Shown here piece by piece: positions 1 to 64,000 of a stretch of DNA of 64,000 nucleotides; the first letter of the stretch is position 1, and each line of letters starts with the position of its first letter. The notes under the pieces were generated by a model. That model had not been told where the DNA came from. It searched no databases and saw nothing but the letters and a program-made list of their open reading frames with translations. This stretch comes from Auricularia sp. M13 (taxonomy: Eukaryota > Basidiomycota > Agaricomycetes > Auriculariales > Auriculariaceae), in the NCBI GenBank assembly GCA_037042915.1, contig CM073196.1, forward strand, positions 1,178,001 to 1,242,000, given 5' to 3'. The position numbers were made by a program, and so were the translations under genes.

Positions 1-908
1 CAGACGAGATGGCATGCCATAAAGTGTAGATGTGTCAGCCAGTATTGCCAATTGGTCCGAAATCATCGCTGATCTCCTTTGAGCCGTTTTGGCGGTCCGC
101 GACAGTGAGAATGAGTAAAATATAAATGGTTGTATTGTCCTGCGCTGAGAGATTGAGTGCGAGGTTTGAGTAAGTAATGGGACAGAGATGGGCAGGGAAG
201 GAAACATTTACTTAGCCCGCGATCAGCTGCGCGCTGCCGACGGCCCTGCGGAGATGGGCGCTTAATACGGAACAAGCGTTGGCGTGCCATCTCAAACCTT
301 GTACAGACATGGCTTGGACTTGCTGCTGCACGCTCGGACAGTCTAGTATCGCGGCCTATCGTGCTACCTTAGAGTTTTTCGTTTGCAAGACGCTGCAGCG
401 GCTGCTGCTGCTAGGCCTGCCGAATGCTGGACCGCCCCGCTGCGGTAGCGTGCGGCATTGGGGCAAGCCAGGGTGTATTCGACGTGAGGAGCGCAAGGTA
501 CAGGGTGGAAGTATATCACAGTTTCTAGTCAGCTTGGCTGTGGCTCGTAGACTTGGCGTGGGCTTTTATGGCGCGCCACTCGCTGCGTTTGGTGCATCGG
601 TTGGCGCGCCAAAAGGAACGGACTGGCTTGCCAAAGCTGCGTTGGCACGCCAGAGAGTTGATGGACCGCGTGGACGATTGATGTAAGGGATTATGGGCAA
701 TCCCGTTGGGTTGTTGGTGTGCCATGGCGCGCCACGTTATAGGAGGCCCCTTAGGTCCATCACATCATTCGGAGATATGCACCTTAGAGGCCCATATACG
801 GGCAGCCTGTGGTGCCTCTCCCGAGCGCTAGCAGCTGCCACAGTACTACGGCGCAGTCATCGTAGGCTCTATATAAACCACAGCTGCGCGCACGTTAGAA
901 CAACAACG
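1..908. promoter_or_regulatory. Upstream region with repeated TGGCNNGCCA palindromes and a TATA box
   Basis: No convincing gene is seen here; the short open frames lack splice continuity or a recognisable product. The palindrome TGGCNNGCCA occurs at 10-19, 280-289, 569-578, 602-611, 624-633 (TGGCTTGCCA), 643-652 and 725-734, with a near match TGGTGTGCCA at 715-724. A TATATAAA box lies at 870-877, 32 bases before the ATG of the phosducin-like gene. Regulatory function is inferred from clustering only. Confidence 0.4.
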
Positions 909-1830
909 ATGGCTCTGAACCCCCACGAAGATACGGAATTGTGAGCTCGCAGTCCCAGTCCGAATATACACATTGGTTCCTCACGAGCGGCCACAGCAAC
1001 GACGCCTTGCGCAAGCACGGCATTCTGCCACCCAAGACGCCGCCGCCGCGCACGCCGTCGCCGCCCGGCTCGCCAGATCTCGAAGATCTACTGGACGAGG
1101 CGTCCGACACTGAGCTCCGCGAGATCGCCGACGACGCAGCCGACTCGGACACCGAGCGCGCCGTCGAGGCCTACCGCCGCAAGCGACTTGCTGAGCTCGC
1201 GCGCGAGACGAAGCGAGGGCGATTCGGCGAGGTCTACCCCATTGGTCGCGATGATTACAAGCGCGAAGTCACGGAGGCTAGCATGGTCAGCGAGGACGGC
1301 GATGAGCTGCAATCTGGGACCGGTGTCGTCTGCCTGTTATATAAGGACGGGTACGTGCACCATATCATTCCTTCGTCTCTGCTGATCATTTACTGGTAGG
1401 CACGAGGCCTCCGACCGCATATGGCCTCAAATCCGCACGCTGGCGCGAAGACATCCCAGGACGAAATTTGTGTCCATCGTAGGAAACAAATGCATACCCG
1501 ACTACCCCGACTACCATTTACCAACGATATTCGTTTACCGTAAAGGCGAGATGTCGGGCCAGATCGCAGCATGGGGTGCGAAGGCGGAGAGGAGCATAGA
1601 TGGTACGGTGGTTGATGTTGCACTCAGACAATTGCTAACCTCGATTATGCGCGATAGATCTTGAGGAATGGTTGATCAAGAGTCTTGCTATCCCTCCTGA
1701 CGAGAAGCCTATAGCAAGCCGCGACAAGCGCGACGACTCTAGCGACGACGATGCACCTCGGAGTTCTAGGATTGGGAAGGCCAATAAACAACGTCGCTCA
1801 GCTGACTCTGACTCTGATTTTGACTTGTAA
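909..1830 (+). CDS. Phosducin-like protein (PLP2/viral IAP-associated factor type)
   Basis: Four exons (909-940, 997-1350, 1400-1602, 1658-1830) encode 253 residues. The start MALNPHEDTE followed by FNDALRKHGILPPK is typical of the PLP2 group. A helical N-terminal part precedes a thioredoxin-like fold (GTGVVCLLYKDG, then KFVSIVGNKCIPDYPD and a YRKGE strand), and the tail is Asp/Ser-rich. Proteins of this group act in the cytosol as co-factors of the CCT chaperonin in folding tubulin, actin and G-beta subunits. The first intron sits at the codon for Phe in the DTEFND motif, and intron 3 carries a CTAAC branch site. Family assignment is secure; the exact role is by homology. Confidence 0.93.
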
Positions 1831-2190
1831 TGTAAGCTTTCATATCCAGTTGGCTTGTGGGGATGTTGTAACTTTACGATTCGTTGACGATGAACGAGTA
1901 ATGTGCTTACCTCATCCTCGCGATTGCTTCGGCAGTTTCGATCCTTTTCAGATGAAAAGAGCAACTGTATGACCGTTGTTTCGTATACGCGCACTGGCTC
2001 ATTCACTGCATTTCGCAGACAGGGAAGCGGTCGCACCTTGAACGAATTTCTGTGGGCGAATTCCTGTGGGCCAGGGCGTTCCTGGGCAATCATTGGATCA
2101 TGTCGCCGATCCGGTTCCCCGGCGCGCTGCTGCGGCTGTCATTGCGCACGCGGAGACTTGCTGCGTCTCTTGCCCTGTTCCCACCTCGCG

Positions 2191-5100
2191 ATGGGCAAAG
2201 CACCAGCGTACAGCGTATCGAGCGCGCCACTACGCGCACCAGGCAACTCGCGCTGGCGCACCCTCGCCGTCTTCTGCCTCGCAGCGGCCGCGTCATTCGC
2301 GCTGCTGCAGCTGCACACCCTCGGCTTCGAGCGTCCATCGCAGTCGCAGGCACCCGCCCTCCAGAGCCCCGCAGACGAATGGCAGGATAACGTCTGGCCG
2401 TTCAGACAGCCTACGCCTTGGGATATCTCTACGGATTTCCCGGCGCCGCGTAAGGTTGAGTACGAGGTACGCGTCAACGGTCACCTTGCAGGCTGCTAGA
2501 ATGAGCACTTATAAAAGGCCATTGCAGGTCAGTGAAGGCACATGGCTGCGGCTCGATGTCCATCCAAAGTCTGGCGAAATCGTGTTCGACATGCTGGGTG
2601 CGTATACAAGCACAGTATACTGTTCGGGCGTATGCTAACAAAGGTGTGCGACAGGCGACGTCTACTGCCTCGCCCCACCATCTACGACTGCGCACCCAGT
2701 ACTTCGCGGAATTCCGAACGATGGAGACCCACGCTTTAGCCCGGAGGGCGACAAGCTTGCCTTCAGGTCTGACGCTGAGCTCGGCCTGGACAACATTTGG
2801 ACCATCCCATGGACCAACTGCGAAGAGATGTCGTTGCGTCCTCGGCGTGCATCAGACGCACTTCTTGATGCTCTTTCTACGCAAGACGCAGATGAAGCGC
2901 TCCTTGCATCAGGAGTACGCGAGACCGCCGAACGCAAAGCCCGCCGTCTGCTGCGCGAGGGCAGATCGCACGGTACGCCCAACACACTGCTTTCGCTGCA
3001 TAATGTCTATTGACGCGTAGAGCACAGCATACCGCGTCACGAACGAGACCTTCCGCTTCATTAACGGGCCTCGGTGGCATCCGGACGGCAAGCGCGTCGT
3101 GGCCACGAAGTGGTACACCGGCTCGCGCAGTCTCGGTGCTGGCGAGGCCTGGGAGTACGAGGTCCCGTCATCTCCCAAGAAGATTGCAGTGGGCGCTGGC
3201 AAGCGACTGATAGGCCGCACCCTTCCTCCTGGATGGACTGCGGAGGACTACAACGAGCAGCAGATCGGACCTGAACAGGCTATCTGGGCGGGCGAGGACT
3301 CGATAATCTACGCAAAGAACGTCATCGACACGGATGGCGCATTCCAGTACAGCAAAAGTGCGTTTTATTCTGGTGTATCGGGAAGGTGGTATCTTACGGG
3401 CGTCGCCTAGATGTCCACAGCGGCATCTATGCTATTTTCCAGCATAACCTGACTACTGGATCCACAAGGACTCTCGTCAGTCATTCTCCCGGAGGCGCAA
3501 GTCGCCCGGAGCTTTCGCGCGATGGCAAGACGCTCGCATTCGTTCGTCGCGTCAGGGACAAGGAGGCCCTCGTCCTCATGTACGTTATATCTCGTTCTAC
3601 CGCTCTGCGGGCGAGGATTGACATCCATCTCAGCGACCTGCTCAGTGGCACGTTGACGCAAATCTGGCACGGCCTGACGTACGACCTGACGACCATCTAC
3701 GCACCAATGGGAACCTACCCTTCCTTTGCCTGGACGCCCAAAGACGACGCCATCGTCATCTGGGCTGCCGGAAAAATATGGCATGTTCCCGTTGCGGTTA
3801 ACAGCATTGGTGAACGCGTAGGCGGCGACAAGCCACAGCAGATTCCCTTCACTGCGAAGATCGAGAAACGCATTGCGGAGACGTTGCGCCCCGAGACGGA
3901 CATCAAGAGCATTGACACTGCTAGCGAGCAGCGGCTGTACGCTTTCACAGAGCTCGACAGCGACGAAGACGGCGATGTCGTGCTGTTCCACGCGGCCGGT
4001 GTTACCTATGCCCAGCAGCTCAAGGGCAAGAAGCAAGCGGCTAAGGTGCACGTGTTGCATCCCGAGGCGGCCTACTACTCCCCGAGCTTCGTCCCGCACC
4101 GCTACGACCTCGTCATCCACGCGCGTTGGCACGATACCGCCTTTACCACGTTCGAAATTGCCGATCTGCACAACGGCAAGGCCGTAGAGCTGACCGGGCT
4201 CCCGCTCGGGCGCTACTATGCCCCGACTCTGTGCGACTGCAAGGGCGACAAGCGGCGCATCGCATTCGTCCGTGTGGGCGAGACGACTGCAACGGGCGAC
4301 ATCGTCGCTACTGGCGGTACGGGGCTCTACCTCGGCGAGATCGAGCTTCCCTCCTCCTTCTCTTCCTCTTCCTCATCCAAAGTCGAGATCAAGAACGTCA
4401 GACTGGTCGACCCCGAGGTGACGAGCGGCCCGCTGAAGCTGCGCTTCGCGCACAGCGGCTCGCAGCTGCTCGTGCAGCGTGCCGGGAGCGCGTACACCAT
4501 CGACTTGACGGCGTCCAACTCGTTTGGCGAGTTCGCGCAGACGGCCGTTGCCGCGGGCCGCATGGCGAGCGAGGTCGCCGTGAGCGACTCGCATTTCGCG
4601 TTCGTCGAGCGCATGCAGGTGTACCTTGCCTACACCGAGAACATCGGCTCCGACGGCGCGTGGGCCAAACCCGGGAATGCGACGAAGGATGTCGCGCGGT
4701 TGAGTCTCGATGGCGGACATGCGCTCGCTTTCTCGAGGAACGGGCGGCGTTTGTTCTGGTTCCTTGGTGCGCCGTTTCCCTCGACTGTGATTGAATAAAT
4801 CATTCGCTCATCCTTTTGTTAGGCCCGTACTTGCACAGTGTCGAGGTGAAGAAGCTGAACGAGTGCGCGCAGGCCGTCAGGAGCGACAAGGAGACTTTCG
4901 GCATCGACTGCGTCAAGCGTCTGCTCGAGGTGTACGAGGTCAACATCTCGTACACGACAACCAACCTTGGCGAGGACGCCGGCACTCTGGTCATCAAGAA
5001 TGCTACCCTGGTGACAATGGAGCACGGTATTGAGGAGAAGGACATCGTGCACCGCGGCGCAATCATCGTGCGAGGGGGTGTTATCCAGGCGGTTGGGCCA

Positions 5101-6764
5101 GAGAAGGACCTCGATGTCCCGGAAGATGCCACAGTCATTGATGCACAAGGAGGTCTGTAGCATCAATCCACTCTATACCCCTTGCTAACTGCGATTCAGG
5201 CGTTGTTGCTCCCGGGTTTTTAGATATCCACGGTGCGTTCTTTTTGTTTCTTGGTCATAAAGCCTCGGATTTGTAACCGTCGCGCCAGCCCATTGGGACG
5301 GATATGGATCACAGCCCTTCCCGATCCCAGCACGCGACTGGCAACACTTGGCAGCTTTGGCCTATGGGATCACGACCCTGCACAAGTGCGTCGACGCCAT
5401 TGATCCCTCGCAGTATGGCTGAACTGGCTGCAGTCCATCGTTCCAGAATGTGGAGGGATATGTGGAACGCGCGCTAGTGGAGAGCGGACGCATGATCGCA
5501 CCTCGCATCTACCACACGGGGACTGTCATATATGGAGGAGCCATACCTTACTTTCACGAGGAAATTGTCGACCTGGACGAAGCGCGCGCAGCACTCATCC
5601 GCATAAAAGCTGAGGGCGGGCCGGCCAGCTTCTCGTACAAGAACTACCAGCTACCGTCCCGGTATGCCATACCTCTCCATTGGCTTGTTCTGAATATTGA
5701 ACATACTGCAGTGCTGCTCGTCAACGCTTGCTGCTGACGGCCAAGAACCTTTCGATGATCTGCGTCCCGGAAGGAGGTGCGTACTCTCTCTGGTGCAAGG
5801 TACTCACAACTAATTGAAATGTCAGGCATGAACTACGTCCGTCTTCTTCGTCCCCATTTCCACACATTTTAATCTGAAAATTCATAGGACTGGGATATAA
5901 CATATGTCCTGGACGGTGCGCACTGTCGCGTTCGCTCGCAACATGCACTCACTGCTTGATTTAAACGCGCAGGAATGACAACCGTGGAACACGCACTGCC
6001 AGTGCCGCAGCTTTTCGACGACGTGCTGACGCTGTACGCTCTTAGCGGAACGGCCAATACGCCAACACACATCGTGAACTACGGCGGAGCCTGGGGCCAG
6101 GAGTTCCTGTGGGCGGAGCATGATGTCCCCAATGACGAGAAGTAAGCTTAAAATCTTACTCTATGTTGCATTACTGACGGCGCATCTCCAGGCTCCGGAA
6201 ATTTGTGCCTCATGGCATGCTGGAAACACTTGCTGAATCTACTTCGAGACCCTGGCATTGTATGTGTCCATCACATGCTGAATTCGCGTACTTACTATGC
6301 CGTGTAGCCTTTGCCTTCTACAACACGTCGGCATCGGTGGCCAACCTCATCTCGCGCGGCGGGCTTGCCAATGTCGGCGCCCACGGACAGCCGCCCATCG
6401 GTCTCATGTACCACGCCGAGATGGGTTTCTTTGAGGCTGGCGGTCTGACGCCATATGGGGTGCGCAGGGCTCCTATATTCGCGAGCTGAAACTGATGAGC
6501 TGGCTTCATCAGGTCCTTCGCGCAGCAACGCGCATGGGCGCGCAGTCTATCGGCGTGTTCGACTCTGTCGGATCGCTGAGCGAGGGCAAGCTCGCCGACT
6601 TCGTCGTTTACCCGCCTGAGGCCAACGTGCTTGGCGAGCTTTCTAAGTCTCCGCAGATCAAATACGTCGCTCGTGGAGGCAGAGTCTGGGAGGCGGCGAC
6701 GATGACGGAGTTTTGGCCTTCCAAGGGGAAAATCTTTGACATGCCACCTGTAAACGCTGACTGA
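2191..6764 (+). CDS. Membrane-anchored TolB-like beta-propeller/amidohydrolase
   Basis: Seventeen exons: 2191-2466, 2528-2597, 2655-2972, 3028-3357, 3411-3579, 3634-4766, 4823-5152, 5200-5232, 5289-5385, 5434-5661, 5712-5776, 5826-5836, 5888-5915, 5973-6141, 6192-6259, 6308-6459, 6513-6764. They sum to 3729 nt (1242 residues). The N terminus has a membrane segment (about 24-42). A long WD40-like/TolB propeller follows, with blades such as RFSPEGDKLAF and PRWHPDGKRVV. The C-terminal third is an amidohydrolase: strand GVVAPGFLDIHAHWDG carries the metal-binding HxH, and the end has the GSLSEGKLADFVV strand. Similar propeller-amidohydrolase fusions occur in bacteria and fungi; the substrate is unknown. 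Exon 12 is only 11 nt. The hand-made splice model keeps a single frame throughout. Confidence 0.88.
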
Positions 6765-7501
6765 ACCATCTTGTTCGATTGTACTCAGCTGTACAGTGCC
6801 ATATTTACACAACCTACTGGATGGAAATGACGAATTGTGCTGAGCCCAGCGGCCAAGGGTTGTGCGCGCTTGGTGCTCCGCTTGAAGTGTTATCTCCTTT
6901 CTGCCATGGGATCTCGCCGTCACGCGGACGATGGCCACATGCGAGCCCACGGTATCCCATTTCCGCCAGTCTTCATCCGCCTGTTCCCCTGAGGCTGCTG
7001 GAAGGTTGCGACAATGACTCGAAGCAACACCTGGCATAATTCCCAGCAAATGTTGCATTGCTGCGCTCTGCGCAGGATTTTAAAAAGCTTGCTGGAAGGT
7101 TGCCAAACGCCGGAACTTGGTCACGCGTATTTCTACCTCCTAGGTGGCACGCGTCGGGTGCGGCATGGCCAGGCATTGGAGCCTCTCGACATCGGCTTGC
7201 CGTACTGCTCGCCACGCGCACCGACCACTATCGCTATATGGAATTTTGCAAAATAATTCCTAGAGTTATTCACACGAACTAAGCTTGCACCACGCGAGAG
7301 AGGCGGTCCGAGATACTGCCGTGCCTGCATTGCCTTTCTTGCCTGTCATCTGGTGCGCATTCGGTCAACATCGCCTTCTTGGGAAGCGGATTTGCGGATT
7401 GGACCGCACGCCACCGCGCGGTCGACGCTATCATATGACGCGCCGTCTCTAGCTGATATATATCGGGACTGCTTCTGCCTGCTTGCCCAGCGCCGCCCAC
7501 G
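6765..7501. other. Intergenic region and promoter of the GH43 gene
   Basis: No gene is supported. A TATA-like GATATATATC lies at 7455-7464, about 40 bases before the GH43 ATG, consistent with a regulated promoter. Confidence 0.4.
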
Positions 7502-8715
7502 ATGTTGTTCTCTCTTCGTGCAGGGCTGGTCCTTCTCGCCGCATCAGCACTCGGTGCCTTTGCAGGTCCTCTTGGTCCCCGCGCCACTTACACGAACCGT
7601 ACGCCCCTTGTTGTCGTCTTCGATGAGACCCATGACATTGTGAATGCAGCAATCAAGCCCGGTGGCGGCGCTGACCCTTGGGTGCTCAAGTTTGGCGACT
7701 CGTACTACCTGACCTACACCACCGGTGGCGATGTTCGCGTCACAAAGAGCAGCAATCTAGCGCAGTGGTCATCGAGTAGCATCCAGGTTTACAACGCGGC
7801 CGGCTTCGGTGCCGTCTGGGCGCCCGAACTCCATTACATTCAAGGAGCCTTCTACATCTATGTCGCGATGACCACGCCAAACGGTGACAACGCCAACCAT
7901 AGAATGTATGTCCTAAAGGGACGGAGCACTACGGACCCGACGCAACCGTTCGACGTACGTCCACAGTCACTATGTTTTATATTCATCGGAGGTTCTGACC
8001 GTCTCTCAGCTCGTGGGCCAGATCACCTCTCCGGATAATAACTGGGCTATCGACGGCACAGTGCTCATCTATGGAAATGGCAGACTCTACTTTATTTGGA
8101 GTGGCTGGACGAGTGGTGCCGACCAGTTGAACCAGTACCTGTACATCGCGCCTATGGACACGCCGACACACATTAGCGGACCCCGTGTTCTTCTCCACTC
8201 GCCGACGCCTTCATGGCAACGCAGCGGTTCCAACGGTGTTAACGAGGGCCCGGAAATCCTGGTGCACAACGGGCGAACATTCCTGGTTTACTGTATGCGA
8301 TGTCTTTGCTCATTGCTTCCTCTGCTCACGTCATGTGTAGCTGCTGCAGGAAGCTGGACGCAAGACTACTGCCTTGCGTTTATGGGCATCGACGACGGCA
8401 AGGATCCCCGTGTGTTTTTAACACGCTTTTACTCCTCTAGAGGCTGACCAATGCTTAGTTGTCCCTGGTAACTGGTGGCGATTGGACGACAGACCCGTAT
8501 TCTGGAAATCGGACACGGTTTTCGGCGTCGGGCACGCAAACTTCCCTTACGACCGTAACGGCGTTCCTTACATTGTGTATCATGGCATGGACAACCCCAA
8601 TGGTGGCTGGGACAACCGCTCCATTCGCGCCGAGCCGTATGGCTGGAATCCGGATGGTTCACCAGCCTTCCCGCGTCCGTCTGGCAGGGGTGTATCTTTA
8701 CAACTACCCGCTTGA
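7502..8715 (+). CDS. Secreted glycoside hydrolase, family 43-like
   Basis: Four exons (7502-7954, 8010-8292, 8341-8409, 8459-8715) give 353 residues. Residues 1-21 form a signal peptide (hydrophobic LVLLAASALGAFAG). The mature part shows the five-bladed GH43 pattern: ADPWV with the likely catalytic base Asp58, NWAIDG with the pKa-tuning Asp166, and NEGPE with the likely general acid near Glu230. GH43 enzymes cleave arabinose or xylose linkages in plant hemicellulose, so this is probably a secreted arabinofuranosidase or arabinanase-type enzyme. Exact specificity cannot be read. The length fits a single-domain member without a carbohydrate-binding module. Confidence 0.9.
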
Positions 8716-8843
8716 GGCTCGCGGCATCTGGTTAGCTGTCCGCTGGCTCGCAGGGCCGTCGGCACGCGCGCATATGATGGTGTTGTATTTTCAATGTTCT
8801 GTAACAATACAAACGAACGCCTGAACGATCGACAAGTTCGTTC

Positions 8844-9646
8844 TTAGTCTTCCCTCCACAGCATGACAAAAGTCTCTGCAATCTCGCGCCATTTCTTACC
8901 TTCGACCTCTTCCTTGCCGTCTACCTGGATGAAGAGATACGGTGCACAGCGGAAGAGACCCTCGTAGGTGCGCGCAGAGCATTCTCCGGGCCGAGTGACG
9001 ATCTCCTTCCCTCTGAACTTCGGGATGCGCTTTCCGTACGGCGGCATGTTGTCAAGCATGTAGGCCAGCCAGTCTTTCTCCTTGTCCGTGAAGCTGGCCA
9101 AGCTCTCCAAGAACATTAACCGAACGATGCTCAGTAATATTTGCTGAAGGGGCTCGGGGTCTGCGGGCTGGAACGAGAGCTCCGGTGTAAATGGCAGTGC
9201 TGTTTCCAAATGGTGAGTATGGAATTCATGGCAGTACCTGGCTGAGACTCGACATACCTGAAAGCAGCCTCTCCGCTTCTTCACGCTTAGAAGCGATGGC
9301 CGGGTCTGCCTTGCTTGCGCCCTTGTTCGCTTTCAACATCATCATGTACTCGTCCATAATACCATGGCACTGGTCCAAGCACTCGTGAATGCGCGCGAGC
9401 AGCTCCTCACAGCCACCGGGCAATGTGTTCCGCGCGGGGTCAGGCGGCAGCTGAGGAGATTGGCACGCTTTTTTGTGCTTTTTCCAGTCGGCGGTTTGGC
9501 AGTCGACGTTCTGGCGATGAAATGATGATTATCGGATAACAGCTCACAGCACGCTCAATGCTCACACAGTAAACAGTTTGCTTGCAGCGCGAGCATCGCA
9601 GGAGTTTATCGCCTTGTGGCGACTTGGAGCAGCTCGCACAGGACAT
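8844..9646 (-). CDS. MYND zinc-finger protein
   Basis: Three exons on the minus strand (9646-9566, 9510-9258, 9199-8844) give 229 residues. Residues 1-45 form a MYND finger: CASC, CSRC, then YC, DCQ and HKKAC supply the zinc ligands. The remainder (for example GGCEELLARIHECLDQ) is helical and unrecognised. MYND fingers bind proline-rich peptides. The gene is divergent from the membrane-protein gene at 9969, sharing about 320 bases of promoter. Confidence 0.87.
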
Positions 9647-9968
9647 TGTTCCACTTCCGGTCGTTGTGGCTGACACGAAAGAGGAGGACAAACGGCGCGA
9701 GTTGGTTCTCCGCCGGCCGTCTTCGTCCTTAACTGTCATTGTCAACTCAAAGGCTGCCGCCGACTGACAGGTTGCACCGTCCCGCAAATTCCGGCCTGCA
9801 GAGAGCCTTCTTTTACGGAAATGCTGCACCGCATGCGTCGCTGTCGTCGTGCCTCGCGTTTTATACACAGCCGAGCTGCTAAACGGCTTTAGGAAGGCTA
9901 TCGGAAAGTGGTATATAACCCAGTCATTTGCAGCCTGCGCGCGCTCTTTCACATCTCCAGTACACGCC
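9647..9968. promoter_or_regulatory. Bidirectional promoter with TATA box
   Basis: The region lies between the divergent starts at 9646 (-) and 9969 (+). TATATAA at 9912-9918 is about 50 bases before the plus-strand ATG. No gene is seen in it. Confidence 0.5.
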
Positions 9969-11135
9969 ATGACCCCTCTCGAGGTTGCTGAAGAGAATCC
10001 TACGCCACCCAAGCCTGTCGGTGTGTATCGACGAGCTGCCAACGCTGCCGTCGCCGCAGAGAACCGCGCTGCGAGGATTATCAGAGAACGTAATCTTCAC
10101 CCCAAGTTCACCCTGGTATATCTATTCTGTTCACATGAATTGGATTAGGCTTATCCTGCTCAGTCCATGCTTATTCTGCACGCTATCCATGCTGTAATGG
10201 TCTACTTTTATGCCCAAACGATGGCGCACCCGCTACCACGAGGAGTCATCAACCACACATTCAGAGGCTTGATGACCTTCACTGCGTTCACGTACATCTT
10301 TGGCTTCGTTGTTGGCATAATCGAGTCCCGACTTGTTATGGCTGTCTTATTCCGTCGGTTCGGCGTCCAGCGCGCGGACGGCTGCTGCGCATGGCTCACA
10401 CTGAGCGCGCTTTTCTTGACTATTGGCGCAGCGATTATGATCTTCTTCTTCCTGGGAGGAGTCATCTTCTCGCAAGTGGCGCTCATACCAGCTTACAAGC
10501 ATGCATGCGACAACGACTGGATCACGGTCGTCCTCGAGGGGCACTCCAACGAGCATCCGCGGGAGCGCAATAGCGCCAAGTTCTCTCTTAGCGCGACCAA
10601 CGAGCCTCTCTTCACCTTTACGTCGCAGGACCCCGATCCATGGCGCTTCAACCTCGTCAGTCTGGACGCCGCGCGACCGTCTGTGCTGCCCGCGCTGCGC
10701 AATATCACCTTCGACGATCCGCGACTGGCCGTCTCGGGCTTCTGCTACGGCGATCCCTCCGGCAGGCCGTGCATTTCAGGTCGCTACGACCCCATAGCGT
10801 TCCTCTCGTTCGACGTGACGACCAACGGCACGCGGGCGCGCAGCCGCTCCGTCTACCGCGAATGGTCGCTCGACGATGTTCCGTCTGTCATCCTGCGGCG
10901 CGTGGATGAGGATGGGAACATGACGGAGGAGCGCGTGCTGCAGACATCTCCCGGTAAGCCGGGAGACTGCAGACAGCTCAAGGTCTGCGTGGCGCGCCCG
11001 GCGTCGCGCTTGCAGGCCGGGGGAGGCGTCACGGTGCTCGACGCGGATATCCTTGTCGCTGTGGGCTGGCTGCTTGGCGTCCAAGGTGATGCCAGCATCA
11101 AATGCACCACACAGAAAACCACTTTTCCGCCCTAG
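9969..11135 (+). CDS. Multi-pass membrane protein of unknown function
   Basis: Two exons (9969-10115, 10164-11135) give 372 residues. After a soluble N terminus (about 50 residues) come about three hydrophobic segments: the stretch around LILHAIHAVMVYFYA, LMTFTAFTYIFGFVVGII, and LSALFLTIGAAIMIFFFLGG. A large, probably extracellular C-terminal domain follows, with NIT, NGT and NMT glycosylation sites and several Cys residues (SGFCYGDPSGRPC, GDCRQLKVC) that could form disulfides. A further mildly hydrophobic stretch (ADILVAVGWLLGV) lies near the end. I do not recognise the family. Confidence 0.75.
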
Positions 11136-11193
11136 AATGATTTTTTTGTGACACGCATTTTTTCCTGATGCCTGAACGAATATTGCTGTATCC

Positions 11194-11566
11194 GTATACT
11201 GTACCCGCGCGTCACATTACCACGTCACGGGTCACAGGCCCTTCGTGGTGTGGTAATAAAACGCGATTGTCACGGGGGTGGTGGTAATGTTTCCCACATG
11301 TCACAACATGTCCAAAGCTTCGAAATATGCCATTATTTTGCTGCGCTACGCGCAATAGGCCTTACTTACTATGCTATCTCATGTTGTATATGATCATACT
11401 TCATCCTCTTCATTGGACTCTCGCAGAGTCGCATTGTATGCTTAAAAATAGGATGATTCTGCGCTGACGGTAGGTAAGGGTCACATGTCACAGACTGCTC
11501 GTGGTAATGTGTCCCCCATGTCACAGCTCGAAGGCCGTGGTAATGTGACGCGCGGGTACAGTATAC
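11194..11566. mobile_element. Short inverted-repeat DNA element (MITE-like)
   Basis: A perfect 31-nt inverted repeat bounds a 373-bp segment: 11194-11224 begins GTATACTGTACCCGCGCGTC and 11536-11566 is its exact reverse complement. GTATAC at both outer ends is palindromic, so it could be target duplication or part of the repeat. The inside contains several GTGGTAATG / CACATGTCACA sub-repeats and no coding frame. This is what a non-autonomous DNA transposon looks like; the superfamily is undetermined. Confidence 0.75.
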
Positions 11567-12465
11567 TGTAATTGTATGCAACATGAATAACACGACAAGA
11601 TTGACTGCAAATTAAGATCGTAACTCGGATCCTTCGTTTCGAGGAATATCATGCGAAGAGAGGGTGGTGCAGGGCCAGAGGGAAGCGCCGAGTGCGCCCC
11701 AGTGAATGTTCCGTGTAGACCGTGCAATGCGAAGGATTCAAGCCGGGCAAACGACGTCACGTGGCTAAAAGAATGAGTCACGTCGCGAATACGCAAGTCC
11801 ACGACAATTGATATGGCGGGCTGCAGCACAGGGTGCTGAGTCTGCCAGCGCGGCCACCTAGGCCGTGCGGCGGGATTTCCGGCATCGAGCCGTGGACATG
11901 CAGAGAGGTTCATCTGGGGCGCGATGAGGCCGTCAAAGGTACCATATGGGGTGGAACATGTTTCGAGATCCGCTGGAGCTTGACCTGCTCGGACAAGTGC
12001 CGTTTTGACGAGCTCGGATGCGGCTGGATATTCCATTGTGAATTTCTTCTCGGACGGCGCAGGACAAGGGGAGAAAGGCGAAGTTGGGTCCTGAAGGGAA
12101 ATTTCGTTCATCTGCGTTTGAGAGCGTCAAAAGCGAGTTACTCGGCTGAGAATCAAGCACTCACTCCTCAGAGCCTAGGTCGGGGCCCGTATTGACTCGG
12201 ACACCAAACGACTCGCTGGTGAAGCGTCGAAAGTTGAGTCCTGATTTGCTTACTGTTTGTGCATGCTTGGACGAGTTCGAACTGATCCTCGGATTATTGC
12301 AAGTAGCAATGTTGCAGACCTCTACTGTACAGATTGAGAAGGTGTTATTGATATATCCATAATTCAGCAGATCATGCCCGAAAATCTGTCTGGAATTAGT
12401 CCAAGATAGGCAAGGGATATCGAAGCCCACAGATGTTATACACATTGTCCAAGTAGACTCAGAAG
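11567..12465 (-). other. Gene-poor stretch with a doubtful minus-strand ORF
   Basis: A minus-strand open frame at 12111-11521 (start MNEISLQDPTSPFSPCP) runs into the inverted-repeat element and ends inside it. A second short frame lies at 12445-12161. Neither shows a recognisable domain or clear splice partners, so I do not call a gene. Confidence 0.25.
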
Positions 12466-13179
12466 CTATTCCTCCATACGGTCGTCGTCGTCATCGTCTG
12501 CAGGTTCTTCTGTTGCTTTCGATTTCTTGCTCTTTCGTCGTTTCTTTGCGGTCTCGGTAGGAGTTTCCGGGTCACCTCCGTCAATGCGCACGACGACATT
12601 CAGCGTCGACTTGTCGCGTGATCGAAGAGCGACATCTTCCTCCTCGTCCTCCGGTACGACTTCATCATGCACGCGCGTAGTGCCCGTCGTAACTTCAATA
12701 GCTATCTTTGACTTGTCGTACGGTAGGATGTGGGGCAAAGACGCGGTGATTTGTAGTAGCAGGGGAATCGCTGCACCCATAGCGCAGAGATACAACGTCT
12801 TTCGGCTTCAGTGAAAGCGTGAGCACGTCCGCCTGAGGCGGTTCGATGAGACGCACTTGGATTCCAATATGACGGCTTTACAGCGCCGTAAATACGAGCC
12901 CAGCGTCGAGCGACGCGACACCAAGAAATGGTTGAGCTTCTGCGCGCGTCTGGAGCTCGTGGCGCTGAAACCCGAGGGTATAGACGAGTATGGGCGCTTC
13001 GGCGTGAGCTTGACGATCTTGTGAGTCTCGCGCTGGTGCGGCACCCAGGATTTGTGCTTCTGCGACGCGTTTTCTTTGGGCCTAACGGGGCCTGGGACGG
13101 AGTGTTCTACCTTGGGCCGGACGGCGCGCGGCAGGGGCTCGCTCTGGTCGTCGTCGGCGTCGCGTGCGCGCTTGGGCAT
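12466..13179 (-). CDS. RNase P / RNase MRP subunit, Pop7/Rpp20 type (Alba-like)
   Basis: Two exons (13179-12857, 12805-12466) give 220 residues. A basic, disordered N terminus begins MPKRARDADD. The Alba-like core reads SRRSTLGSYLRRCKAVILES, then LYLCAMGAAIPLLLQI, then the DEVVPEDEEEDVALRSRDKS segment. The tail is Lys/Asp-rich (KKRRKSKKS, DDDDDD). The core matches fungal Pop7, which binds the P3 arm of the RNA in RNase P and RNase MRP and acts in tRNA 5'-end and rRNA processing in the nucleus. The start codon lies 113 bases from that of eRF1 on the other strand, so the two share a very short promoter. Confidence 0.85.
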
Positions 13180-13292
13180 GTAAGAGGAAGGACAAGAAGC
13201 GGAGATTGCCGCTCGCAAAGCTCTCCTCGTCTCGCCCGCCGCCCGCGCGCCATACGGTCCCAGCCGCGTCCCCCGCGCGAAAAGATATCAGC

Positions 13293-14999
13293 ATGAGTCA
13301 GGACGTGGCCGGTGAGCGCGCCGAGCAGCCTGATGCCGTCCGATGCGGCGCTGACGGGCCTCGTTTGGGCGCTGGGCGCTGCAGAGCAGAACATCCAGCT
13401 CTGGAAGATAAAAAAGCTGATCAAGCAGCTCGACGCTGCCCGCGGGTGAGCCTGGCGCCGCTGTATGCCGTTGCGCGCCGCGTTGACGCGATGTGGCACC
13501 CAGCGCGGGCACGAGCATGATCAGTCTCATCATCCCGCCCAAGGCAAGCGACCGCCCCGTCCGTTTTCGCTGCAGGCTGACGCGGGTTGCGACCAGGACC
13601 AAATTTCGCGGGTGCAGAACATGCTGACGCAGGAGTACGGCACGGCGTCCAACATCAAGTCGCGCGTGAACCGGCTGTCGGTGCTCGCGGCCATCACCTC
13701 GACGCAGCAGCGGCTCAAGCTCTACTCGCGCGTGCCGCCGAACGGCCTCGTGCTCTTCGTCGGCACCATCCTGACCGACGAGGGCAAGGAGCGCAAGGTC
13801 TCGTTCGACTTTGAGCCGCACAAGCCCATCAACACGTCCGTGCCCGCCGTTCACTTCAGTGCCAGCGCGCCGCCCATTCACACGTGTTTCGCAGCTCGCT
13901 CTACCTGTGCGACAACAAATTCCACACGGAGGCGCTGTCCGAGCTGCTCGAGGCCGACCAGAAGTTCGGCTTTATCGTCATGGACGGCAACGGCTCGCTC
14001 TTCGGCACCCTCGCGGGTAACACGCGCGAGGTCATCCACAAGTTCACCGTCGACCTGCCCAAGAAGCACGGCCGTGGTGGTCAATCTGCGCTGCGTTTCT
14101 CCCGCCTGCGTGACGAGAAGCGCCACAACTACGTCCGCAAGGTCGCCGAGCATGCCGTGCAGCACTTCATCACGAACGACAAGGTCAACGTCGCCGGCAT
14201 CGTCCTCGCCGGCTCGGCCGACTTCAAGACCGAGCTCAGCCAGAGCGATATGTTCGACCCGCGCCTCGCCGCCAAGGTCATAAAGGTCGTCGACGTCTCG
14301 TACGGCGGCGAGAACGGGTTCAATCAGGTGAGTGACCAGCAAATCCCGCGCCACCACGCGGCAGCGGGCTTGCGTGGGTGGTGCCTGATGACCGCTGCTG
14401 ACCTGACGCGCGCTTAGGCCATCGAGCTGGCGGCCGAGTCGCTCGCGAACGTCAAGTTCGTGCAGGAGAAGAAGCTCATCCAGCGCTACTTCGACGAGAT
14501 CAGCCAGGACACGGGCAAGTACTGCTTCGGCATCGAGGACACGCTCAAGGGCCTCGAGCTCGGCGCGGTCGAGACGCTCATCGTCTGGGAGAACCTCGAC
14601 GTCACGCGCTACGTCCTGCGCAACGCCGCCGGCGAGGAGATCATCGTGCACGCGACCAAGGAGCAGGAGAAGACCGACCGCGAGCGCTTCATCGACAAGT
14701 CCACCGGCCTCGAGATGGAGCAGGCGCAGGAGCCGCAGAGCCTGCTCGAGTGGTTCGCGGAGAAGTACAAGGAGTTTGGCGCCAATCTCGAGGTCTGCAC
14801 CTCATCTTGCTGTCTATCCCACTGCTTACATTACCGTTTGCTTTCGCAGTTCGTAACGAACCGGTCACAAGAGGGCGCGCAGTTCGTGCGCGGGTTCGGC
14901 GGCATCGGCGGCCTGCTGCGGTACAAGGTCGACTTCTCGCAACACTCGACCGTCGACGACGACGAGGACGAGTTCTTCTCGGACGACGAAGACATCTGA
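13293..14999 (+). CDS. SUP45: Translation termination factor eRF1
   Basis: Seven exons: 13293-13311, 13385-13445, 13504-13543, 13597-13835, 13895-14327, 14418-14792, 14850-14999. They give 438 residues, the normal eRF1 length. Hallmarks are TASNIKS (stop-codon reading, near residue 60), YLCDNKF (near 125), and [14 protein letters not shown] with the GGQ that triggers peptidyl-tRNA hydrolysis (near 182). The acidic tail [14 protein letters not shown] binds eRF3. The third intron (13544-13596) begins GCAAGC, not GT; the frame and the invariant [13 protein letters not shown] junction demand it. One of the most secure calls in the window. Confidence 0.97.
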
Positions 15000-15536
15000 C
15001 GGTTTTGGCTGCGGCTCCTCGTAGCAAGGGCCGCCCGCCGCCGCCGCCGCTCAGCGCCGCAGAACAGACCATGGTGCGCAGGGCTGCCGACGGTGGACGC
15101 CGGCGGCCGCGGCGCGCCTGGGGAGGCAGGCGCATTTTTGACGATGGCGGCGCGGAGGTGGCGAGGACGGAAAATCTTGACTAGCAGGCTCAGGAGTGAG
15201 GAGTAAGGATGAGGATTGCATTTTGGAGCGGTCGTTGGACGGTTGCGCATCGGTCGTCGTCGGTGGTCACCAACTTGTGATCAGTGCGTGCGCCCACGGT
15301 AGGGAGAGCCATTGTGTCGCGTTTGTACGGCCGTTGTGCTATTACGAATACAAACCACGACTGCGAGAAAAGAAAAAAGATATCAACGAAGCAACTTGTC
15401 ATGCTTGTGTCTTATTGTCAAGTGGGTGGTTACCGTCACGAACCACGACCACCGTGTTATTATTTATTGCACCTCATTTGCGGGGGGCCAGACAATTTCC
15501 CGCCCCGCTCCACCACACCCAACCTAAGCTCGAGAC

Positions 15537-16178
15537 ATGCCCCCACGCAAGCGCGCAGCGGCGAACGATGGCGAGGGCGCCACGACGCGGGCGAAGAAGG
15601 CGGCCAAGACGGAGAACGGGCAGTCCGCGCCCAAGGGGCGTCGCGGGCGCGGCAAGGCTTCCGCCGAGGTGCGCCGGGCGGTTCACCCTGGCTGCAGTGG
15701 GTCAGGGCTGATGCTTGACTTTGCAGGAGCACGACGCGGCGTTCAAGGAGTTCAAGGAGAAGGCGCTGCCCATCCACGTCTCGTTCACGCACACGCCGCC
15801 CAGCATCGACAAGGCCGACGACGCGGCTTCGGGCGAGAAGGACAAGGGCTACATTGGGAACCTGACCATCGTCCCGTCTGCGTTCTCCACGGGCTCGTTT
15901 GGCTGGAAGGGCACGAAGCGCGTCAAGGTCGAGCTGCAGGGCGCGGAGGGCAAGGAGACCGTTACGCTCCAAATCCAGTGCGTTTGTTTTGCTGTTGAAT
16001 CTGGCTGGCTGGCTGGCTGACGCCCGTGGTTGCAATTGCTTTCGCTACCGCTATCAGGATCAACGCCGTCGTGCATGGGAGCAAGGATGCGGGCGCCAAA
16101 GACGACGAGGACGACGAGGACAAGGAAAAGGACAAGGACGACGAGGAGAAGGCCGACGGCGACGACGACGACGACTGA
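15537..16178 (+). CDS. Small nuclear-type protein with basic head and acidic tail
   Basis: Three exons (15537-15668, 15727-15977, 16058-16178) give 167 residues. The N terminus is rich in Lys/Arg/Ala (MPPRKRAAANDGEG, KKAAKTENG, KGRRGRGK), suggesting nucleic-acid or chromatin contact. A compact middle domain (EHDAAFKEFKEKALPIHVSF to VTLQIQINAVVHGSKD) looks beta-rich. The end is an Asp/Glu/Lys repeat (EDKEKDKDDEEK, DDDDD). Intron 2 contains a short CTGG tandem repeat. No family is recognised. Confidence 0.75.
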
Positions 16179-18931
16179 GTCCGCTCGCCACCCATTGCCC
16201 GCCCTCTGCAAAATCACTCAGCGCGTTCATCTTACGACCTTCCCATCTCTGTCTCTCTTGGATATCGACCAGCTACCCGGATCTATTCTCACGACTCAAC
16301 GTATCTCATATCTCATATCTGCGCCTGCCTGCCTGTGCTCTTCTCGTCCTGCTGTCCCCGTTGTTGGTTGGCTGTGGTAATATACGACATCTTGACTCGG
16401 TCTTAAGCACGCAGCATGACTCGCTCTTGCCCCCTTGTTGTGGGGCTCTGGCCGACGCGACGGCGTAACTTTGGCCTTAAGCATTGCGCAACGCCGAGGC
16501 CCAGACCGTCATTTCACTTGGCGACCTTCCTGCTCATCATGGATCGCACCATTGCGCGTCTTCGCGGTGGTATATTTTGCTGAGAGCGGAGAGCGCTGCA
16601 CAAGGACACCGTGTTGAGGGTATTGCCGCGTACTTAATGATAGGGATGCATGTGCGATGTCTGGGAATCGCCTGTGACCCTGTCCTCCTGTCGACGGCTT
16701 CCCATCGAATCTAACCAATAAATCATCATCAACGGGAGTGGGACTGAACATGACATACGACTCCAATAATCGCGGCACCATGGGCAAACGCCGCCACGAG
16801 AACCAGAGGAAAATCTGATACTGCGAGCTGGTTCACTATGTCGAAAACTATGAACTTTACATAAAGCTTACTGCATATAAATCTCGGGTTCGCACTGTAC
16901 ACACTGGAAGGAATCGAAAATTTTCCGAAGCGTCGGAGATGAGGGGATGTTGCGTGGTCGGGAACATTTGGTCTGAGAATTTTGCGGGCCGCGCACAAGC
17001 CCGACTATTACAGAGGATGTAAACGGTCAAATAGACATGCTCGCGCTTCTCTAGCATCCGCGAACACGGCAACACGTCATTTTTTGGGTTCCGCACCAGG
17101 CCCAGTGTCGCAACGGAATGAACATTCGATACTATATTGTACACAAAAGCCGGACTTCTACGACACGTGGGAATTAAGACATATCCCGGATCCAAATATC
17201 CCGGATCCCGCGACGGGCGCAGAATTTCAGACGTCGACTCACCTGAAATGCGGGATCTACCAAATGCGGCGCAATGCAAACTTCATGAACTCGGAAAATT
17301 CAAAGTACCTTCAGGGTCGGACCATATGGGGTTTCCCGGTTCCGAATAACTGGCGCAACACTCGATCTGTTGCGTTTCGGAAAATTTGGGCTCGTCCAGG
17401 GCGAACAATGCACAAATTCAGGAACGTTGCAAAACTCTGCCTGGTTCGAGCGGCAGCATGCTCAGTGCTAGTTTGCCGGCAAAATATAGGCTTTTGCTCT
17501 CCGCAAAAGACGAAATGTCCTTTAACCGGCACCGGTCACCGGCACAGGCACCGGCAGCGGCACGGCCACCGGCAGATTCACCGGCACTGGCGTGAGCTGG
17601 ATGACGGTGGTGCTCCATCGGCGCACGTTGTGCGCCGCGTTCGCTACCCCTCTCCCCCCTCACGCAGCGTCGCGATGCCCATCTCATCCCGTGCATAGAG
17701 TAGGCTCATATCATCCCCCCACCGGCCACCGTCTTTGGTTGCTCTTCACCGGCCACCGGTCTTTGAGTTCCGCCGTGAACGGCGTCTTCACTGTACAGTC
17801 ATTGCGCTGGCTCATTGCTCAACGTCTTGCGGGTAAAACTTCATGCCACAAACGAGCAGTGTAAGCGCTCTGGTGTAAAGATTGGGACCGCGGTGCTCGA
17901 TAAGGAGAACATCAAGTCCGATCCAGAGTCAGCCGCGAACTCCGACTGTTATCATCCTTTTGTCAACGCACCATCTTGCTTGCGCCGCATTCGACGGCCC
18001 AGGAGAGGACTACGATAGCGCAGGATTTGCTTGGGATGCTGCGCGCGTGAGGGAAAAATAGGGCTAGGCAGGAGCCATCGATGCGACCAAGTCGCCCTTC
18101 ACGAATGGCGTACCCGGCCAGCACCCCCGGCTGGGTACCGCATGTTGATCATGCTACCGTGGCAGAAGGCTGCTGCAACTAGGCTCGTTAAAGTCTCGCG
18201 CGCGGTGCGTGCTTCTGCGCGATGAGGATGGGCAGAGACGAACGCGACCAAGTCGTCCTTTTCACAGCCTCCCGGATGCTGCTATGTCGGCGCCTGGGCA
18301 TTGGTGTACCCTCCCGCAAGAAGTTTAATATCATTTCTTGCGAGTGCGAAGGCTCCATCGTGCACTGCATGAACGAAGGCTCCATCGTGCGCTGCATGAA
18401 CGGTGGGATTGTTCGCGCCCAAAGCCGCGCAGCACATGATTTCGTTGTCAAGAACGCTGTGATAGGGCGGGCGATATCAGAAGGGTAAGCAAAGGTGTCG
18501 CCCTGCATTTGAGGGTGTCCGCAATTACTTAATCCCTAACCTTGAGAACACCGCGAACGCGTCATCCGCGCTTTACTGCGTCAAAACTGTGCGGGGAGAT
18601 ATCCCGCCGTTGTCGACAGTAAAAGTGAGTGCGTAATCAACACTTGAATTTTTCCGGCATTGTAAGCTTACTATGTATCCGCACTAGAGCATAAGGAAAA
18701 TAGTTTCCCAGAAGTATACGTATCACGTGCACTGGCAATCATGTGATCGTTTCGGAATATCCCGTCGTGGCCGATTGTCTGCAACTTGCTCCGCTGAACT
18801 ATTACGGTATAAGGTAATATTTCTCGAAAGGTATACAATACAAGGGCATGATATTCACCGCAGGGCACAAAGTTGTTCAAAACACACTATCGCAGTAAGA
18901 ATACATCAAGAAATGTGAGCAGGTTCTTTCT
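16179..18931. other. Gene-poor stretch with minisatellite and small duplications
   Basis: No gene is supported. A CCGGCA-based imperfect minisatellite lies at about 17526-17592. Around 16917-17400 are short complementary segments (AAATTTTCCGAA and its reverse) that may be traces of an old inverted-repeat element. A 27-base near-direct repeat (GAAGGCTCCATCGTG...) lies at 18348-18402. Open frames such as 17279-16857 (-) have no domain or splice support. Confidence 0.35.
17526..17592. repeat. CCGGCA minisatellite
   Basis: About ten imperfect copies of a 6-base CCGGCA/CCGGCC motif in tandem. A looser set of ACCGGCCACCGG units follows at about 17720-17762. Confidence 0.7.
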
Positions 18932-19334
18932 CTATGGAGCCTGCGGCTGACGGGATAGCGTGCGAATGCGGGCACGGAGACGTCCTAGGCAGAAGACGGC
19001 AACTATGTAGACGACCGTCGCCACAGCCGTCCACTTGGCGAGATGCTGGTAGAAAGTGCCCATCAGCACGCCCAAGACCGAGATGACCATGTCGATGACC
19101 TCGTCGCCGTTAGGAACTCTGCTGAGTGGGCGTGCAACGACATCAATAATACGCTGAGGTACGTCAAATGAAATCGAATAGCGGTCGAAAACCAATGCTC
19201 ACGAGGTGTAGCGGATCGCGCGCGACGATACGCGTGTCGCCGCCATCGACGGCACCCGTCTCCTCGTCGGGTGGCAAATAGACGTCGGCGTGGATGGTCG
19301 CGTCGGTGACATCCATTTCGAGGAAAGAATCCAT
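18932..19334 (-). CDS. Small tail-anchored membrane protein, unknown
   Basis: Two exons (19334-19203, 19153-18932) give 117 residues. The start MDSFLEMDVTDATIHADVYL is chosen because the frame further upstream has no ATG. The middle (ARPLSRVPNGDEVIDMVISV) is amphipathic. A single C-terminal membrane helix (WTAVATVVYIVAVFCLG) is followed by a basic tail (RLRARIRTLSRQ). Topology suggests tail anchoring. An extra upstream exon is possible. Confidence 0.5.
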
Positions 19335-19427
19335 GATGGCGCGATGTTGCAGTGCGCCTACAACCGGGTTGCAGAGCGATGGCGAAAAGTCGTCGACGGG
19401 CTTGTAGCAGACCGGCACCGGCGTCAC

Positions 19428-21709
19428 GGCGAGAGCTCACCATCGCCCCTTCTCGATATTCTCTCTCAGCACCTCACCTATCTCGCGCTAACAGAACTCT
19501 TGGGCGTGCTCTGCACTCCTCCACTCGCTATTCATCATCGTCTTCCGCTCATCGTCGTACGTGCTACCGATAACCCCCACGAGTCCTTACTCAACATCGT
19601 CGCGTAATTCCAGCTTCACACAAGCCGCATTGATTTATTCAAGCTGCAATACTCGTTCATTTACATTCATCCGCATCGCGCCCGCGTCCCATTCTCTCTT
19701 CTTGCATGGCGGGCGAGAAGAGAGCAGTCTGCATCTGCCTGACTTTGCCTTCTTCCCTGCCACACCTCCTTCGCTGTCTTTGTGCGCGACGCACGTTCAC
19801 GCCGTTTCTTCGGCGGCGCGGGCGTGAAAGCCCCCGTACCCTCGCTGTCTCGTCCTGCCAGCTCGTGTTCGGGCACACCACGCTCCAGCGTGCGCGCCAA
19901 CTCTCTGCCTGCATGCCGTTTAATCTCGCGCGGTCGAAACACGCGCCCGAGTCGGCGCACGCGTCGCGACATCCGATGCTCGGCCGCCCGCCGAGGCCTC
20001 TTCCGCAGCGCAAGGACCGCGCTGATCGTCATTGAGTACGCCGCCCCCGCCACGCATCCATCCCGCCGACGCCACCGAGCTGCTGTACGTCGCAGAGCAG
20101 TACGACCGCATGATAACGCGCCAGCTCGTGCGCTCCCGGCCCAAGGAGCTGCGCCGGCCGGTCCTGCTCAAGTCCCATCTCGATCCCGACGCGCCCGCCG
20201 AGCATGCGTCCTGCTTTCCGCCGCACTCAGTTAGGTACGTCGTCCTGCATCTTTGACTGACCTGTGCTTACTTTTTCGTTGCGCAGTTTCGACGCTGCTG
20301 CCCGTGCTCGCGCCCAGTCAGCGCCGGCAGGTCGCTACCGTCTGCTGGACTCCTGACGCGGCGCGTCCAGCACGACAGCCTGTCCCATACCGCTGAAACT
20401 CTCACCTTCTCTGTGCGCGGCTCGTTATGGCCGTCCCACGGCGTCGTCGACTCCCGCAACTCGTCCCCGATGTCCGCGTCATCTCCATCTCCGTGCATGG
20501 TCCCAGCTCAGGCTCTCCTGACGGAACGGCGACGCAATTCCATACGGCGGTGGAACGCAACTACAACACGCTCATGCAGGCCGTCATGGCCGCGCAGCGC
20601 ATGCAAGTGCCTGCGCACGCAGACGCCGCCGGCGAGCTCCGCCGGCGAGCAGCAGCCGCAGACGCTGATGCGCGCGAACTCGAAGTAGCACGCGGGCGGG
20701 CTGGAGGACTCGCTGCGGTTGCTGCCCGCGAGCACGGCGCGCTGCAGATAGCGCTGCGCGACCTTGCTCCTGCTCGCCGACGAGGTGTGCGAGGCGCGCA
20801 AGCTTCAAGTGCCCGCAGAGTTGTGGCGCAAGCTCTCGAGCTTTGTCTGCGCCAAGTCGCGCCCACCACGCAGCGTCCCGCACAGCGCGTTGCGTCTTAA
20901 GGAAATCATCAACGTCGATTTCAACATCTAGAAGCCGTCCCACACAGTGTACATTGCGCAGGATAGCTCAGGGTGAGTAAATGTGATCGTTTGACCGTTT
21001 TCTTCTTCCCGCCGCTGATGCTGCTAACAGTTTGCGTCGGAGCGGCGTTGTCGCTCGCATGAGTGCTCGCTCAGTCGCGTCTTCGCGGGATCAGTATTCC
21101 CGCGGCGCGTCACGCGACGACAGCACTGGTAAAATCCCAGCGTTGCCCGCGTTGTTCCGCGTCCTGCAGCACACGCTCCCGTCCAACACGGTGAGGATAG
21201 CCATTTCCATGTTTTATTCACCGCCGTTGATGCTGTTCACAGATCTCGAAAGAGCGCTCGTCGGCGCCGTCATTTTGACCACCGGGGCTGCCGGTTCCAA
21301 TGTCACAGGCGCGCCTGCTCATTCCCATATCGGTGTCGAGAATGACGCTCGCGGCGCGCCCTAGCCGTCCCCGCTGTTCTCTTCCCGCGTTGGCCGCGCT
21401 GGCCGACTTTGTCTTGGAAACTCTTCCGCTGGGACATCTCGAGCTGGTCGATCATTATCGAGTACGGCCGGCTCCACGCGGTATACAAGCGTTCTACATC
21501 TGCGACGAGTCGCGCTCGCCGCCGCACGGATGCCATTCGTTTGGCAGGCCGGATGTCTAGCAGGCTGATGAACTACGGCGAAGATGCCCTTGCATTGAGC
21601 GCGCTGTCGTGTGTGTATGTGTTCTCTCTCACCCATGCGGTCGCGCTTATGAACGGTTCAACGGCAATTACAAAGTCTGAATTCGAACACGAACAGTGTA
21701 CATGATGTT
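19428..21709 (+). other. Unresolved stretch, possibly remains of one or more genes
   Basis: Fragments of plausible protein occur on the plus strand in changing frames. Examples are 20032-20256 (start MSTPPPPRIHPADATELLYV), 20427-20660 (with RNYNTLMQAVMAAQRMQV) and about 20765-20930 (with CEARKLQVPAELWRKLSSF). They cannot be joined by good splice sites into one frame. This may be a decayed gene or several genes I cannot resolve. No domain is recognised with confidence. Confidence 0.25.
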
Positions 21710-22093
21710 CTACGCCTGCGCGGCGAACCCGTCTACGTACAACTGGATATCGAGAGCTCTGTCACATAAATCCAGGTCCTCGATGGGAAGCGGTATGCCA
21801 TGGAAGGGAAGCTGCTTCAATAGTTTCCTCGCATGCTTCGCCTTCCTACGCTCTTTTCCCGCCTTCTGCTCTTTCTTTCGATATTCGTAGCAGCAGCTGC
21901 ATTGGTGGTACGGTGCACGCAATGTCTCGCTAACCGTTCCGACAGAGTCGGAAAGATCGCTCAAGACAGCCTGGAGCAATGTGAGCGAATGTCATGAGAT
22001 TGAAGCAACCAAACGCACCAGGATGACTGGCACAAAGGAGCGCTGCTGACGGGCGGGACGGGCAACGAGGCGGGTGTTGTACTTCTCTGGCAT
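21710..22093 (-). CDS. Small Lys-rich protein, unknown
   Basis: Two exons (22093-22019, 21970-21710) give 111 residues starting MPEKYNTRLVARPARQQRSF. A Cys-containing segment (HQCSCCYEY) is followed by a basic coiled stretch (RKKEQKAGKERRKAKHARK), then PFHGIPLPIEDLDLCDRAL. The splice model is clean (GTGCG..CTCCAG) and frame-keeping. No family is recognised. Confidence 0.55.
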
Positions 22094-22876
22094 AGCGAAG
22101 AGAGAGAGGGAGTTGACTGTGATGGTCTAAAGTAGTGGGGAATTCTGAAACACTGTTCTGATCACGTGGTCCTTACCTTGTGCCCATTGTGACATGTATT
22201 GCGGCCATCACCGCGCGAACTTCGTCACGTTACCTACCTACCTACCGTTAGCCGAGTCCGCTCCCTCCTATAGTATTTGAGCACCTTCGACATCGAGGCA
22301 CGTACTTTCGGACCAGCGCTAACGGTAACCGAACGCGCAGTGAGGCACTCGCCCTGTGGACTCCACTGCGGGTGTCCTCGTCGCCCATACACAAGCAGAC
22401 CTCGGCTCTCGCGACCGTGCGCGGACGCCAACCGCACTCCTCAGCTGTAGCAAACGTACTGATTATACGACGGCGAGGTCGAGGCCACGCTATATCCGTC
22501 ACCGTCACTTCCTTCCTTCCTTCCGTCGATCACGCGTGCACGTCGAAGCAGGACTGTGGTACTATCGGATGACGACCGGACCGGAGCTCTCACTCGCCGC
22601 GCTAGTACTGCCCCCACAACGCAATGGCGCACACCTGCGCCACGTCTCTACTACGGCCTCGGCGTTTGGGCCAACACATACAATCAGAGCCTGGATTCGT
22701 GTCGTACTAATTGAGACAGAAACAGCATCGCAGCGTTGCATCGGGTTATGCTCGGTTTCAATCATATACTACGTGTAATTATTCCATGTACGTGTAATTA
22801 TTCCATGTAACATCCCATTAAGCCTTCCAATAATCCGTCCTCCCCTTGATATTGAGCAGCCCACCATGATACAGGA
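22094..22876. other. Intergenic stretch
   Basis: Nothing coding is supported. It holds short CCTA and CCTT simple repeats (about 22231 and 22508) and a 19-base tandem duplication of TTATTCCATGTACGTGTAA-type sequence at about 22773-22810. Confidence 0.4.
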
Positions 22877-23953
22877 TTACAAGGACTCATTCCAGTACCT
22901 CATCACCCTTGCTACCCACTCGTCAGTTTGCCCAGATATGTGGATATCGATGATACTGTTCCATTCCGCCGGAGGAGCGGTGTCGTTAATGAAGATAACC
23001 TTGGCTTGTGGGACAGATCTTTGAGATAGACCAGAGTGTACCACCTTGGCAAAATCTTTGACCATGTTTCTGGCTCCATATGCTTTCAGCGATGTGCCCA
23101 TTATTAAGAGTAAATCCGGTTTGCGATCCAGATCCAGTGCACACAACGATCCGATTTCGTAGGCGTCAGGATGGACCTCATTGCACAGAATGATAGCTGG
23201 TCTGAGCGTTCCGACGCGAATTGCACGGGCACAACGTGCAACGCGATCCGCGCCTAGGCAAACAAATCAATGCGCTTATTTGTCATTAAGGAAGCTGCGT
23301 CTTACAACGAGTAGTGCATTCCGGACATTCAGGTGCGCGGCCGTTGAGAAGGGTCTCAAGAAATCCTGGTGAAACCTGATAACTTGCCGAACAGTACGTG
23401 CAGCGTAATCGGTGGATATCGCCATGCAGTTGTACAACATGAATATCTTTAAATGCGGCGCGAGGATCTATCGATGACGAGATGCACCGAAGCCCTTCAC
23501 GGGCTTCGAAGCCGTCTATGTTTTGCGTGTATCTGGCAACGCAGACTTTGAGTAGTTCATAAATGCAGAAAACGTGTAGACGTACGCTCTGAGAAGTTTT
23601 TTCTGATCTGCCAATGTTCTGATGAAGTGGTGGCTAGGTGATGGCTTGGCGTTGTCGATGAGTACCTTGAGCTCCGCGATCGTCGAGTAGAAAAGCGCAG
23701 ACAATTTCGGGTCACGGAAAACAGACACGTCGAAAAGATCGCTAGTTTTGGATACACGGGAGGGGCGATTCATAATGAGATTGTAAAGACCATTCGATGA
23801 TCGAAAGTCTGGTATGCCCGACGAGCAAGACACTCCCGCACCTGTCACTAGGACAATGCGCTTGCTCTGCGATACTAGCAGACTCAAGCTATCCAGGGCA
23901 TGTCGCGTACGTGCATCGTGATCCGCCGCAGAGAGCTTGTAGGTAGTGACCAT
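22877..23953 (-). CDS. Sirtuin (Sir2-family NAD-dependent deacetylase, Hst3/Hst4-like)
   Basis: Three exons (23953-23586, 23532-23306, 23253-22877) give 323 residues. NAD-binding motifs are visible in order: LVTGAGVSCSSGIPDFRS (near 35-52), YTQNIDGFE (near 123), and the catalytic His in VVQLHGDIH. The zinc site is CTYC..CPEC, and the Rossmann motif GTSLKAYGARNMVK follows. The overall arrangement (short N terminus, IPDFRSSNGLYN) suits fungal Hst3/Hst4 enzymes, which remove acetyl from histone H3 Lys56 in the nucleus. The subgroup is inferred from resemblance; sirtuin identity is secure. Confidence 0.92.
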
Positions 23954-25044
23954 TGTCGGTCGCGCTTTGTTAAGTAGGTGGAGGAGTGAAGAGGGCGGAG
24001 CTTGTAACCGGAAGCTGCTTTTCCTTTCACGTTCAATTCCACTGCCTACCAAGAAACCAAGTAACGAGCTTGGCATTTCCGTCAAAGACGCGCAGAGCTA
24101 GGTCGAGCCGCTCCCCGCGCACTTCAAGGACGCCCACGCCGAGTGCTGTGCGACCGCCTGGGCTCGTGCGTCGGCTGCGCAAACGGTGGAGATCGTCGAC
24201 AGGCACACTGGTGACTGAGCTCGACGATGCGGCTATTGAAATGGCCCTTGTGCCCCGCGTTTATCAATGTTCACAGAGGGAGCCGCACCGGCACCCTTGA
24301 TGACGCTGTTAATGAGGACTATGGACACTCTTTTGAACGACATGCTCTCCGTCAAATATATAACCCTTCTATACATGAAGTCTCGCGACGGGAGCTGCTT
24401 TTCAACAGTGCGATTGGCTTGGCGGAGTCTTTGTAAAAGCTTTAGCCCGGGTGTACATGTAGCAACTCGGTGAACAGACAACAGCATTGCCCTAAAAAAC
24501 AACTTACGACCACCCACTGATCCTGCACACCATCCTCTACCTCCTCGCCACCGCCTTCAACAGCTTCGGCTTGCCCTTCGTCTTCTTGGTCGATGTCGGC
24601 GCTGCGAGGCAAGGAGAGTACGCGGCGGCGTCGGCATCTGTTGCGAGATCCTTGCGCGCTCTGGACGGCGCGGGTGTGCTGCCGCATCTCCGTGCTGGCG
24701 TTGCCGTCGGCAGCGCCGGCCCATCGGCGAAGTCTGGCTGCACTGAGCCCGACGCGCGCCATGCAGCGCCTCGCAGTTGGGCGTTGGAGCCTGCCTCAGC
24801 TATTCGAGGTATACGTCGCGGACCGGCGCGATGTGATTCTCGCTCGCAACGCTGCCGCACGGGGCGGGCAAAGAGGGTCTCGAGGACGACACGTCGGGCG
24901 CGTGGCTCGCCAGCCTCACGCGCGCAGTCATCACACAGCTCGTCGGCACCACGCTCCCGTACAATCACAGCCTCAGCGCGGCAAGCAGCTCGCGAACGAC
25001 TTGGAGTCCCTCAGATTACCGTCAAGAGTACCTCAGCACTATTG
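23954..25044. other. Stretch without a supported gene
   Basis: A TATATAA lies near 24354. On the plus strand a short piece of plausible protein (LLATAFNSFGLPFVFLVDVG, about 24535-24597) and another near 24850-24970 appear in different frames without usable splice sites. I cannot make a gene of them. Confidence 0.25.
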
Positions 25045-26043
25045 TCAGGACGTATGGCACGACCACGGGACGCCGGAGCGGTGGCGCGAGGTGTTGGACA
25101 CGAACGAGAGTGTTGCGAGCTCGGCAGCGGTAGGCCCGAGCTGACGGAGGATGCGTAGGAAGTGAAAACGGACGACATACAGGGTTCGTGGCGGAGGCCG
25201 CGACGAGCACCACAATCGAGCTGCCGGTGCGGGAAAGGCTGGTCTGAGAAGCTCGACGAGGCGAGCATGTGTGAGCGGCGGGCCGGTGGGCTCGACGGTC
25301 ACCGAGTCCAGCAGCATCCGCAGCTCCGTAGAGTTGAGCGTGCTCGCCTGCAACAGCTGCATCGCCGCGCAGTCCTTCGCACAGCCCCGGAGCGTCTGTG
25401 CATCCTGGACGAAAACGCTGCGCAACCGCCTCTTGAGTGCAGTCAGGCGGCGCGAGGCGTTGTAGCACATGCCAAGGAGATGCAGCGCGCTGGAACGCAC
25501 GCCACTCCGCGCCGCTGTAATCGATCTGCAGCTCGAGGTTGTCGATAGCGGGCACCCCGGCCGATGTGGCGGGTGCTGGTAGCAGCGCACCGTCGGAGCA
25601 AGCTTCGAACTGCACCTCGAACGCGCGCAGCAGCGCAGGGAAGCCCAGCCCGTGAATGAGCGTGATGCACCGGCCGAGCGCGTTCTCATGCGTGTGGAAC
25701 GCATCGTATAGCCGCTCCCTCAGTTGCGCCGCGCTGCTGGATCGGCGAGGCATGAGGAGAGGAGAGGATAGGATAGGAGAAGATGGCTGCGGTGCTCGTC
25801 ATTCTGTGTACCGGCGCGGCGTACGCGGCGTCGGCGAGCAGCGCGACGACCTCAGACTGGTGCGTGGTCTAGGACTCGGCCTCGCGCAGGATTTTTCGGA
25901 CGGCCTCCATGCGGCATTGATGGTGTGCGGCGCATTCGAGTTGGTCGAGCGCGGCGAGCCGCGGCCGTGGCAGGCTCGAGCGCGCCCCGCAGGCCGGCGA
26001 CCGAGGCGTGCAGCTCCAGCGCAGAGTCGCGCATGAACAGCAC
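25045..26043 (-). pseudogene. Frame-disrupted helical-protein gene, unknown family
   Basis: Reading the minus strand, plausible protein runs as MLFMRDSALELHASVAGLRG (from 26043), then ALDQLECAAHHQCRMEAVRK, then MPRRSSSAAQLRERLYDAFH (25753). It continues GRCITLIHGLGFPALLRAFE, then CYNASRRLTALKRRLRSVFV, ending near 25045. The pieces lie in different frames; the change near 25470 falls within a few bases and leaves no room for an intron. This is either a decaying host gene or assembly errors. The content is helical and Leu/Ala-rich, with no known domain. Confidence 0.4.
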
Positions 26044-26909
26044 ATCACGCCCTTGTCGTCCCTCGTCCCAGGGCGCAGAACACGGAGACGAAGGGATAAG
26101 AGAGCGCCAAGAGCCAAGCTCGTATTACCCAGCCGGCTTGTACCTACTCATGAATCTATAGATAGAAAAGCAACACATTTTGAATCCGAGATCCGACGTT
26201 TGAAGTCCTAAGCGCCCGCTCGCAGCTTGGCGGGCAGTTCCGCCGTTGTGCTCTTAAAACGGCTGGCGAATTTGCCCATAGAAGGAAGATGTAATAGCAG
26301 AAGCGAGTCGTAGTAGTAGTAGTAGTATTAGTATGAACGTTTTGATTCGAGCATCGTGCGCGAAGACCAGTAAGGTTGGCTCTTAGCTCACAAAGTCCGC
26401 CTGATTTTGGCTGACACGGACTATCTTCACCAGCCGGGGGCGACCGTGCCCTTCACGCGCGACTCGACCGTCCCTTCTACATCGAGCCTTGTGCGCTCGG
26501 CGTTAACCACGTGCTGACCGTGTGTCTTCAAAGTTCAATGGTGCTGCTCGCCACGTCGGCCTAATCGCTGCGTCCGACGATGCTCACCTCGATTCCCCGT
26601 GGCCACGCATACGACAAGTCTGGGCTCTGGGAAGCGGTTACCAAGCTAGTCGACCTGGATGTCCTACAGCATCGGTGCGCGAGTGCCTCCAGATTCAATG
26701 GGGCTGAAAACTCTCTTTGTCAAGCGCATCCGGCGTTCTCCACGTCATGCCCAACACAAGTGCGTTTGCTGCATATACTTCCTTTGTGTCAGGCCAAGGC
26801 AGTATATGGAGGATACCAGAAAGACCATATTATTGACTGCAAGCTGCGATTCGCAGAGTTTGAGCTTCCCATTATCTTCTCTAGCATTCATTACATGCAC
26901 CATGCTCAA
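26044..26909. other. Intergenic stretch with a TAG microsatellite
   Basis: Nothing coding is supported. A (TAG)n microsatellite lies at about 26310-26333. Confidence 0.4.
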
Positions 26910-27309
26910 CTATTCAATCCCTGCGCGTAAGGCCTCTTTGCTCAGTCGATCTCTTTCCGTAGCCATCGCCGTGAGCTCAATAATTGTGGGATCCTCGTTT
27001 ATCAACTTCCATACCGCCGATGCCAGGCTACTGATGTGCCTGGAATTCGTCGAAACGTCCGGATAGTAGAGCCGAAGCCAGGGCAAATGCGACGTGATGG
27101 TGTGCTGGAGATGCCTACGCAAAGCCATGAACGGGTTCGTTGTTTTCGGCGCTTTGCTCGTCCGGCTCAACATCCTTCTCCGCTTTCGACGGTCGGTTTT
27201 CTCAGGTAAGATGCCAGTTTTAAGGCTGCGGAGCGTTTCCAACGCCACTATGGTGCAGACTCTCTCTGCTGCCGATCTGACTGCGTTCCTGACGAAGCAA
27301 TGAGTCGGT
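26910..27309 (-). CDS. HMG-box-like protein A (5' end uncertain)
   Basis: The open frame contains ERVCTIVALETLRSLKTG, a basic segment (KTDRRKRRRMLSRTSK), then TTNPFMALRRHLQHTITSHL and SSLASAVWKLINEDP. The N-P-F-M-A-L-R start and the later A.AVWKLI helix fit a divergent HMG box as in fungal mating-type and pheromone-response regulators. No ATG opens the frame; an upstream exon is likely, with an acceptor near 27309. It is a paralogue of the gene at 27414-27860, about 100 bases away and in the same orientation. Confidence 0.5.
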
Positions 27310-27413
27310 GGTAACTAGCAAGGCAAGATATCATTACCCGTGCAAGGGATTTCCTGCTTTAGGCACCAACATCTGCTCGGCAGTATGTGAAATCGAGGCG
27401 CTGTCCAGCAGGA

Positions 27414-27860
27414 TTAGTTGACGCCATGCTCATCGCAGCGCACTGACCCTAGATAGGAAGCGTCGGAAGTCAATGCGAGTGGAATCTCCTCGCATTCCCA
27501 ATTGTGTTGCCCACGCCCAGTCAATGATGCCAGGCCAATTATAATTGGATGTTTTCCAATGATTTTCCAAATCGTCCCTGCAAGACAACTGATAGTTTCC
27601 GAGCGTGCCAGTTCCGGGAAGAACGAAATAAGGTGTGGTAAATGCGATTGGATAGCGCGTTGAAAGGATATCCTGAACGCAAAGAATGCGTTGAGAGGGC
27701 GTTCTGGGACATCTGCAAGCTTTTGACCACGTCTGCGCTCGGCCGGATAGGATGGATGTGTGCGAAGGGCGCGAGCGACGTGCAGATCACGAAGTGTAGT
27801 CAGCGCGATAGATGTGCACACTGTCTCGATATGTTCCAGGCTCGAAGAAATCGAAGACAT
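27414..27860 (-). CDS. HMG-box-like protein B
   Basis: A single exon encodes 148 residues from MSSISSSLEHIETVCTSIAL. The motif RPLNAFFAFRISFQRAI is a textbook opening of a MATA-type HMG box, followed by CLAGTIWKIIGKHP for the second and third helices. It aligns with protein A along its whole length (VCTSIALTTLRDL/VCTIVALETLRSL; NAFFAFR/NPFMALR). HMG-box proteins bind the DNA minor groove and in basidiomycetes often control mating or hyphal development. The helix III region is weakly conserved, so DNA binding is not certain. Confidence 0.6.
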   Translation of the reverse strand: MSSISSSLEHIETVCTSIALTTLRDLHVARALRTHPSYPAERRRGQKLADVPERPLNAFFAFRISFQRAIQSHLPHLISFFPELARSETISCLAGTIWKIIGKHPIIIGLASLTGRGQHNWECEEIPLALTSDASYLGSVRCDEHGVN

Positions 27861-28485
27861 GAGCCTATCGTCATGTCAGTAAGTGAGAACGAAGAATGAA
27901 GCAAAATTGACTGACGAGGTGCGCTGCGATATTCTGCCGCAAGAGCATCCGTCGTTATAAGGCCAGTGAGTAGAGTGGATGTGATCTTAGAGCAGAAGGG
28001 GTGATGCATCCTAGTGTCGGTGTCACGGGCAACGCCAGGAGCGCGTAGAATGGCTGTGATCTTAGAGAGGGAGGGGCACTGCATTCCATTGTCAGTGACA
28101 CTGACATGGATTGCAAGCATGAAACATCCAACAGGCGCATCATGCCGGTCTGATCGTATGGCAGTCAAGGCCAGAGAGGCGTGGAAGAAAATATGTTTCC
28201 GGCAGTACATATTGACAGTCATGAGCAGAGCACAAGTGGACTTAGTTGTAGTCAACATGTGGCATGCAATTTACTGGAGACTAGATTAAGATGACGGTAA
28301 TACAGTTAACCCCCAGGGCGTCATAGAGTGCAAGATCAGTGAAGCATGACTAACGAGCGTTCATAAAGGCCCATGCGCTCTTCGCCCGCTCAACAGCCCG
28401 TAAAATGTCACCTGCACCTCCCATCGAGTTATCCGAGCTCAATATGTCTAAAATCCTCATCAGCCACCACTGGAAAGATTTGATA
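27861..28485. other. Intergenic stretch with a tandem duplication of about 70 bp
   Basis: Two imperfect copies of a segment containing GTGATCTTAGAG lie head to tail at about 27970-28105. No gene is supported. Confidence 0.4.
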
Positions 28486-29815
28486 TTAACCGACGTCCCA
28501 AAAAAACAAGGATGAAAGACTCACCCCAACAACGGGGTTCATGTCCTCTACGGGTGTGCGACCCAACGTCGCAATCACAATGTGGACCCAGACCTGCGCG
28601 TCCGAACGAGAACCATGCGCGTAATGCAATAGTGCTAACGCCGTGGCCGCCACGACCGTGGTTGAAGAACACTTGGTCAAAGATAATAAAAATCCAAGTG
28701 ATTCCGTCGCCGTCCGGATCAAAGTCCAAAAGCCCGGACTTGGATGCTGGCGAGCGAATTCTGAGTCTGAGGGTCGACTGTCAGTCAAAGATAATGACCC
28801 ATTACGGAGCTCACCTCGCATCAGCCGGCATGCCGTAGCAGCAAGGCGGAGTACATGTTCCTCCATTGTCAACTGGCAACGCATATTGAGGATCTGCTGT
28901 TTCCCTAACAAGAACGGTATCGAAACAACCTCAGTATCGCCAAGGTCACCAACCACAGGAGCCCAGGCGCGCTCCGCGCGCCAGATCATTCTCCATGTCT
29001 CCCGCATCCCTACAATTTCGTTCATCTCTTCAGAAAGACCTAGTCCACTGGAACGCGCAATGTGCAGCGCGCCGCCGAGGTGCCGTTGCCCCTCAACAAA
29101 GCGGCCCGCAACAAAGGCGAGGATGGCAAGGATGACAGTTGCCTGGAGATCCAGCAGAACCAACCCATGCCGATGATACCCGGAAAAGGACAGGGCGACG
29201 CCGGCTCGTTGGAGGAAAACATGCTCATAGACAGACATACGGTCGCCAGGGCTGGCCAACGCGCAGGCCGCGGCGCATGCAGCTTCCTGAAGTGGACCAC
29301 TGCCTTGACCACGTTCGAGTAGAGAGATGCTGCTGCTGGGAAGGGCAAACTGTGTAGAGGCAATACTCGCAAACATGCTGATGCTATCGGGTGAAGGAGG
29401 GGTAACAATCAGCAGATGTCATAAGAATCGATCAAGAAACGTACAGGCGATGCAGGATATGAGAGGGGATCGAGCTCTCTAGCGAAAACACACCTCCGCC
29501 TCTGAGAACACTATCTTGCGATGGCGCAGTCTGGCTCGGAGTCTCTGTGAGGACGGTGGGACGGTGGTCATCCGAACAACTCATGGGCACATTGGAAAGG
29601 TGGGCCAGAGCCAGCTCTGCTTGGCCTCCGTGGAAAGAATCACTGGACACTGGCAGGTCATTCATTGGCTGTGTGCCGCCAGATATGAGGGGGGTCGGTC
29701 CCAAATTGTAATTTGGGCCATTTGTCGCGGAAGAAGTAGCCACAAGCACAGTCGGATGCTCGCGCGTCGCGCGATTAGCGTCCTCAGGATGGTAAAGGTC
29801 GCTGGGGCATGGCAC
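28486..29815 (-). CDS. Fungal transcription-factor-like protein (middle homology region)
   Basis: Exons 29815-29445, 29383-28815 and 28766-28486 sum to 1221 nt. The protein contains SIPSHILHRLISMFASIAS, then the AACAAACALASPGDR and FVEGQRHLGGALHIARSSGL helices, then RETWRMIWRAERAWAPVVGD. This order resembles the fungal-specific transcription factor domain of zinc-cluster regulators. No Zn2Cys6 motif is seen, and the first frame opens with GTG, so one or more 5' exons (perhaps with the zinc cluster) are missing from this model. The 48-nt segment at 28767-28814 could also be read through in frame. Confidence 0.55.
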
Positions 29816-30145
29816 ATGCCCCCCCTCATTGCCCCCACAACCACGAATGTCGCCCTCGCACGTATAATGTCCGACGTGGGGTGAGACGGCGTTCCAGTTC
29901 TACGCTTGCGTTAGGAAGGCGTCGAGGACGCGCAGATCCGCACCACGTTTTCGCGAAGGCCATTCATGCCGTGGGGAAGCTGAAAAGGGGGGAGAGCCGA
30001 CGCCTTCGTAATTTCGACCATATCATCACTTGTAGAACTTGGGGGTTGAGGGGATACACTGAAAGTAGAGAACATTGGAATGGGGGCAGAGAATAAACAG
30101 ACGTCTGTAATTTAAGGTCACAGGAGGCCGGCAGCAAAATTACTG
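29816..30145. other. Possible 5' exons of the regulator-like gene
   Basis: A minus-strand frame with SDDMVEITKASALPPFQLPH (about 30050-29990) is open, but I found no clear link to the gene at 28486-29815. Confidence 0.2.
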
Positions 30146-30640
30146 TCAACAAAGCCATGGGGCGTTTGGGCAAAGACCGGTCACAGCTGGGTGTGACAGC
30201 TCAGCTTTGCGAAAAGATGGATGATACGAACACCAGAAAACCAGGCCGCGGCGTACACGACCAGCCCGGAAAGAGGCGACGATGAAGATGACCTCGACGG
30301 TGTCACGAGCATGGTGCGTGTCCTTCATGGACGTGCTGTCGGAGAAAAGTCGTGAGTACGATATACAGACAACAAAGGAAAAACTGGTGTACCAGAGCGC
30401 CTGAGCGAGCGACGACGCGACAACGAGTATCCCGGCCAGAACGTCGGCGGGTTCGCGCTGTGTGGTGGGCTCATTATCGAAGAAGCGATTATGGTCGGGT
30501 ATGAGGACAGTGTACTTGCGAAAACAATATTTGGGCGTCTCAAGCAGCATGAGCTGGCCAGAGAGAGCATAGACTTGGGCTGAAGTCGAGATCATGAGGG
30601 CGAAGATGGAGCGGGCGATGAGCGTAGTCAGAGCATCGCC
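30146..30640 (-). CDS. Low-coordinate (3') end of array block 1, hydrophobic exons
   Basis: The minus strand reads FHILGDALTTLIARSIFALM, then possible exons with YCFRKYTVLIPDHNRFFDNE and LAGILVVASSLAQALWYTSF. The hydrophobic segments could be membrane helices. FHILGDALTTLIARSIFALM aligns loosely with the consensus of the array exons (LGDAHVVLRVAAVTD), so this is probably the last part of the array gene or its ancestor. Exon limits are uncertain. Confidence 0.35.
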   Translation of the reverse strand, partial: GDALTTLIARSIFALMISTSAQVYALSGQLMLLETPKYCFRKYTVLIPDHNRFFDNEPTTQREPADVLAGILVVASSLAQALWYTSFSFVVCISYSRLFSDSTSMKDTHHARDTVEVIFIVASFRAGRVRRGLVFWCSYHPSFRKAELSHPAVTGLCPNAPWLC

Positions 30641-33600
30641 GAGAATGTGGAACAGCGGGCAGAAAGTAGGATATAAGTATAAGAGGATAATCCGGGCTCA
30701 CCGATGCAGGCTGAGCAGTCGATCGACGGCGAGCAGGACGACGTGGACGCAGCCTAGATCTCGAAGCAAGCTCGCGAACTTGGTGCTGCTGTGGAAATGG
30801 GTAATGAGGGTGTAATGTGCTTGATGAGGATAATCTGGACACAGCAGTGCAGTCTGAGCCGACGGCGACGAGCAGGACAGCTTGGTGCCACCCAGACCGC
30901 AGAGCATCCTCGATAACACGCCACAGCTGTCAATAACACATAGTGAGCGCGGATTCCTCGCAAGGAGGGTAATATGGGCGTACCGTTCCGGTTCAAGCCG
31001 CCGGCGATGAGCACAACGAGAAAGACACGGCGCTGCCTAGATCGCAGAGCGCTACAGCGGTATTAGCAGAGGGTTGGCGCATTATGCTGGCAATCAGGAA
31101 AAGGCGACAAGCAGGACGATCCGGGGGTCGCCCAGATCGCAGGGCATCGTAGGCTTCGAATGACAAGCGAGCGGTGAGTTCGCCATCCGCCCGATGAGGA
31201 TAGTGTGAGGGTACCGGTGCAGTCTGAGCTTCAGGCGACGGGAAGAACGCCCTGAGTGTTCCTGCGCGCCCGCCGACGACAGCGAGCTGGAAAAGCCACG
31301 TCCTGCAGGCCATCCGCATGTGCTTCGAGATCCTCGAGCTCATGGCCCCGTGACGCAGAGCTGCGCTGAGAACGTGGGATTCCTATCATGCAGAGAGGTG
31401 AGCAGGCTATTCACGTAAGAAGCATACTCCTGGCGTACCGATGTAACAGGAGCCAGCGAAAACAAGCACAACGACGTGGGCGTCGCCCAGAACGCAGATT
31501 GTGGTCGATAACGAGAGGCTGCTACCGCGGGGAGCAGGGAGCAGTGAGCGTGCTATCCGCGCAATGAGGATAAGCTGTCTTCACCATAAGGATTGGTTGG
31601 GCGTATCGAAAGAAGTCGAGGCGGCGGCGACGGGTAGACCAACCGCAGCGTCGCCCAAATCGCATAGCGTGGTGGAGAACGAGGGGGGCTGCCGTCGCAA
31701 CGGAGGTTCAGCATACTACCAGCGAAAGCAGCATAAGCCGGACCTATCGATGGGGTCGACGCCGGCGGCGACGCCAGAGCGACCGGGTCTTCGCCCACAG
31801 GGCAGAGCATCGTCCAGAACGTGCGGGCGCTGCCGCAGCCAACAGTGAGCACATTATGCGCGTAATGAGCATAATCCGGACTTGCCGATGGGGTCAGTAA
31901 CGGCGGCGACGATCAGAACAACCTCGGCTGTCGCGCAGAACGCAGAGATTCGTTGAGAACACGGGGCTACTGTCGCAACGGACCGTCAGCACGATAACCG
32001 CAGCAACCGATGGGGTCTGTGGCGGCGGCGGCGCGCACCTGGGTAGCGCCCAGATCATAGAGCTTCGCGGACGACGTGGTACCCTGTCAGCAAACGCAGT
32101 GAGCACAGTATGCGCGCAATGAGAATAAGTGGGGCTTACCGACGGTGTCTGTGACCGCGGCGATGTGCAAGGACGTCCCGGGCGTCACCTAGATCGCAGG
32201 GCTTCGTCGAGACCACGGGGCTACTGTCGCAAAGGACGGTCAGATCATTATCGGTGCGGTGAGCATAAGGCGGACTTACCGGTGGCTCTGTAACGGCGGT
32301 GACACGCAGAACGACGTGGGGGTCGCCTGGTTTGTAGATTAATCTCGTGAAGGAGCCGCTGTTGCTGAACCGGGCAGTTAGTGCATGATGCTCGCGGTAA
32401 AGACAACGCGGGCTTACCGATAAAGTCTGTGACGGCAGGGGCGACGCGCAGAACGACCTGGGCGTTGCCCATACCGCCGAACATCGTCAGCAACGTGCGG
32501 CTACCGTCGCAGACAGCAGTGAGCACAGTACCCGCGCACTGAAAATACCTGGGACGTACCGAGGATGTCTGTGATGGTGGCGACGCGCAGAACGACGTGG
32601 GCGTCTCGCAGATGGCAGAGATTCCTCGAGAACGCGGGGCTGCTGCCGCAAAGGACGGTCAGAACATTATCGGCGCAATGAGCTTAAGGCGGCCTTACCG
32701 GTGGCTCTGTGACGGCGGTGACGCGCAGAATGACCTGGGCGTCGCCCAGACCGGAGAGCGTCGTCGAGGATCTGGGGCTGCATTCGCGGCGAGTAGTGAG
32801 CGGGATATCTTCACTATGAGGACTAATCGGGCGTACCGATGCTACCCAAGACGGCAGCGACGGGTAGGCTAACCGCGGCGTCACAAAGGTCACAGAGCTT
32901 GGAGAACTAGGGGCTGCCGTCGCAATGGAGGTTCAACATATGACCAGCATAAGCAGCATAAGCCGGACGTACCAATAGGGCCGACGGCGGCAGCGACGGG
33001 CGGACGACCGGGGCGTCGCCCACAACGCAGAATCGTCCAGAACGTGCGGCCACTGCCGTGGCCAGCAATGAGCACATTATGCACGCAGTGAGCATAATGC
33101 GGACTTACCGACGGTGTCTGTGACGGCGGCGATGCGCAGGACGTCCCGGGCATCACTTAGATCGCAAAGCTTCGTCGAGAACACGGGGCTGTTGTCGCAA
33201 AGGACGTCAGAATATTATCGGCGCAACGAGCATAAGACGGCCTTACCGGTGGCTCTGTGACTGCGACGACGCGCAGAACGACGTCAGCGTCGCAGAGACC
33301 GCAGAGCTTCGTCGAGAACGCGGGGTTGCTGACGCAACGGACAGTCAGCACGAAGCCCGGAGCAGAAGTCAGGCACGGGCTTACCGAGGCTGTCTGTGAC
33401 GGCGGCGACGCACAGAGCGACGTGGGGGTCGCAGATTTATCTCGTGAAGCTGCTGCTGCTGCTGTACCGGGCAGTTAGTGCATTATCCTCGCGATAAGCA
33501 CAACGCGGGCTTACCGATAGAGTCTGTGACGGCGGCGACGCACAGAGCGACGTGGGGGTCGCAGATTGATCTCGTGAAGCTGCTGCTGTTGCTGTACCGG

Positions 33601-34620
33601 GCAGTTAGTGCATTATCGTCGCGATAAAGACAACGCGATCTTACCGATAGAGTCTGTGACGGCGGCGACGCGCAGTACGACCTGAGCGTTGCCCAGACCG
33701 CCGAACATCGTCTGAACGCGTGCGTCTGCCGTTGCGGCCAGCAGTGAGTACATTATCCGCGCTATGAGAATACCTGGGACGTACCGAGGCTGTCTGTGAC
33801 GGCGGCGACGCGCAGAACGACGTGGGGGTCGCAGATTAATCTCGTGAAGCTGCTGCTGTTGCTGTACCGGGCAGTTAGTGCATTATCGTCGCGATAAAGA
33901 CAACGCGATCTTACCGATAGAGTCTGTGACGGCGGCGACGCGCAGTACGACCTGAGCGTTGCCCAGACCGCCGAACATCGTCTGGAACGTGCGTCTGCCG
34001 TTGCGGCCAGCAGTGAGTACATTATCCGCGCTATGAGAATACCTGGGACGTACCGAGGCTGTCTGTGACGGCGGCGACGCACAGAGCGACGTGGGGGTCG
34101 CAGATTTATCTCGTGAAGCTGCTGCTGCTGCTGTACCGGGCAGTTAGTGCATTATCCTCGCGATAAGCACCACGCGGGCTTACCGATAGTCTGTGACGGC
34201 GGCGACGCGCAGGACGACCTGAGCGTTGCCCAGACCGCCGAACATCGTCTGGAACGTGCGTCTGCCGTTGCGGCCAGCAGTGAGTACATTATCCGCGCTA
34301 TGAGAATACCTGGGACGTACCGAGGCTGTCTGTGACGGCGGCGACGCGCAGAACGACCTGGGCGTCGCCCAGATCGCAGAGCTTCGCCGAGAACGCGGGG
34401 CTGCTCTCGCAAAGGACGCTCAGCACGATACCCGCAGCATGGAGCACGCCTGGGCTTACCGTGCGGCGCCCATGAGCGTCGACGAGCTGTAACCGGTGGC
34501 CGGTGGCCGCTGATCAATGCCGCTCTGCTGCGAGCGCCCACTCTTCGCTGGACCTGCACTGTACATCGGCGCCGGTGAGCACAGGAGCCGCGAGCACAGA
34601 AGGCTTACCGCTCTCTCCTG
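30641..34620 (-). repeat. Exon-intron tandem array, block 1 (about 26 units)
   Basis: Units of about 130-140 bp follow each other head to tail. On the minus strand each unit ends an exon at (ATC/CTC)G before GTAAG or GTACG. The intron is about 50 nt with CACTAAC or ACTCACTG as branch site and a CAG acceptor; the next exon follows. Exons encode variants of LCDLGDAHVVLRVAAVTD. Common exon lengths are 74, 80 and 83 nt. Units near 33.4-34.4 kb are almost identical; those near 30.7-31.6 kb are strongly diverged (for example STKFASLLRDLGCVHVVLLA). No full-length frame is maintained across units. Confidence 0.8.
32567..33460 (-). repeat. Segment of block 1 nearly identical to 62241-63134
   Basis: Corresponding landmarks are offset by a constant 29,674 bases over about 0.9 kb with few differences. 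This shows recent copying between array blocks 1 and 4. Confidence 0.85.
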
Positions 34621-35310
34621 CGCAGCGGCCATCGCACGCACGGCCGCCAGCGACCGCCTGTGACCGGTGCTGGGGCCGCATGGACGCCGGGTACGCGTTG
34701 CCGGTGATGCAAGCTGTCAGGACGTCCCCGTTCCGCGCCGCTCACGGGCGCAGTGTGCGCCTCGTCGTCGACCACGGGTCCGCAGCGGCGCCGGCGCGAC
34801 TGGGCGCGATCAGAGCCAGTTAGATGCTCTGGACAATGGTTCAGCTCAGTCGGGCGCAGCGCGTAGAGCAGCGTACGCACAGTCTGGTCCAGGGGCCCGA
34901 TGGCTCATCGATCCGCCGTCGTATCGTCAAGGCTCGAGCCTGGCAGCATGAGCCAGCTCAGAGCCTGGTCGGATCTCGGATACGCGTGACCGGCGCTTCC
35001 CGGTTGCTTCCAGTTCCACGAGCGCGAGCGCCCACCCTCTGCGCAGGGGGAAAAATCCTGCTTCCTCCTCCCCATTTCTCGCCATCCCACTGCACTTTTG
35101 CCCGACAGTCTGCGGGCTCCGTTGCATTTCCTCGCTCACGCTCGCTGGGCCCCGCCGTCTCGTGGCCTCCATCCACTTCGGCTCGCCCCGGACTCAACCG
35201 CGATAATTGCGCAGCGTGACCTCAGCGTCCGCCGCGATAGGAAATCGCACCTCCGTCCCCATTTAGTTTAGATAGCCTTGCAGGGCTCATGCAGGGTCGC
35301 GATCCGTGCA
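34440..35310 (-). repeat. 5' module of the arrays, copy 1
   Basis: The module lies at the high-coordinate end of array block 1 and recurs at 42640, 50360 and 63450. On the minus strand it has a donor at 34605 (GTAAGCC), an acceptor at about 34562 and a further donor before the first array unit near 34457. It therefore looks like the 5' exons of the array gene. One frame reads AMAAAQERA then VQVQRRVGARSRAALISGHR. No start codon or domain can be fixed. Copies 1 and 3 match to about 35310/51228. Confidence 0.7.
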
Positions 35311-35719
35311 ATTTGTCACCTCACTGGGATCTACACATCGTGTTTCTCAATGGAGTACCCCTCACGTGTACACCCCCAGGGCGATGGCTCTTCCGCGCTG
35401 CGTTTCTCAGCATCTCTATCGCTTTCATACAATCTCCCGTCGTCGACCCAGTTGATCCCCTTGTCATTTATCCCGCTCATCATCATGTTGCCTTCGCTTT
35501 CTTTTCGCCCGCCTCCCCCGTCATTTTGTTATTCCCCCTTGTCAGTCATTAGCTAATACAATATCTGCACTTTTTACTATATTCAGCGGTCACACATTAG
35601 ACACAGGCTGCGGGGCTCTCGACGACATGAGTTACGCGACTCGATTCGCAAATCGGCATTCTGATATGCCTCTGATGAATATCAGATTGGACATGCGACA
35701 CGCACGGACGTGACCTACC
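35311..35719. other. Stretch without a supported gene
   Basis: T/C-rich sequence on the plus strand with short open frames only; nothing is recognised. Confidence 0.3.
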
Positions 35720-36470
35720 TCAGGCCAGGGGGTTCGTTTCGTTGCGGGATTTTGACTTGAGATAGTAGTTGCTGATGCCGTCCTCGATGCAGAACATATT
35801 GCTGACCCAATCGTTGTATGCGTTATGTTTGCGAATCCAGTGGATGCCAAGTATAAGATCAATCTGACCCGGCATGTCCGCGACAGCAGTAGCGACGACG
35901 TCTTGTATCAGACCGTTGAAGTCGACAGTGAACCGGACCTCCGAAAGTGTGCAAGCAGTGCCAGCGACGGGAGACGCAAGATATGGGTATCGCTGTACCA
36001 CAGCTCCGACGCGCTGTGCTGCAGGTAGCGAGATGAAGTTCTGCACTTGGAACGTGTCTGGGCAGACAGACAATGGTTGGCCGCCCGCGGTCGCCCAGTA
36101 TGTGACGGTATCCAGGAAATCGACTCTCGCGATGACGCCCTCCGCATCTGGGGTGAGTTGATGGCGATCCTCGTCCGGCGAAGATACGCATGATGTAGGC
36201 AACATCTCGTCGTGGTCGATGTCGGCGACATCGGAAGGAGATCCCGTTGCCGCAGCCGAAATCGGGGAGACGGCGCGCGCGCGAAGCAGACAGGGTACAG
36301 GGGGAGTGGCTGACCTGGTATGAAGAAAATCCCAGGTCTGCGAGACGGCACCAGCCTCGGGTGAATGTACCAAGGATATCGACGCCGGCTCGGCGGCGGG
36401 CGAAAGACCAGGGTCTGGCATTGATCTTGGCGAACCAACACCTTGAGATTATTCCCAAGGGACAACTTGG
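35720..36470 (-). mobile_element. Ty3/gypsy-type retrotransposon fragment (retropepsin region)
   Basis: A fossil fragment of an LTR retrotransposon. The minus strand carries a retropepsin-like end (IDLILGIHWIRKHNAYNDW, compare the family motif LGMDWLRxHN) preceded by a low-complexity part. No reverse transcriptase, integrase or LTR is seen nearby, so it is a lone, incomplete piece. Age cannot be judged without LTRs. Confidence 0.6.
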
Positions 36471-36476
36471 CAAGGC

Positions 36477-37081
36477 TCACGCTAAAATTTGCTTGGGGAC
36501 ACCAACGACATCCGAGGCGATCGTTCCCTTCGTAGACTGCGCATCGGTATGAGCTGCGCGTCATTTTCAGGTTACAGCGAGAGAAGCATAATCACCTGAA
36601 CAGGTGCTAGATGTAGCGTCTTCGCCCAACGAGCACGCCGCGCGCGGTGTAATCTTTTGGCGGCATTTTTGAGGTATCGCTTTAGGATGGCCTTGATGTG
36701 CCAGTCGTCGCTGTAAGCAGGCAACTGGACGAAGATCCTCCGAGCCTACAGTACGTCAGTCACTTAGAAACAAGACGATGTTCTCTCTCACTTTGTTGCA
36801 TATATACCGGATGGCTGCCGGCGATTGCTGAGCGTAAGGCAGGCCGCGATCCAAGTAGTCGAACGCTGAGCGGTGCACAAACTCCTAGAGACGGTAAGTG
36901 AGGGGAAAGACAGGTGGAAGTACGCACCAGGACATTTGCATACGTTTCATCCTTCCAACCAAGCGTTGAGCGCAGTGCCCTGCTTCCCAGCAGCGCCTTC
37001 GATAAGCCGCGAGGTTTGGGAATGACTGACTGAGATGATACTCAGTTTTACACATGTTGAGGGCGCAACACGTACGTTCAT
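36477..37081 (-). CDS. Orphan DDWHIK-family protein 1
   Basis: Five exons (37081-37076, 37029-36928, 36884-36792, 36745-36596, 36536-36477) give 136 residues. The first coding exon is just ATGAAC. The protein opens MNSVIPKPRGLSKALLGSRA, then ETYANVLEFVHRSAFDYLDR, then ARRIFVQLPAYSDDWHIKAI. The basic stretch RYLKNAAKRLHRARRARW follows. All splice sites are good and the frame closes exactly. A paralogue with the same arrangement lies at 55014-55476. Positively charged and helical; function unknown. The retropepsin fragment begins just beyond its 3' end. Confidence 0.75.
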
Positions 37082-37171
37082 TAGAAGTAGGAGTCAAAGG
37101 TTCGAGAGCGGGACGAGCTGCGCAGGAATGAGACCAGCTGAATCGTTTGGCTGGGTATTTATGATCTGGGA

Positions 37172-37808
37172 ATGAGCCGAACTGTCACACGTTCGCTGTG
37201 ACACAGCACCCGCGGGTTTGCGTGGTTGCGAGACCGGCAAATGGTCCGACATCTCCGAGCCCGCTGCAACCATTTTCAGTTACTTCTCGCCGTCGCGCAC
37301 GCTCGCCGCTTGCTGATGCTGCCCTGCGTGCACTTGCGCGTGATTGTGGACTCGACATTGCGACCCTTTCGCTCGATCAAATCCGTTCGTCGCTCATATT
37401 TAATGTGTTGCATCTGCTTCAGCACGGCCGGCCTGTCGCAACCTCAGAGGGCTCTTCCCGCAAGCTCGCCATGGAACTTCTGCGTGCAATAATAGATTCA
37501 TGTGTAAGCAATAATTGCCCACTGCATCACTCGTGCTTATATGTCAGGGGCTTGGTCTTATTATTCCCGATGCAAATGGCGTCTACACCCGCCGCTCTGC
37601 GCTCTCCGCTCTTCGTTGCTTCCTTCCTGGCGACGATGCCTGTTCCCAGGTGCCAATCCCCACAACTGCTGGAAGAAGCGCGCTCCATGATGATCCTAAC
37701 ACCACGTACTTGGAGGACTTCGACGTTGTTCAGCCGCCCGCAGGCTGCAGCGGTGTCACAGGAATTCAATGCTCCAAATGTATTATTGTACTTATAAAGT
37801 TTATATAG
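37172..37808 (+). CDS. Unknown protein, 5' end uncertain
   Basis: Two firm exons: one ending at 37503 (probably starting near 37280 after a TTTTCAG acceptor) and 37548-37808. They read LARDCGLDIATLSLDQIRSS, then MELLRAIIDS, then CGLGLIIPDANGVYTRRSAL and LRCFLPGDDACSQVPIPTTA. The junction is frame-keeping. The start is unresolved; an ATG at 37172 would need a weak donor. No domain is recognised. Confidence 0.45.
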
Positions 37809-37920
37809 GCTCGCTATCCATTCTTCAATCACGCAGTCTGATTAAAAACAAGGTCTTTGACGGACATTGGCCCGATGCAGATATTAAACACGAGCGACCC
37901 AGTCGTCTGCAACGGCTTTG

Positions 37921-38640
37921 TCAGTCCCATAGCGATGCATTGATCACAATGCTTACCGCAAAGCCTGTGCCGTGCTGGGGTGCACAGACGGGACCATATT
38001 GCCCGGTACTATTTAGGATGGTGAGCGAAAAACTTGAACTAGTGCTGTCGCATGGCTGAGCAGGCGCGGTGTACGAAGCGTCATTTTCTTGCCCCTGGTC
38101 CGGGGCGCTGTTGTCTGGCGGCTCGTCATGGGTGTGATTGCCATGCGACTGGTCAGAAGTGGTGCCGTGTTGCGCCTGGTCAAAAGGAGGGACGTGCCCA
38201 TTCAGTTCCATGGGCATCTAAATAGGTGAGAAGACCGACCGGTAACTCTTGCTCCGTGTTGGACTCGTAGACCTGCCCATCCGGGTTGTTGTTGTTGCTC
38301 TTGGCGTCCTGAGAAGTGCAAACTATCTCGTCGAGGTCATTTTGGGCGTCCTCGTGGGCGTGAAGCTGTTCATTCGAATCTAATAACTTCGGCTGACAGG
38401 AGAAGAAAAGTGAGTGTTTGAGAGAGCTCGCATGCTGAAAAAACTGACCACCGCAAACTCAGGGGACCTTGATTCTGGTTCGGGCGTGTGAACAATGAGC
38501 CTCACTCGCTTGGGCGTGCGTCCTCCACACCGGTCCGCGGCCTTCAAGGAGTCTCAGCAAGCTGTGAGGGAGAGCGTAGCACCGCAGGCTCACGCTTCCG
38601 CGACGCTTCTTAGCCGACTTCGACTTCATTGAGTGCGTAC
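37921..38640 (-). CDS. Low-complexity protein, unknown (tentative)
   Basis: Minus-strand pieces MKSKSAKKRRGSV, GGRTPKRVRLIVHTPEPESR and PKLLDSNEQLHAHEDAQNDL read on to SNNNNPDGQ. Then either LLTYLDAHGTEWARPSF ends the protein at 38180, or an intron leads to MPMELNGHVPPFDQ, ending at 37921. The intron at about 38453-38397 is convincing; the first one is not. Hydrophilic and probably disordered. Confidence 0.35.
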
Positions 38641-38739
38641 TGTTTTCTGAGGCCGACCGACGATTGGATGTGCTTATAAGGGAGTGACGACCCAAGTGAT
38701 GCTGACAAATATTGTCTGGCACTCGCAATCAGTCACAAT

Positions 38740-38818
38740 GACCACAATGGTCATAATGGACACAATGGTGCGACGCATCACTGACTCGGTGCGACGCATC
38801 ACTGACTCCATCCAGTGA
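38740..38818. repeat. Short tandem repeats in promoter
   Basis: CACAATG(G) copies are followed by two tandem copies of GGTGCGACGCATCACTGACTC. They lie 100-180 bases before the start of the gene at 38922, whose TATATAA box is at 38869-38875. Confidence 0.7.
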
Positions 38819-38921
38819 TGCGGTCGAGTCAACGGTTCCCTTGTTGGCGTCATGCAGCCCCGGCTTGCTATATAATGCATGCATATTCAGCAACGTTCTG
38901 ACTGGAAAGAACACGACGCCA

Positions 38922-39807
38922 ATGGACTTTGGGGCAAATTTTCAGAAGCAGCAGTCCTCAGAGACAGCTGAGGATACGGTCGGCGCTTTTCCCGGGATGT
39001 ACTCCGAGTCTACCGACTATGTACCTACGGAGGTGTCCTCTTCTGTATGACACGACTTATGCGGAGCACGGAGGCTCACACTTGCGCAGACCTCGGAGTT
39101 CGACTCAAGTACCATATCGAGTGATGAATCTGTCCGCGGGAACGAAGACAGGATGGTTATTCGGATGAGCGGCGCGTGGTCTCGCGACGCCTTCGCACGT
39201 AAGGTTACTCAAGAAGCTCGCGATTTCGGCAAAGACTATGCGCTCTCCACTATTCTCAACGCATTCCCGAGGGTGACTTTTGACGACGCATGCCTCTGGC
39301 TCGAATATATGAAAGATTCTGCGTTGCGCGATACCCCTGTCGATATCTCCATTATGGATAGCTTTCGCACCGTTCCATGGACAAAGTTGCTGATCAACGA
39401 TGAAATCCCTGGATCTGCCACGGTAAGTACTACTCAGAGTCTGGATCTTCGCCTATGCTAAATTGGTCAATAGATGGAACTCAAGCGTTTGGTGGATATC
39501 GTCAGGAAAGGCCAGCACACTGTACGATTCTCCGGCGCAGCGTATCTCTGTGCGATTGCGAGCATGCATATAACTCATTTGGATATAGGACCGTCCTAGG
39601 AGACCCCGTGCTGCAGTTTTGACTGGTACGCGAAACCCGTTCCGACGACAACGCCGGCGGCGCCCGCCTGGACAGAGGAAACCACTTATCGAGGTAAGAA
39701 ACTGTATATTCTATCTGCCATAACAGCATTCACACACCATTGGTTACCAAAGGGGAAAGTTCTCACGCAACCATCGTCAATTCGATCTTTGGTACAATCG
39801 CGATTGA
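38922..39807 (+). CDS. Five-exon orphan protein with arginine-rich tail
   Basis: Exons 38922-39032, 39090-39422, 39474-39521, 39589-39693 and 39727-39807 sum to 678 nt (225 residues). The acidic, Ser/Thr-rich head starts MDFGANFQKQQSSETAEDTV. A middle domain follows (WSRDAFARKVTQEARDFGKD, TFDDACLWLEYMKDSALRD, DSFRTVPWTKLLINDEIPGS). The basic tail PFRRQRRRRPPGQRKP looks like a nuclear-localisation or nucleic-acid-binding region. Every intron is GT-AG and keeps frame. No family is recognised. Confidence 0.7.
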
Positions 39808-41120
39808 AAACCTGAGGATGGTTCAGTGAACATAATATGATGCATTACGAGGGGCGGAGAATTTCTGTTAGCGGGTTCCACCATAATTGTCTCGTCTTCT
39901 TTAGAATATGTTCGAGTCCTCCGTGTCATGGTGGCTAAGCTACGTATGCTTGTATATCTTCTGGAGGGAACAAGGGTATTTGCAACTTCGCATTCCTGGG
40001 AACTCACAAACGTTCAGCGTTTCCTCGTGCTATTTTAGATGTGTGAACGGAGGACGTAAAAAATGTCAGCTTAATACTGTCTTGAGTCCGCATCAGCGGC
40101 CCACGCGGACTGTACGTGCGGCGGCCCAGCCGGCGAGTAGTATGATAACGCGGGAAGCTGTCGCTGTTCCTACTCGAGCGGGGAGCGCGGTGCTCCATAT
40201 CTGAGGCTGAAGCAAACGTAACTTGGCGGTTGCTCGAGAAACCGGAGCGTCGTGCACCGCAGCTTGCGCGACGTAGATGTGGAGCACAAGTTGTGAAAGT
40301 TCTCTCGAAGCCGCGATGAGCGTCGTAGCACCCTCTTGGACCAGTCGCGGAACCGCGCGGTATCCACGTTTGCCGGCGTCCCAATAGTGGCAGGTAGTGG
40401 CAGGCCACACGCTGAGCGCGGGGGATCTCGTGACAGCCGCCGGATCCGCCGGCGCGAGAAGCCGAAGGGCCATATCCCTCCCTCGGCCACGTCTCGTAGC
40501 CTTTGTCCGTTGCTATTTCTTGAGGCGAAGCCACAACGCGAGCATTGCCTGGTACGTGCACTCGTCTCCGCCGTGTCGCCCGGCTTTCGGGAACCCTGTG
40601 TCACAGGTAGTACGCGGGCTACGCCAGCGTCGGCGGCGCCTACCAGGCTGTCCAACTGCGCAGCGGTCATCGACCCCCCCAGGCCTTCCGTGGCCAGCAA
40701 GAATGGTGCACTCGATCAATCCGTCCGCGGAGGTAAACAACGTGTAGTTGTCCAAGGAGTCTGCAGGGACAGGCGCCGCGGGTAGACAATGTACCAGGCG
40801 TTGCACAGGAGTCGCGTACGTGCCGGAGCGACGTGGCCTCGCGTATACTCGCTGAGCAGGCCGTTGGCAGGCTCATGCGCGAGGGCGGCAAGCCACCTGG
40901 AGTAAGATCTTGCGTCCATGCGTCGTAGACGGAGTTCTATAGCGGCGGGCGACGAGCAACGTCGAGGAGTTGGGTGATCACCAGGTGGTCCGAGGCGAGG
41001 CACGTTCGGCGACTGTAAAAGCCGCTAGTTGCGCGAAGACCTCTCCATGCAGGATAGATGACGAGGGTGCCGGCAGCACGAAGATTGTCATGTGTGGGCA
41101 AGTGACTGCTGCACTGGCGG
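39808..41120 (-). other. Remnants of minus-strand coding sequence
   Basis: Coherent pieces appear on the minus strand in different frames: MDARSYSRWLAALAHEPANG (40920-40860), DSLDNYTLFTSADGLIECTI (about 40765), MTAAQLDSLVGAADAGVARV (about 40670) and MALRLLAPADPAAVTRSPAL (40473). No splice model joins them well. It may be a decayed gene next to array block 2. Confidence 0.25.
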
Positions 41121-42670
41121 AGCGGTGTTCATGTCAAGCGGCAGCGGCAGGGATCATAGAACCATCGGATGCCCGATGCGTGCGCCTCGTTTCATGTGGC
41201 CGGCGAAAGGCCCTGGGCGGTAAACAAATCGCAGACAATGTAGTATTCCTGTCGCAGCCAGCAGTGAGCACATTATCCGCGCAATGAGGATAGGTTGTAG
41301 CTACCGATATGGTCTGAGCCGGCGGCGACGCGCAGAACAACGCGGGCGTCTCGCAGATGGCAGAGATTCGTCGAGAACACGGAGCTGCTGCCGAAGCGGA
41401 CAGTCAGCACGAAGCCCGGAGCAGAAGTCAGGCACGGGCTTACCGAGGCTGTCTGTGACGGCGGCGACGCACAGAGCGACGCGGGGATCGCAGATTGATC
41501 TCGTGAAGCTGCTGCTGTTGCTGTACCGGGTAGTTAGTGCATTATCCTCGCGATAAAGACAACGCGGGCTTACCGATAGAGTCTGTGACGGCGGCGACGC
41601 GCAGTACGACCTGAGCGTTGCCCAGACCGCCGAACATCGTCTGGAGCGTGCGTCTGCCGTTGCGGCCAGCAGTGAGTACATTATCCGCGCTATGAGAATA
41701 CCTGGGACGTACCGAGGCTGTCTGTGACGGCGGCGACGCGCAGAACGACGTGGGGGTCGCAGATTAATCTCGTGACGCTGCTGGTGCTGCTGTACCGGGT
41801 AGTTAGTGCATTATCGTCGCGATAAAGACAACGCGGTCTTACCGATAGAGTCTGTGACGGCGGCGACGCGCAGTACGACCTGAGCGTTGCCCAGACCGCC
41901 GAACATCGTCTGGAACGTGCGTCTGCCGTTGCGGCCAGCAGTGAGTACATTATCCGCGCTATGAGAATACCTGGGACGTACCGAGGCTGTCTGTGACGGC
42001 GGCGACGCGCAGAACGACGTGGGCGTCGCAGATTAATCTCGTGAAGCTGCTGCTGCTGCTGTACCGGGCAGTTAGTGCATTATCCTCGCGATAAGCACAA
42101 CGCGGGCTTACCGATAGAGTCTGTGACGGCGGCGACGCGCAGTACGACCTGAGCGTTGCCCAGACCGCCGAACATCGTCTGGAACGTGCGTCTGCCGTTG
42201 CGGCCAGCAGTGAGTACATTATCCGCGCTATGAGAATACCTGGAACGTACCGAGGCTGTCTGTGACGGCGGCGACGCGCAGAACGACGTGGGGGTCGCAG
42301 ATTAATCTCGTGAAGCTGCTGGTGCTGCTGTACCGGGTAGTTAGTGCATTATCGTCGCGATAAAGACAACGCGATCTTACCGATAGAGTCTGTGACGGCG
42401 GCGACGCGCAGTACGACCTGAGCGTTGCCCAGACCGCCGAACATCGTCTGGAACGTGCGTCTGCCGTTGCGGCCAGCAGTGAGTACATTATCCGCGCTAT
42501 GAGAATACCTGGGACGTACCGAGGCTGTCTGTGACGGCGGCGACGCGCAGAACGACCTGGGCGTCGCCCAGATCGCAGAGCTTCGCCGAGAACGCGGGGC
42601 TGCTCTCGCAAAGGACGCTCAGCACGATACCCGCAGCATGGAGCACGCCTGGGCTTACCGTGCGGCGCCC
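41120..42670 (-). repeat. Exon-intron tandem array, block 2 (about 12 units)
   Basis: Same units as block 1, mainly two alternating types. One has an exon reading RTFQTMFGGLGNAQVVLRVA (80 nt); the other reads SSSFTRLICDPHVVLRVAAV (74 nt). Introns are about 50-56 nt. Neighbouring pairs at 41.6-42.5 kb are almost identical, showing recent two-unit expansion. The low-coordinate end is diverged. Confidence 0.8.
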
Positions 42671-43137
42671 ATGAGCGTCGACGAGCTGTAACCGGTGGCC
42701 GGTGGCCGCTGATCAATGCCGCTCTGCTGCGAGCGCCCACTCTTCGCTGGACCTGCACTGTACATCGGCGCCGGTGAGCACAGGAGCCGCGAGCACAGAA
42801 GGCTTACCGCTCTCTCCTGCGCAGCGGCCATCGCACGCACGGCCGCCAGCGACCGCCTGTGACCGGTGCTGGGGCCGCATGGACGCCGGGTACGCGTTGC
42901 CGGTGATGCAAGCTGTCAGGACGTCCCCGTTCCGCGCCGCTCACGGCGCAGTGTGCGCCTCGTCGTCGACCACGGGTCCGCAGCGGCGCCGGCGCGACTG
43001 GGCGCGATCAGAGCCAGTTAGATGCTCTGGACAATGGTTCAGCTCAGTCGGGCGCAGCGCGTAGAGCAGCGTACGCACAGTCTAGTCCAGGGGCCCGATG
43101 GTTCATCGATCCGCCGTCGTATCGTCAAGGCTCGACA
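42640..43137 (-). repeat. 5' module of the arrays, copy 2 (shorter)
   Basis: Offset by 8,199 bases from copy 1 and nearly identical, but similarity stops at about 43137. The sequence beyond it differs from copies 1 and 3. Confidence 0.75.
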
Positions 43138-43513
43138 GCATGACCCTGCCACTGGTGGTCGGATCTCGGGTACCGGCGCTCTCCGCACTTATTCTCTCAT
43201 TCTATCGCGAAGTGACCAGAAAATCCTGCTCTGCGCTCTGCTTTATTTTTCCCCATGTTCATTACATCTTAGCCAAACAGCCCTTCAAAGCACCACGGTA
43301 TGGGTCCCTCCACCAGCTCGACAATGGTTTGAAGCGGTCCCTTGAGTACGAGCTGGCATCTTGTTAAAATTGACCTCGTGTGTGTTAGCTCGCCGGCTCA
43401 CCCTTTCCGCGCCATCTCTCTGCTCGAACGTTGGTTTTTCCGCCGGAACTACGGCGATCCCTTCCACGTCCCAACTGCTGATTCCGTCCTTCGCCAATGC
43501 CTAGATGGCGAGC
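43138..43513. other. Stretch without a supported gene
   Basis: Unique sequence between the copy-2 module and the end of the repeat-protein gene. No gene is seen. Confidence 0.3.
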
Positions 43514-45933
43514 TCAATTTTTCGTTCCGAGCCCTCTTTCATGCATACCTTGACAACGTTCTGCACGATCGTCCGGGGATTCCAGCGGATGTACACGGGC
43601 GTCCTCTGCGGGTACTCGAGTCTCACCATCTAGACAGTCTGAGACTTCGTCTTCCCAAATGCATTTGCGTACCTGAATCAGTCGCACCACGGCCAGTTCC
43701 ATTGCGAGCATCTCTTCAGGCGTCATGACTGCTTGCTCGACCATGTCCCACTCTTCGTCACTGTCCGAGCGTTCACTGGAGGCTTCTCCGCCGTCTTCTG
43801 CCTCATCCCAATGCTCCTCAGGAGCTGTTTCCTCCATGCAGCATGCAGGCGCTCCGTGATGCTGGACCGGCTGTTCCTCGGCAGCGCTGTGCGCTGTCGC
43901 TGTTCCGTCTTCAGCTGTCCTCGGGCCCTGGTCCGGCATTGCCGTTTCATCGACGTCGTGAGTTTCCGGCTCCCAAGACTCCGGGCCGTGAAACGTAATC
44001 GCCGTGCTCGCCCCTCCAACATGGAGTCCGTCGCTCCAGGCGTCAGATGACCAGTCGTCGTCTTGGCTAGGTGCCAGCGCCCCCTGATTGTACGCCGTCG
44101 AGCCGTGCACGTTCGCAGCGTGCGCCAACCCAGCGCTTGATCCCATCGCTGATTGCTGCCCATCTAGTCCCTCTTCCCTTCCTCCAACCCTGCCCGTGGA
44201 CCCTGGCGCCTGTAGAGTATCTAGCTGCCATGGGGATGTGCCTCCCACCGCCGAAGATTGCGCAGCTTGACCCGTGTTGACATCTTGAAATGTCTGGGAA
44301 TGGTACACATCGCCTGGAATTCCAGCCCCATAGGTCGCCCAAGTGGCAGCGACGGCGTGGGAACCCCCCTCGTAGGCCTGGTTGGGGACACCGGAGACAG
44401 GCATGAAGTCGTTCTGCGGGGAGGTAATCGGCATGTCGTGAGAAGCACCCGCGACGAAACGATTGTCCGACGTTGCAGACTCAGCATGGGACATCTGGAT
44501 GGCCTGGCTGGTCGCGCCTGGAAGCGCCGGCATGAAGTCGTTCGGAGGGGAGGCAATCGGCATGCTGTGAGAAGACGCCCATGGCCCGAGACTATGCCCG
44601 GATGTTGCTCCGTCAAAAGCGCTGGGGGTGGCAGAGGCGTCCATCTGGCTATATGCGAACCCCCCGGCTGGACGTCCAACTCCGTACGGTACCGAAGTGG
44701 CAGCGTCTGCGTGGGAAAACCCCTCGTAGGCCTGGCCGGCGACGCCGGAGACAGGCATGAAGTCGTTCTGCGGGGAGGTAATCGGCATGCCGTGAGAAGC
44801 ACCCGCGACGAAACTATTGTCCGACGTTGCAGACGCAGCATGGGACATCTGGATGGCCTGGCTGGTCGCGCCTGGGAGCACCGGCATGAAGTCGTTCGGA
44901 GGGGAGGCAATCGGCATGCTGTGAGAAGACGCCCATTGCCCGAGACTATGCCCGGATGTTGCTCCGTCAAAAGCGCTGGGGGTGGCAGAGGCGTCCATCT
45001 GGCTATATGCGAACCCCCCGGCTGGACGTCCAACTCCGTACGGTACCGAAGTGGCAGCGTCTGCGTGGGAAAACCCCTCGTAGGCCTGGCCGGTGGCGCC
45101 GGAGACAGGCATGAAGTCGTTCTGCGGGGAGGTAATCGGCATGCGGTGAGAAGCACCCGCGACGAAACGATTGTCCGACGTTGCAGACTCAGCATGGGAC
45201 ATCTGGATGGCCTGGCTGGTCGCGCCTGGAAGCGCTGGCATGAAGTCGTTCGGAGGGGAGGCAATCGGCATGCTGTGAGAAGACGCCCATGGCCCGAGAC
45301 TTTGCCCAGATGTTTCTCCGTCAAAAGCGCTGGGGGCAGAGGCGTACATCTGGTCATATGAGAGACCCGCTGCTTCACAGCCTGGGAACTCGTCGCGATT
45401 TGCGGTCGACGCCGCTGCGAAGGCATCGTAGTCTATTTCCGGTAACTCGTGGTCGGCTGCGCCGAGTGTATCGCCATTGCTGTCGTTAGCCTATGGACGG
45501 TTAATTGGATTGTAGGCAGGCCAGTTTGTTCAAACCTGCGAGTCGTCGGCACCGTCTGTCACGATATCTACGTCGTTATCTTCGTCTTCGTCCTCGACTA
45601 TCTCTACGTCGTTATCTTCGTCTTCGTCCTCGACTATCTCTTGCGGCGGCGACAAGGATTTCGCGGCGTACAAAGGCGGTAACGATGGGACATTTCCATA
45701 GGTCAACTATAGGAAACGTCGCATTAGCACAAGGGTTCTCAATCTATGGTACATCTACGCACGCAGTCCGGGTCTTCATCAATCTTATCAATTGCGGTCT
45801 CGAAGCCTGAGAGCATCGCAGTTACGAATGTCCAAGGGGGGCTCGTACTGCCTGATGCTGCTGGTCCACTGCAAATTCCGCCTGTTCCAGCGGGCATGGG
45901 CGGGTTGAACTTCTCGCTCGGGATCTTGGGCAT
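43514..45933 (-). CDS. Protein with 118-residue tandem repeats (MPIxSPxNDFMP motif)
   Basis: Exons 45933-45763, 45706-45536 and 45490-43514 give about 772 residues. The head is MPKIPSEKFNPPMPAGTGGI, then an exactly duplicated acidic segment (EIVEDEDEDNDV twice). Repeats of 354 bp follow, two and a half to three nearly identical copies. Each contains SAFDGATSGHSLG, MPIASPPNDFMP, AIQMSHAESATSDN, MPITSPQNDFMP and YEGFSHADAATSVPYGVG. The core motif MPIxSPxNDFMP occurs six times. The C terminus is acidic (EEHWDEAEDGGEASSE, DEEWDMVEQ). No signal peptide is seen. The last 60 codons may hide an intron. Function unknown; likely disordered. Confidence 0.75.
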
Positions 45934-46450
45934 CGCACGGAGAATGGGAAGAGGGAAACAGCAGTCGAGCCTTGATGGGAGGGAATGATGATATGTGAAA
46001 CTCCGTTGACTGTATGCACACGGAAGTTACATAACGATTGAGACAGGGTTTGCGTGTAACAAAGGGACACCCACGCATGCAAATGTGCAATTGTGAGGCC
46101 CGGCCCGCCGATTCCTGACTGTCACATCGGTAAATCCCGATGAGGGAGATCGATCCTATCTTGGCGGCTGATTAGGCTGCTGATATTACCTCACGCAATC
46201 GCAGACTGGCTCTGTGCGTGACCTTGCACGTGCACATGCATGAAGAGCGGCCATCCGAATAAGGCGTACACAGCCTCATACCATCGGTTCTCATTCCTAG
46301 TGCCGTTTCCCCGCACCTTCCCGCGTAAGGGAGGCAGCCTCTCATCGTCGCAGACTCTTTTCTCACTACAGGAAGCTTGGTTGCTCGGCCAGCCAGTTCG
46401 CCATCGTATATGTCTCATTGCATAACGCTAATACAAAAGTAGCAGTTGAA
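45934..46450. other. Intergenic region between divergent genes
   Basis: Lies between the starts at 45933 (-) and 46451 (+). No gene is supported. Confidence 0.35.
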
Positions 46451-46900
46451 ATGAGCTCTCATTCGACGCAAGTTGCATGGACCACCCATTTGGTGGAGTG
46501 CGTGCTACTGGCCGCCAACGAGTGTTACAACGGCGACTATGCTCTTCTCGCTGGCCTTCATCTCGAAACGGGCGAGTTAACCGATAACAACCTCGCGGTA
46601 AGCTTGAAGGTGGCCGATTTGACCTGCTGACGATGAGAGAAGGTATTTAGAACGATCATTGGTCACTGCTGCGCCTTTCCGGAAGACAGTCTTGCGCAAA
46701 ATTCAGAAATTCTTTGGATGGCTCTTCCCTTCAACTCTAGAATTCGTCATTTCTGTGGCGCCATTGCTCGCAGGCTCGCACCGAGTTCAGCAAATCCCGA
46801 ACCCGGGCGTGAACACTGGAAAAGGGCTTTGCGAAGGCACTGGGACCGGGAGCAGAGTGCCCGCCGCGCCGCCCTGGTGCAGTCTTGTGTCAGTCTGTGA
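46451..46900 (+). CDS. Small orphan protein
   Basis: Exons 46451-46597 and 46640-46900 give 135 residues: MSSHSTQVAWTTHLVECVLL, then NGDYALLAGLHLETGELTDN, then RTIIGHCCAFPEDSLAQNSE, and a basic tail (REHWKRALRRHWDREQSARR). The intron is short (42 nt, branch CTGAC). A start at 46418 in the same frame is possible. No family is recognised. Confidence 0.5.
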
Positions 46901-47570
46901 AGTGATTTGCTGACTCATCTCAGGCTCCCCAACCCCCGGTCAGGGAAGTTCACTCCGCGTCAACAGTACACCAAGAGCCGGAAAACTGTCTTAAAACTAG
47001 TCACGCTGACAGCGAGGACTTCGGTCACGTCAAGATACCTCGCAATGATGACCGCGACCGGCCAGGCAGCACCCGTACGGATAGCGAGAAACATGGCCAG
47101 GATCATTGCAACATCGGGAATAGCGAGCACATTTCTCAAGATTCCGATGGGACAGAGAGACAGGTCAGGATCGCGGTCTGCCTCCAGGTATTTTTATTGA
47201 GTACGCGCCATATGGACTACCAAGAAGTCACAGCATAGGCAATTGACCAGCGGTATGCGTGTAGTTAAGATCAGGAAAAGGCGTGGCGGGAGGACGCAAT
47301 GTGATGCATGTGGCCATTGGACCACTCGTTGGCCTTACCACAGGACTACTGGATGCGAAAAGTTGGTGCGTACGTCTATCGATTATGGTCGATATTACCG
47401 ATGACTAAACCAACACAAGGATAATAAGAAAGACGCGAAAAACTGGTATTACAAAGTCGATTGATACTACGTAGCAATGCCGATTAATGTAACGATCTGT
47501 TACATGAAGCGTCGTGCGAGAAAGGCAGATGGCGGCGCGCAACAACGAGCGAACAGAGAAGGGTATCACA
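46901..47570 (-). other. Possible last exon linked to array block 3
   Basis: A minus-strand frame at about 47170-46965 reads NVLAIPDVAMILAMFLAIRT, then AAWPVAVIIARYLDVTEVLA, and is hydrophobic like a membrane domain. It lies just beyond the low-coordinate end of array block 3, in the same relation as the hydrophobic exons at 30.1-30.6 kb to block 1. Confidence 0.3.
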
Positions 47571-50390
47571 TTTCATAACAGGTAGACGCTGCCCTCCTTT
47601 AGCGATGAGCGCTCGATTTCTATCAGAACGCGCGGTGAGCGCGCCAACCTCGTAATTAGGATGATGTAGGCGAACCAAGGCATGTAGAGCGGAAGGCGGC
47701 GAAGATGACGACCTGAGCATCTCTCGGAGCATCCTCGCAAACCTTGAGCCGCTATCTTGTCCGGAAGTGAGCGCGCTATGCACGCAAAAAGGAACATGTG
47801 GGCGTACCGATGTATTTTAGGCCAGCAGCAACGGCGGAAACAACCTTGGCGTAGCCCAGATTGCTGAGCATCCGCGCGAAAGAGCTGCTGCTGTCCTTAC
47901 ACGAAGTGAGCGCTCAAGTTGCGTGATAAATAATCCGAGGCGCACGAACGCATGCAGAGGTGGCGAGCAGGACAAACCGAGCGTTACCCTGGATACGTCG
48001 AGAACGTGCGACCGCTGTCGCCGCAGGTAATGAGCGTACCACTTCTCGCGACATGGACCACGCGGGCTCTCAATAGCAGGCTGAGCGGGCGACGGCACAG
48101 GCCGACGACGGCGCCGCCCATATTAGAACATGACATCGAACGTATTGCTGCCTTCGGAACGGGCAATGAGTGGGCTGGGGTCGTAATGAGGAGATGCTGG
48201 CCGTACCCATGCAGTCTGAGCCGACGACAGCAAGCGGCACGACCTGGGCGTCGCTCAGAAAGCAGAACTTCGTCTAGAACAAGTGATTACTGTCGGTGCG
48301 AGCAGTGAGCATGCGATCATGGCAATAAGGATGGTGCGGGGCGTACAGATGCAGACCGAGCCTGTGGCGATGGGCAGGACGATGTGAGCGTCGCGTGAAG
48401 ATTAGAATATTCGCTGGAAAGTGCTGTTGCTGTCGTAGCGGGCAGTGGGTGCGTCACCCTGAAAATAGAAGATAATCTGCACGCGCGCGTACGCATGCAC
48501 TCAGAGCGAGGAAACACCTGGTCGTCACCCCAGAACGCAGACCTTTGGCGACGACGTGGGGCTGGAGTCACGGCGAGCAGTGAGCACGATGTCCTCTGAG
48601 AAAGACAATGTATACCAATGTGGTCTGTACCGGCGGGTGTCATCTAGATCGCAGAGCTTCTTCGAGAACACGGGGCTGCTGTCGCAACGGACAGTCAGCA
48701 CGACACCCGCAGCAGAAGGCACAGCTGGGCTTACCGACGCGGTATGTGACGGCGGCGACGCGTAGAACGACGTGGGCGTCGCGCAGAACGTAGACCTTGG
48801 TCGACGACGAGGGGCTGCTACCGCGGGGCGGGGAGCAGTGAGCGTGCTATCCTCGCAATGAGGATAAGCCGGGAGTACCAATGCGACGTGCGACCGCGGC
48901 GACGCGCAGAACACCCCGGAGGTCGTCCAGAACAGAGAGCTTCGTCGAGGGGCAGGGGCTGCAGTTGCGGCGAGTAGTGAGCGGGCTATCTTCACCATGA
49001 AGACTAGGCGTACAGATGTTACCCGAGGCAGCAGCGACGGGTAGGCTAACGGCGGCGTCACCCAGGTCGCAGAGCTGAGAGAACGAAGGGGCTGCCGTCG
49101 CAATGGAGGTTCAGCACATGACCAGCATAAGCAGCATAAGCGGGACATACCAATGGGGCCGATGGCGGCGGCGAAGCGCGGACGACCGGGGCGCCGCCGA
49201 GACCGCCGAACACGAACATCGTCTGGAACGTGCGTCTGCCGTTGCGGCCAGCAGTGAGTACATTATCCGCGCTATGAGAATACCTGGGACGTACCGAGGC
49301 TGTCTGTGACGGCGGCGACGCGCAGAACGACGTGGGGGTCGCAGATTAATCTCGTGAAGCTGCTGCTGTTGCTGTACCGGGCAGTTAGTGCATTATCGTC
49401 GCGATAAAGACAACGCGATCTTACCGATAGAGTCTGTGACGGCGGCGACGCGCAGTACGACCTGAGCGTTGCCCAGGCCGCCGAACATCGTCTGGAACGT
49501 GCGTCTGCCGTTGCGGCCAGCAGTGAGTACATTATCCGCGCTATGAGAATACCTGGGACGTACCGAGGCTGTCTGTGACGGCGGCGACGCGCAGAACGAC
49601 CTGGGCGTCGCCCAGATCGCAGAGCTTCGCCGAGAACGCGGGGCTGCTGTCGCAAAGGACGCTCAGCACGATACCCGGAGCAGAAGTCAGGCACGGGCTT
49701 ACCGAGGCTGTCTGTGACGGCGGCGACGCACAGAGCGACGTGGGGGTCGCAGATTTATCTCGTGAAGCTGCTGCTGCTGCTGTACCGGGCAGTTAGTGCA
49801 TTATCCTCGCGATAAGCACCACGCGGGCTTACCGATAGTCTGTGACGGCAGCGACGCGCAGGACGACCTGAGCGTTGCCCAGACCGCCGAACATCGTCTG
49901 GAACGTGCGTCTGCCGTTGCGGCCAGCAGTGAGTACATTATCCGCGCTATGAGAATACCTGGGACGTACCGAGGCTGTCTGTGACGGCGGCGACGCGCAG
50001 AACGACGTGGGGGTCGCAGATTAATCTCGTGAAGCTGCTGGTGCTGCTGTACCGGGTAGTTAGTGCATTATCGTCGCGATAAAGACAACGCGGTCTTACC
50101 GATAGAGTCTGTGACGGCGGCGACGCGCAGTACGACCTGAGCGTTGCCCAGACCGCCGAACATCGTCTGGAACGTGCGTCTGCCGTTGCGGCCAGCAGTG
50201 AGTACATTATCCGCGCTATGAGAATACCTGGGACGTACCGAGGCTGTCTGTGACGGCGGCGACGCGCAGAACGACCTGGGCGTCGCCCAGATCGCAGAGC
50301 TTCGCCGAGAACGCGGGGCTGCTGTCGCAAAGGACGCTCAGCACGATACCCGCAGCATGGAGCACGCCTGGGCTTACCGTGCGGCGCCCA
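47571..50390 (-). repeat. Exon-intron tandem array, block 3 (about 20 units)
   Basis: Same architecture as block 1. Units below 48.6 kb are strongly diverged (for example one containing SGSRFARMLREM), those from 49.2 to 50.3 kb are near-identical to blocks 1 and 2, and intermediate units are mixed. Donor positions on the plus strand appear as CTTACCG or CGTACCG about every 135-140 bases. Confidence 0.8.
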
Positions 50391-51228
50391 TGAGCGTCGA
50401 CGAGCTGTAACCGGTGGCCGGTGGCCGCTGATCAATGCCGCTCTGCTGCGAGCGCCCACTCTTCGCTGGACCTGCACTGTACATCGGCGCCGGTGAGCAC
50501 AGGAGCCGCGAGCACAGAAGGCTTACCGCTCTCTCCTGCGCAGCGGCCATCGCACGCACGGCCGCCAGCGACCGCCTGTGACCGGTGCTGGGGCCGCATG
50601 GACGCCGGGTACGCGTTGCCGGTGATGCAAGCTGTCAGGGCGTCCCGTTCCGCGCCGCTCACGGCGCAGTGTGCGCCTCGTCGTCGACCACGGGTCCGCA
50701 GCGGCGCCGGCGCGACTGGGCGCGATCAGAGCCAGTTAGATGCTCTGGACAATGGTTCAGCTCAGTCGGGCGCAGCGCGTAGAGCAGCGTACGCACAGTC
50801 TGGTCCAGGGGCCCGATGGCTCATCGATCCGCCGTCGTATCGTCAAGGCTCGAGCCTGGCAGCATGAGCCAGCTCAGAGCCTGGTCGGATCTCGGATACG
50901 CGTGACCGGCGCTTCCCGGTTGCTTCCAGTTCCACGAGCGCGAGCGCCCACCCTCTGCGCAGGGGGAAAAATCCTGCTTCCTCCTCCCCATTTCTCGCCA
51001 TCCCACTGCACTTTTGCCCGACAGTCTGCGGGCTCCGTTGCATTTCCTCGCTCACGCTCGCTGGGCCCCGCCGTCTCGTGGCCTCCATCCACTTCGGCTC
51101 GCCCCGGACTCACCCGCGATAATTGCGCAGCGTGACCTCAGTGTCCGCCGCGATAGGAAATCGCACCTCCATCCCCACATTCGGTCCAGATAGCCTTGCA
51201 GGGCTCATGCAGGGTCGCGATATATGCA
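50360..51228 (-). repeat. 5' module of the arrays, copy 3
   Basis: Offset by about 15,918 bases from copy 1 and nearly identical over about 0.87 kb, extending as far as copy 1 does. It ends about 220 bases before the RING gene. Confidence 0.75.
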
Positions 51229-51444
51229 ACCTCGCCTTTTGTCGCAGTCTTAGGCAGTGTCTTCATCACCGGATCTCGTCGCCTTTGTCACCTGCTTTGA
51301 ACTGTGGTCTGTCGTCGCGCCTCCCCTGCGACACCGGAACTCTCGTGCAATGTTTTCAACACAATAAACTACTTGGAGAAGAATCAAATTTGCTGAATCC
51401 TACATGTATGGACTATGTTACACTGTTATGCCAGGGAGCTTCCA

Positions 51445-52305
51445 TTAGACGAACATCTGAATTGCTCCACAGCCTGTCTTCTGAATCCAAGTCGGCGGGC
51501 TTCCCTTGTCGTTGCGTACGAGCTGGGTCCAGTGTCTCTTGCCGCAGTCTCTCACCGGGCACATCCACTCTCGCTCGCCCAGCACGAGAGGACCAGGTAA
51601 TGCCGGCGCTTTTCTCCCACGCACACCTCTCTTCTTCGACTTTCCCTGCTGCTTCCCTGACGAGCCTCCAAGTCGCTTTGAGGTAGGCGAAGACATCGAC
51701 GAAGTTGCGTCGACGTCCTCTGCCAATGCATCGAGACATTTGCCGTCTACGACGTGCCCGCATCGAAGGGCCCACACGCGCGCTGCTCTTAGGCTTTGAT
51801 TACCGTACAGAGGATCGAAGCAATTGGCGCATATAAGCTGCTGTGGTGGTCTGGCCTTACGCTTTCCTCTGTCCGTTACTTTCTCACTGGACTCTGTTGG
51901 CACAATGTTGCTCGTGTAGCCAGATGGTACGGGCTGTGCAAACAAGAAGTCGCGATGGTATCGTAGTGTCGTGGAACGCGAAGGCTTTTGCCCAATCCTC
52001 TCGGAGCGCTGTCTGGCATCATTATGTTCGCTCTGCCCGTCGACAGCATGTAGAATGCCGACGTGCTGAGAGTTAGTCTGATGTCGTTGAGGGGGCGGCT
52101 CAGTATTGCGTCGTGGCTCGGCAGACGGTTGAGCAACTGGATTTGGCGGTTGCTGACGAGACCAATTAAGGATGTTGCTAATTCCGAGAATACTACTGAA
52201 ACGATCCAGTATTCCCGGTACAGGCGCTGGAGGAAGTGACGACGGCGTTGGAGCCGTTGAGTGGTTGCCGGGTGATACGGAATCCTCGACGAGTCGAGAG
52301 GCCAT
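51445..52305 (-). CDS. RING-type zinc-finger protein
   Basis: A single exon encodes 286 residues. A long disordered N terminus starts MASRLVEDSVSPGNHSTAPT. A C-terminal RING-like module follows: CANC, then LRCGHVVDGKCL, a basic insert (KQQGKSKKRGVRGRK), and WMCPVRDCGKRHW. The spacing and the insert between the two zinc sites are unusual. RING fingers mostly act as ubiquitin E3 ligases; that activity is inferred. Confidence 0.75.
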   Translation of the reverse strand: MASRLVEDSVSPGNHSTAPTPSSLPPAPVPGILDRFSSILGISNILNWSRQQPPNPVAQPSAEPRRNTEPPPQRHQTNSQHVGILHAVDGQSEHNDARQRSERIGQKPSRSTTLRYHRDFLFAQPVPSGYTSNIVPTESSEKVTDRGKRKARPPQQLICANCFDPLYGNQSLRAARVWALRCGHVVDGKCLDALAEDVDATSSMSSPTSKRLGGSSGKQQGKSKKRGVRGRKAPALPGPLVLGEREWMCPVRDCGKRHWTQLVRNDKGSPPTWIQKTGCGAIQMFV

Positions 52306-52910
52306 CCGCCGCTGTCTGCTTCTAAGTCAGTTCTCAGTGTTATAATATTTATACTTAAATGCAAGCGTGACGAGACTATGTCACAATGAAAAAGAATAAG
52401 GAAGGAGTCATGCAAGACATCTAATTCTACATGATATCTGGACATTCGGTCCCGTGCGTTTAAAGCGCCCGAAGACTAATATCCCGCAGCAGCGCCCGCA
52501 CTCGTCCGACCTTCGGTCGCGCCGAAAGTGCGACCGACGGCCAGCAGGCTGCATTCGCTGAGGCGCCAACGAGCACGTAGAGACTAACGTTGCACAGCAG
52601 AGGGCGGAAGAACGTGTAGCAATCGCGTGAGCTCATCGCACAAGAGTGATGAAACACGGTTGTTGTCGTCGCTCCTGACATACTTTGCCATCTTCTAATC
52701 CAACCTCCTGTCCCTCGCTCTACGTCTGACATTCAATTGGGGTCCTTCCGAATTCTCATTTTAAGTTCCGCATCTGCGTATGAATGGCCTTAGCTGATTC
52801 CACTTTCAGCCCGCCACAGTTGAGTATCCAATCACCTTCGCAGATGATTAACTGCCATATTCAAAAACAGGTAGGACTATTCTATTACATAATTGCGCTG
52901 AGATTCTAAA
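52306..52910 (-). other. Intergenic region with one doubtful small ORF
   Basis: A 90-codon minus-strand ORF (52732-52460, MSDVERGTGGWIRRWQS) with a hydrophobic stretch (CNVSLYVLVGASANAAC) is open but has no other support. Confidence 0.25.
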
Positions 52911-54424
52911 CTAAGCATAACGAGCCCTCAGACGTCGTTTCGCAGGCGGCCGTGCTGTTGTATGCAGGAACATTTTCAACATGTCCTTGACTGGCCACTG
53001 GTCTTCATACTGATCGAGTGCGCCGTTCTGCTCGCAAGCCTTAAGCCCTCCCAAGGTGTACCGTGAGCATCGTGGCCCTCTCCTGAAGGAAATGAGCCTG
53101 ACCATTTGACATACACGGCGTATATCGCTTGCGTTCTGTCTTGCGTAAGTCTTTGTGGTGTCAAGCTGTTCTGTGGCAAGGGCCTGAATACGATTCTATG
53201 CGATATTCATGAGCTTTCATCACTTGTGCTAGTATAGCTCATACCTGAAGATCCTTGTAGACTGAAACGTCCCATCCAAGTTGCTCAAGAAGGATGTAAC
53301 CCCCTTTGGGTGAAATAGTAACCTGTCCTGAAGGCTTAGGAATCCTACCAGCCTCAGCTCGTACTGATAATGGCGCTTGAGCATAAAAAATGGCAGTTTT
53401 GTTGAGTCATGGTTCATTCTGTACGTACTAGGACTCTCCCACCCATTGCCACGCTCATTCATCTCGCCAGCTGCATCGTCGCCAAGGCTCAGGCGTATGC
53501 CTTCCGGAAGGTCCAGGCTTGGCACGCTCTGCGAGCTCAGGCCAGCAAGTGCGAAAGCAGCTTGTAATGTTGCATTCCTGGAGGGCGTGCGGTCTCGGGG
53601 AGGGGGTCTTGATCGCGCGCGTGATTCCTCCGCTCGGGGAAATTTCGGCTCGCTTTCTACATGGCTAGAAGGTCGATTTTCCGGTGCAGGTATGGAGGAG
53701 TAATGATCTAGTTCGTCTTGATGCGAGTCCCGTTGGCGTGTCCGCGTTCTCGACCTCGTGCGACAAAGGTCAGGGCATACCATTTTGTTCCGCCGACGTT
53801 CGCAGTCTTCCAGCTCCCCATTTGATGAAATCGTATCCGCGTTGGTACGACGTGGAGTCTTCGAGCGTCCTCTTGCAATGGACGGTTCGTAGTGGTCTTG
53901 CAGCTCCCCATGTAATGAAATCGAATCCGCGTTGGTGCGATATGGAGTCTTCGAGCGTCCTCTTGCAATGGACGGCTCGTAGTGGTCTTCCAACTCCCCA
54001 TGTGATGAGGTCGTATCCGCGTTGGTATGATGACGTGGGGTCCTCGAGCGTCCTCCTGCAATGGACGGTTCGTAGCTGCTATCGCAACTGTCCTTTTCGC
54101 TCATCTCGTCACAGTGGGATGGCGAGAATGATGAAGCAATAGAATTGCGTTCTGAATCCTGAAAGAGTGAGAGTGAGCAGCAACCAGGGTTTTAAGTACT
54201 GAGGTACGAACCAATGATTCGCAACGTCGCTGTGCGAACCTGTTGGAGAGAGACAAACTAGGCGAGGGTGATGTGTCGCGCCGCGGCCTTGCATATGCCT
54301 CGCTTGGCTTAGGAGCGTCATGGACGACTGACCTCTTGTTCGCTAAGTGGGCGGGTATAGATCTCTGCCATGGTATACGGGGTGGCAGTGGAGGGCTGAA
54401 GCAACGTCGGGTCGAATGCGACAT
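52911..54424 (-). CDS. Protein with RGRSKTP tandem repeats
   Basis: Exons 54424-54212, 54158-53429, 53327-53245 and 53183-52911 sum to 1299 nt (432 residues). The N-terminal half is Ser/Arg/Pro-rich and holds three copies of a repeat of about 33 residues, each with HYEPSIARGRSKTP and NADTISSHGELE-type sequence. The conserved-looking C-terminal part reads RQVTISPKGGYILLEQLGWD, then RRVCQMVRLISFRRGPRCSR and DQWPVKDMLKMFLHTTARP, ending basic. The repeats contain candidate Ser/Thr-Pro phosphorylation sites (SKTP, SRTP). The first exon is less certain than the rest. Family unknown. Confidence 0.65.
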
Positions 54425-54580
54425 CTAGGATTGTGAGCTTGGGGTAGACTCGAAGTGTCGCAGAGTCACCGCGGGTAATATATAGGATATGAGCATGTTG
54501 ACACTTTGCGTCACAATGGCTGTCACGCCGTATGACGGAATCGGAGTTCGAATTCAGTCCGCAACGTAGATAAAGTAGTA

Positions 54581-54963
54581 CTACGAAGTTGAAGCGGCTA
54601 TCTGGATGTCACACAGCGGCCGTATTTGCTTTTCCGCGGAAAGGTCTCCGTCGCCAGCGGATGACAACGAAGCTTCGATAGCCGCAAACTCGTTGACCAG
54701 TCGTCGATGCTTCCCGCTCCTGCCGAACGCCGAGGAGCTCGACGACCAGACTCCGCTGAGCCCAATAGTTACCGCTCGGCGACCCACCCGTGATGTGTGG
54801 AAGTTTTGTAATGAAAAATCGTGATAATAGTCTGATTCTCCCACCCAAAAGACTTGCAGCAATGAACCACTTCCTCCTCAATCGATGACCCAACGTCGGA
54901 TGGCGAGATGTCATGAACCCACTGTAACAGTCCAGACTCCATATCGAACTTGCCTTGGATCAA
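54581..54963 (-). CDS. Small unknown protein (tentative)
   Basis: The minus strand reads MESGLLQWVHDISPSDVGSS, then EEEVVHCCKSFGW. After a likely intron starting GTGGGAG it reads VWSSSSSAFGRSGKHRRLVN, then FAAIEASLSSAGDGDLSAEK. The acceptor is uncertain. Confidence 0.35.
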
Positions 54964-55013
54964 GAGAAGGAGATTTTCGCCCGCGTCACTCGGTTAGGTT
55001 TTCCGGATCCGTC

Positions 55014-55476
55014 ATGGGACCGAGCAACGCGCAAGACAATCTGAGAAACATAACAGGGAAGTCGATCCCAAAGCCACGAGGACAAGTAGGAAGGATCAAG
55101 CGTGGAGGGTACTCCCTCATCGAGGCACTTGAGTGGGATGAAGAGTATTATAAGAGAGTGCAGGTATGAGCTGGCTTGCCTGCCCCACGCAACCTGATGA
55201 CAGTTTCACTAGGGAATGATTCACGATCTCGCTCGTAGACACCTCGATCTGAGGTACACCTTCGGGAAACAAAACCCACTGCAGGTGGCGCGCGTCTGCT
55301 CGGAGGTAAGAATCTCGAATGAGGCGTGCAGGCTGAGAACGCAGACTTAGGCAAATGAGCGAATGAAATCAAGGCAGACGTACCCTGATGACTGGCATAT
55401 CAAAGACTTTCTGCGCATGTATTTGCATAATACGTCACGAGGATATCGTGTTGCTCTCAGGCAGGGCTTGGATTAG
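55014..55476 (+). CDS. Orphan DDWHIK-family protein 2
   Basis: Exons 55014-55163, 55213-55305 and 55351-55476 give 122 residues. It opens MGPSNAQDNLRNITGKSIPK, then SLIEALEWDEEYYKRVQ, then GMIHDLARRHLDLRYTFGKQ, then YPDDWHIKDFLRMYLHNTSR. It is homologous along its length to the protein at 36477-37081: SIPKPRG/SVIPKPRG, identical 93-nt middle exon length, and DDWHIK in the last conserved exon. It lies in the opposite orientation. Function unknown. Confidence 0.7.
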
Positions 55477-55681
55477 TTCACTTTCAGTTGTTAGCAGTGG
55501 TCAAATAGGATGGGATCTATGACTATTACCAAATAATCCATAAATGTGACGTCGCAAGACCGCCGAAATGCAGAAATAGTGCGAAGATCCAGGACCAGAA
55601 CATTCACATGCAGCTCGTTTCGATCTACTGTGCGGGAGATGTCGTAACTCCGGGGAGAAAAGTGAACCGGCCACTTCGACG
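55477..55681. other. Short intergenic region between converging genes
   Basis: The 3' ends of the plus-strand DDWHIK gene and the minus-strand GRGGAGN gene face each other here; nothing else is seen. Confidence 0.4.
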
Positions 55682-57571
55682 TCACAAGCAACGAGTCCGC
55701 GGATGCGCATGCGCGCGGCCGAGGAAGATGGCACCGACCACAGGCACTGTATCGCGCATTGCAACGCAGCGCGGCAGCGATTCGCGCGGCGTATAAGCGT
55801 AACACTGCCGCGCAACGCTTACAATGCGAGGGGATGTCGTGCCCGTACCCGTGCCGGCGAGCGTGGGAGTGGGACCGCGGGAACGGGAGCGGGAGATGTT
55901 GCCTGCGCCGCCGCGGCCGGAGGAGTGCTGTTGGACGAGAGGGTGGGGCGTCAGTAAGTTGTTTAATCGGACGCGAGCGCGGTGGTGTGGGGTGGGAAGG
56001 CGCGGAAGGGAGGGGAGATGGAGAGGATGGCGCGAAGGCCGATTGGGATGGCTCGCGTCGCACTCAGCAGTGTGGACAGCTGGCGCGGAAGAGGATGCGC
56101 GATGATGCTGGGCACGCGAAGGGGGCCACGCAGACGAGTCGAGGCCCGGCACATTCACCAGCGCCATTGTGGCGCTGGTGTGGGCACGAACAAGGCGGTG
56201 AGATGGATGGCGGCGCGCGCGAGGAGAGGAAGACAGGGCGGCACGGTGCAGGTACAGGCACAAAACGAATAGAGGGCTGATGCCATATTGGGACGGCTCG
56301 GCATCGAGTGCCAGCCTGTGTCTCGCGCGACGATGTCCCACGATGGCGCTCGCGCGCAAGCAGGACAGGAGAAGGCGGACCGCAAGCACAAGACACTGAG
56401 CGTGAGTGTGGACGATGTGAACCCCGCTCAGGCCGCAGACAAAGCGGCTGAAGATGCCCACTACTAGCGTCCGCGCGACACTGGGCAAGGCGGTGATACA
56501 ACCACGAGGGCTAGTGATGGATGGATGGAGGAAAGAAGTATGGCTCAAGTCTCGCGGTGTCGTGAGAGCGTTGGCGTGCAGCCAGTGCGCGGTCTCTGTA
56601 CGCTCGCGGAGAGCAGAAGAGGGCAGAAGGAACGGTGCAGGCACAGGCACAAGACGAATAGACTGCGCGATGCCCGGCTCGGGGTCGAGTGCCTGTCGCA
56701 CGCGATGATGGACAATGATGGCGCTCACAGCCAGATACAGTAGAGCGGCGCGCACAAGCTGGATGGGAGAAGACGCGGTGGGCGTCTACGGCAGCGCAGA
56801 CGCACGAAGAGCACAAGGATACGAGTCGCATCAAGCAGACAGTGCGAACGGTGACTCAGAACAAGAGCTGGTCGTTGGGCGATAGTACGCCACGACTGGC
56901 AAGCATGCAGCTGACAACGCTGGTTTGCGGTGCCATGAAAAAAAAGGGCGCAGCAAGATTGCCCAGCAGAGCGTCGAGCCCGTCGTCCGCGGTCGGCACC
57001 GCACGCCATGCCGGCACGCGCTGCTCGGCTTCGGTACGCGAGAGCAATGAACGTAGCGGATGGATGGATGGATGGACAGCCGGGAGATGGGAAGGGAAGT
57101 AGAACGGGCGCACCGGCAACCCCTCCTCCTCATGCAGATGCTGCTCGTGCTCCTTCGCCAGTTCGCGTCGGTCCAGCTCGGGGTCGTGCGATGGGCTGTG
57201 CACGTTGCCTGCGCCGCCGCGGCCCGAATGCGTCACCTATCCAGCAGATCAGAGCGTCAGCGATGATGCGCACGCAGCGTCACAGAAGACCGGCGGGCGA
57301 GGAACAGAACGCACGGTTTGCTTGGGCGGCAGCTCCCTTCCACGCGTGCTCGAAAAGTCGTCGGGCCCATCGAGAGGGCGCGCATCGCCCGAGCCCGAGG
57401 CGGGGCGCATGTTGCCCGCGCCGCCGCGGCCGGTGCTCATCTACTTGCGCCATCCCAGGCGTCAGCATCGTCATCGTCGTCATCGCCAACAGCAGGACGC
57501 ACGACATCGCGGCCGCGCGACTGGGCGCGCTCAGGCTGGGAAGGAAGTGTGGGTGCGGCGTCTGTGCTCAT
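55682..57571 (-). CDS. GRGGAGN-motif protein (DUF3602-like) with a 1.2-kb intron
   Basis: Exons 57571-57506, 57440-57315, 57236-57114 and 55927-55682 give about 186 residues. Three SGRGGAGN motifs mark the family: MSTGRGGAGNMRP, THSGRGGAGNVHS and SSGRGGAGNISRSRSRG, with an acidic linker (ELAKEHEQHLHEEEGLP). Fungal members are small disordered proteins; some are linked to nitrogen/TOR signalling. Intron 3 (57113-55928) is 1186 nt, about 20 times the usual size here, and is filled with diverged repeats of about 390 bp. The last exon may be cut by another intron after TGTTSPRI. Confidence 0.75.
55960..56830. repeat. Diverged tandem repeats of about 390 bp inside an intron
   Basis: At least two copies. 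For example a GGTACAGGCACAAAACGAAT-type anchor at about 56250 recurs at about 56640, each followed by CGATG..GGCTCGG and a GATGGCGCTC anchor. The repeats fill the large intron of the GRGGAGN gene. Confidence 0.6.
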
Positions 57572-58052
57572 TGAGTCAGATAAGAGTTTGGGAATAAGCT
57601 TCGTTTGCGTGTGCAGCGGAGGAAACAGTCCCGGCAGCCGTGAAATTGCAGCGCGTCGACTGCAACGCGGACTTCACGGTGCAGCACTGAATGTGGGCGG
57701 TGTTGACGGGGATACCTCACGGACTCTGCGTGCTTTACGCCCGTCAGGCCTCAGGGACGACATTTATACATATTGGGAATGGTGCGGAGAATTAGGTTCG
57801 TTAACCATCGTACCCCTCCCCGGCGCCTGCTTCTAGAGCGATGACAGTTTCCGGGCGTGGCTTTCTACCTGACGCCGTGGTGCCTTCGGTTCGAGTGCCA
57901 GAAAAGCTTGACTTACAGTCAAGATGGCATCGATCATAAAACCAGGGCCGATTCAACACTTTCACACAGCGCCATTACGGGAAATCCGTTAATTGTGCGT
58001 TGAGGTACATATATACGCGTACAACTGCAGGCAGAGGCGACCATAATAGGCC
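57572..58052. other. Intergenic region
   Basis: No gene is supported between the GRGGAGN start and the 3' end of the MYND gene. Confidence 0.4.
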
Positions 58053-59793
58053 TCAGGACATCGTCGTCGTCGTAGTGGTAAATTTCAGCACTTCCAGTTC
58101 TTTCCGAAGATAGAGAGCGAGCTGCGCGCGCACGTGTTTCTCTAATGGAAGCTCATTGAAACGCCTGATAATGTGAGGTAACTTGGTCGGCTCGCTCCTC
58201 AGAGCGGAATGGAAGTCTTGCAAGAGGTCCATCTCTTTGAGCATGACGGATATGCCTGCGGCTGATTTTCGTTATTTCTCGTCAGGCGATTTGAACAAAA
58301 ATAGGTGACGCACCAGTAGTTGCCTCGTCGTGAGTAACAACTTCATCCAGGAAAAAAAGACGGTGGCTGATCAGGCCAGCGTAGATAACGGATAATTCGT
58401 CGATGTCGAGGCCCATGGACTTGCACGCCAGCTCGAAGTCCCGCGGGTCCATGCTAGGGTGTGCACGAGCAACTATCGGTTTAAGGCGTTTGCAAACCGT
58501 TTTGTGTGGATAAGGCTTGCTGTGCCAGTGTTGCTGTTGACATTCCTTGGAGCAGTATCGAAAGATCTTGCATGAGCCGCAAAGCAAGAGGTGAGCGTTG
58601 TCCTGTGGCTCCTTCATGCAGTCTGCTGCGCTGCAGGTTTTTCGAGACGCGAGAGAATTCAGGAGACGACGAAAGTGCGAGAAGCATCCGCCGTACGCCA
58701 GCTGCTCGTGAAACATGTGGTACACGAGGTCTTCTGGCATGCCGTCAAGCGAATCGTCTCCGAGGGATGTATGTACGTGGAGCGCAAAGCCTCGGAGTTG
58801 GGTTTTGACGGTGACCAGCTCGTCTGGGCAGGCCTGCAGTGCCGAATGCGCGGATGAAAGAATCGCGGCCTCATATCCGTGGAGAAACTGGTGCCAATGC
58901 GGCCATTCGTCGACCGCGAACAGTACTAGGATGTCGAGGACCTGTGCCAGACAGGTTAGACGATGGCCGGGATCTGTGCGACCACAGGGGAGGGGTAGGT
59001 GAGGGCGGCGTAATGCCCCTGCAACCATATCGAGCTGCTTGCATATAGCATGCATAAACATGGATCGAGATGCTTCGTCGACGAACTCGACGTAGAAGGC
59101 TGGGCGGCACCAGAGGAAAGCTCGCATAAACGTGCAGACGACGGCGGTGTCTTCAATGATCGCAAGCCAGTGAAGCAGGCCGCGGAAGCTGCTGGGACTC
59201 TGGATGATGTCGCACGGCGCCGCGGGCCAGATGGCCTGGAATTTGAATTTCCTCGACCGGAGGGAACGATCCAATATCGGTGGGAAACAACTGTTGATGA
59301 TTGAACAGAGCGCCGTGACAAGCTTCTTTGAGCAGTCCGCCACACGAAAACCAACCGCGATGCGACGGTGTAAATTGCCCGACTGGCCAGGGCAGCGCTG
59401 GATGGCGGAATAGTGGGTCTCCGACAGGTCAGAGTTGGTGTCGTCGGCATGATCCACCGTTACAAAGGCCATCATTCGAGACAGCAGACGGGGGTGCTGC
59501 ACGCGCAGCAGCCACACGTTCTCGACAACGACGCGATCGTGCAGGTATATGTGCTCAAGAAGGTGGACACAGACAGCGCAGGCAGCTGCGTCGCGAACGT
59601 TTTGCAAGGCGGCATCAATGCGACACAAAAGATCACCCGCGGCAGCAGAGGAGAGAGTAGGAGTCTATAGGGATGATAAGGCACAATGTCTAACTAGCAA
59701 TCGATAGCGAAAACTTGCCGAAAAGCAGTGATCGCCCACTTCTGACAAGGGGGGGTCGAGGGTGTCAGTGTTAATAGAGAGTGTAGTGGCCAT
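58053..59793 (-). CDS. MYND zinc-finger protein, large
   Basis: Exons 59793-59719, 59664-58314 and 58255-58053 sum to 1629 nt (542 residues). It starts MATTLSINTDTLDPPLSEVG. A long helical region (ARM/HEAT-like, for example LLRVQHPRLLSRMMAFVTVD) precedes a MYND finger near residue 390: CSAADC, CGSC, YCSKECQQQHW, HKTVC. Helices follow (LVIYAGL-like, LKEMDLLQDFHSAL). Large fungal proteins of this layout are common and uncharacterised. The first intron starts GCAAGT, a GC-AG intron demanded by frame. A TATATA box lies at 59851-59856, about 60 bases upstream. Confidence 0.82.
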
Positions 59794-59859
59794 GGTACAA
59801 GAGCGCCTTCAAGAACCGGGTGGGAAAGAATGACTGCGAGAAAGGGGGCTTATATAGGG

Positions 59860-60300
59860 AAACACCTCGTGCATTCCGACAGGTTGGTATTGGGATAAGA
59901 AGTTATCGACGGTTTGGTAGGGTTATGCCGATGAGAGTGCGGCCGCAGAATTGGGGTTATCTCGGCTCTAACCGGCAGCATAATCGCATGTGAAACAGGT
60001 GGCTGGGACTGGCTCAGCGGGCGAGGTGGGAACAGAGAGTTGTCCAATGTCAACGCCGCCCGATGTCTACGGATGGTAGAAGCACTCGGACAACGACTGT
60101 AAGTATGATATCACGCCAATAATCTCTTTAAGTGTACTGGGACTGCGTAGGCGGTTGAGGGAGGAGTAATCGAGGATGGGCTGTGTCGTCGAGAAAGCCG
60201 AAATATCTGAGCAGCTAAAAGGATGAGCACGACATACTTCCAGTAGGATAGGGTCGAGTTTACCTTGGCCAACTGTCATAGAACAAAAGAGGGGACCCTG
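59860..60300. other. Stretch before array block 4
   Basis: No gene is firmly supported. A minus-strand frame down to 60067 (with SSLNRLRSPSTLKEIIGVIS) may be the 3' end of array block 4. Confidence 0.3.
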
Positions 60301-63300
60301 GTTGGGTATCGGAATACTCGCATTACAAAGGGAAAAGCCGGGCGTACCAATGCAGAATGGGGATCGCCAATGAGAAGACGTCGACCGGATTGCAAAGCAT
60401 CCTCGCGAACGGGTTGCTGCTGGTGTCATAACACGCAGCAAGTGGGCTGTCCTCGGAAAGACGATGAGGATCGAGGCAACCTGAAGTGGACGACAGCGAC
60501 CAGTTCGAGCTCGGCTTAAGCTAGAGTCCACTTCGCGAACTTGCGGCCGCTGTCGCCGCAGGCATTAAGCGTCCAATTTTTGAACGAGGAAATGCGGATG
60601 TACGATGGCAGCCTAAGACGGCGACGGCGATTAAAGCTCCTAGGCGTCGCGCAGGTCAAAGAGCACGGTGGAGATCGCAATGCTGCTGTCATAAGGCGCA
60701 GTGAGCGAGCAGTAATGAGCATAGTCCGGAGTTACCAATGTATGCGGTGCCCGCAGCGACGCGCAAAACGACATGAGCGTCGTGCAGAGCGCGGGGTTTA
60801 GTGGAGGACGGGCGGCTGTCTCAGTCAGCAGTGAGCACATTATCGCGAGAATAAAGGCGATCTCGGCGCACCGATGCTACCTGACCAGGCGGCGAGGCGG
60901 AGAACGGCCTAGGCGACACGCAGAACGCAATGCGTCGTCCAGAGCATGCGGTTGAGATTGCAGTCAGCAGTGAGTACATTATGAGCACAACTAGGATCGG
61001 TGGGGCGCAGCGATGAGGTCTGTCACAGTGGCGAGGCGCAGAACGAGCTGGGCATCGCCGAGGTCATAGCCTAGTCGAGAACGTGGGGCTGCCGTCGCAA
61101 TGGACAGTCAGTACATTATCAGCACAAGTAGCATAGTCCAGACTTACCGACGGGGTCTAGGATGGCAGCGACCTGCAGAGAGACCAGGGCGTCGCCCAGA
61201 TCGCGGAGCTTTGTTGAGAAGGCGGGACGTGCGGCGCAACGGACCGTCAGCAAGATACCCGCAGCGCAAGTCACACACGAGCTTACAGATGAAGTCTATG
61301 CCGGCGTCGATGTGAGGACGTCACGGCCATCGCCTAGCTCGCAGCGCATCGTCGAGGACGTTAGGCTGCAGTCAAAGCGGGCAGTGGGCATGATATCCTC
61401 GGAACCAAAACCATCGCGCGTACTGATGTAGTCCGTGCCGGTGGCGACGCGCAAAGCGAGATGGGCGTCGCCCAATAAGCAAGGGACAATCCAAAACGTA
61501 CGGCTGCCGTCACAGCCAACAGTGAGCACAATATCGCCGCAATGAGGACAGGTGGTGCGTACCGATGAGGTACGTGACGGCAGCGATGCACAGAACGACC
61601 TGGGCGACAACTAGGTCGTAGAACTTGGTCGAGAACGCACGCTACCCTGGTTACGGAAGGTCAGCATAGTGCCGGAGCAAGCAGCATAAGCCGGGCTAAC
61701 CGATGCGGTATGTGACGGGGGCGACGCATACAACGATGCGGGCGGCGCCCAGAACGAAGAGTCTGGTCGACGGCGAGAGGCTGCTATCGCGAGGAACAGT
61801 AGCGTCCTACCCTCGCATTGAGCATAAACCGGGAGTACCAATGCGAAGTGCGACCGCAGCGGCGCGCAGAACACCCCGGAGGTCGCCCAGGAACACAGAG
61901 CTTCGTCGAGGATCAGGGGCTGCAGTCACGGCGAGTAGTGAGCGGGCTATCTGCACCATGAGGACTAGTCGGGCGTACCGATGTTACCCGAGGCGGCAGC
62001 GACGAGTAGACTGACGGCGGCGTGGCCCAGATCGCAGATCTTGGAGGAGAACGAGGTTCAGCACATGGCCAGCAAAAGCAGCATAAGCCGGACGTACCGA
62101 TGGGGTCGACGGCGGCGACGACGCGCGGACGACCGGGGCATCGCCCGCATCGCAGAATCGTCCAGGATGTGCGGCCGCTGCGGCAGCCAGCAATGAGCAC
62201 ATTATGCGCGTAATGAGCATAATCCGGGCTTACCGATGGGGTCTGTGATGGTGGCGACGCGCAGAACGACGTGGGCGTCTCGCAGATGGCAGAGATTCCT
62301 CGAGAACGCGGGGCTGCTGCCGCAAAGGACGGTCAGAACATTATCGGCGCAATGAGCTTAAGGCGGCCTTACCGGTGGCTCTGTGACGGCGGTGACGCGC
62401 AGAATGACCTGGGCGTCGCCCAGACCGGAGAGCGTCGTCGAGGATCTGGGGCTGTATTCGCGGCGAGTAGTGAGCGGGATATCTTCACTATGAGGACTAA
62501 TCGGGCGTACCGATGCTACCCAAGGCAGCAGCGACGGGTAGGCTAACCGCGGCGTCACAAAGGTCGCAGAGCTTGGAGAACTAGGGGCTGCCGTCGCAAT
62601 GGAGGTTCAACATATGACCAGCATAAGCAGCATAAGCCGGACGTACCAATAGGGCCGACGGCGGCAGCGACGGGCGGACGACCGGGGCGTCGCCCACAAC
62701 GCAGAATCGTCCAGAACGTGCAGCCACTGCCGTGGCCAGCAATGAGCACATTATGCACGCAGTGAGCATAATGCGGACTTACCGACGGTGTCTGTGACGG
62801 CGGCGATGCGCAGGACGTCCCGGGCATCACTTAGATCGCAAAGCTTCGTCGAGAACACGGGGCTGTTGTCGCAAAGGACGTCAGAACATTATCGGCGCAA
62901 CGAGCATAAGACGGCCTTACCGGTGGCTCTGTGACTGCGACGACGCGCAGAACGACGTCAGCGTCGCAGAGACCGCAGAGCTTCGTCGAGAACGCGGGGT
63001 TGCTGACGCAACGGACAGTCAGCACGAAGCCCGGAGCAGAAGTCAGGCACGGGCTTACCGAGGCTGTCTGTGACGGCGGCGACGCACAGAGCGACGTGGG
63101 GGTCGCAGATTTATCTCGTGAAGCTGCTGCTGTTGCTGTACCGGGCAGTTAGTGCATTATCGTCGCGATAAAGACAACGCGATCTTACCGATAGAGTCTG
63201 TGACGGCGGCGACGCGCAGTACGACCTGAGCGTTGCCCAGACCGCCGAACATCGTCTGGAACGTGCGTCTGCCGTTGCGGCCAGCAGTGAGTACATTATC

Positions 63301-63480
63301 CGCGCTATGAGAATACCTGGGACGTACCGAGGCTGTCTGTGACGGCGGCGACGCGCAGAACGACCTGGGCGTCGCCCAGATCGCAGAGCTTCGCCGAGAA
63401 CGCGGGGCTGCTCTCGCAAAGGACGCTCAGCACGATACCCGCAGCATGGAGCACGCCTGGGCTTACCGTGCGGCGCCCAT
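60300..63480 (-). repeat. Exon-intron tandem array, block 4 (about 24 units)
   Basis: Same architecture and direction as the other blocks. The low-coordinate units are diverged (one reads SNPFARMLCNPVDVFSLAIP) and the high-coordinate units near-identical to block 1. Units between 62.2 and 63.1 kb match 32.6-33.5 kb. Compared with block 1 it lacks about 667 bp, close to five units. Confidence 0.8.
62241..63134 (-). repeat. Segment of block 4 nearly identical to 32567-33460
   Basis: Constant offset of 29,674 bases from block 1 with few substitutions; see the partner entry. Confidence 0.85.
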
Positions 63481-64000
63481 GAGCGTCGACGAGCTGTAAC
63501 CGGTGGCCGGTGGCCGCTGATCAATGCCGCTCTGCTGCGAGCGCCCACTCTTCGCTGGACCTGCACTGTACATCGGCGCCGGTGAGCACAGGAGCCGCGA
63601 GCACAGAAGGCTTACCGCTCTCTCCTGCGCAGCGGCCATCGCACGCACGGCCGCCAGCGACCGCCTGTGACCGGTGCTGGGGCCGCATGGACGCCGGGTA
63701 CGCGTTGCCGGTGATGCAGGCTGTCAGGACGTCCCCGTTCCGCGCCGCTCACGGCGCAGTGTGCGCCTCGTCGTCGACCACGGGTCCGCAGCGGCGCCGG
63801 CGCGACTGGGCGCGATCAGAGCCAGTTAGATGCTCTGGACAATGGTTCAGCTCAGTCGGGCGCAGCGCGTAGAGCAGCGTACGCACAGTCTGGTCCAGGG
63901 GCCCGATGGCTCATCGATCCGCCGTCGTATCGTCAAGGCTCGAGCCTGGCAGCATGAGCCAGCTCAGAGCCTGGTCGGATCTCGGATACGCGTGACCGGC
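63450..64000 (-). repeat. 5' module of the arrays, copy 4 (cut by the window end)
   Basis: Offset by 29,007 bases from copy 1 and nearly identical up to the last base of the window, so the module continues beyond it. Confidence 0.8.

What the first reader, a model, noticed from the sequence alone, without database searches (positions are those of the whole stretch)
30641..63480. Four tandem arrays of exon-plus-intron units: a gene family built by repeated duplication of one exon
About 80 head-to-tail units of about 136 bp are spread over four blocks, all on the minus strand. The sequence shows a consistent donor (G before GTAAG/GTACG), a CTAAC/CTCAC branch site, a CAG acceptor, introns near 50 nt and exons with the recurring peptide LGDAHVVLRVAAVTD. 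Spliceosomal signals retained in every unit are not expected of a plain satellite. This could be a giant protein gene, a spliced non-coding RNA, or a decayed gene. I know of no described fungal family that matches.
Basis: partly seen in the sequence, partly recalled or inferred. Interest (0 to 1): 0.93.

Follow-up and report, generated by a model that had tools for sequence, protein, structure and literature searches.

The report
Fungal arrays of tandem spliced non-coding units
In a fungus-like genome, four neighbouring arrays repeat the same short exon plus intron many times, and as the copies drifted apart the bases that best survived were those needed for cutting the intron out, while no protein seems to have been kept, which points to a spliced non-coding RNA.

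Summary
There are 82 units, mostly 130-140 bp, in four minus-strand blocks (23, 21, 11, 27). Most carry a GT donor and a CTNA branch site (68 and 70 of 75 full units). By my intron of 75 introns are 53-59 nt and 55 of 65 exons 77-83 nt. Among 34 dereplicated units the only invariant columns are the branch C and A. In 23 diverged units, 64.5% identical to the proximal consensus, 15 keep all five core splice bases; base-matched columns give 2.6 on average. The exons do not look coding: typical length is 2 mod 3, and no frame shows a synonymous excess, although stops are somewhat rare. A leader of about 480 bp is nearly identical in all four blocks. Units next to it are young; distal ones decay (Spearman -0.71 to -0.91). 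Best explanation: spliced, polymeric non-coding RNA genes that grow at the leader end and are kept spliceable by selection. Transcription was not testable. Cryptococcus CNN00420 is a basidiomycete precedent for exon-plus-intron expansion, so I file this as a new variant of a known kind.

The parts
30653..34491 (-).
34459..34937 (-). Block 1 leader core, nearly identical in all four blocks; shares a further stretch with block 3 up to about 35311
41207..42690 (-). Block 2 array: 11 units, mostly of the young 139/130 bp types, short compared with the other blocks
42658..43136 (-). Block 2 leader core (approximate upper limit)
47607..50409 (-). Block 3 array: 21 units, young at the 5' end, decayed at the 3' end
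50377..50855 (-). Block 3 leader core; shares a further stretch with block 1 up to about 51229
60313..63498 (-).
63466..64000 (-). Block 4 leader, cut by the end of the window
50180..50238 (-). Example intron, 59 nt: GTACGTCC...CTCAC...CAG, branch A 39 nt from the donor (predicted)
50477..50526 (-). Predicted intron of 50 nt in the shared leader (GTAAGCC...CTCAC...TACAG), identical in all four blocks

Best explanation
Each block is a non-coding RNA gene read on the minus strand from a common leader. Its pre-RNA is a chain of exons of about 80 nt separated by introns of 53-59 nt, which the spliceosome removes, giving a polymeric exon RNA. Units are added or homogenised next to the leader by unequal crossing-over or gene conversion, also between blocks, and older units drift at the far end. 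Splicing of the units stays under selection, so donor and branch point persist, and an acceptor is usually at hand, while the exon drifts without regard to frame. Shown from sequence: the units, the signals, the excess conservation of donor and branch, the polarity, the exchange between blocks, and the lack of detectable coding constraint. Inferred: transcription, actual splicing, the mechanism of growth, and a product acting as RNA or through splicing itself (for example making the repeat transcript stable or exportable, or marking the locus).
For: Branch C and A are the only invariant columns among 34 dereplicated units; donor G, donor T and branch T are among seven nearly invariant ones. 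In 38 dereplicated units the five core columns average 0.942 conservation against 0.696 elsewhere, and 0 of 100000 base-matched column sets reach that; likewise with 29 units at a 75% cut. In 23 distal units 15 keep all five bases, against a mean of 2.6 and a maximum of 13 in 20000 base-matched sets, and a YAG lies 12-23 nt after branch A in 19 of 23. Between blocks, branch mismatch rates are below the exon and the non-signal intron rates in all 18 alignments tabulated. Alignment-free strict pattern: 16 sense, 0 antisense, 0.37 by shuffling. Non-coding: 63, 108 and 384 of 400 permutations reach the observed synonymous fraction in the three frames; six unspliced array ORFs have no Pfam match near a cut-off. 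Polarity: Spearman -0.91, -0.89, -0.71, -0.88. Exon columns are better conserved than non-signal intron columns after stratifying by base (5 of 5000 permutations). CpG observed/expected is 1.35 proximal and 1.21 distal, no sign of CpG decay.
Against: No RNA data were available, so neither transcription nor splicing is shown. The donor is not unique: 12 of 128 non-signal columns are at least as conserved as donor G and 4 as donor T. In the distal test another shift of the same spacing keeps all five bases in 11 of 23 units, so the margin over the best control is modest. The acceptor columns were left out of the column test, and between blocks the called acceptor mismatches as often as or more often than the average in many alignments (for example 22 of 74; AG 15 of 38), probably through alternative CAGs. 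The full donor hexamer is not better kept than average in many of the alignments. No conserved RNA structure: RNAalifold gave no pairs; an intron hairpin scores 119 of 234 paired cells against 82-114 when slid; an exon hairpin is kept in 140 of 187 cells but with only two doubly changed cells. No Rfam match. Stops are rarer than in shuffles, which leaves some room for translation. The extra exon conservation rests on C and G columns, not on A or T. No relatives were found, so all conservation is within one genome and homologous units are not fully independent.
Confidence: 0.5

Rival explanations
1. A repeat protein gene whose exons are 2 mod 3, so that the reading frame rotates from exon to exon and all three frames must stay open.
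For: The exon consensus has no stop in any frame. Stops in the 65 exons called: 57 observed against 75.5 expected, 0 of 300 dinucleotide shuffles as low; antisense exons (146 against 147.2) and sense introns (164 against 158.3) show no such lack; 32 of 65 exons but 3 of 74 introns have no stop in any frame. Spliced blocks 4, 3, 2, 1 have 37, 42, 23 and 61 stops over three frames against mononucleotide-shuffle means of 45.5, 61.6, 37.9 and 88.0, and blocks 1 and 3 have longest ORFs of 379 and 293 codons against 95th percentiles of 307 and 272.
Against: After dereplication the stop depletion is weak (33 against 40.1, 22 of 300 shuffles as low) and only 12 of 30 exons are free of stops in all frames. 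No synonymous enrichment in any frame; stop-creating changes are not clearly avoided (319, 122 and 28 of 400 permutations as low or lower). Longest ORFs of blocks 2 and 4 (243, 277) lie below their 95th percentiles (271, 284), and these ORFs were not required to have an ATG. Unspliced array ORFs have no Pfam match near a cut-off.
Confidence: 0.13
2. A former protein gene that expanded while it was coding and is now dead; the splice signals are simply its slowest-decaying memory.
For: Distal units are strongly decayed and some have lost the donor or acceptor (6 non-GT donors and 1 missing acceptor listed). A readable peptide recurs in one frame.
Against: If units had diverged while coding, an excess of synonymous change or a codon-position pattern should remain; neither is seen. 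Without selection, branch C and A would not be expected to remain the best kept bases in units about 35% diverged.
Confidence: 0.17
3. A silencing-type locus: inefficiently spliced repeat RNA recruits RNA interference and heterochromatin, as the intron does in fission yeast centromeric dg RNA.
For: Tandem, intron-rich, apparently non-coding unit; removing the dg intron or mutating its splice sites lowers H3K9 dimethylation (PMC5322907, abstract read).
Against: No small RNA or heterochromatin data exist here. CpG is not depleted. The array donors and branch sites look strong by the recalled consensus, not poor.
Confidence: 0.12
4. A plain satellite that happened to capture an intron; the signals are carried along by homogenisation.
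For: Blocks share long nearly identical stretches, so homogenisation or recent copying is active.
Against: Homogenisation does not act on single positions; it would not make donor and branch columns better kept than their neighbours in the diverged units.
Confidence: 0.08

Closest known systems
Cryptococcus CNN00420, introns gained by repeat expansion (PMC2395259, passages read)
   Same: Basidiomycete gene with repeats of about 107 nt that contain exon ends and a full-length intron; copy number varies among strains; introns gained by duplication.
   Different: One annotated gene with a few near-identical introns; here 82 units in four leader-bearing blocks, with no detectable coding constraint and with branch bases as the best conserved positions.
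Mammalian arrays of repeated non-coding exons: SNORD116/IPW-A (PMC4742849, abstract start seen in the listing) and C19MC (PMC7692494, passages read)
   Same: Tandem arrays of repeated non-coding exons and introns.
   Different: There the introns are said to carry snoRNAs or microRNAs (for C19MC the mode of transcription is called debated). Here introns of 53-59 nt give no Rfam match and no supported hairpin.
Fission yeast centromeric dg/dh ncRNA introns (PMC5322907, abstract read)
   Same: An intron in a repeat-derived non-coding RNA matters for function.
   Different: Splicing there is repressed and the effect is heterochromatin; here nearly every unit has its own intron and there is no heterochromatin evidence either way.
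Introner-like elements (recalled, not from a call)
   Same: Many similar introns in one genome.
   Different: Introners insert separately into unrelated genes; here the whole exon+intron unit is repeated head to tail.

Membership tests
Protein-coding repeat gene | Excess of synonymous change in one frame | tested here: not met
   63, 108 and 384 of 400 permutations reach the observed value in frames 0, 1, 2
Protein-coding repeat gene | Frame kept across units (exon length 3n, indels of 3n) | tested here: not met
   65 exons mod 3: 44 are 2, 12 are 1, 9 are 0; in one block 1/block 4 alignment 13 exon indels: nine of 1 nt, two of 2, one of 3, one of 6
Protein-coding repeat gene | Open spliced frame without stops | tested here: inconclusive
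   stops rarer than in shuffles and two of four blocks above the 95th percentile for ORF length; weak after dereplication
Spliceosomal exon-intron repeat array | Donor GT and branch CTNA better conserved than the rest | tested here: met
Spliceosomal exon-intron repeat array | Acceptor AG better conserved than the rest | tested here: inconclusive
   a YAG 12-23 nt after branch A in 19 of 23 distal units against 20% of 12-nt windows in the same units, but the aligned acceptor column is not better kept
Spliceosomal exon-intron repeat array | Introns actually removed | not testable with these tools
   no RNA data held
snoRNA/microRNA host array (SNORD116 or C19MC type) | A known small-RNA family in each intron | tested here: not met
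   no Rfam match for the window at gathering scores or at E up to 1 for w47500-51400; unknown small RNAs are not excluded
Repeat-silencing ncRNA (dg/dh type) | Small RNAs and H3K9 methylation over the repeat | not testable with these tools
   no small RNA or ChIP data
Introner-like elements | Copies inserted separately in unrelated host genes | tested here: inconclusive
   in this window the unit model hits only the arrays and leader edges apart from one 6.6-bit hit at w36349; the rest of the genome is not held
Intron gain by repeat expansion (CNN00420 type) | Tandem unit holding exon ends plus one complete intron | tested here: met
   the feature as described in PMC2395259

The most novel reading that the evidence does not exclude
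A splicing-maintained satellite: a family of repeat arrays whose main long-term selected property is that each unit is spliced, the act of splicing (or the polymeric exon RNA) being the function, with new units added next to a leader so that each array keeps an age-ordered record.
Probability: 0.33. Interest if true: 0.85.

Novelty: new variant of a known kind. Interest (0 to 1): 0.62.

Why it matters
If transcribed and spliced, these loci would be an uncommon natural case in which selection on splicing can be watched apart from selection on protein, at single-base resolution over dozens of drifting copies of one intron. They would make it testable why non-coding repeat RNA carries introns in fungi (stability, export, silencing or escape from it), and show intron multiplication by tandem duplication on a scale well beyond the Cryptococcus example.

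Tried and rejected
Whole-genome search: one search returned an error because no genome is held for this window. Relatives elsewhere: one exact exon-core 24-mer is absent from viral contigs and from the bacterial and archaeal genome set; neither collection is expected to hold this organism, and no protein or profile search of them was made.

Coding readings: spliced ORFs, stop counts, codon positions and synonymous permutations did not support a protein, apart from the partial lack of stops told under the rival. In one search the stretch upstream of the first intron was left empty for block 4 (exon length 0 in the output). Pfam on six unspliced array ORFs gave only a sub-threshold DUF5690 hit (E 0.08-0.25, 10.7-12.3 bits against a cut-off of 25) in three of them. 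A conserved RNA fold: none by RNAalifold; an intron hairpin that looks perfect in some units does not hold across 26 dereplicated introns; the exon hairpin has almost no covariation. Known RNA genes: none. Homologous flanks or a shared downstream exon among blocks: only short matches (13 to 26 nt) between different flanks and no protein match at E 0.05. Mutually exclusive exons (equal exon length mod 3, not 0) were considered because of the 77/80/83 nt lengths; I reject them as the main reading because many distal exons lose that rule.

Rows dropped: two hits under 25 bits of 86; 75 full units came from 83 cut points of the 86 hits; dereplicated sets are 38 or 29 units, 34 with a length filter and 26 of 40 distinct donor-branch stretches, which themselves came from the 66 of 75 introns with A at +39. 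The script ended in an error after 80 rows. The alignment is near-identical only in its first part; beyond it the aligned units may not be true counterparts.
Full report
What is there. A profile of the repeat found 82 units on the minus strand in four blocks: w60377-63465 (23 units), w47607-50376 (21), w41207-42657 (11) and w30724-34458 (27). Tandem Repeats Finder sees the same arrays with periods near 130, 139 and 270 among others. The unit is an intron followed by an exon; by my intron of 75 introns are 53-59 nt and 55 of 65 exons 77-83 nt. The intron has a donor GTAAG or GTACG after G, a branch CTCAC, CTGAC or CTAAC whose A lies 39 nt from the donor in 66 of the 80 rows printed, and usually a CAG or TAG acceptor, often with a second CAG next to it. 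An eRF1 gene in the window (matched for w13815-14414) has, by my own reading, three introns of about 57-90 nt with CTTAC-, CTGAC- or TTCAC-like branch sites, so the array introns fit the organism's grammar in size and branch.

Leader and polarity. Upstream of the first repeat donor all four blocks share a leader whose core of about 480 bp is almost identical. Blocks 1 and 3 share a further stretch of some 370 bp; block 4 is cut by the window end. The leader holds a predicted intron of 50 nt of the same style. The first five units of each block are 95-100% identical to a unit of another block; 23 units have a nearest neighbour below 80% (45% to just under 80%). The rank correlation of position with nearest-neighbour identity is -0.91, -0.89, -0.71 and -0.88 for blocks 4, 3, 2 and 1. 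The first 840 columns of a block 1/block 4 alignment are 98-100% identical per 140 columns, so blocks copy or exchange sequence. Flanks show only short matches. The shared thing is therefore leader plus array. Three of the arrays lie downstream of same-strand ORFs that show no relation to each other; the fourth upstream region is outside the window.

Are the splice signals selected? For donor and branch, yes as far as sequence can tell. In 75 full units GT is present in 68, CTNA in 70, and both in 64. In 38 units dereplicated at 85%, branch C and A are kept in all 38, and the five core columns average 0.942 against 0.696 elsewhere; none of 100000 base-matched column sets reaches this, and the same holds for 29 units at 75%. 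Taken singly, no non-signal column of 128 equals branch C or A, 4 equal or exceed donor T and branch T, and 12 donor G. In the alignment of 34 dereplicated units the only two invariant columns are branch C and A, and donor G, donor T and branch T are among seven nearly invariant ones. Scored against a consensus made from proximal units only, 15 of 23 distal units keep all five bases; base-matched sets keep 2.6 on average and 13 at most in 20000 draws; the best other shift of the same spacing reaches 11 of 23. In all 18 between-block alignments the branch mismatch rate is below both the exon and the non-signal intron rate, whereas the donor hexamer and the called acceptor are in many of them no better than the average. 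For the acceptor, a YAG follows branch A by 12-23 nt in 19 of 23 distal units, against 20% of 12-nt windows in the same units, but the aligned column is not well kept, probably because alternative CAGs are used. Without alignment, the strict intron pattern is found 16 times sense, 0 antisense and 0.37 times by shuffling in the distal stretches; the loose pattern 32, 4 and 9.0; the strict pattern occurs 1 and 4 times on the two strands of the first 28 kb.

Is there a protein? Probably not. Exon lengths are 2 mod 3 in 44 of 65 exons, so splicing would rotate the frame at most units. In one block 1/block 4 alignment 11 of 13 exon indels are of 1 or 2 nt. Synonymous change is not enriched in any frame and codon positions are conserved alike. 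Against this: stops are rarer than expected. Over three frames the spliced blocks 4, 3, 2, 1 have 37, 42, 23 and 61 stops against mononucleotide-shuffle means of 45.5, 61.6, 37.9 and 88.0, and blocks 1 and 3 have longest ORFs of 379 and 293 codons against 95th percentiles of 307 and 272, while blocks 2 and 4 (243, 277) lie below theirs (271, 284). Against dinucleotide shuffles, exons have 57 stops against 75.5, but 33 against 40.1 (22 of 300 as low) after dereplication. Much of the depletion thus seems to come from copies of the same young exons. Six unspliced array ORFs have no Pfam match near a cut-off.

Is there an RNA product with a fold? None was found. RNAalifold predicts no pairs. The intron hairpin reaches 119 of 234 paired cells against 82-114 when slid. 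The exon hairpin GGGCGACGCCC is kept (140 of 187 cells; slid 36-45%) but that helix comes from the consensus, and only two cells are changed on both sides. There is no Rfam match. Exon columns are better kept than non-signal intron columns after stratifying by base (5 of 5000 permutations), an effect of C and G columns; A and T columns do not differ. The exon RNA may be under some constraint of unknown nature.

How it most likely works. Shown: repeated units, signals, selective retention of donor and branch, polarity, copying between blocks, no detectable synonymous constraint. Inferred: transcription from the leader, removal of each intron, a polymeric non-coding exon RNA, growth by unequal crossing-over or conversion near the leader, and a benefit either from that RNA or from splicing itself. 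I put 0.5 on this reading as a whole and would put more on the narrower claim that splicing of the units has been under selection.

What is known. Cryptococcus CNN00420 has repeats holding exon ends and a whole intron, with intron gain by repeat expansion (PMC2395259, passages read). Mammalian arrays such as SNORD116/IPW-A (abstract start in the listing) and C19MC (PMC7692494, passages read) have repeated non-coding exons, but small RNAs in their introns. The intron of fission yeast centromeric dg RNA promotes heterochromatin (PMC5322907, abstract read). I saw no description of this family in the listed results of the searches; those lists are capped, and subscription papers and preprints are not held. 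The case is best filed as a new variant of a known kind.

Limits. No eukaryote collection could be searched, and no RNA data exist here. All conservation is within one genome, among homologous units.

Noticed in passing
w43514-45490 (-): 658-codon ORF with an internal tandem repeat of about 354 bp (w44341-45368, 94% matches), no Pfam family; it lies upstream of block 2.
   Followed up: partly
w51445-52326 (-) and w35720-36448 (-): ORFs just upstream of blocks 3 and 1: a 293-codon ORF with a weak RING-like match (PF14634, below cut-off) and a 242-codon ORF without Pfam match. Three of the four arrays sit downstream of same-strand ORFs; the fourth upstream region is outside the window.
   Followed up: partly
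w55682-57236 (-): Two stretches matching DUF3602 (PF12223), one above and one below the Pfam cut-off, in a stretch where the minus strand is pyrimidine-rich.
   Followed up: no
w58282-59664 (-) and w9440-10096 (-): Two MYND-finger ORFs, the second just below the Pfam cut-off.
   Followed up: no
w47607-49290, w60377-62390, w30724-32500 (-): Distal array sequence is pyrimidine-rich on the sense strand (T:A 1.50, C:G 1.29), more than proximal units (1.15, 1.20) or the other parts measured.
   Followed up: partly
w30351-30392 (-): An intron-like site with the same 39-nt donor-branch spacing lies beyond the recognisable units of block 1, followed by unrelated sequence; possibly a terminal exon.
   Followed up: partly
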